This document shows positions 1 to 43,440 of a DNA stretch of 43,440 nucleotides, one piece after another. Every line of letters starts with the position of its first letter. Position 1 is the first letter of the stretch. The stretch lies in the NCBI GenBank assembly GCA_018398765.1, contig JAHBMJ010002780.1, positions 1 through 43,440 on the forward strand, in the 5' to 3' direction. The translations under genes were made by a program, and so were the position numbers. The DNA is from Chromera velia. Its lineage: Eukaryota; Sar; Chromeraceae. The notes under the pieces are model-generated. The model made no database searches. It was not told the origin of the DNA and saw nothing but the letters and a program-made list of their open reading frames with translations.

Positions 1-700
1 GAGATCGATCGGAATGAAACCTCCTTCCATCATCAGCGTGTCACAATTCTCTTTCTTTCTCAAACGCAAAACAAACCTGACAAATCTTCTTTGCTTCTCG
101 TCGAATTCTGCATACGCGCTATCTGGGCATGCATGGATTTCGCATTCATACAACCATACGGCACGCACTGTCTGTTTAAATATATTGAAGCAATCAGCGG
201 GCGGAATCCCTCCCTCCCTTCCTATCTTCCCTATCAGTCCCTGCATGCATCTCTCTGCTTTGATTGACCGCGCTTCCATCATGGTTTCTAGGTTGCAGTC
301 GGCGGATAGGACTAGTCCCAGGTAGGGTTGCTCTCTTGCTTCTTTCATCACTATGGATCGTAAAATTCTAGGCGAAATCAACCTTTCACCTAGTATTTTA
401 CTAGTAATTTTAAATCCTGCCAGTGTCCCACCCAGACTATAGCACCCAAACCGGCATGCACCTATAGGCACCCAAAATAGCATTCAAATTCACTAGCTAT
501 CACTAGCAATTCGAGCGTGACTATTATGCAATTCTTTACATAGAATGTGCTTAGGCGCTTTCTTTAAAAATTTGTGTATTTATTTGCGGTCTATATATAA
601 TTACTGTTCAAAAATCAAATACTGCTTAGTCAAATACTCAAACAAAACTATGTAAAATTATGAGTATCACTGAATGAATGAATCAGTCCTCGGTAAGGTC
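1..700. other. Gene-free left edge, AT-rich from about 350
   Basis: No convincing exon was found on either strand. Positions 350-700 are AT-rich with short dispersed-repeat-like words. The open frame at 14-325 has no recognisable domain and no splice context, so it is not called as a gene. This stretch may be the downstream flank of the minus-strand IPT/TIG gene. Confidence 0.4.
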
Positions 701-758
701 CTATGTAAGGTCCCAATCTACGTCCCAGTATCATAATTTGAAACCACCACCTATACGA

Positions 759-1764
759 TCACTGGCACCTATGTACACCCTGCACCTCCATGTCCATCGT
801 CGTCTCGGTCCCGCCGATGATGTCTTGCAGCCCACCGGAGCTGCTCTTCTGCCCTCCAACGCATTGTTTGCGAGACGCCTGCAGTGATTGCATCAATGCA
901 CAGATTCAACCATGCGGGACCGTGAGAACAGTCAAGCACTCAGAGCCGCAGCTGTATCTAACAGAAGTTACAGAACAAACGGACAGACTTAGAGACGGAA
1001 TTTGCACACCCCCTGTCGATAGAGACACGCACGACGCTGAATGTAAGTCATTCCCCGGGTCCACGACCACGCGCATGCTTTTTTTCAGCATGTCTGCATG
1101 CAGGCGAGACGGAAGTGGAACAAATACGCATGAAGAGGAATTCAGTTGTCGCTCGTGCATTCAAAAAGTTCTTTTAATTGCCTTTGCCAGACACACCAAC
1201 AATGGGGGGCCATGCCGGGTTGAACACCCACGCCACAGGCAGACTTGAAAGCAACAACAAACTTGTCAACCCTCCTTCCTTCTTCTGCGTCACGAATGAA
1301 TGCCCATGCACAGCCACTGCTCCTTCCCTAGCTACCTTGAGCACACCGGACAGGCAGGCTCTCCACTCCCTCCGTCCTGTCGATGTAAGTGAAGCAGCAC
1401 GAGGGCGCCACCCAGTTGCCCCCACTGTCGAAAGAGACACTCAGGTCTACAGCCCCGGGACCATGCGGAGGCGCGACGCACCGGATCTGCCTGGGTCCCT
1501 CTCGCACTCCGGGTACCACAGATCTCCCAAACCGAACGCGGATCTGCACAAGGAGAGGCACACCAATGAAAGGAAACTCGGCCACGTGCTTTGGAACTCC
1601 TTTCACTGAAGAGGCGTCAGGCGCTCCGTGCAGCAAAACAATGAGTTGATGAGTTCATACATCGATATACAGCTGATGCTGTCGGATCTCCTGTGAGTGT
1701 GCATGTGCGTCTACGTATACACATGCGCACTGTGTGTGTGAGAGAGAAAGAGAGTGAGAGTGTA

Positions 1765-1804
<40 letters not shown>

Positions 1805-2133
1805 CGAGAGTCATTGTGTGTGTATGTGTGTGTGTGAGAGAGAGGGAGAGGTAGAGAGAGAGAGAGAGAATGAGTGTGTGTGTATATGTGTGAGTGTGTG
1901 AGAGAGAGAGTGTGTATGGGTGTGTGTGCGTGCGTGAGAGAGAGAGAGAGAGAGAAAGGGAAAGAGAGTGTATACGTCTATCTGTATGTGTGTGTGAGAG
2001 AGAGCGAGAAAGTGAGTGAGTGTGTGCGTGCGCGCGCGAGAGAGAGAGTGTGTGTATGTGTGTGTGTGTGAGAGAGAGAGTGTGTGTGAGAGAGTGCGTG
2101 TGCGCGTGTGGGTGCGTGTGTGTATGCGTGTCT

Positions 2134-2176
<43 letters not shown>

Positions 2177-2495
2177 TGAGAGACAGAGAGAGTGAGTGCG
2201 TGTGAGTGTGCGTGAGAGAGAGAGAGAGGGAGGTAGAGTGTGTGTGTGTGTGTGTGTGTCAGCGTGTGCGAGAGAGAGGAAGGGGGGTTGTGGTTTTTGT
2301 GTTCTCTTCCAGTGTCTCTTTTCGTTGCATGTGCTCGACCTGTATTTGTCTCCCTGTGTCTTTGCCCTTTTTACCTTCCAGACCGTTTGTGTCTGTGCCT
2401 GAAAGTCCGTCTGCGCTTATCTAAACGTATGTCCAGTGTGCCCGACGGCCTGTCTCTTTGAGTTTGAGTCCCATGCTCTCTCTCTCTCTCTCTAT

Positions 2496-2530
<35 letters not shown>

Positions 2531-3487
2531 CACTTTTTTTCTCGCAAAAGGAAGGAAACACCGCAAAGATAGAGAGACACGGACAGAGGGGCAGACCTTG
2601 GTAGCGTCTTCCGAGGGGATCCTGAAGCCGCCCCGCCTGTCTCCCTCCCTTCCCGCTTCCGTCTCCCGCCGCGCTCTCCCACCAGGAGCGTGTCCGCAGA
2701 CTCGCTCAAAAAAGTCGAAATTCTCTGAGAACACAGTCACGACCTTGCCCCCCTCCGTCCCACACCAAGAAGGATGAGAGAACTGAGGGTGGAGGGACAG
2801 AGAGACGGAATTGGGGAGTGGTTGCCCTTCCTCTTCCTCGTTGTCGTTCTGAGGAAAATTGGGGGTCATGGAAATGCCGCCAGAAAAGTCGTCCCCTATG
2901 CCGCTGGTGCGACTGCTGAGACTCAAATCCCCCCCTGGACTTGAGGCGGCGCCTGTGGTGGTTGCGGAGATGGTCCTGAGTATTCCCTGAGGAGGGATCT
3001 CTGTGGATGGGCCCGTCGTTGAAGAGGCCGGTGAGGAGGAAGCGGAAGCGGAGGAGGAAGAAAGGGTCGTCTCACAGAGACAGTGTTCTCTCAAAGGATG
3101 GAGGACGATCGGGAAGCTTTGGGAGCGGTTTGCCGCTGCGGGCGGGAGATCCTTTACACCCAGGTCTTTTTCTCTCTCAGGGGGTACGAGGGTGGTCTCC
3201 CCCCCCGCTGAGGAGTGGAGGAACGAAAAGTCAATTTGAGACAGGTTCAGTCGACGTGAGGGGTCGCTGATGGAAAAGAAAACGCGGAGACGGAGCAATT
3301 CACGCAACTTCGAGAGTGTGCAGTCTGTGTGGCAAAGCAATTTGATCTCGCTCAAATCAGGTGCCAGCGCCAGGTCTGAGTTGTTCAGGCACTGTGGAAA
3401 GAAGGAGAAAGTTACAGGGGCAGACGGGGTGACGGGCAGGGAGCCGTCTCCATCCGTTGCAGAGCTCATTCTTCGGCGTCCTCTCAA
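759..3487 (-). CDS. IPT/TIG-domain protein, multi-exon, 3' part tentative
   Basis: I read exon 1 as 3487-2702 (262 codons, ending in phase 0 at a GTCTGC donor) and exon 2 as 1543-1336, after a CTTGTGCAG acceptor. Joined, they give an IPT/TIG (immunoglobulin-like) fold: [12 protein letters not shown] at the end of exon 1, then [30 protein letters not shown] and a closing CCFTY in exon 2. That is the order expected of the family: GG..VTV...NF, then V.FG, then C.APPH..G.V.L.VS. The first 235 residues are Ser/Pro/Glu-rich without a known domain. Possible 3' exons lie near 1093 (phase-compatible) and at 878-759, which ends in a TGA; both are weak. IPT/TIG domains are usually extracellular or DNA-binding, but no signal peptide is visible here. 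The intron between exons 1 and 2 carries the large GT/GA microsatellite. Start [13 protein letters not shown]; the second Met is an alternative. Confidence 0.5.
1728..2272. repeat. (GT)n/(GA)n compound microsatellite
   Basis: About 545 bp of alternating GT-rich and GA-rich runs (TGTGTG and GAGAGA blocks repeated many times). It lies inside the inferred intron of the IPT/TIG gene. Open frames here encode only Cys-Val or Arg-Glu repeats and are not genes. Confidence 0.9.
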
Positions 3488-3601
3488 AAAAGAAAACAGC
3501 CTTCTGCTGACTGCGTGGGAACTTCAGAACAGAATCTGCTGAAGACGCAAATTGCTTTTGCATCCACTGATGCCTGTGAAATTCATGACAGACGATGACT
3601 G

Positions 3602-3661
3602 TGTATATATATAAGGAACTTAATTGAATGCCTTCGCGGGACCGATCCCGCGGGCCCGCGG
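3602..3661 (-). promoter_or_regulatory. Candidate promoter: 14-bp GC palindrome plus TATATATATA
   Basis: Read on the minus strand, a perfect 14-bp palindrome CCGCGGGCCCGCGG (3648-3661) is followed by TATATATATA (3604-3613), about 115 bp upstream of the IPT/TIG start at 3487. A second AT motif, TATATAA, sits near 3797 and may serve the ankyrin gene on the plus strand. The same order, GC-rich palindromic block then TATATA run, appears upstream of two other genes in this window. Promoter function is inferred. Confidence 0.35.
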
Positions 3662-4003
3662 AAAAATTAGGGAGCGATGGGAGACGGCTCTCATGCAATG
3701 CATGTCTCTGGAGCATCAGAACATGTACGTCAGAACAATGTCAGAACGACAGAAAATGAACTATGGATGACATTGGATGACTGAAGACTGCACACGTATA
3801 TAATTGCCTTTCGTTGGCAGAAGTCTCAGACCAGGCCGCTGAACGGCATTGCTGGATGCCATATCCTGCATGTTGTCTGTCTCATGCACGCCGCCTCAGT
3901 GCATTCTTCAGTCTGGAGACTTGCCGTATCTTGAGTAAAGCAGAGACCACGAGCAGCCCAACGTCCCTTTTTGTTGCTTTCCCCCATACAAAGCATCTAC
4001 CCA

Positions 4004-6662
4004 ATGGGAGAGTGTGGTCTAAAGGTTTTGTTGGAGGCAGAGTGGGTGTCCGACCTGTCTGTGCTTTTGGCAATCTCTCGAGTAAACAAAGAAGGTGACA
4101 CGAATGGAAGGATCTTTGCGCGGTTCAAGCAGGTTTTCTTTACGGACATTTCTGTAACCAAACCTCGCGACACTCCGAAATTCCATCGTTTCATTTTTTG
4201 TTTCCTTCTGGAGAGGGGAAAAAACGCGGGGGACGGACTTTACCTCAACTTTCTCGGTGACCTGATCAAGAATGGTCTCTTGGGAACGAACCATGTCTAC
4301 CCCGAGATGAGATGGCCCTACACAGAGCCCCATGATAGGACCCTCATCGCAATCACGTCAGAGAGAATGTCCAGCTGGGGGCTCGACTTCCTCCCCTCCC
4401 TCTGCAAAGTCCTCGACCTCCTCCTGGAAGCAGGGGGAAGGTTGGACGTCAGACTAACCGATGAGGGTCTCACACCCCTCCACACCGCAGCCTCTGTGTT
4501 CGCTCTTATTGGAGAAAACCTAGCCAAGGACAACCGAGGGGATGCTTCTTTCGAAGCCATTCAGAGGAAGGTGGCAGAGACGGCACACAAGCAGAGAATG
4601 CTGAGGTGGAGGGAGGAGGAGATGGAATTGAGTGGTGCTAAAGAGGGGCCCGCACTCGCCGTCTCCAACGGCACCCCCGTCTCCTCCCGGGGCACCCGAA
4701 CGTGGTTTGTGGGGGAAGCAAATGCACTGCAGAGTGCTGTCACCTGGAATGGCCTCTCCTTTGTGAGAACCGTCGCCGCAACGGACCCCTCTCTGTTGGA
4801 AGAACCTTGCAGAGTGTCCGAGAAGAAGGTTGGCAAAACAAAAAACGTGACCGTGATCAGAACTCTCTCAGTCCCCACTCGCCGCTCTACACAGCCAAAA
4901 GGCCCCAGTTCACTTCCCCCGCCAATTTGATTGCTTTTGTAGGTTGCAGTCCCTTCTCTCAGGACAGCAACGGGGACAGTATTCTGCATGTTCTCGCAGG
5001 CTCTCCCAAAAAGCTGAAGGACAACTACAAGCAGGCACAGTCCGTTATAATTTATGCAATGCCAAAGTGGACCGAGCGTCAGCAGGAGGGGGGTGGTCCT
5101 GGGCAGGCGGGGGCAGTCCACCTGTCCGATCTCGACGATGCCGAGACAGCCGTAGATGCCCCCATCGCCATGCCCCCCGCAGCAGCAGCAGCAGCAGCAG
5201 GATCAAATTTTGTAGCTGCTGCAGAGACGGGAGGGGCGAATTCGATTGTCGTCCCTTCCTCCCCTTTTCTTCTCCAACTAGTTCGGTTACGAAACAAAAA
5301 GGGGGAAAGTGCACTGCACGTTGCGCTGATCCCCGAAATGATCGAATTGCTGCTGGACGCAGGGGCCGAGAGCGACGCGAGGGACAACTGCGGTGTCAGT
5401 CAGCACGCACGCAGAGTAACTATCTTTGGTATCGTTGTTTTTTGTTGCATCTCTTCTCGGTGTTTTGCCCTCTTGTTAGAGACCTTATCCCTCCCATGCA
5501 CACGTTTCTGCTTCCTCTCTGTTTCTGCAAGAAAGTCGTTTGCTCATACCGTCGATCCTTTCACCTTCCTTTGGGTTTAAATTTTTAAATTTCCCGACAG
5601 TCAAAGTATCTTTCATTTTTCGGATTTGTGTGCAGTCAAGACTCTCCGTCGGGCTTTTTTCCTGCTTTTCTCTTCCTCCCTTTCGTTGCTTTCTACACCA
5701 TTATGGCATTCTCATACTCTTTTTTCCGTCACGTTGGAATTCGCTCTCCTTTCACTTACGTCAAACTCACACTATTGCACATAGACGTCCAGTTGTTCCC
5801 TCTTTGAGTTCATTTGTCTCCTCTTCTGCGTGTTTGTTCTGTTTTGTCTTGCCATTTCTTCCTGCATGTCATTGACGTTGTGAATGCTCAGGTGTGTTCT
5901 TTTTTCTCTCGAGTCTGTTCCCTGCAGGTCCACTGGATGGATACCCTAGCATCTCGAATGATTGAGGCCCCCACAGTCTCTCTGCCGATCCTCTCCCAGA
6001 TCCTCATGCGCCTCGTCAGGCGCTTTTCGGTCCCTCTCGACAGGGTTTACGCTGTGCTCACAGAATTCATAGTCCTCAAGAGAATGAACAAAGAAGCACA
6101 GCAACCCCTCCCAACACCCATGCAAGCAGCGGTCGTTGGAAGTGGAGGCAACGGGACGGGAACGGAGGGGCAAGTCAGGCTGTACCCTTTCCACGTTACG
6201 TGCAGAAATTGTGACAAATCGTGGGGGGACGCGCTGATCAATCTGCTGCCCGTTTCAAACTTGAAGAATAATTTGAAGCGGAAGCAGAGGCAAGAGCAGA
6301 GGGCAGGGCAGGCTGCATCCTTCCAGTGGGTGTACGCGAAAGACCCGGAAGGCTGCAGTGTTCTGCACTATCCTGCAGTGTTGAACAACCCGACCTTCCT
6401 GAAGAGACTGCTGAACAAAACGGGTGCAGACAACGAAGCTGACTGGGGGACGGACAGAGACGGAAGATCCCCTTACCAGGTCTGCCTTGATCTCCTTGCT
6501 TCCTGTGCAAGAGAGATGCAGACGGCAGTGCAGCAGAGAGCGAGTTGGGGCACCGATTCGGAGGCCCTCAGAGCATTCAAACAACTTGAAAGTCGTCGGG
6601 GTCGTCTGCAGGAGTCTCTTCTTTGTCTGTCGAAGCTTTGCATCGTCCCAAATAGTGGGTAA
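4004..6662 (+). CDS. Ankyrin-repeat protein, three exons, about 667 aa
   Basis: Exons: 4004-4828 (275 codons), 4963-5392 and 5914-6662 (TAA stop). They join in frame to 667 residues. Ankyrin-type signatures are GLTPLHTAAS (about residue 155), GDSILHVLAG (about 280), KKGESALHVAL followed by IELLLDAGAE (about 390) and EGCSVLHYPAV (about 565). The repeats are scattered and degenerate, so tandem stacking is weaker than in typical ankyrin proteins. A polyalanine tract from a GCA run lies in exon 2. No membrane segment or enzyme domain is seen; ankyrin proteins usually bind other proteins. The exon 3 border is uncertain: the acceptor at 5913 keeps frame, whereas the better-looking CTGCAG at 5927 would need another donor. 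The gene is divergent from the IPT/TIG gene, 516 bp away. Confidence 0.72.
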
Positions 6663-7258
6663 AAAACCAGTCAGTCTATTGAAGAGATCAGGTAAACCGA
6701 CATTTCCCTCTCCCATCAAAACAACTATAGCTCTTAATGCGCAAAGCTCAGATCATTAGATATCATTTAATAAACGGCTCTGTCAGATGTGAATCCTACT
6801 GTAGATCGGTTAAGTTATGTCCATTCTATGTTAATCTTATATGTCAATCAAGATTGCATGTGTAATCAATTAATTAGACTAAATCAATTCAACATTATAT
6901 AATTTAAAGTTTAATGTTAGATGTAATTAGATGTTCAGACTGTTGAAATGAAAGTAAAATCTATAAAAACTTGCTGACAAGTTACTGTTACCTGCTATCA
7001 GAGCACAAAGCCTCAAAAAAGCAGTAACCGACAATGAGTTTGATGTAACTCAGTTGTGATCAGACTTTACTTAGCTGGATACATAGATCTGACTCACTAT
7101 CACTGACGAGGATTCCCCATTACATTTATCTTAAAATTTGAAGTTCATTTTTTTTGTGCATAAACTTAAAGTTTTTTTATATAGCCGACCATGTCAAAAA
7201 AGTACCTGGGCTATGGCCGCGGGCACACTTTGTTACATTCGTGAAAACTGGGTAAAAC
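6663..7258. other. AT-rich spacer
   Basis: No gene is seen between the ankyrin gene stop and the promoter-like block at 7259. The DNA turns strongly AT-rich right after the stop codon and contains no open frame of note. Confidence 0.6.
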
Positions 7259-7345
7259 CGGGGGGGGCTCCGCCCCCGCAGTTCTTCCAACTACTAGGGC
7301 GCGCCCAGGGCGCCGGCCCAGGCTATATATATACTGTCTGTCTGT
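7259..7345 (+). promoter_or_regulatory. Candidate promoter: GC-rich block plus TATATATATA
   Basis: A G/C-rich stretch with self-complementary GGGGGCTCCGCCCCC and GGGCGCGCCC-like words is followed by TATATATATA at 7324-7333, about 320 bp upstream of the pseudouridine synthase ATG. A further GC-rich block (7350-7400) follows. The layout matches the region upstream of the IPT/TIG gene. Regulatory role is inferred from position only. Confidence 0.35.
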
Positions 7346-7652
7346 GGGTTGGGGCGCCGCTCTTATATACTTCCGCGCTATTCCACGCGCAAAGCGCGCG
7401 CGCATGCACTCTCTTGTGAAGGAAGTGTTGTTTTCGTATTGAACCGGTCGTTTAATGATTCTCTCTATATGGCCGTTTTGAATGGGAAATCAGCTATGCC
7501 AGAGGGGTTGCTGGACCTTTGTGCACTGTTTGAATGCCCCTCCCTTCGTTTTTGAGTGCCCAATAGAGTGCGACGACCACCTTCTGTGTGTAAAAGAAAA
7601 ACAGTTGTTGCACGCGTATAGTCTGAAGTGTTGCTTTGAACGCATCAATACA

Positions 7653-10600
7653 ATGAGAGACCAAGAGCAATGGCGATGGGCGCCTGCACCCTTCTTAATG
7701 CCGCCTCCACCTTTTTTCGGTTTCATTCCACCACCCCTCTTCGCCGGTCCTTGTTCTGACACTGTTTATGCTGGGTCCCGCTCCTCTGGTGTCAGGAGTG
7801 AACTTCAGAAACTCGCCGAACAGGCATACAAAAAGGGAAAGATCATGCAGGACAAACCGTACGAAGGCGTCTACACCGAGCCAGAATACGAGGATATAGG
7901 AAATCCAGGGCTGGTGGTAGGTGCATATTCATGTATTCTTGAATTGAATTGCGTCCTGCAACACTTGTCAGTTGGTTGTTGGCACATACGTTCCCTCTTT
8001 GTTGCATCGATGGACTTAATTTGACGACTTCCCAACACGAATCGCGTATACACCCTGACACAGATACTAGGAAGATGGGCTATTGACCTGTTCTAAATGT
8101 TCTGCACGACTCTTTGCCGAAGTTGAAGCATGAGTTCATGGGCTACAGCGCCGATGCACACACAGAGTGCACGAACGGACTTTCAGGTGTTGCTTACCTC
8201 GGTTCTGCTTTCCAACTCTCAGTCTGGTCCCTCCTCTCTTCCGCCTCTGCGTCTTGCTCATCGTTCGCTTTATGTCTTCATGCATGTGCGCACCTCTGGT
8301 CTTCACGGGTTGACTGTCTTGCTGAAGCAGGCGACATTCATGTATAATTGAACGCTTCGATCATATGATCTGCAGGTTGTGACCAAACCAGTCGGGTGGC
8401 ACTTCAGCATCAAGTATGGACAGCCGAAGGAGGTCGGACAGCTTTATTACATGAATCTTTCTCACTGACGCAGTCATGATCCCCGTTCGTCATAGTGTCA
8501 CTTTTGGTTTCCTTCTTTTGGCTTTTCTGTAAGTCTCTCTCATGCATGTTCCCTCGACTGTTGCCAAAGACCGAGGCGTTCTGATCGTCCATCGTGTATA
8601 CATTGGATCACATTCGGACCCATCATGGCGTAGTGTTTTTCAATTCATTGCATTTCATTTGTGCTCAACGTCTCGATTCGACGCAATGCCATGTGGGTGT
8701 GTGGGAGTATCGACGTACATTTTTTTTGCGACTCTCAGACTCTCGCTCAGGCCCAGCGACGCATGCTGTTGCGCATCAAAGGGACTCTTACGTCGCTGCA
8801 TCAAATCGATGCAATTCTGAGGCAGGAAAACAAATCTATGCGCTGACGTTGCAGAAGAAAAAGAACGAGAAGAAGAAACAGAATTATGAGGACAGAGAGA
8901 GAGAGGAGGGCGAAATCTTCTCCGACGAGGAGGAAGAGGAGGACGAGGAGAGCCCTGTGGTGGCAGAGGGAGACTTCTGGCTTCCGAGAGACAAACATCT
9001 GATGCACAGGTGGGTTGTTCAAGCAGGTGCATGCAGACGTCGTCGGCCCAAAGGGACGCGAAGATAGGAATTCAACCGTTTGTCTGTCAACAATTTCTCT
9101 TTCCTCACGGCTTGCTTGCTTCCTGCCGTTCCTTCCTTCAATTCGTTCTGCGTGCTGTTGTAGACACATTGTCAAGCATTTCGAGGGAGACAGCAAGTAT
9201 GAGATGAGACACGCACGTGAGGAGTCCCACGGGGTCAACCATCGTAGTGACAAGGGAACCATAGGTCTGTCTGGCTGTCTCTCTGTTTATCTGAGTGCCT
9301 GGATGTCTGTCTCTTTCTCTCTCTTCTTCTCGTACGTGGCTGATGTCTCGTCCGTGACCTTTCCACTGACCGGCCGGCCCGGGGTCTGGCAGACTCATAC
9401 TTTTTTTTCGGGTCGCGCTTTTTTTTCGATAAATCCCTGCAGCAAAAACTCCAGTTGCAACCACCAAAAAGGCCTACACGTACATGAAGAAGAATCGCTA
9501 CCTAAAACAGTCGGCTTCATAGATGCACAAGAATGGATTGAAGGGCTCTTTTTTTCTTTTGCTGTCTTCATCTGCATCTCATCGTTTTCCGTCCTCGCAC
9601 TCACTCTCTCAGCCTCATTGGCGTGTCGTACGACGCTTGAAGGATCCTTTCGTTTTCCTTTTCTGCTTCCCCGCGATTCCTCCAAAAGACGGTCCCTTTC
9701 AGCCGCAGCTTGTCGTCTGGCGCCGATGCGCATCAGTCCAAGTGCTGGCAAAGGAAGGATGCATGAACTTCATGCGGCCAGCTCCACACGATTCGTGTGT
9801 GATGGCACCGATCTTGTGTCCCCTCCCTGTGTCTTGACAGGAAGAAAGGAAGAGAGGGCATGGGAAGGGGGGTGGGGCCATCCAAGCCATCAACTGAGAG
9901 GAGGGAAAGGCTACATACAGGGCACACTGGGTGCATCGATTGGAGCGTTTGAGAATCCATCGTTGTGATCATTACCTGCATGGCATGTTTTGAATCTTTC
10001 CCCTCGATCTTCATTTTAATCTTGCATGCCTCTCCCCTCCCTCTCTTAATTGCAGACCGAATCACCCCGAGAAGGAGTACGTCTGCGCCGTTCGGGGGAG
10101 GCCCATGACCTCCCATGGATATGTCCGAGCTGTCATGCAACGATGGGAACACGGGACAGGAGGGGTTGCTCTTGCTTTCTTGGTGGACGAAGACGATCCA
10201 ATTCCCTACAGGGGACCCCATGCAGGTGTGTCAGTCAGTCTGTTCACGAATCAAGAATGCAGTAGGAGATGCCAATAACTTGCAAAGTCCGGGCTCAAAT
10301 AAGCTTGAGGCAAGGCAAAAAAGAAAAAGAGAAGAACGGGAGGAGGTGAAATCCCGAATGCTGGCAACATTTCTTCAGACAGTCATGGACTCACCTCTCT
10401 GTCCTCTCTGCGTGCAGAAAACGCGAAAGAGCCCTACGAGACCCTGTCGCTGTGGCGGCAGCTTGCGACAGTGCGAGTGCCAAGGAAGACGACGGGAAGT
10501 ACCTTCGAGAGGTGTCAGCACGACTGGAGGAGACGAGGGGAGAGAATCCCATCAACTTTCGAGGACGACTGTTACTCAATCATGCGGGTGGCAATTCTCT

Positions 10601-12465
10601 CAGGGCACCCGTACCAGGTCAAGGCTCACATGGAGGTCAGCGTCAGAGGAGCAAAAGAACAGCAGACGAACGACAATCAAGCGCGTTTGAACTGCACGAC
10701 CAGACTTGTGCTGAGCCGCTCTTTGATCGCAGTTTTAATTCCCATTGCCTTGCACTTCCTTTTCTTCGCAGGCTTGCCGTCTTCTCGTCTTTCCCCTGTC
10801 TTTGTCTTTCTCTTTCTCATTGCTTTTCATCTCTTCCCTTTTTTCCCCTTTTTTTCGTCCAGTGGCCCATCTGTCTATTCAAAATCTTTCCTTCTTATCT
10901 CAAGCGCATGCAGGCCGTCGACCTCTACATGACCGGCTGCACAAGGTACTCCCCCTTGGAGCATCTGAACGAAGACGCAAAACGCGGAGTCACCCGTGCG
11001 CTCCTGGTCAGCAGTCCTAACTTTGCTCGATCATCCAGTTGGATGTACTTGTATCAAAAGCTGTCCATGCAGTCAACCAGCGTCACTCCAAGACGGATTT
11101 TCCTTTTTATCAATGATCGAGAGAGATGAAACTGAATCTTCTGTTGTCCTCTTAATTTTCTGATTTCGGAACGAAATTCGTGCGTGAACGCTGCATACAG
11201 GCGAATGTGCGGATGCGGTTTGCAAAGCCAGACACGACTGGGCCGGAGTGGGTCGCCACGAAGGAAAAGATCACTCTGCACGTCAGTCGTTGCATGGCCT
11301 CTCCGGACTAAGTCAATTTGGATCAAAGACGCTTCTCGAGTGATTATTAATCATCTTGGTTTCAATTTCTCCCAACCGGATGGTGCGGAGGCTCTCTTTT
11401 AGATCGAAGAGAGAGAACACCGAAGTCTGATGCAGATCGCATGATCTTTCTGCAAGTCGTGATGGCATGGATGAAATGGCTCACAGAGGTGCCGTGCTAG
11501 TAGTGATTTGTCCTCTAACCTTTGTGCTGGCATGCTGCACATGTGTTGTCTTGTGCTTGCATCTCTGCCTGCCTGCCTGCCTGCCTGCCTGCCTACAGTG
11601 CGACCCAGGAAAGGACTTTCGCCTTCTGTGGCAGCGCCTCTGCAAGGAAGGAGACTTGGAATTTATGGCCCCCGAGGTCTCGACCCTTCGCGATCGGATG
11701 CTCGATGGGAGTTTTCTTGGAGACAAAGAACAGATCGACCAGGCGATGTCTTTTCCCCTGAGGGCACAGTATCCGTCACATGCGTCAGTCAGTCCAGTGA
11801 TACATCCGATTTCAGCTGTCAGCTAGCTGCAGTTGCAAATGATTTACACGCAGAGCTCCGTGTCTTTCCTCCTCCCACTGCATGTATGTATGTTAAGTAG
11901 TCTGTTCTTGCATGAGGTGATTTGGGCTTTCAGTTTGCAGTCCGAAGACTGCCTTTCACTCTGTGCCTTTGTTCATTTTCACTGTTCTTCACCCTTACTC
12001 CATGGCTTTTGATTGACGATATTTTTCTCTTGCAGGAAAGACTTCGGCTGGAGTCCCTCTCCTCTCCCAGCGAGCGCCGCGAGTGTTTCAGCATCGGATT
12101 CCTCCTCAGCTAGTCCCTCGTCTTCTTCTTCAGCAAGTGGAAAGGTGAGCCGACTGGATGTTGCGTTTGACAGCAATATGAAGAGACTTTTCCCATGCAG
12201 CTCGCATATGTGCTGAACAAATCGCTTTCTTCCGCATCTCCTTCTTTGTCTCATTTCTGTCTTGGCGTTGCTTTATCTGAATTCGAAGTTTTCTTCTACA
12301 TGAAGAACATCATGCTTTGTGAGGTATTGTCCTCACGACCCGTTCCCATTCAAAAGTTCCCCTTTCTTGCAGGTACGATCGGCAGACGACTCGTCGATTC
12401 ATTCCCTCCCTGCCTCCAAGAAGTCCAAGCCAGGACAGAAGAAGAAAAAGGAAGCAGGGCGCTGA
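7653..12465 (+). CDS. Divergent RluA-family RNA pseudouridine synthase, 12 exons, 525 aa
   Basis: Exons: 7653-7916, 8376-8432, 8855-9009, 9164-9264, 9443-9509, 10056-10225, 10418-10635, 10914-11006, 11201-11281, 11599-11768, 12036-12144, 12373-12465. They total 1578 nt and stay in frame to a TGA. Family landmarks are in the right order: VVTKPVGWHF (residues 89-98; family VV.KPaG), HGVNHRSDKGT (181-191; family G.VHRLDkdTSG, with Asp188 as the catalytic Asp), AKTP (193-196), KEYVCAVRG (221-229) and GHPYQVKAHM (334-343; family GRTHQIRVHM). The family converts uridine to pseudouridine in rRNA, tRNA or mRNA. Oddities: several near-invariant residues differ, an acidic Lys/Glu insert (exon 3) splits the domain, and the tail is Ser/Ala- then Lys-rich. 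The N-terminus is Pro/Phe-rich with no clear targeting signal. An in-frame Met at 7482 is an alternative start; exon 2 and exon 8 borders are the least certain. Confidence 0.75.
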
Positions 12466-12605
12466 ACGTGACCCAGGTCGGTTTCAAAGATGTATGCGAA
12501 CGGGCAGAGAGAGGGAGAAGGGAAAATGGAGGAGGGAGTACGGGAGATGAGAGGACAGGAGAGACATCAAGGAGACAGGAGTAGAGCCGGAGGAAGACCC
12601 TTTAA

Positions 12606-12653
<48 letters not shown>

Positions 12654-14480
12654 TCAGACAGATAGGCAGTCAGGTAGTCAGTCAAACAGAGTGATGGAGA
12701 GACAGAGTGGCAGGAAGAGAGCCAGGCACATTGACAGTCAGTGTGTGCGTGCATGTGCGTGGCTGTGCGTGCATGCGTGTGCGCCTGGGATTCTAGTTGA
12801 ATGAGTGCCGGTCCGCTGTACAATGGCTGTAATTGCATGCAAGCTTTGGAGAATCACATAATTCACCCATACACACGTGCCTGTGGCACCGACACTAAAA
12901 AGTGTCAGTTGGCGAATGATGAAAAGATACTCAAATAGAGAAAGCGTCATCACGAAACTTTGGCGGACCCACCGGATCGAACACGACAGGAACGCTGGGC
13001 CCGACTTCATCTTAATTGTGGAGTTCATTTGTCAATTAAGTCAGTCATTTGGGGAGTTTCCCCCTTCGTCTCGATGCCTGCCTTTCTTGCAAGTTTGGCC
13101 GGATGATTTCGTTGTCAAGCAGTCGACACGTACGATTCCACTGATCAGAAGTGCAGCGATGGCAACGGAGAATGGAAGAACGGAAAAAAGTCATCGGCAA
13201 AGGCAGCGCATAGAGAAAGGGAAGGACTCCTGCTGCATCCGACCTGCCCGAGAAGACCCCATTATACGCACGCAATGTGCGGCCTGTAGGGGGGAGGATG
13301 TTGAAGGGGCCGCATGCATATGCATGTTTTAGGACTGTCTGCAATGATGACAGCGCTTTGATTCGTTCAGGGCTCCCTTTTTTCATCTCACTTGATGAAT
13401 GTGATGCGATGTGAGCCGGTGCTGCGGGAAAGTCCGTTGTGTTCCTTGTCTGTGTTTTTTTGTTTGTCTGCCTCCTTTTCTCTCGCTTCCTTTCTTTCCT
13501 CTCTCTTCGCCTTGCCTTTTTTGTTGTCTTCCTGCTCTGTTGATGACCTCTGCATCTCGACGAACCTTCTTGGGGCACGAGCCGTCCTGCTTTGCGGAGT
13601 CAGCAAAGGAAGCTCCAAAGGGATTCTTGTTACAAGATTCTTCCATGACGGTGCATGGTCAGGATTGAATACTTCTTTCTGTTCGGTTCCATGGTTTTCG
13701 TAGATCTCGTGACGTTTGTGATTCCCTTCTTGTTTCCAGTTTGTTTGTTTGTTTTTCATAAGCAGTCACTTCCAAAAGTGGAACGATTCAAACAATCGCT
13801 TGAGACGAAGTAGCAAGGGAGCAACATTGAAAACTGAACGAAAGCAAAGCCATTTTGCTCTGAAACAATCCGAGCGAAATGCAAAACAAACATCGGAAGA
13901 AAATTTGATGTGAGACGCATCATACAGGTTCCTTATCTGTACACCCATTCCTCTTCGCTCCCTCCCTTATTTGTGTACGTTCTTTGCAGGAGTGGATCGC
14001 GATCCGTCTGGAGACCTTGAAGTTTGACGCCAACAGTCGTTTGAACAACCGCTTGGGTCTGGAGACACAGACTGAAGTGTCTGCAATTGAAAAAGCAGGG
14101 GATTATCACCCCTTCAAAACCATTGAAACTGATGTCACTTCATTGAAAGGACATCAAAAAAACTCAACAAAAAAAAAAATAAAACCCTGACGCCAACGAT
14201 TGAATCAACTGTTACCGCAATCCTCCACCACACATACATACACATATGCACGGCATCTGCTATCAATTGCAAAATGACTGTATGCATGGAAAATGTTCTT
14301 CATTCCCCTGTATGGTCCCTCTATCGTTCATCTGCAGGGCGAGTGAAAACATTTTCAGATCGACGTCAGGGGAAGCGAAGGAGGAGGTGTCGTGCGCATC
14401 GATCAAAGTCAAGCCTGATCTTCATCTGACTTTAATTCGCCTGCAAGCAACATGTCATTTGAGCAACGGATAGCATTGTT
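12466..14480. other. Spacer after the pseudouridine synthase gene
   Basis: Mostly non-coding. A possible exon follows a CTTTGCAG acceptor at about 13989 and reads EWIAIRLETLKFDANSRLNN onward to a stop at 14190, but it cannot be joined in frame to the last exon of the preceding gene. It may be an untranslated or alternative 3' exon. The 177-aa minus-strand open frame at 13045-13578 is low-complexity Lys/Arg and is not supported. Confidence 0.4.
12607..12690. repeat. (CAGA)n tetranucleotide microsatellite
   Basis: A run of CAGA units with scattered substitutions (AAACAGA, CAGTCAGA). It is the complement of the GTCT/GTCA repeats seen elsewhere in this window. Confidence 0.85.
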
Positions 14481-14877
14481 TGAGTCCGACGTCTGTTTGT
14501 CACTGAACGTATAAACCAAGCATGAATTGAATCAAAGATGCAACGAAGTTTTTGAGATAGATTGGAGTGAATCCATATGATTGGAGTCCTCGATCGCTAG
14601 AGTTTAAAGCAATACAGAGCCCAACCTTCTATAGAGTGTTGTTTGAGTTTCTGTTGCTCACGTTCCTTCTCTATATACCCTTATAAAAGTGTACCCACAA
14701 AGTAGATCAAAAATTGATATGATGACATCGATATCAATTTTTGGTACACTTTTAAAAATTGACATGAATTTTTATATGTTTTGTTTTCTAGAATTATCAA
14801 GAGTTAGAAGCTCAAACTAACAAGGCTTAACACTCAACTGTTGTTTAATATAAGCTTCTAACTTTTTAAAGTTATTA

Positions 14878-15226
14878 CATCAGTGGGTTAACTCGTTTTT
14901 CATTATTCTTATAAAATCAAAAACCATTATTTTTTGATAGTGACTCTTGATTTCCGATAATCATTATTGACTTCAACATTAAAAATATGCAAAATAAGCT
15001 TTTCATGCCATAATCAAAGTTGTTTTTTGACTTGTTTGAAACCTTAGTCTATCATTTGTTTGAAAAGAAAATTGATAATTGTAAGAGCAATCTCTGTATA
15101 AAAATTATGAAATGAATAATTATTATTGTTATTAATGAAAAAGTAACTAATGATTATCAAAAGTTCATAATCATTATTGAAATTTATAATCATTGCTCGC
15201 TTTAACATTGAGTTAACCCACTGATG
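14878..15226. mobile_element. MITE-like element with 17-bp perfect TIRs and TA target duplication
   Basis: CATCAGTGGGTTAACTC at 14878-14894 is exactly inverted at 15210-15226. Each end is flanked outside by TA (14876-14877 and 15227-15228), as expected for Tc1/mariner-type insertion. The 349-bp interior is AT-rich, has no coding capacity, and contains further self-complementary words (ATAATCATTATT-like). It fits a non-autonomous foldback element. No transposase is present in the window. Confidence 0.65.
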
Positions 15227-15228
15227 TA

Positions 15229-16262
15229 CTAAAAAAAAAAAAAAAACGATACGAAAATTGTATGATATCAAGTTTTCAAAAATTTGTATAGTTGCCGAGT
15301 GAGGGTACGTTCATCTTTAACAATCTGCCTTGCATGTCGTGATTTGCCAAATGCTAGACGCCTACTATATGGGCCGATGGCGATGGCGTATGAGGATGAT
15401 GATGAATATTAATTTTTATCAGTTAATTTTTTTAAAAAAAATCTTTTTTACATAATACAGTGCATTTCTTTCATATATGTTTTTTCTTTAAATTATAAGA
15501 CTTTAATTTTTTTTTAATACAATAAGAGTTAAAAACTTAAACTAATATCACTTATTCGTTATATAAAGCTAGATATAAAGTCTGAAAGTTACTAAGTCTA
15601 GAGCTATATACGGCAATAGTGCTCTAGCTTGGACACTAGTAGTTCAAGCACCATTAAATCACTTAATTATCACTTACTTAATAAACTAGTTAATAAATCA
15701 CCATACTGACATGATGTGTAATTTTTTTTTATGTGCAACGCCCAGAGACTCAGTTGTGGAGAGTCTGTCAATCGGCCACTAATCGGTGAAAAACGGTACG
15801 TTTGAAAATTTAACTAGAAATTTAACCTAGTTAAAAACATTAATTGGGACTGACTGGCATCACGCTCAGATACGCTGCAATTTATACAGTCACATTGCAG
15901 TGGCATGCTGTCACAGTGTCACTTCAAGTTGGTACGATCTAGGGTACGATTCAAGTTCTACAAAACCATCCACATGAATTCGCATTGAAGCTGTCACACA
16001 CAAGTGTACTATGCAACACGGCACTGGCAGCGACGGCGCCGTCACGGCGGTTGAACACGCACCTTATGAAGTCTGCTCACATCGTTCAACTTTCGAACGA
16101 GTCAGAATCAAACGCTCTCGTGATTCGAGACAGAGACATTCATCAGAATCCCTCCTTCCCCCTTTTCACACACCCACTGGCAAACTAGCATGGATATCAC
16201 GGGAGGGATGCATGCAAAACACAAAAAAGGTCCCACGCTGCGAGTCATGCAGGTTCATGCAG
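15229..16262. other. AT-rich island with dispersed-repeat fragment
   Basis: No gene is seen. The DNA is AT-rich to about 15980, then returns to normal composition before the LRR gene's 3' end. A repeat unit at 15611-15684 recurs inverted near 42553 (listed separately). Confidence 0.6.
15611..15684 (+). repeat. Dispersed AT-rich repeat, copy 1
   Basis: On the reverse strand this segment reads GATTTAATGGTGC, then a 19-bp middle part, then TAGAGCACTATTGCCG. The copy at 42553-42605 shares both blocks in the opposite orientation but lacks the middle part. This is one of two visible copies of an interspersed repeat family. Confidence 0.55.
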
Positions 16263-18999
16263 TCACACTTTCTCCGGCCGCGGTTGCACTCTCAATCCAC
16301 TGATAAATCTCGGCACCCCATGGCCTAGTAAGACTGTGGTCAGTTTGGGAAGCGACCCCGGACGGAGGGTCTCGATAAAAGCGGAAAATCCGGCAGGGCT
16401 GATCTCATTCCCGCTCAGATCCAACGTCTCTAAAGTCGGACAGCCGTGAGATGACAGGAGCTGACCTAGTCTTTTCAGCCGCCTGTCTCCAATCCCGCAG
16501 GAAGCAAGCTTCAAAACCTTCACACGCACAAGCACTGAGTCATGCCGACACCTCGCCTCGCGGCTTGCTACCAGAGAATCGAGGGCCTCCTCACGCCCAC
16601 TCAAATCAAGGGACCACACCCACGGCGGCTGTCCTTCATCATTCTCAGCAATGATTTGAATCAAAGCCTCCGCCCTCAGATGCGGTGTATGACCCCCAAG
16701 GTCGACAACAAAAGACCTAGTAGTGCACAAACGGGGAGGGAATCTTTTGCTTCCGTTGGCCAAAATGGCCAAATCATCGGTACCAAGAACGAAAAGGGGA
16801 GGCTCATCTCCGAGCCGCTCAAGGGAGGGAAGCTTACCCGACCCAAGAGCAGCCAGTACTGACCCACCCCCCATTTCTGCTCCTGTGGTGGTTCTGGTGA
16901 GATTCAGATCTATGAGTCTTGGAAGTCCCTCTGCACTGTTCACAACCGCATCCATCAGAGCGTCAATTCCTGATGCTCCCAAACTATTATGGCTCAGATC
17001 AAGAACACGGAGAGAGGATAAATTTCCGGTCCTCACCGCCTCTACCAAAAGACTCAAATCGGTATGTGTCAACCCGACTCTGCTCAACGAGATTTCAGAC
17101 AGAAGCGTTGCCTTTCGATGACAGAGCCCTGTCAAGAAGGCTGCTCTCCCTTCAGCTGTGTCTCGAAAGATCAGAGGCGCGGTACGGTCATACGACCTCA
17201 CAGCAAACTTTTGGAGACAACACAACCGTCCCGACTGAAGAGCATCTCCAACAAGGTTCAGTGCCCCATTCACTTCCTCGCCGGACTCAGAAATAACTTC
17301 CATGGAAAGGTCTAAAGCCCCAAAGCTGCCCCCCACAAGTTGCGGGAGGAATGCGCTGAACAGCTTGGGACGGAGCTGGAGGGCGAGGGTGCGAACTGTA
17401 GGGTATATCCCTGCGGCCAGAGCGCTTAAATCCTCTTCCGCAACTCTCGTTCCAAGACAAAGCTGCACGTTTTCCAGATCGGGGCACTGTTCAGCCCGGA
17501 GTGCCTGGAGGAACTCAGAGACACCCACTGAATCCACTGTGCCGGCCTTTGTCAATAAATTCAATTTCTTCAAACGAGGTACTGCGTCTACACGCAGTGC
17601 CCTGCTAAGAAACCCCAGCCCATGTCCCCCAAAGTCATTCCCTTCCAAGTCTAACACCTCAAGATTTGGCAGGTCCCTTATTTGGAGGGCATAGGAAAGT
17701 TCCTTCATCCGTAAATTGTCCAACCCGCAGTTCCTCAACTGCAACACGCGGACACACGGAAGGGACCCCACGCAAAGAATCGGGAGCAGCACCCGCATTT
17801 GTGCAAACCCTATTTGGACCCCCGACAGATTCAGAGATTCCACCCGTAACCCCGTCTCCTGCACGGCCCCGCAGAGAACCTCCAACAGGTCCTTCGTCAG
17901 TCCCGTGTTTTCGAGGTCCAGGGACAGGAGGCGGCCAGCGTGACCGTCTCTGATTGCTTGTGTGAGTGCGGAAACCCCCTCCATCCCGAGAACGTTCCCT
18001 GACGTGACAAGGACAGTTCAATTTAGAAGTGGGAGAGGAGACGAATCGTCAGATGGAAAATCCTGTGAGATTTTTCAAACAGGAAGGAACTGCACATGAT
18101 CTTAGATAAAGACAGACAGACAGACAGACAGACAGACTACATCGTCTTTTCTTTTCCTTTTTCTTTTCAGACAGACAGACTTTCCTTCTCCCCGACACGC
18201 AAGAAGGCGCAGAATAAGAGAAACAGACATGCCCACGCACATACATACAATATCACACACACACACACACACACACACACGTGTCAGTCTCTCATTGTCA
18301 TTCCTGGTCACACGCATGCGACCAAAACAAAAAAAGGAGATTCGATGACGGACCCTTCAGGCTGAGACTCTCCAAATGGGGGAGTAGAAGAGGAAAAATT
18401 GTCTGGGCGTCTTTTGGGTCCAGTGAATTCTCTGCACAGACAGTGAGTGAGAGAGTGAGAGAATGAGCCAGTAGAGAAGAAACACAGAGCCAGAGTCAAG
18501 AAAACAAACACGCAAAACAGTGCAAAGCGCAACTGAAGGGCGGCCCCCTTCCGTTTGTGACCCCTTCGAGAAAAGTCAACGACATTCGGCGCACTCTCAC
18601 TCCTGCACGGAACCGCGTTGAATCCTCCCTCTCAAGCAGTCTCAAAGCTCTTCATTTTTTGCTCACCTGCGAAATTGAACCTCAGGCGACCGGCCACCTT
18701 CCGCAGAAAGCGGAGGAAGAGGGGAAGTGCGGCACCTCTCACAGCTACGCGATCTGCACACAGCATGCAGCAGTTTGTTCGTCAGAGACTTCTTTCGAGT
18801 TCTCATTGACCTCAAGGTCAAAAAAGTTCAAGACGCCCTGCCTCCCCGTCAGGGTCAGAAAAGCTTACCGGAGAGACAAAGCGTAGGCGGCGTGGGGGAA
18901 TCGGTCCACGAGACAGACAGAGAGCCATTCAGCCAGCCAGTCAGACAGAACATCACAGGAGCGCACAAGCAAAGGAGAGAGTGCGAAAGGGCCAGGAGC

Positions 19000-19069
<70 letters not shown>

Positions 19070-20493
19070 ACGCCAAACTCTCATCGGAAACGAGCAGCAC
19101 ATGAAAACTGCACCCAAGCGGCACCAGCACCCAAGCGGCACCACCGCCGCTGAAAGCTTCTGTCCGAAAAAAGCAATCTACCACCCAAGAAAGCAATCTC
19201 CCACCCAAGAAGTTACCTACCAAGAGTCAGTTCCTCTACGGAGGGAGGAAGAAATTCAAGAAAGAGAAAGATTTTCTCAGGAGAAAGGCCCCGTGTTCCT
19301 GCATGCATGCAGTCAGAACGAGGAAACAAAAAGAAAGAAAGAAAATCAATTGAGAGACTCGAAGACTGTCAAGGATAGTGAAAAATTCTTCTTCCTACAG
19401 GCCCCGACCGAACACAAAGAGCTGCTTGGCAAGCCAAACGAAGCAAAAATAACTTTGGAAAGGGAAGAACCTGAGAGAAGATGCAGGTGTATGCAAATGC
19501 ATTGACCCTGCAGGCAGCCCCCCAACCAACCTGAGAGGTCCACGCTCTTGGGGGGATCAACGGGAACTCTTCCGAGCTTTGCACTCTGCAGAAATTCAAA
19601 GACGAAAAAAAGGGAACGGGGCATTTCTCAGAGCAGGGGAAGAGAACAGAGCACAGAAGGAGAACAAAAGCAACACATGTTATTCCGAAGTTTGAAGAGC
19701 ACCGTTCGTGCAAAGCAAAGGAGAAGGAAGTGCCAGAGAGAAAGCGCACATCGGAAACCAACATATTCGTTCTCAACCCACTTGTAAAACAGAGGGTAGA
19801 AGGAGACAAGGAAGGGGGTGCGGGGAGAGGGGCAAAGAGGGACGGAGACACGAGGTGTCGCAGACTGAAGGTACCGCATGATAAAAGACAAACGAGCCTT
19901 TTGAACAGTCTTCATTCATGTATTTCAGAATCCTTGAACAGTCTTCATTCATGTATTTCAGAATCCTTGACGGACCTGCATATAGAGCCAGACGCTCATC
20001 AACGCAAGGCCAAACGAGTCTTTGTCCTTCACGAGGCCTGAGAGAACCTGAAATGCAAGCAAGTCAGCACGTACGCACAGCTGTAGCACAGCCATCGAGA
20101 GCGGAGAAGGGACGGTGGTGAGGCTGAAGAAGCCGACCACAGGCAGATGAAAGGAATTGAGGTGCTGAAATCGCAGATAGAAGCCACCGGTGTTCTGTCC
20201 GAACCACATAAATTGACTACCTACTCATGAGACACATGCAGCGGATGAAGGACAGTCACATGCAAAGATGATCGCACCCCTTGCTGTCTTCTCATTCATT
20301 CCTGAATAACGAAGAAGAGCCTTGACGCACGCACCTGGGGAGACAGCCCTGAACGTTGGAGTATGACAAAGAGGCCGTCGTCTACCGCCTGCAGTCTTTC
20401 TGTCTCCTCCCTGCAAGTCTCCACGTCTCCCCTTTCTATCTCACGGTCTCCCTGCCCCTCGAAGCCACAAAGCTCTCCTGTGTCCCCGCTCAT
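16263..20493 (-). CDS. Leucine-rich-repeat protein (RNI/NLRC-like), six exons, about 728 aa
   Basis: Exons on the minus strand: 20517-20335, 20047-19976, 19585-19531, 19298-19221, 18753-18667 and the large 17998-16263 exon. Phases agree at every junction. The product has an N-terminal region, then LPPSVEELTLDRVAVRG, then at least 14 degenerate leucine-rich repeats of the ribonuclease-inhibitor type: LDLENTGLT, LQLRNCGLDN, LDLEGNDFGGHG, LDLSHNSLGASG, LDLSGNEISPAG. These are curved protein-binding scaffolds. The start is set at an ATG (20493) inside the first recognised exon; that exon has a good TTTGCAG acceptor at 20517, so a further 5' exon probably exists between 20518 and 20940 but could not be fixed. 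No NACHT, kinase or membrane domain is seen, so a receptor role cannot be claimed. Introns carry CAGA, CA and CT microsatellites. Confidence 0.75.
18111..18281. repeat. (CAGA)n and (CA)n microsatellites in LRR-gene intron
   Basis: CAGA units at about 18111-18138, a second short CAGA block at 18170-18180, and a CA run at about 18254-18281. All lie in the intron before the large LRR exon. Confidence 0.8.
19002..19072. repeat. (CT)n(CA)n microsatellite in LRR-gene intron
   Basis: A CT run passes directly into a CA run. It lies between the exons at 19298-19221 and 18753-18667 of the minus-strand LRR gene. Confidence 0.9.
19901..19966. repeat. 33-bp perfect tandem duplication
   Basis: A 33-bp unit beginning TTGAACAGTC occurs twice head to tail (19901-19933 and 19934-19966). 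It lies in the intron just downstream of the LRR-gene exon 20047-19976, 10 bp from its donor. The exactness points to a recent event. Confidence 0.9.
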
Positions 20494-20517
20494 TGCTAGA
20501 ACGAAGGAGACAATCGC

Positions 20518-21048
20518 CTGCAAACAATCAGGAAGGGGGGATGGCAGGATGTTCCAAGCAATTGCTTCGAGATATTGCTCAATCCCCCTGTCTCCCTCAG
20601 CCCCTCTTCCGCTCCATCCCTGCCTACGTGCCTGCCTGCCTGCCTCCATCCTTGTTTTCCCCATTGCCCACACCATCATTCCCTGTAGCCTGACCTCTTT
20701 GTTCTGCTTCGATCTCGTCACTCTGACGAGAGGAAACAGCCAATTACTTCAGATCAGCGTGGAGAAGGGATTTGCTGTTCAAGTCCAGCTAAGCGCCTCA
20801 GCGATCTTCAGCAATCTTCCCGGCGCGCAGCAAAGAGGGACTGATGGAGAAGAGTTCTGTAATCTCGTGATCAAGCGGTCTTGTGATCGGCCGGGCAAGA
20901 CCTACAGCTGAGCACCAGGGTCTCAGAAAAGGTGAACATGCGAGGCCAAATTTCAAACAGCGTGACGCATCGAATTGACGCACGCGCGACGCACGCGCAT
21001 GACGCACGCATGCGTCGCGGGGCCCCGCAACCTTTTTTTTTGCGGCGG
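20518..21048. other. Upstream region of the LRR gene, 5' exon unresolved
   Basis: Probably holds the first exon and promoter of the minus-strand LRR gene. A candidate start MFTFSETL (minus strand, ATG near 20940) has a phase-0 GTGCTC donor, but this is weak. Positions 20960-21020 contain GACGCACGC-type GC-rich repeats next to the assembly gap. Confidence 0.3.
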
Positions 21049-21073
21049 NNNNNNNNNNNNNNNNNNNNNNNNN
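21049..21073. other. Run of 25 N (assembly gap)
   Basis: Undetermined bases, flanked on the left by GACGCACGC-like repeats and a T8 run, which probably stopped the assembly. The true length is unknown. Confidence 0.95.
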
Positions 21074-21289
21074 CGCCCGCCGGTCTCGTACGCACTCGGC
21101 AATGCTTCACATCGTGTGACGCGGACTGTTTCAAGACCCCCCACATGCAGTGGCGTACCTTTCGGGCCGCGCCTCGCCATGACCAGGCGGCTACAAACTA
21201 TTACATACAATAACACACCATCATTGTCACAATGTCTATTTTTCATGCCGGAATACGCCGCAAAATGCCGTAAACGATATCCAAGCATA

Positions 21290-22500
21290 CCCAAGTACTA
21301 TAACAGATAATAGTAGACACGATACATTTTTTTTCTTTAACTGAAACATCATTGAAACATGTTAATTGTCACTAGTTGTCACTCTGTTTTACTCGATTTT
21401 AACAATTATTTTGACAATTCTTGTAAATTTCTTGAAATGAAAGGTTTGCTGTGGGGCTCAAGAGCTGAAGTTGGTCTGCGGGCCTGCAACGCAACGCAGG
21501 CATACAAAATTTTTGCTCCGCAGCGTGCCGTGAAGCATCAGATTCGCACTCTGTAGCGTATATGCAAAAACGGTGCCTAAAACGGCGTAGCGTATACGGA
21601 CAAACGGCCTCTAGACGTATCACAGCAAAAAAAAAATAAAAAAAAAGTAAACCGGAATTGGCTTTAATTATTTTTTTCTTTTTTTTTTTCATACAACACC
21701 TAAGCAATAGTTGTGCAACACCGAAACACCAGTTATGCAACACTTGAACAACAGTTGTTTATTACCAAACATGATAAAAAAAAAAAGTGAGAATTAGCTT
21801 TAAATTGCCTTTAATTATTTGTTTTTTGCTATGATAGGCCTAGACGGTGGTAAACCTAGTACTAAACGGTGCGAGACCGCCACTTATAGACCAGCGCAGG
21901 CTAAGACTATACAGTACGGTTAGGAGTAACTCGGTCATGGTACCAAGTGTTGTTCACATTAATAAAGACACGGGTTTTCGCAGGTTTCATACTAACTAGA
22001 TTTTACAGTCAGTGTTCTAGCTTTATTATAGTCTGCTACGTAAATATTGACTCCAGATAAGTCTAGCACCAACTAAAATGTTTTATCAATTCTTTTTATT
22101 TCAGTTGTAACATTTCTTCATTTTACACTTTTATGGAATAGCGCAGTAGATAGCCTGCGCGTTTTAAGAATTATTATAAATTAATGTTTTCTTTTAAAGT
22201 GAAAAAACCCAAAGTTATCTAAAAATTGTACCAATCGGGTTTGTTTACTGATATTTAACATTCATAAATGCATAGAACATCCACTCAGCGCTAGGCTCAG
22301 CTACAAACACTGAGAGAGAACCCTGGCTCCATGAAACATTCAGTCAGTACGTTGTGTGATTAGTTTTTATCGTTTGAAGCGTTTGATTTATGATCTATCC
22401 AAGTCTCCCTTCGCTGGTCTCTTTTTTTTTCACATTAAACAACGCTCTACAGTACAAGGTCACACTGAATGACGCCCGCCGTCCGCATCTTCACAGCAAA
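21290..22500. other. AT-rich island, no gene
   Basis: No coding region is seen. Homopolymer A and T runs are frequent. Short direct words such as CAACA(C)..GTTGTGCAACAC and CAGTTATGCAACACTTGAACA recur at 21690-21760. A segment near 22140 resembles a tRNA D-arm but lacks the rest of a tRNA. Confidence 0.55.
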
Positions 22501-23346
22501 GAACACTTTCATTGATTTTAAATTTGGGGAGCGAAACTCAATGCATGTGATCGATCGATCACTCAAAATTCTCAAATTCGAGAAATTCATCCGAACTTAA
22601 AAGCGGGCAGAGAGCCCAGACGAAGAGTTCGAGACGGAGTGGGTAGACAATTTGGAGCGAGGTAGACAAAGCACGCGAGGATGAAGAAAGAGAGAAAGAA
22701 AACAAACGGGGGGCACGACAAAGGGGCGAAGAGGTGCATTTTTGAGAATTGACGAAGTGGATGATCCAGGTTGATTGAAGAAAGGAAGAAAGCTTCCCTT
22801 CTGTTAATTGGTTACGGAAGAAACGGAATGGAAGAGTCCGCCTCCATCCATCCATCCGATCATGTCGGTCGGTATACTTCCGCTCGAACAATGGACAGAC
22901 AGACGGACAAGAAGCACCAGTGCGGGAATGTGGTTTGCGTTACTCTTATCTCTTGCTGTATGGCCACCTCCAGACCTTTTTTTCACCTTCGCTAAAAGGA
23001 AGGAAAGGAAGAGGGGAGGAACAAGCACGAAGAATGAACAAAGGGGGGAAGAAAAACAACGTCAAAAACAAAGCTTTGCTTTACAAAAGCATTCACTGTC
23101 TTTCATGAACCTAAGCTTTCAATCACGCCCCATCCCCTTCCTCCGCACAAAACAAAAAAACAGCTTCATGCTCAACTTAATTGATGCTCTTCTAAGTCTG
23201 TCTAGCTCCTCTCTCTTTTTCCTGCCTCACACCCCTCCTTTCTGAATGACCCTACAGGCTCCTCGACATTAAGGCAAATCCAGAGACAGAAAGGGAAACA
23301 CAAACAAACATGAACGAACGGACGGACACCCACACCCACACACACC

Positions 23347-23382
<36 letters not shown>

Positions 23383-24469
23383 CGTACGCACGCGCACAGG
23401 TCGAGAGAAAAAGTGAGAGAGAAAAGATTTCAAAATCAGCAGAGAAAGAAAGAGTGAAAGGAAGGGATCAGAGCAGCAAAATCGGGGACGGGACTCCAGT
23501 TGCCGCAGTTGCACAGAGACATGCATACATCAACCTGACAAACAAACAAGCAACAAGGAAGGAAAGCAAGAAGGAAACTTTGGAAAGATAGGACGTACAA
23601 AGAAGGAACGCAATTCAGAGAGGAGAGGAGAGAGACGGGCTCTCATTGGGGCACGCGCATCTCTCTCCCCCGTCTCTGACTGACTGACTGACTCTTTTCT
23701 TTTCATTCGATCGTCCTCTGACTAGAATTCTGTTTCTGACACGCAAGGGAAGAAGGAAGGAAGGAAGTGCCAGGCCTTTCACACTCTCTCGATCCTCATG
23801 TGTGTCCGAAATTGGGGCGGCAGGTCTGTCTGTCTGCCTGCCTGCCTAACTGCCTGTCTGTTTGTCCGTCTTTTTTTGTGTCCTTCCTGTCTGTCTGTAT
23901 AGTTGACGTGTGAAATAAGAAGTCCTTTTGTGCGAAAGGTTTCAGACTTTCATTGTATGATGCTGACAAAACCTCTCTAGCTGTCTACCATACAGCATCC
24001 TGACAGCTCTCTTTCTGCAGATCCTGATTTCGCAATAGAACGCACTGAAATCAAATCAAACTTGCTGGTTCGACCAACACTTTTCTTTCCGCTGACTGCC
24101 TCTCTTTTGTTCGCGGTTTCAGGGGAACATAGGAGAGGACAGGTCCTCCCTCCATCTCTTTCTCTTCCTCCCTCCCCTCTATCGATCATGCAAAAAGAAA
24201 ACAAAAGGCTTCTTTTTGAAACAAAATCATTGTTTGCACTATACTCATGTTTGACCCCCCGAAACTTCTCTCAAATCCTTACAGCACCATGGAAGGCGAC
24301 AAACAGACTGAATGAGAGACAAAGAGGGCGCAGGAGGGCGGACCCTCGACTACATATACCTGCAGCCAACTCGGTGTCTTTTTGATCTACTGCATGAATG
24401 AATGCATGAATGGAAGAATGAATGAATGAATGAATGAATGAATGTATTCAGACTTCACTACAACTACAA
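22501..24469. other. Spacer downstream of the DUF3067-like gene
   Basis: Base composition is normal, but there is no recognisable protein. Open frames of up to 145 aa are low in complexity (Lys/Arg- or Ser/Phe-rich). It includes CA/GA microsatellite at 23330-23382, a GACT run near 23680 and a GAAT run at about 24393-24443, immediately past the stop codon of the minus-strand gene. Part of it may be 3' untranslated sequence. Confidence 0.5.
24393..24443. repeat. (GAAT)n tetranucleotide microsatellite
   Basis: About twelve GAAT/AATG units with two interruptions, in the likely 3' untranslated region of the DUF3067-like gene. Confidence 0.85.
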
Positions 24470-26137
24470 CTACGCGGCTTCGCTTTCACTTTCTGCACTC
24501 TCCTTGCCCGGCTCTGTCTTGCTGCCCTCCTCTCGATCCCCCCCCGCGTTCGAATTCAAAAGTCTCTCCATGCGTGCCCTCGCGTCTTCAATTGTCTCCT
24601 CATCCTTTGAGGCTGAAGATGAGGGAGACGCAGAGGGAGTTGTACTGTCTTGTACTGCCCTTTCTGCCTCAGCTTTTTGTTTCTGCTTTCTTTTTTCGGC
24701 TTCTAGTTCTTCTTCCTTTTCCTTTTCGAGTGCTTGAATCTCTTTCTTTTGCTTTTCAAGCTCGTCTAGGTCTGCCCTTTCTTGAATGTCTAAAACAAAA
24801 TCGATCGTTTCCGCCTTCTCAAGCATGTCTGCCGCCTGCAACTGGGCATCGCTCGCTGTCCTTCTCCAGTCCTCCCGCCTCTTCTTCTGCTTCTCCTCAT
24901 GCTCCTTCTCCTCCCACCAATAGGTCGGCAGTCTCCGGCCTCTGCGGTCGTACATCGGGGGCGGTACCCCCGTCATGCAGGCCTTCTTGTATCTCGCCTC
25001 TGCAGTCTCCTTCAACCGCGTGAAACTCGCAACTTCACTCTCCTTCACCTGCAAAAATCAACACCCACATCGAGACGAGAAGATGGAGAGTAGACGTTCT
25101 GCTCTAAATGAAAAAGCGAAGACTCAGTTTGACGATCGAAAATTTACGGACACGCAGTCAGCCAAGCAGGACAGATCGAAGACAAATCCCTATTGCAGAG
25201 CCACCAAACACACAAAAACAGAGGTGCACACAAACGGTTGTCTTCGCTTCAAGAGAGGCGGCCGAGAAGGACCGAAGGAAAACGATAAACACAGATACGG
25301 ACACATCATACGATTTTCTCTTGCGCTTTCCCCCCCGCCGCCCCCTCCCCCTCTTTCTTTCTTTCTTTCTTTTTCTCTTTTTTTCTTTCTCTTTTTCTTT
25401 CTCTTTCTCTTTTTCTTTCTCTTTTTCTTTCTTTCTTTCTTTCTTTCGTTCTGTCTGTCTGTCTGTGTTCCAGCGGAGCGACCCACCTTGATAGGAAACG
25501 AGACGGCATATCCCATGTAGCCGTCGGGGTACTTCTTGCCGTCGTCCCTGCGCACAGTAGAGAGAACGATGGCCGAATACAAGGACTTCTTCATTGTTCA
25601 ATCGAAAGTGGAGAATGAGAAGAAGAGGATAAGGCGGACAACAAGTTGGGCGAACTAAAAAAGGGAGTCGCCCCATTCTCGTCTTGCAGCCTTAGTCCCC
25701 CAATAAAAAAATGGAAATCCGAGGGAGGCACCGCCAGAACACCAGTTACTTCCCACTACGCGTGCAAGACGCAAGGAAGCAAAGGGAAATAGGCAAAGCG
25801 AGGCAACAGCCACAGGGAACCTCAGGGACGAACGGAAAGAGGGGAGGATGAAACAAAGAAGAAAAGGGCAAAACTACGAAGGAAAGTAAAGGTCTCCTTT
25901 TTTGCACTGACGAGTTCAGCCAGGCCCGAAATTTCCCGAGGTAGTCCCACCTGCAGACGGTGAGAGGAGGAAGGAGAAGAGGAAACGAGATGGGAGGAGC
26001 ACACGAAGGGAAACAGAGTCACGGACCAAGACAGAAGAAAGATGCGCGACATTGCCTCCACACGCTGAGAGAGAAGGGGCTTCCTGCACGTTCCAACGAG
26101 ACGCACACAACTTCACATGGCACAAAAAGGATGAAGC

Positions 26138-26175
<38 letters not shown>

Positions 26176-29100
26176 GTGTGTGTGTGTGTGTGTGTGTGTC
26201 GGGGGGTGAGTGTCCGGCCCCCTGACTGACCTCACAAGATGATACGCAACCTCATCCAGCTGCTCCAGGTATTCTTCCTGAAGGTCGAAACAAGAATCAG
26301 AGGGGAAAAGGGCGAATGAAAAGCGAAAAGTAAAGAAGGAGGGAAGGAAAGGCCCGAAGAAAACAGGAAAGAAAGAAGGAAGGGTGCAGATCACAGTACA
26401 GGACTGTTAAGATGAAGAGGAAAGTAACTACTAGCGGAAAGGGTCTGTCTGGTAGCAACGAGGAAACTTCTTCGAGTCTTCATCATGTCTTCTGTCTCTC
26501 TACAAAGCTCTGCCCATTGGGGCTGCGAGTAGTAACCTCCGCATGTGTCTGAGATACGAGCCACTTGCTTTCCTTCAGATTTTCACGAAAGAAACCCGTC
26601 TGCTGATGGATCCAGCCTTAATTGAGGCCTGACGGACCTCCGACAGATTGTTCCCAGGCCCCCCAAAGTAGTCCCAGAAGATCAGCATCTGGACCTGCAC
26701 ATGCATACGACAGCTAGAGAACGAGATCACATGCAGAAAGAAACAGAGAACTCGCTTGGGTCGGTCAAGCATCTTGTGACCCCAGCCAGTTTGTTGTTTT
26801 GGCACCAGGAAAAGAAGCCGAGGAGAGCAAAGGGAAAGCGAGAGAGAGAGAGACCCGAGAGGCCCACTCATTCAAGCCCCCACACCCCACAGAGAGAGAG
26901 ACCCACGTACATTTTGAATACCAAAAGCGCGTCTGTCGATGTCGATGCACGCCATATACGGCACTCCCCACTGCTTCATGAAGATGTTCGCAAGGTCATC
27001 TCCGTTGAACACCTGAGTCCACTCATTGGTGAACTTGTCGTACTTCTTCCGCCGCCTGCACCCACAAGACAAGGAAGCAGGGAAAAAGAATGTGCCACAA
27101 CATGGCAGACAGGAAGCCACACGCACAGATGTCTAGACTCCCGGTTGAAAAGCCTCTTGTTTCTCCACTCTGCACAACCGAGTGACCTACCGAAATCGAC
27201 CAACCAGAGCTGAAGCCGACTTGAAAGACGTCGCTTCGTCGCGGACAGGCACGGAAGCAAGCAGAGGAACCGAAAAGAGGAGTGACAGACTTGGAAAGAA
27301 AAAGAGAAGAAGACGTACAAACAGACAGACCTTCTGAACATAGTTGACCCCCTCATTTGGTACGTCCGTCCGTATGTCTTCATTTTTTCGAGATCTACTG
27401 GCGGCTTCACGGGAGCTTTTCTTTTCGGGAGCACTGGAATGAACGCGGTCTTCCCGTTGTTGCCTTGAATTATCTCTAACTCTCCTGCAGACGTGCAGAG
27501 CAGTAAAATCATCTCTCAGATGAGCGGACCGACGAACATACAGGGAGAACAAGGAAGAGGGGACGCATCTAGTCAGAATTCCGGACGCCCTTCTTTGAAC
27601 ACCCCAAAAAAAGGGAAGCAAAGACTTTCCGTTATCCTTGCTCGCTTCAAAAGTTAACGACAGAAGAAAGCACAGAGGGAAAGAAAGACGGAAAAATTAG
27701 TTGGGGGAGAGCAGGGCCGCTGACGAAATTCCTTCATGACCGTTCCGGAAAAATTCACCCACCGACCCACTGACTGACCTGCCTGAACCTTCGACATTTT
27801 GTCCTGACGCTCCCATAACCTTTGAAGCTGTTCGCGCTTTTCCCTGCTCTTTACCTTCCGAAGTTTTTTATTTCGTTCTGCCTCCACACCCCTCACAGAG
27901 TTGACAAACATTTTCTGGGCCTGCTCTCGAGAGGGCATCACAAAAGGGACTCTCTCCGCATCGCTTTCGTTCTCCTCACTCTCTGACAACCCCCCTGTCT
28001 CCCCCTGTCCCTCAACATACGCCTCTGCCTGAGCCTGTGGGTGGGTGAGGCTGCTGGACATTGACCACATTTTCTCCAGCCTCGCCCGTGCATCCTCCGC
28101 TTTCTCCATCGGGTATGCTTCTGGAATGGCTCTGCAGTCAGGCAGGCAGGCAGCCAGGCGAAGAGGGGGAATGAAGAGAAAGAAAACAGAGGCGATCATA
28201 CAAACACATGTAGACACGAGACATCAGACACAGACTTCGAACCGCTCTCAGTCCTTTACTCAGCTTCTCTATGAAGCATCCATATAGAGGTGAATGGAAC
28301 CATTTTTTATTCATTGACTTTTTTCAACCACTCGAGATTTCGATATCGAGCAGCAAAAGATGAATCAGAATGAAGAAATGACGGAGACGGGCGGGATGGG
28401 CCCATGTTCTCTCTTTCCACCTTTCTCTCCCTCACTCCCGGAATTTCGCCTTTTCCCGTCCTTTTTCTTGTGTTACACCCATCCTTTTCTGATCGAGCAG
28501 ACTATGTCTTCTTACTCTTCCCGTTCTCTCCGTCCCTCAATGCCAGCTAACTGCTTGATCGACTTGCTGAGAGAGACTGACAGGATATCCGAGAAGACCT
28601 CCCTCTCCCGTTCCCGCACCTTCACCGCGTCTTCCTCAGACTCTGCATCGATCCCCAAAATCCCAAAGATGTTCTTCTCGGACTTCTGCAGACCTGCCAG
28701 AAAACTTTCGAAGTCAAGCCGCCGTGCCCCCCCTGCGAATCGAAAAGCAGCAAAGAAGCAGTTACCACAACCTGGTCAGAAAAGCAAAATCGAAAAAAAA
28801 AATCACAAGACCTGTACGAGCTGTCCTCGTTTAGAAAAATGCATGCATACAAAATCAGAAGGGGTCACCAATCTTCCATTCAATGAGCAAATCGCCACTT
28901 CAAAACTTAGCAATAAGAATGCAACAACACGTCTCATGTATACAGAGAGAGAGAGAGAGGGGGGGGAGGGGGGGTGTCATCCAGAGCCAGAGGACCGAGG
29001 GATGAGGTGGATGGAAGAAATGAAAGACACAAACACAGAAGACGTGCAGGAAGGAAGACAGGGACAGAGCGGAACGCAACGGGAATTCCGATCCTGTTCC

Positions 29101-31127
29101 AAAAAGGAAAGGAGGAAAATGATTGACTCACCAAACCACTTCTCAATACCCCTTTCAAACGATTTCCTGCACAATTTTGAAGGAAACGCCACAGAGTGAG
29201 TCAAAAACGAGAAATGAAATATACGAAGAGGCCGGCTAGTCCTTTCTTCCCTCCTCCCTTTCTCCATCTTCCTTTTTCATTTGTTCGTTGCTCTTCATTT
29301 TTTGCTCCTCTGTTTTTCTGCTGTTTGAGCACTCCACTTACTCTCTCACCCAGTCGCTCGCTCATATTCTCGATCAATCACTCCACCTTTTCACTTCCCT
29401 ATGCATCCCTCACTTCCTCTCCCGCCCGCCCGCCCGCCCTTTTACCAACTGACTCACTCGTTGATCAGAGGAACCTCACTGTCCATGAAACACGAGAAAA
29501 CTGCAGGCAGACAACAGACAGACAGACAGACATACGGATGCCATGCAGGAGGCAAGATGACAAGAGACTGCTTGGTGCAGGAAATTCTTCCATCCGGGTC
29601 ACTCCGAAGAGCACACAGAGTCTCCGAAGAGCACACAGAGTGATTGATGTAGTGTCAATGCTGTCCCCTGTTTCACGTTTTTTTGAGCTCTCGCTGTGAA
29701 CCCTCTTCTCCTTCTATCTCTGTCTAGAGCCCTTCGCATGCACACGATGTGATAACCAGCTAGCTGTGTCAACCCGCAGAAGACACTTACTGACTATTCG
29801 ATTCAATGACTGCCTGGCTGATTGACTGACTGACTGACTGACTCGCTTCTGCCACATCGCCATGCACTTCCTTGCATGCGTTTACTTTCCGTGAAAAGAA
29901 TTCTGTATGAAAGTAAAATTGACTGACTCGCTTCTGCCACATCGTCATGCACTTCCTCGTTTAGTTTTCCATTCAGACGCTCCAGGGACTCCAGCACGTC
30001 CTGCTCCTCTGTGACGCCCTTCTCTCTTTTGGGGTTCAGAAAGGCCAGAAAGCCCTGGGAGGAGGATGACTTCTCGATGTCATTCCTCAAAATGCGCCTG
30101 TGCACCAACTGTTGGACCTCCACGTTCTGCACGTACTCTGACTTTCCCCCTATGATGAATCTGGTCAGCATGAGAAACTCTCGAAAGAACTCGTTCGGCA
30201 AAACGAGAGTGTTGTTCTTGTACACCGGCCTGCAGAGAAGAGCAGAAAGACGGCCGGGCATCCTTAAGAGTGCACATCGGTCACAGAAATAAGCCAAAAG
30301 CGCAAATTCGTGTGCAAGTGCGACGAGGAGACAAGTTAGAAAAACTAGAGGACCACAGGCAGGCGGACAGGTGCATTCAATGGAGCACCCGAGCTTCGGC
30401 TTCCTTGATCCCCCCGTTTCTGAATCTGTCTGTCTGTCTTGAGTAGGAAGTCATCAAGGGTCACCCACTCACCAGGTGAATTTCTGCTTGTTCATGTAGT
30501 CCTGCACGAAGTAAAGATACAAAGTCACCGGCACAAAGGCGTCCAACAGAAATAAAGCCCGTCCACCCAATTCAACTGCGTCAGTGATCGCCTCCCTCCC
30601 CACTCACTGACTCTGTGACGCACAGCCCTGACGCACAGCCCTATGCAAACTTCTTAGTGACAGAACCGCTCCCACACTACGCTTCCACTTCACAAATTGC
30701 CTTCCTCCAGACGCCCAGCCAATATCTGAGTCTGCTAAATGAGTCATGCAGGAGTGGAGCCATCAGACGCTCGGAGAAGTTCTAGCAGAAGCCAGGAGCG
30801 GAGAACAGCAAGAGCAGACCAGGGGAAATGTCAGTCCCACAGAAGAGCCATCCCACTCACCTTTAGCTCCAGTTCAGAGATTGACGACTTTGAGGCAAAC
30901 CATCTCTTCTTCAACCTGTCAAAATCGACCACCTTGCACAAGACTCGCCCCTGGTCTTCTGCAAGTCGACTGAACCCGACCATGCAGTCGTACTTCGGGA
31001 GATAAAAGCCACAGTGCCTTGCCAACCCGCCATTCTTGGCTCTCGCGCTTCGTTGTCGTGTTTTTGACTGTGCCAACAAAACGAGGAGCACACTCAGCAA
31101 AACTGAGATGCGAAGTCGAGAGAGCAT
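24470..31127 (-). CDS. DUF3067-like plastid protein with bipartite presequence, 12 exons, 749 aa
   Basis: Minus-strand exons: 31127-30861, 30501-30473, 30229-29924, 29166-29132, 28732-28552, 28131-27779, 27484-27331, 27055-26911, 26694-26638, 26277-26236, 25588-25487, 25048-24470. The sum is 2250 nt, in frame throughout. Residues 1-20 form a hydrophobic signal peptide (core LLSVLLVLLA) followed by a basic stretch (KTRQRSARAK), the layout used to enter complex plastids. Residues about 460-565 resemble DUF3067 of cyanobacteria and chloroplasts as I remember it: DDLANIFMKQWGVPYM, MLIFWDYFGGP, NNLSEEEYLEQLDEVAYHL and GYAVSFPI, matching KWG.sYd.ql, qvMWkYL, pLsEeEYleqLd.Va.yL and GKAVsIPL. The rest is charged and coiled-coil-like, especially the Glu/Lys-rich C-terminus. 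Two related motifs (EDARARLEKM and EDARARMERL) recur near residues 285 and 710. Function is unknown. The acceptor at 25588 is weak; the last border of exon 3 is ambiguous. Confidence 0.72.
25337..25470. repeat. (CTTT)n polypyrimidine tract and short GTCT run
   Basis: Lies in the intron between exons 11 and 12 of the minus-strand DUF3067-like gene. It ends in a GTCT/CTGT run 17 bp from the exon 11 donor. Lys/Arg-rich frames on the minus strand here are artefacts of the repeat. Confidence 0.9.
26139..26200. repeat. (CT)n(GT)n microsatellite
   Basis: A CT run passes into a GT run. It lies in the intron between exons 10 and 11 of the minus-strand DUF3067-like gene. Confidence 0.9.
29822..29963 (-). 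repeat. 85-bp-offset duplication of an exon end and its donor
   Basis: The 3' end of exon 3 (minus strand, GAAGTGCATGACGATGTGGC onward, through AGAAGCGAGTCAGTCAA) recurs 85 bp downstream inside the intron with one substitution. In the second copy the GTCA unit is expanded to about five repeats. Tandem 5' splice sites are therefore present; using the second would shift the frame. Confidence 0.8.
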
Positions 31128-31795
31128 CTCGACCACACCGGCGGAGACGCGAAAGATCAGTCTACCCCTTGCGGTCACGTAGCTCGGCAACAGAGGAAAC
31201 ACGGGCCAAGCATGCGACAGTTGACGTCTGTGAAAGTCTGGGAAAGCAACTTTTGCAAGATTTCTCCTTCAAAAACGCCTGCCAACTAGGTCCACAAAGA
31301 AGAAATGTCACTCATGTACGCAGACAGTCTGCCAACTTGGCTGCGTCAAGCTGCTCATGCAGTGGTCGAATTTTGCTCTTTGTCCGGTCGCGCGGCGGCG
31401 CGCGCGGATCCAATGTGCCCGTACGTGCATGATATCATATATATCGATCTCGACTCGCGCCCACGCTGGGCGCCGCCACATTCTCGTCTCATTTTGTGTT
31501 GAGGCAATTATTTTCTCAGTCTGCCTGGCGGACAGTGACTGTCACTGACTGACACAGAGTGTCTCTTTGAAACAGAGCTCCAGAGTCCAGACAAGGGAAG
31601 CAATGTACAACTTGGATCTCCAAGGAAACTTGTTGCGCAGACAAATGCCCTGACGTTCAGTCAAGCTGGAACTTCGTTTGTTCGGAAGATTCAACAGTTT
31701 TCTTTTGTCCGTCTCCTTGCCCCCAAGCAATTGCAAGTTGTTTGAGCAGGTGTGCTCTTGAAAACCCCGCAAAGCAGCAATTCATACACTTCTGC
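31128..31795. promoter_or_regulatory. Divergent intergenic region with GC block and TATATAT
   Basis: This 668-bp region separates the starts of two head-to-head genes, so it probably holds both promoters. It contains a CG-rich block (31390-31407), TATATAT at 31438-31444 and a second GC-rich block with GGGCGCC (31467-31475), about 350 bp upstream of the BRCT gene start. That arrangement matches the region at 7259-7345. No coding frame is supported here. Confidence 0.45.
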
Positions 31796-34700
31796 ATGAT
31801 GCCTCGTCAGAGTCAGAAGAAGAATGGAACAGGCACAGTCCAGAGATCGTTGAAAGTTTGGTTCGAGAGACCAGAGGTTGTGAGGACTCTTGTTTCAAGG
31901 CACCAGGATGTGGGCATCGCACCTCGCAACAGTGAGGACCCCCGCAAAGCTGCCGAGTACTTTGTGTTCGAAACCCCTTTTTTGAAATCCTGGTACAGTG
32001 CCATCACGCAGGGGCGTAAAGTCTGTGGCCACGAGTTCTTCAGAAATTTTTTGGAAACTCGTGCAGCACGAGACCATCCCAAACCCCCTACCAACTCCTT
32101 TCCCTTTTTCGACCAAATTCTGCCAACCGGCAGCGTCGTGTTCTGCCCAGTGCAGGCAATTGACACTGACGTTACACGCAGAGATCTTGAGAATGATGCC
32201 CGTGCACTCGGTGCAGTGGTCGTTGCATCTGCTGACGAGCTTGCAGGGGCAATGATGGAGAGGGAGGCAGAGCAGCCGTGCTTTGTTGTTGCCGACACAC
32301 TCAGCGCCGACACAGTGGAAGCGCTGGCAATCCTGGTGACCCGTTCCGGGTCTCCTTGTCGTATCGTCCGAAGTAGTTGGATTATCGCTCAGAAAGACCC
32401 GCAGACTCGCACCTCTGAGCCGAACGTCCTACCGCCCTTTGCCGGTCTGAAGGTCAGTTGCCACCCTTTGTCTGGTGAAGTGAAACGAACGCAGGAGGCC
32501 ACTCTGAGAACTCATGGGGCGATTCTCGTCTCCAAGCTAAATGAGGCCGCGTTTGTGGTGTTTTCAGACAAGGAGTCCAAGCTTTTAGACACAGCAAGAA
32601 GAGGGAGAAAGGTGTGTGTGGGGGTTCAGTGGGTTTCCAAATCGATCGAAAACGGCTGGGCCCTTCCTGCTGGGCACAGAGACTCCGAGATCCCTTCACA
32701 GGCATGGGCTGTCTCTGGCCCTCTGGCCCTTCAGGCCGGAACTCTGGGGGGGGGGGGCACCCTCCCTCTCCCTGGCCCTCAGAGCAACGCCAACAGAAAC
32801 ACAAACGCCCCCCTCGCTCTCCCAGGAATTCAGGAGACTGAGCTTGCAGACGCCAGCCAGTCTCTAGCGTTGGTGCCTGTTTCTGAAACACTCGAGCAAC
32901 AGAGAGGACGAGAGCAGACAGCAGGTTTCCTAGCGTTGAGGGGAGAGGGGGCAGTGGGTGAGCCTGGGCACTGGTTCCGCGGCTGCGTCGTGTGTGTGCA
33001 TTTCTTGGGGAGGGAGGCCAAGGTTAAGTGCCGTGAACAGGTTGTCATGGGGGGAGGTTGGACGGCCGAGGATCCCCTGGATCCCCAAATCACACACATT
33101 CTCATCCCCCCCGTGCCCCCCCGCCGGCAGTTACAGCAGCAGGAAAAACAGGAAGTTGCTCTTTGCGTGACATCTCGCAGAGGGAGATTGCCCTTCTTTG
33201 TCAAATCCTCCTGGCTTGCCGAAAGCAGTGCTGCAAAGTGTCTTATCGCTCCTGACAGTTTCCTCATTGATGAAATCTCCCATGTTGACCCCCAAACCCA
33301 ACCGGGTGCAGTCCCTCTCTGTCATGACGAACTCTCACAAGCCAATCAAGGGGCAGCAGGTCCCGGGGGACCACCCCAGGCCCCTCAATTGCAAGGAAAG
33401 GCCACCGCTGGTCTGGCACGAACATGGACCGCAGGCAGTGCGTACTCAGGAGCAACACAGCCGATGCAGGCAGCGTTTCCAGTTCAGCGACAGCCGACAG
33501 ACGGTGCGAACCAGCAGCCCCCTCAGCAGCAGCAACAGCCGCAGCAAAGAGATCAAGACCGAGAGCGAGAGAAGCAAGCAGGTGAAGGGCCTCCCGTTGG
33601 CCTCCAGAAGGAGAAGGAGAAGGGAAAAGAGTCGGGATGGTATGTGAGGAAGAACAAGAATGCCCCCCCTGCCTCGTCTTCTTCCTCTGCTCCATCCTCT
33701 GGGGTGAATCCTTCGGCGGCGGTGTTGGGAGGGAAACGTGTGGGTCTGGCTGGGTTTACCCGAAGAGATGCGGAGTACATCTGGAAGGAGGACATCAAAG
33801 CGGTCAGTCAGTCAGGCAGTCAGTCGATCTCTTCGTGCCTGGGTGGGTGGGATCATGGAAACAAAGGTGCTTGAATATACAAAAGTGGTTTGTCTCGTGA
33901 CAATACAGAAGCAGAAGACATGTGCCGGAATGAGGAGCGCACAAGTTAAGCACACAACATACGTGCAGCTTACGGTGCAGATAGACAGGAAGGTAAGCAC
34001 ATTTCGGATAGACAGGGATGGAGAGAGCCTATTGAAGAACAGATTCAGGAAGGGAGAGGTCACTCAGGGGACGATCCAAGAAAAAGAGTGCGCAGGAGAC
34101 ACCGGCCATCTACGGCTCATTGCAGCGAATTCCCTCCACCTCTTTCAAATTTGATTTCGTGATTTCTATCATCTCCCTCTACATCCCCTTGCCTTCTGTC
34201 TCCTTTCTCACACCCTTCGTCAACCCCAAATTCTTGCACAACCTCTTCGACCGTTTCCCCTGTCTCTTGGTACATGCATGTTCCTCCAGCTTGGGGGGGC
34301 GGAAATTATCTCTGGTCCCCAGCTCGCACAAGGGCACCTTGACTATGTGATTGTCAAGTAAGTTTCTGTCTCTGTGTGTCTTTGACCGTCGGTCTGCATG
34401 CCTGGCTTTCGCAAGTGATCATCTGAAAGGGGGACCGACAGACAGACAGTGAGACAGACAGACAGACAGACAGAAAGACAGACAGACAGGAGTGGGGAAA
34501 TTCTGTCTCTTCCTCCTCATACGAGTCATCAGTATGTCGGCTTTTGAGCTTCGTAGAGGTCCCACCCAGATGTCTCGAATTTTCCAGTATATATTCTCAG
34601 CTTTCTTCTCCGTTCCTTCTCTTACTGTTTGTCTTCTGTGCTCATTTTTTCTTCTTCTTCCCTCCCTTGCGTGTTGCGTTCGTATGGATGCACGAGCCAC

Positions 34701-36550
34701 GCAATATCTGCGCATTCTCCCATGCATCTCTATTTTGTTTTTGATTCCTGGGCTTCACCCATGTTGTCCCTTCCTGTTCCCTCATCATGTCGGGCGCTTC
34801 TATTTTGATGCCATCTCTCTTTCCACAACGGCCCCTTCTTTTGTCGGTCTGGTAATTTCTTTTTTTTTTTCCTTCTTGCTTTCTTCCTTCCTTCTTTCTC
34901 TTTCTCTCCTTCCTTCCTTCCTTCCTTCCTTCTCTTTCTCTCCTTCCTTCCTTCCTTCCTTCCTTCCTTCCTTCCCTTCCTTCCTTCCTTCCTTCCTTCC
35001 TTCTCTCTCTCTCCTTCCTTCCTTCCTTCCTTCCTTCCTGCTTTCTCTGCTATTTCCCCCTTGCCTTCTTGCGCACCTTCTGCTCTTCCTGTGCAGCTAC
35101 AAGGAGGGCATGCAGGAACTTCGCAGAATCTGCAATCTTGGGCAAGGCCCTCTCCCTTCGGAGTGGGAGAGCAAGCTGGTGTCCTACCTGTGGCTGAAGT
35201 TTTGCAAAGACGACTGCAGACTCTACAGCCCCCTGGAGTGCGACTTCTTCCGTCCGTCCAAGGCGTTTGACAGTCGCTCAGAGGCGTTCTCGGACATGGC
35301 CGTGCGACTGACTGCGTTCCTTCAGATGTCGCCGGAGCAGGAGAAGGCGCGATCGGAAGGGCAGAAATTCGTTCGAAAGCAGCCTGACTTGGCCTGTGTG
35401 AAGATGGTGTGCAAAGCGCTGAGGCTCACAGTTCTCGAAACAGCGTGGGATGGTCGAAGACCAAACGACAAACGTGCCGATCTGGTCATTTGTGGGATGT
35501 GGAGAAACGCGAATAAAGGAAAACTCCGTTTGGCACGTAGAGAAGGGATCTCGGTGGTCACCATCGACTGGCTTGTGGAGTCATACAAACAGGTAAGGTA
35601 GAGGGCGGAAGGGGGGAACTGCAACATAGGGCAGAGACAGATGCGAGCAATAGCAGGCAACCTTTCCTAAGTCCCTTGCGTTCTGTCCTTCCAGCTTCTA
35701 TTCTTTCTTCAGTCTTTGCGTCTTTCCTTCCTTCGTTCCGTCCATGTCTTCCTCCTTTCCGCAAGCGCCTGCTGGATCGGCCACGGTGCCACCCGGTGCC
35801 TCATGACCTCATCTGCCTTCAGTCATTCGGTGTATCTCAATTTCTCGTTGTCTTTTCGTTGTCTGTGCATTCCATGTATGCACACGCGCTCGTTTGTTTG
35901 AAGATTGCGTGGTGTGTGTGGGGGGGNNNNNNNNNNNNNNGGGGTATGTTTGTGTGGGTGTGCGTGTGTGTCTGTGTGTGTGTCCGAGCGCGCGCGTTCT
36001 GTCTGTTGATCTTCATCTGTTTGTATGTCTTAGCGGGTGGGTGGGTGTCCTAGCGCGCGCATGTTCTTGGGGCTCTCTGTTGATCTTCATCTCTCTGTGT
36101 GTCTGTGTGTGTACATGCAGGGAAGGCCTATTCACAAAGGAGAGGCACAGTTCCAGCTCTTTATCGTGGAAGTTTCAGAGACAGGACAGCCGTCTCGACC
36201 CCAAGAGACATCCCGAGAGCTGGTCAGTCACCTACTCACGTGCTACGTCAGTTAGTCAGTTGGTGGGGGGCTCTCTCACCTTGCTTCATTCAGGTTGTCT
36301 CTTTGCCTGTCAGCTTCTATTTCCTTGCGACGCAAATCTGGAAACGCTTTATGTGGCTTTTCGACGTTGACTCTGCCTAAAGAAACGAGTGCGCTGCTTT
36401 TGAGGGTGTCGCACGTGAAATCCAAATCCTCTTCTGTTTGTGTTATCACCTCTCGGCCCTTCGCCTGTCTCAATTCTTTTCGCGTCAGTCCTGTGTTCTC
36501 CCCTTCTGGCTTCGTTCTCTTCATTTCTTTCTTTCTTTCTTTCTTTCTCT

Positions 36551-36596
<46 letters not shown>

Positions 36597-36636
36597 CTCT
36601 CTCTCTCCGTCTCTCTCCGTCTCTCTCTCTCTCTCC

Positions 36637-36673
<37 letters not shown>

Positions 36674-37715
36674 CCCGTCTCTCTCTGCCTGAAAAAGGAC
36701 CTCGAGGAAGTGACGCGCTTCTCTGAATGATTCCGCGCTTTTGTCTTCTTCTGCCACTCTCTTGTTTCTGACCCATGTGCAGCTGTTCATGAAAGGTGAG
36801 ACCCTGGTGGCCTCCCCTCTCGTGGAAACAGAGAGGCTCTCACAGGCTCTGAAGGTGGGAGCTGTTGTCAATCCCCCGATTGGTCTCCGCCAAGGGGGTC
36901 CTGGGGGACCGTCTCCTTCTGCTCTGCAGGCAGCCGCAGCTCAGCCGGGCGTTGCAGGCGGAGGCGTCGTCTGCCCAGCCTCCCACTGTCCTGCAGACGT
37001 TCTTGCGTTGATGCTGTTGGAGGAGGTCCTGAAAGATCCCCGAAAGTGGGACGCCTTCTCGGCATCCCCTTTGCCCCGAACCGGCTCCGGTCCCCTTCCG
37101 CCGTCCTCCCCCCCTTCCCTGAATTCTCCCCTCTCAGCAATGGAGGATGGGAAGATGGATGAAGACTTGGGGGGGGCAGTGAAGTTTTTGATCAGCAATT
37201 TCAGAGGGAACGGAGGAGGTAAAAAGAGGGAAGCAGGGCAGAACTCTCCGACCAACGCCGTCGCTTTTAGTCCCTCCTTCTCGCTGCCTGCTGAGCTTGT
37301 GATGGTCTTCAAGGACGACCTCGAAGCGCAGGTGGGGAGGGAGCGGGTCGAGGAGAGAGTGAGATTTGCCATCTTTGATCAAATCAGCAAGAATTGGGAG
37401 GGGAAAAAATCGGGTAGGGAAGGGGAACGTGACATGAAGGAGGTGGAGCAATGGCTGAAGAGCGTTTTCTCCTCTGCGCTCGACTCTCTCCGTGTCACCC
37501 TCTCTGACTGGTTGCTCGAATGTCTGGATCAGAAGAGAGTCACCAAACACGAGCAGTGCCGCCCCTGGGCTTGGCGCAGTCGTCAGCGCAGTGGGCCGGT
37601 GGGTGCGGAGAGAGAGTCGCAGAGGGAGCGAAGGGGGGGAGTGCAGGTGGAGTGGGCAACTGCGGAGGCGGCACTGATCGACCGAGGGCGGCGAAGAGAA
37701 GAAGAGCAGCAGTGA
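31796..37715 (+). CDS. Multi-BRCT-domain protein, five or six exons, about 1201 aa
   Basis: Exons: 31796-33802, 34290-34357, 35097-35592, 36121-36222, 36783-37715 (TGA). The total is 3606 nt in frame. Around five BRCT-type modules are visible. Examples: GLKVSCHPLSGEVKR with VCVGVQWVSKSIENG (residues about 216-288); WFRGCVVCVHFLG with LPFFVKSSWLAES (about 392-480); KRVGLAGFTRRDAEYI across exons 1-2 into LGGAEIISGPQL and LDYVIVN; and RADLVICG with GISVVTIDWLVESYKQ (exon 3). An N-terminal module ends in CRIVRSSWIIAQ. BRCT proteins bind phosphoproteins in DNA damage and replication control; this layout recalls TopBP1/Dpb11, but orthology is not shown. The Gln-rich linker near residue 570 is low complexity. 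A strong GTGAGT donor at 37712 and a phase-compatible exon at 38107-38206 give an alternative 1233-aa end. The ATG at 31799 is an alternative start. Confidence 0.75.
34437..34490. repeat. (CAGA)n microsatellite in BRCT-gene intron 2
   Basis: CAGA units with small interruptions, 80 bp after the exon 2 donor. Confidence 0.85.
34861..35045. repeat. (CTTC)n polypyrimidine tract in BRCT-gene intron 2
   Basis: About 185 bp of CTTC units with CTCT interruptions, ending 50 bp upstream of the exon 3 acceptor. It may act as a long pyrimidine tract for splicing. The Ser/Leu/Phe-rich open frame crossing it is not coding upstream of 35097. Confidence 0.9.
35927..35940. other. Run of 14 N (assembly gap)
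   Basis: Undetermined bases in a G/GT-rich microsatellite in BRCT-gene intron 3. No exon is interrupted. Confidence 0.95.
36526..36680. repeat. (CT)n/(CTTT)n microsatellite in BRCT-gene intron 4
   Basis: Long CT and CTTT runs between exons 4 and 5. The LSLSLS-type frames here are repeat artefacts. Confidence 0.9.
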
Positions 37716-38106
37716 GTCTTATATAACTTTTCCATGGTCACTGTTCGTCGTTCTGAAGTTTTCTGTCACGCCATTTTGAGGAGATTGGCCTCTTTGCTTT
37801 TTGAGGTGGTTTTGTTCCTTTCGGTTCTCCACTCTTCTTGCCTTTCTGACTCGAGGAGGCTCGTTCCTCCTCTGATGATTCATGAGGCCTCGTGGTAGTT
37901 GATCGCGTGGTGTCTGCCTGCAGACAGGGCACTGCCTGCTTGGCCTGGTGCTTCGTGTCAGACAGAGTTCCGTGAGGACACTGCTCGATGAATGATTGTT
38001 TGCATATCTCATTTACTGTCAGAAGCTCATTTCTTTTGCGATACTGCATGCCATTTTGTAATGTCTCTGTGGGACCTTGTCTCTCTTTGTGTGTGTCGGG
38101 CTGCAG

Positions 38107-38206
38107 GAGGGAACGCGCAGCCCGCTACGCGGAGCTTGTAAGCACTTCAAACTGGGTCCAAGGGTGGCCTAACTCCGAAATAAATCGAATTCATTCAAAA
38201 AACTAG
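38107..38206 (+). CDS. Possible alternative last exon of the BRCT gene
   Basis: This exon follows a GGCTGCAG acceptor and joins in phase 2 to the GTGAGT donor at 37712, adding RERAARYAEL and 22 more residues to a TAG at 38204. The junction is good on both sides, but reading through exon 5 also gives a clean stop (37713-37715). A GTAAGC donor inside it could lead further. Either end may be used. Confidence 0.4.
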
Positions 38207-39300
38207 AATCCGACGGATTTTTTTGAAATCCAGAGATATTTGGAGAAGTAGATTTGAGACGTCTTTGATAAAAAGGCTTTGTTAATAAATTGCTCTCATT
38301 TTTGACAATTTTTTACACCAATCGAATCTTAGCTTTCAAATTTTGTTTGAGCTTGTGTTTATCAGATAGGTTGAAATTTAGGTTCTGAAGTGTCTCTTAG
38401 CTAATATAAAAGACCATGAATTCGTGGTTTTAATGTTTAAACTAGTGCTTAAAGTATTAAAATTTTATTGAAAAGTGGGGGTGTCACAGAGAGAAAAAAA
38501 AAGTACATATCTCGATGTATATCAGATTTTTTTTTTCTTTTTTTTTTCTTTCTCTAAAATAACGGCAGCGGCCGCATAGTCTCGGATAGACGAAAGGAGG
38601 ATCAGCCGTTCTACTCATTCAAAAAAGCTGCTTTTCAAATTTAGAAGATGAGCCCTCATTTTAAACTATGAAAGTTACTCTTGACACCGCTGCTTATACT
38701 AAACTAAGTAACTAACTAAAGACATAGCTAAAGACCGTGCCTCAGCTTTGACTTTAATGTTGGAAAATCACTTTATATTTATTCCTGATTTTTGCCAGAT
38801 TTTCCGTTTACCCAACTTTTATCGTATATTAGTTTGATTTTTAAAAAATATAACTAAATGTAACTCTTTTAACCATAAGTTGTGGATAGTTGTGGGCCGC
38901 AGTGGGCGTGACTCCGCGTGAGTAAAGTATAGTAGAGTAAAGGAGCCGAAATTCTTCACTGCATGGTTTATGGTTGGGGTGCGCCTCTAAGCAAGGGACA
39001 CCAAACATGGCCAGCCCCCCTTATACTAGGTATGCATACTACGTTGTTGGTCTTTTTGTTGGCGTTATCTACAGTGAGGTCCTGAACAAAAAACCCAAAC
39101 AAGAATGCAGACTTGCGCACTTGGCATGCATGCATGCCACCGAGCCGACCCACGCTGCATACGTACTCTTGCATGCAGACTTAATTACTTCCGCACGCAA
39201 GGCGCGCGAACCTACTGCAGCTTGTTTATATTGATTCTGACTCATGTAGCGACCTACGACGTATACATATACATGGATTGAATGCATTGATTCAGTGTAT
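38207..39300. other. AT-rich island and short GC-rich block, no gene
   Basis: 38207-38960 is AT-rich with poly-A and poly-T runs and no coding frame. 38960-39300 has normal composition and includes TATACATATACA near 39264, 30-130 bp before the calpain-like exon; this may be promoter sequence. Nothing else is recognised. Confidence 0.5.
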
Positions 39301-39308
39301 AGCCGTGA

Positions 39309-39538
39309 GATTCTTGCACAAGAAGTTCATCAGTACATCTGCCTAGACTGCCTCTTGAAGGTCCTAGAAGGTCTGAGGACATCGAGCCGAATGACGCGGT
39401 GATCTTTGAGGCGAACAAACCACCAAGCAACGTGATCCCAGGAAAACTGCCCGACGACGGGTTTCTGGGGGCCCTGGCTGTGCTCTCCATGTGTCCACAC
39501 TTTTTGTGGAACCTGTTTGTGCGCGTGGACAAGTGGAA
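39309..39538 (+). CDS. Calpain-like domain fragment lacking the catalytic cysteine
   Basis: The frame opens after a TGA at 39306 and runs through GPRRSEDIEPNDAVIFEANK, PGKLPDDGFLGALAVLSM and CPHFLWNLFV. This follows the first part of a calpain (C2 peptidase) core, where a W.RP.ei segment precedes G.LGDCWFLaAlavLa..P..i.nLF. In that alignment the active-site Cys-Trp is replaced by Asp-Gly, so peptidase activity is not expected. The exon has a possible phase-2 donor (AA then GTCAGT) at 39538, exactly where the GTCA array begins. No start codon is fixed: an upstream exon is needed, or this is a decayed fragment. Downstream calpain segments (His and Asn sites) were not found, so either the gene continues through poorly recognised exons or it is a pseudogene. 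Confidence 0.45.
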
Positions 39539-39590
39539 GTCAGTCAGTCAGTCAGTCCGTCAGTCAGTCAGTCCGTCAGTCAGTCAGTCC

Positions 39591-39621
<31 letters not shown>

Positions 39622-40207
39622 AGTCAGTCCGCCAGTCAGTCAGTCAGTCAGTCCGTCAGTCAGTCAGTCAGTCAGTCAGTCAGTCCGTCCGGTCAATCAG
39701 TCAGTTAGTCCGTCAGTCAGTCCGTCAGTCAGTCCAGTCAGTCTGTCAGTCAGTCAGTCATGCAGTCAGTCAGTCAGTCAGTCAGTCAGTCGGTCAGTCA
39801 CGTCAGTCAGTCAGTCAGTCAGTCAGTCAGTCAGTCAGTCACTCAGTCAGTCAGTCAGTCAGTCAGTCAGTCAAACAGTCCGTCCGTGCGTCCGTGCGTC
39901 CGTCCGTCCGTCCTTCACTCCGTCCGTCCGTCCGTCCGTCAGTCAGTCAGTGAGTCAGTCAGTCAGTCAGTCAGTCACTCCAGTCAGTCAGTTAGTCAGT
40001 CAGTCAGTCAGTCAGCCAGTCAGTCAGTCAGCCAGTCAGTCAATCAGTCAGTCAGTCAATCAGTCAGTCAGTCAGTCAGTCCCTCAGTCAATCAGTCAGT
40101 CAGTCAGTCAGTCAGTCAGTCCAGTCAGTCAGTCAGTCAGTCAATCGGTCGGTCAGTCAGTCAGTCAGTCAGCCCGTCCGTCCGTCCGTCCGTCCGCCCG
40201 TCAGTCC

Positions 40208-40240
<33 letters not shown>

Positions 40241-40284
40241 CCAGCCAGTCAGTCAGTCAGTCAGTCAGTCAGTCAGTCAGTCAG
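39539..40284. repeat. (GTCA)n tetranucleotide array, about 746 bp
   Basis: Roughly 180 GTCA units with interspersed GTCC (GTCCGTCC blocks near 39880-39940 and 40172-40205), GTTA and GCCA variants. It starts directly after the calpain-like exon, at a GT. All three forward frames are open for long stretches (up to 269 codons of Ser-Val-Ser-Gln) only because GTCA contains no stop; these are not proteins. It is not a CRISPR array, since there are no unique spacers. Confidence 0.95.
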
Positions 40285-40990
40285 ACTGCTTCAATGTTGA
40301 AGTGGAACGATCACTTCGACACGAACACCAGCAGCCTTGAATGCAATCCTGCTCACGCAAGTCGCTCGAGCCTTGGGCGAGTCCAGTGTCAAATTGTACA
40401 TATTAATATAAAGGTTGAAAGCAGGTACGAGTTCCGAAAAGTACCACTTCTTCACTGCGTCTCGCCATCCCCTCGCTCTGCTGTTTGATCATCATTGCAT
40501 TGCATTGTTTGATCGTTCGATTGTTATATAGTGTGCAACACATGCATGTTTTTTTTTGTTAATTGGCCTGCATGGAATTTGCATGAGCTCGGTTTGCGCG
40601 CAAACAAAAGGTACGTGCTGCGCATGCAAGTCTCGCTCCGCTAGCTTGGGACGTAAACACGGTCACTGCAGTGACTGCAACGTTCGTCGACCCCTCAGTG
40701 TGGCACTGTCCGACGATCCTTTCGACGCTCATGACTCAATTACGCAGCCTGTCGTATGCAAAGACAGTCAGTGAAAGGTTTGAAGGCATATTCCATGAAG
40801 CTTATATGGGTCGGATGAGAGTTGCCCATGAGAGTCTCGAAACCGAGCTCTGATTCTTCTCTGCCGTCTCCAAGCTTGAGCTTTGTCCATTCAAAGCCCA
40901 GCCTCACGTGTCCAGTATCCGTGTCCGTTGGTAGACACGGCTTAGTACCTTAGTAATTTGAGCAGCTAGTCCAAGAAGGTGGGAGGAAAC
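40285..40990. other. Spacer between the GTCA array and the SNase gene
   Basis: No recognised protein. A possible exon follows a CACTGCAG acceptor near 40671 and reads DCNVRRPLSVALSDDPFDAH in the phase that fits the calpain-like exon, but it has no calpain similarity and ends after 33 codons. The last part is probably the 5' untranslated region of the SNase gene. Confidence 0.4.
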
Positions 40991-41665
40991 ATGGGTTGCA
41001 AGTGTTCCGTTCTGCAGAAAGAGGAGGAAGAGGGGCCCCGGCAGGAGACGGAGACGGGAGGGTTCAGGCCTAGTCAGAGACCTTCGTCGTCCAACGTCGT
41101 CACTCCTGGAAAAATCGCAATCGTGAAGAAGTGCCACCACGTTTACGATGGGGACACGCTGACGCTTGACGGAGGACAGCGGGTGCGGTTTCTTGGCATT
41201 GACACGCCTGAGATCAAACAGCACCAGCCGTTTGCGATAGAGGCGCGGGATTTTGTGACTGAATTATGCGCAGGGAAGGAACTGTACCTGGAGCATGACG
41301 GGCAGGCAAAGGACCACTACGGCCGTCTCCTGGCGTATGTGTTTGTGAAACAGGCAGACGGAACATTCTTGTGCGTCAATGAGGCGGTTGTGCGAGCGGG
41401 GTTTGCAGGTTATTACCACCCCGGTCAAAAGTCTTTGAGGCATGAAGCTGCGTTGAGGGCGGCGTTGAAGGACGCACGAGACGCGAGGCGTGGGCAGTGG
41501 GCGGCTTTCGTCAGCCGTGGCACTGTGTACGCGACTCGCAACGGCAAGGCATACCACAAGCATGGATGCAGACATCTGCATAACTCTAAACACTTGAAAG
41601 AGTTCGAAGAGGGCGCTGCAATTGAGGCAGGGCTGAGCGCGTGCCGTACTTGCCTTGCCGACTGA
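40991..41665 (+). CDS. Membrane-type thermonuclease (SNase-like), 224 aa, single exon
   Basis: This is a complete staphylococcal-nuclease-like domain. Residues matching the classical active site are all kept: Asp55 in YDGDTLTL, Arg66, Asp71 and Glu74 in RVRFLGIDTPE, and Arg112 in DHYGRLLAYV. The family cuts single- and double-stranded nucleic acid with Ca2+. The N-terminus MGCKCS fits N-myristoylation at Gly2 with palmitoylation of Cys3/Cys5, as in plant membrane-bound Ca2+-dependent nucleases; this start (40991) is chosen over a GTG 12 bp upstream. Residues about 180-224 carry YHKHGCRHLHNSK and ACRTC, a Cys/His tail of the kind found after many bacterial SNase domains and likely to bind a metal. 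No intron is seen, unlike most genes in this window, which may point to acquisition from bacteria. Confidence 0.9.
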   Translation: MGCKCSVLQKEEEEGPRQETETGGFRPSQRPSSSNVVTPGKIAIVKKCHHVYDGDTLTLDGGQRVRFLGIDTPEIKQHQPFAIEARDFVTELCAGKELYLEHDGQAKDHYGRLLAYVFVKQADGTFLCVNEAVVRAGFAGYYHPGQKSLRHEAALRAALKDARDARRGQWAAFVSRGTVYATRNGKAYHKHGCRHLHNSKHLKEFEEGAAIEAGLSACRTCLAD

Positions 41666-41805
41666 TTGACTACGCCCCGTACATGCATGAGGAGTTTTTT
41701 TCAAGAACTCGAAGAAGAATTGTGAGTGCAGCCCGACATCTGGTATCATTTCTAGTAGATGTAGTGAAAACGTAATGAAAGACGCACTGAAAAAATATAG
41801 AACGT

Positions 41806-42225
41806 CGAGTGAGTTAGTGAGTGAGTGAGTGAGGGAGTGAGTGAGGGAGTGAGTGAGAGAGTGAGTGGGTAAGTGAGTGAGTGTGCAAGGATCGAAGGGA
41901 AGGGAGTGAGTGAGTGAGTGGGTGGGTGGGTCGGTGGGTGGGTGGGTGGGTGGGCAAAATGTGAGGCATTCACTCACTTCAATACTTATACTCACCCACG
42001 GGCCACTCATTGATCACTGACTCACTTTGAGTCTCAGAGACGCACTGACTCAGTCACTTTAATACTCACTCACTCAGTGACCCTAGTAGTGACCTTCACC
42101 GCGAATTTCACTGTTCCACCTACACACTCACTCATTCCCTTCCAGGCCCGGGAATCCAGGGGGGGGGCCTTCCTCACTCAGCTACTGACTCATTCACTCA
42201 CTCTCACTCACCTTAGAGTGAATCA
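41806..42225. repeat. Opposed (TGAG)n and (CTCA)n repeats
   Basis: The plus strand carries GAGT/GTGA units with a GGTG block at 41806-41952, then switches to ACTC/CTCA units from about 41966 to 42215. The two halves are complementary, so one strand could fold back on itself. Thr/His/Pro-Leu frames here are artefacts. It lies 140 bp past the SNase stop. Confidence 0.85.
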
Positions 42226-42289
42226 AGTTGCACGTCAAATACGGCCTGCCAAGTTACTCTGCGGCCCGGGTCTGCATAATTTATCTGTA

Positions 42290-43060
42290 TATACCCAAAT
42301 ATATATGCCTTTTCCAGTCACTAGTAGTAGAAGCTAGAGTAAAAGCTAAAATAAGTTAATTACCTAGTCAATTTAATACATGTATGATACATAAGAATCG
42401 AATGATAAGGTATCTGATTCAGTATCACTTTTTTAAAAAGTTTTCATAGGTAATGTTTGATTTGATTAATTGATTGCCAGTGATTGATTGTTTTATGAAA
42501 ACAAAAATTATACACAGAACTCAAAACTCTTAGATTCTACTCTATTACAAAGTTATTAAGTGATAAGTGACTCGGATTTAATGGTGCCTTAGAGCACTAT
42601 CGCCGTTTTATCTTATAGAGGTCGCTCCCATTGATTCTCCCATTACTAGATTCAGTCTCTAGTTCAACCCAAAGTTGAACACTAAGTTTAACACTTAGAG
42701 TTCAACCTATCAGATCATTTAGTATCAATATATTTCAACTTAGAGGCGTAAGCAACGCCACAAGTTTGGGTATTTTACTATAAATTGAAACATTATAATT
42801 TTATTAATTGTGACTGAATTGAGTGGATTTAATTGTTGCGGTTAAAGCCGGTAAATAGTACAAGAATTCTCTTACTTCCAAATAAAACGTGCGACTATTA
42901 AAAGTAGGCCATTTTAAGGGCCCATTTAGTCCATATATATTGTCAAATGGCTCCAATATTAAGTACTTCAAAGTCTAAAATGCTTGATGCCAGGCTTGAT
43001 GACGGCTGTTTTTCTTTTTATCATGACATGTGGGTCAGTTAATTAAAGAAAACTCGATCA
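42290..43060. other. AT-rich island, no gene
   Basis: Strongly AT-rich with no coding frame. Contains the second copy of the dispersed repeat (42553-42605) and a set of AGTTCAACC/GTTGAACAC direct and inverted words at 42660-42710. Confidence 0.6.
42553..42605 (-). repeat. Dispersed AT-rich repeat, copy 2
   Basis: Contains TTATTAAG, GATTTAATGGTGC and TAGAGCACTATCGCCG in this order, the inverted equivalent of 15611-15684 with its middle part deleted. Confidence 0.55.
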
Positions 43061-43119
43061 GAGAAGTAGTCACCCCCCGTAGATTCGAAAAAGTCAGAGG
43101 ACTGTCAGACTGACTCCAC

Positions 43120-43437
43120 TTAGGGCTCGGTATCGATGCCGGGATCACCGGAAGGACGGGGGACGCAACTGCAGCACGAGAAGAGACCATAGGGGCGCGT
43201 CGCTCCCTCGCTGGCAAACCTCCGGGTAACACCACTGCTGAGCGCCTCACTGGCAGCCTGAGACCCAGTCCGCGCAGAGTGGGAGTGACTGTCTACGCAT
43301 GGCCCCCCTTCAGGGACGGACCCCGACTCGGATGCCCTACGGACGGCAGAGACAGCAGAGCCTCTCCTCGACCCGCTTTGTTTCTTGAGATCCTTCAATG
43401 GAATCACTGACAGGCAGTCAAGCTCGTCTGTCTGCAC
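43120..43437 (-). CDS. Last exon of a minus-strand gene running off the window (partial)
   Basis: An open frame on the minus strand starts after a GGTGCAG acceptor at the window edge and runs to a stop at 43120. It encodes TDELDCLSVIPLKDLKKQ, a Ser/Arg-rich stretch (SRRGSAVSAVRRASES), and ends GLFSCCSCVPRPSGDPGIDTEP-like. The CCSC cluster could be lipidated or bind a metal. No domain is recognised. The start lies outside the window. Confidence 0.45.
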   Translation of the reverse strand: MQTDELDCLSVIPLKDLKKQSGSRRGSAVSAVRRASESGSVPEGGPCVDSHSHSARTGSQAASEALSSGVTRRFASEGATRPYGLFSCCSCVPRPSGDPGIDTEP

Positions 43438-43440
43438 CTT

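Follow-up and report, generated by a model that had tools for sequence, protein, structure and literature searches.

The window analyzed here, a 43,440-nucleotide stretch of the Chromera velia genome (contig JAHBMJ010002780.1), contains an ankyrin-repeat gene (3098–12465), a BRCT-domain gene (31796–37715) and a minus-strand gene with a DUF3067 match. Introns were predicted with a gene model (GHMM) trained on 64 homology introns from conserved genes, in two versions that either use all donor positions (full model) or have +3 and +4 hidden (+3-blind model, which placed 33 of 36 donors exactly in held-out genes). In the ankyrin-repeat gene, both versions place a donor GTCAGTCAG at 5395–5403 (plus strand), supported by an ankyrin Pfam match. 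Further plus-strand donors in both models are GTCTGC (6480–6485), GTCAGC (10636–10641 and 11007–11012), GTCTGT (32021–32026) and GTCAGTC (36223–36229). Intron 33803–34289 of the BRCT-domain gene starts with GTCAGTCAGTCAGG (33803–33816, plus strand; both models); the BRCT Pfam match sits in the exon ending there, distant from the junction, and thus provides no test of it. On the minus strand, both models define the donors GTCAGTCAAT (29918–29927), GTCCGTCAGG (26628–26637) and GTCAGTCAGG (26221–26230). The DUF3067 match (residues 306–369 of the spliced protein, E = 4e-6) spans the junctions at 26628–26637 and 26910. Two other minus-strand donors, GTCAGTCAGTGGGT (27765–27778, the intron running downward from 27778) and GTCTGTCTGTTTG (27318–27330), appear in the full-PWM gene model only. 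With +3 and +4 hidden both are lost, the exon ends at 27909 and the next exon is skipped, and these two sites therefore rest partly on a model trained on +3.

The initial annotation had named five GTC donors running into tandem repeats. Their sequences are as quoted, with the donor GT given at 29924 (minus strand) actually located at 29927, and the full model places 33803 (plus strand) and 27778, 27330 and 29927 (minus strand) exactly. The fifth, GTCTGTCTGG at 9265–9274 (plus strand), falls inside intron 9010–10055 predicted by both models and is thus unsupported as a donor. A long (AGTC)n array of ∼186 units (39538–40284, plus strand; Tandem Repeats Finder) lies between predicted genes and is not a donor in our models.

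The homology introns were obtained by spliced alignment of CCT chaperonins, two VCP/Cdc48 genes, V-ATPase B and LHC genes. From 143 aligned introns (62 CCT, 18 VCP/V-ATPase, 63 LHC) we retained 64, none from the window, in which the protein aligned strongly to either side of the intron (flanks of at most 10 residues scoring at least 20 on each side, free of gaps and without N in bases 1–60). The CCT alignment took in 8 of the 11 contigs with CCT-family matches; LHC introns are poor for boundary mapping, and 10 of 63 were kept. Filtering did not inflate C, since 15 of the 26 dropped non-LHC introns start with GTC (and one with GCC; hand count). Forbidding the chosen donor lowered the alignment score by at least 5 in 52 of the 54 CCT, VCP and V-ATPase introns and by 4 in the remaining two. 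The aligner demanded GT (GC was penalized) and AG at the intron ends, which are thus partly imposed on this set.

Intron position +3 is C in 31, G in 20, A in 8 and T in 5 of the 64 homology introns. Conserved guanines at exon position −1 (57/64) and at +5 (63/64) are those of U2-type GT-AG introns, +4 is A in 34 of 64, and 45 of 64 acceptors read TGCAG. The +3-blind model finds C at +3 in 10 of 22 donors inside the window and in 37 of 70 outside it (71 before one was removed for N or short length; these new introns were de-duplicated by a 28-base key only, and diverged LHC paralogues may persist). The full model yields 12 of 23 in the window (a hand count, partly circular) and a looser CCT intron set 27 of 50; in the strict set, LHC genes have only 2 of 10. 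GTC donors, in place of the customary GTA or GTG, account for about half of the introns examined and are mostly GTCAGT. Only 1 of 64 homology donors is GTCTGT, which would pair with U6 ACAGA by Watson-Crick bonds throughout. The homology and +3-blind sets agree, which rules out chance or hand-modelling bias: the C at +3 that had been noted in ∼13 of 33 hand-built donors is a real and general feature of the introns examined.

Part of this frequency is compositional, since C already follows 31% of the GTs inside introns (30–35% of all window GTs), where it is the second commonest letter. C is enriched at donors because this background reaches only ∼31%, compared with 31/64 in the homology set (p = 0.004) and 78/156 in the union set (p = 8e-7), and T is depleted. 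C thus stands at +3 in about half of our donors, more often than its background predicts, which bears out the part of the earlier proposal that the splicing machinery tolerates GTC. A purine preference at +3 is absent (63/156, or 40%, versus a background of 46%, p = 0.17, union set); purines occupy +3 in 28 of 64 homology donors, where U6-class NN//GURAG sites would carry one. It could be that +3 is simply unselected, with only U avoided, and has drifted with the composition of GTC-rich, GTA-poor introns, U6 having no special role. Such a drift would account for purines at background level and for the scarcity of A after intronic GT (8–10%), but it fits poorly with the excess of C over intronic GTs and over a small background of 169 intronic GGTNNG sites (p = 2e-9, union set). 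Two further associations speak against it: +3 C tends to go with +4 A (p = 0.027, seen in the homology set only), and exonic AG is seldom found before the complete GTCAGT word. We consider drift rather unlikely.

In the homology set, exonic AG precedes GTCAGT in 1 of 15 cases compared with 31 of 49 other donors (p = 0.0002), and +4 A is anti-correlated with exonic AG (odds ratio 0.08, p = 1.3e-5). For +3 C alone the association with exonic AG is weak (p = 0.045 in the homology set, 0.11 in the union). The avoidance of exonic AG by GTCAGT is a mark of 'U6 class' 5′ splice sites, whose intronic class is anti-correlated with exonic AG.

A matching change at the 5′ end of U1 had been suggested. 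None was found: the U1 5′ end is the canonical AAACUUACCUG. ACUUACCUG is present in the single above-threshold U1 (L009) as well as in a truncated copy (L010); the 5′ end is missing from a third match (L011). A pattern search allowing any base at positions 5–6 plus two mismatches recovered no U1 variant above control; it returned five matches (the two known copies and three with two mismatches), as did the reversed pattern. GUCAGU could still be read by a U1 that is divergent or missing from the assembly and whose 5′ end (ACUGACCUG) is complementary to it; the assembly may be incomplete, and some snRNA copies may have been overlooked, as scoring covered 41 of 2442 initial candidates. Yet neither 5′ end has the compensating change at positions 5–6 expected from co-evolution of U1 and the 5′ splice site; we hold this reading very improbable and reject a U1 change. 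U6 has a canonical ACAGAG in all six copies read. The U5 loop is the canonical CGCCUUUUAC in an Rfam alignment of one of the two copies, which speaks against a changed loop. The genome thus contains a canonical U1 5′ end, U5 loop 1 and U6 ACAGA box, as U2-type GT-AG splicing would have it. It also encodes a METTL16-like protein (two adjacent PF05971 matches and an exon with a CNPPF motif) and SNRNP27 with a QYMNRKGGF segment, both fitting a +4 A code. Judging from the METTL16-like gene, U6 may carry an m6A mark.

The GTC donor is sometimes repeated as GTCAGTCAGTCA. The density of GTCAGTCA reaches 7.7/kb within 30 bases of the intron start but is 0.1–0.5/kb deeper and 0.22/kb antisense; among homology introns, 8 of 64 contain it in the first 30 bases (11 matches in 1,920 positions), compared with 1 in 20,870 positions deeper. 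Genome-wide, GTCAGTCAGTCA follows AG 650 times and AC or AT (two bases) 414 times, a 3.1-fold difference per base, versus 1.3-fold in the reversed-pattern control (173 versus 265). GT ladders are in phase with the donor (0.208 versus 0.051 at +9 to +24), and later +3 and +4 letters match the donor unit of their own intron over those of other introns (z = 6.8, 5.2 and 2.4 for units 1–3, ∼0 at units 5–6 and 2.3 at unit 7). GTCT arrays are spread intron-wide on the sense strand (2.99/kb over bases 1–30, 2.78 over bases 31–60, 1.23 at 60–120 and 1.83 farther in), with 0.35/kb antisense. Long exact 4-mer runs (at least 8 matches) are not enriched at donors, with 2 of 64 (3.1%) versus 96 of 1460 (6.6%) sense intronic GTs. 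The proposal of the initial annotation that tetranucleotide arrays start at donors and are enriched within 30 bp of them thus holds for short, in-phase, sense GTCA ladders, and we reject it for GTCT and long arrays.

These repeats could have come first, slippage and a GTCA/GTCT-rich mutation spectrum on transcribed strands having made the donors, with a spliceosome that only tolerates them. The match of ladders to their own donor unit and the sense-strand excess of GT start points inside introns (1460 versus 613) would be expected from such an origin, which we nonetheless judge unlikely: GTCAGTCA is almost restricted to donors and GTCT arrays are intron-wide, and donor GTCA is therefore not mere leakage of the array load. 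A mobile intron family could instead spread GTCA ends to new sites. Such introner elements are present in other algae and in Amoebophrya (PMC7789003), but own-unit matching near the donor fades by about five 4-mer units, as local duplication predicts, and we regard introners as extremely improbable here.

We propose a shifted 5′ splice-site code with two compensating donor types, +3 C read by U6 and ladders made by slippage, an explanation to which we give an even chance. One donor type would be AG|GTGGG-like with a good exon end, and the other, such as TG|GTCAGT or CG|GTCAGT, would combine a strong intronic part with a less favorable end of the exon. The +3 C would lose one U1 pair, presumably that with pseudouridine 6, and could pair in Watson-Crick fashion with G44 (human numbering) of the U6 ACAGA box. 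With a mismatch to U1 and a possible pair with U6, such sites would thus be settled mainly by U6, after the U1 hand-over. GTCAGT itself comprises 1.5 GTCA units, so replication slippage may lengthen it to give GTCAGTCAGTCA on the intron side. Coding would fix the donor on its exon side and later GTCA copies would be weaker donors, so that ladders would be tolerated. That the main donor GUCAGU was chosen for U6 rather than U1 pairing, that U6 sets the intron start and that the 4-base period seeds microsatellites is conceivable, and we put it forward tentatively.

The +3 purine is usually attributed to U1. In Chromera, +3 has lost this preference with U1 unchanged, and its commonest letter is a C that fits U6, a natural experiment that separates U1 from U6 reading and lets the two-class donor model be tested directly. 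A photosynthetic single-celled eukaryote with about half GTC introns and ordinary-looking snRNAs is thereby a natural test of intron-start recognition. Donor-seeded GTCA ladders would connect a splice signal with microsatellite birth, and many exon boundaries of this genome could be set wrongly by gene finders that expect a +3 purine.

No account of C at +3 or of GTCAGT donors, whether for Chromera or for protists more widely, appears among the literature matches listed, in which subscription papers were mostly outside the scope. Tandem donors four bases apart (GYNNGY) are the subject of PMC2423196 and PMC8055015, and the GTNNGT spacing of 4 resembles them; unlike these, ladders with at least three copies of one unit type occur here and half of the donors are GTC. 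Repeats near intron ends also occur in Amoebophrya, probably a member of the same wider group, the alveolates, together with non-canonical introns and introners (PMC7789003); unlike those described there, the introns examined here fit GT-AG, which the aligner required or favored. In Saccharomyces cerevisiae, GUAUGU donors form a Watson-Crick pair with U6 at +4 (PMC9803359). Donor letters would likewise improve U6 ACAGA pairing in Chromera, at +3, but its donors are degenerate, with mostly A or G at +4 and C at +3. The same paper describes U6 G44 touching +3 in the Bact and C complexes. In well-studied eukaryotes the donor consensus is AG//GURAG, with a purine at +3 (review PMC11732430), and 5′ splice sites fall into two classes, AG//GUNNN (U5 type) and NN//GURAG (U6 type) (PMC9803359 and PMC11732430). 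As in this two-class system, exonic AG strongly anti-correlates with the intronic part of Chromera donors, +5 G is near-invariant, +4 A is prominent, and a METTL16-like gene and SNRNP27 are found. Unlike the U6 type, the intronic class in Chromera consists largely of GUCAGU preceded by an exon end other than AG, with C rather than a purine at +3.

The window genes show little homology (20 open frames tested), and conserved genes from elsewhere in the genome were therefore used for a census of splice donors in the assembly (177.8 Mb in 4,040 contigs, of which the window is one). Using a spliced protein-to-DNA aligner whose sole preferences are GT (GC is penalized) and AG, we aligned 8 of the 11 contigs in which CCT-family matches occur, two VCP/Cdc48 genes, V-ATPase B and 30 light-harvesting (LHC) loci, from an assembly with 58 LHC matches. 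The protein queries were largely human sequences; their use is justified by alignments that, for most of them, extend over the full gene. Of the 143 aligned introns, 64 passed a strict flank filter in which intron position +3 plays no part. These carry C at +3 in 31 cases, G in 20, A in 8 and T in 5, and their most common donors are GTCAGT (15), GTGGGT (7) and GTCAGC (4). C+3 occurs in 18/38 CCT and 11/16 VCP and V-ATPase introns, a proportion with which the LHC introns (2/10) are out of line. When the chosen donor was disallowed for the 54 introns outside LHC, the alignment score fell by 5 or more in 52 and by only 4 in two, one of them a clear case in CCT gamma with the junction cgagtg/GTCAGTCAGTCAGTCAGTCAGTAGG. 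Besides the standard VCP/Cdc48 gene, a further, more divergent one is present (C3521:48900-53900); in red-lineage algae, divergent second genes of this kind commonly function in plastid import.

A small hidden Markov gene finder was trained on 26 non-CCT introns, with donors scored from positions -2, -1, +5 and +6 only, leaving it blind to +3. In five held-out CCT contigs (three were omitted for gaps or poor alignments) it placed 33/36 donors exactly, compared with 35/36 when all donor positions were scored (full model). Retrained on all 64 homology introns and run on 262,602 bases from 62 sources, the blind model predicts 22 window introns, of which 10 have C+3, and 70 usable new introns outside the window, 37 with C+3. 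C+3 thus amounts to 78/156 in the union set, a sample of a 178 Mb genome with 92 of the 156 introns coming from the gene model. The initial annotation had named five GTC donors, at 33803 and 9265 (plus strand) and 27778, 27330 and 29924 (minus strand). The sequence is as described at all five, except that 29924 is better put at 29927; the full model agrees at four and does not place the fifth as a donor, and 27778 and 27330 are found by the full model only. A Pfam DUF3067 match spans the predicted minus-strand junctions at 26910 (GTACGT) and 26637 (GTCCGT) and is an outside check on that gene's model. A leucine-rich-repeat open frame (16269-18017, minus strand) is missed by the gene model. The single-exon gene at 40991-41665 (plus strand) encodes a staphylococcal-nuclease-like domain (SNase, E 3e-18) and the N-terminus MGCKCS, which we take to be a possible lipid-modification signal; upstream of it, ∼186 AGTC copies lie between predicted genes (39538-40284).

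In intron interiors, 31% of GT dinucleotides are followed by C, and donor C+3 exceeds this background 1.6-fold (p = 8e-7, union; p = 0.004, homology set). U at +3 is avoided in donors, which show no purine preference at this position compared with GT sites inside introns. The local +3 rule is thus "not U, often C." GT start points inside the 64 homology introns are 2.4 times as frequent in sense as in antisense. Acceptors end in TGCAG in 45/64 homology introns and in 51/71 and 16/22 further predicted ones, the predicted tallies coming from a model whose acceptor score favors TGCAG; the 3' splice site is rather rigid.

The proposal that GTCA and GTCT arrays begin at donors holds for one repeat: nearly all GTCAGTCA matches fall within 30 bases of the intron start (36 in 4,680 positions versus 10 in 58,739 further in; 25/156 introns versus 7), whereas GTCTGTCT is sense-biased across entire introns. 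Genome-wide GTCA counts agree with the pattern in the intron sample. Among 1,149 genomic GTCAGTCAGTCAGG sites, the first eight listed were examined with the blind model, which at four (L003, L006, L007 and L008) predicts a donor that coincides with the beginning of the array or precedes it by no more than 16 bases, and calls no gene at the other four. Across the 156 introns, GT is found at +5 in 117, +9 in 44, +13 in 31, +17 in 31 and +21 in 24, with in-phase/off-phase rates of 0.208/0.051 (+9 to +24), 0.109/0.074 (+25 to +40) and 0.085/0.057 (+41 to +64). Between +9 and +24, 75 introns have an in-phase GT excess and 41 a deficit (p = 0.002). Over the first three units, the letters between ladder GTs are closer to their own intron's first unit than to those of other introns, a pattern that suggests tandem duplication and not simply a ladder of GTs. 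Tandem GTNN runs within the 64 homology introns are several-fold sense-biased.

The single full U1 (L009) has the 5' end AAACUUACCUG; two partial copies, one truncated in its 3' part and the other lacking the 5' end, are likely pseudogenes. U6 contains ACAGAG in the six matches read, of seven, and U5 loop 1 is CGCCUUUUAC (one copy read, of two). Two neighboring PF05971 matches mark a METTL16-like gene, one exon of which carries the METTL16 motif CNPPF followed by GGGTCAGACAGTCAGTCAGTCAGTC. An SNRNP27 gene is also present, with QYMNRKGGF, the segment in which human M141 lies.

In the homology set, exonic AG precedes 1/15 GTCAGT donors versus 31/49 others, the 15 exon ends being TG (7), CG (3), AA (2), AG, GA and CT (1 each), and +4A is also seldom found after exonic AG (odds ratio 0.08). 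The union set agrees for GTCAGT (9/43 versus 64/113), a contrast that may be exaggerated because the model adds up separate scores for -2, -1, +5 and +6. U6 G44 is reported to contact +3 in the Bact and C complexes (PMC9803359). C+3 would lie opposite G44 and could pair with it, and is a mismatch to U1. From this and the AG compensation, we read GTCAGT as a putative local form of the U6-type donor. U5-type and U6-type donors are described as compensating between exon end and intron start (PMC11732430, PMC9803359), and likewise here GTCAGT and +4A are rare after exonic AG.
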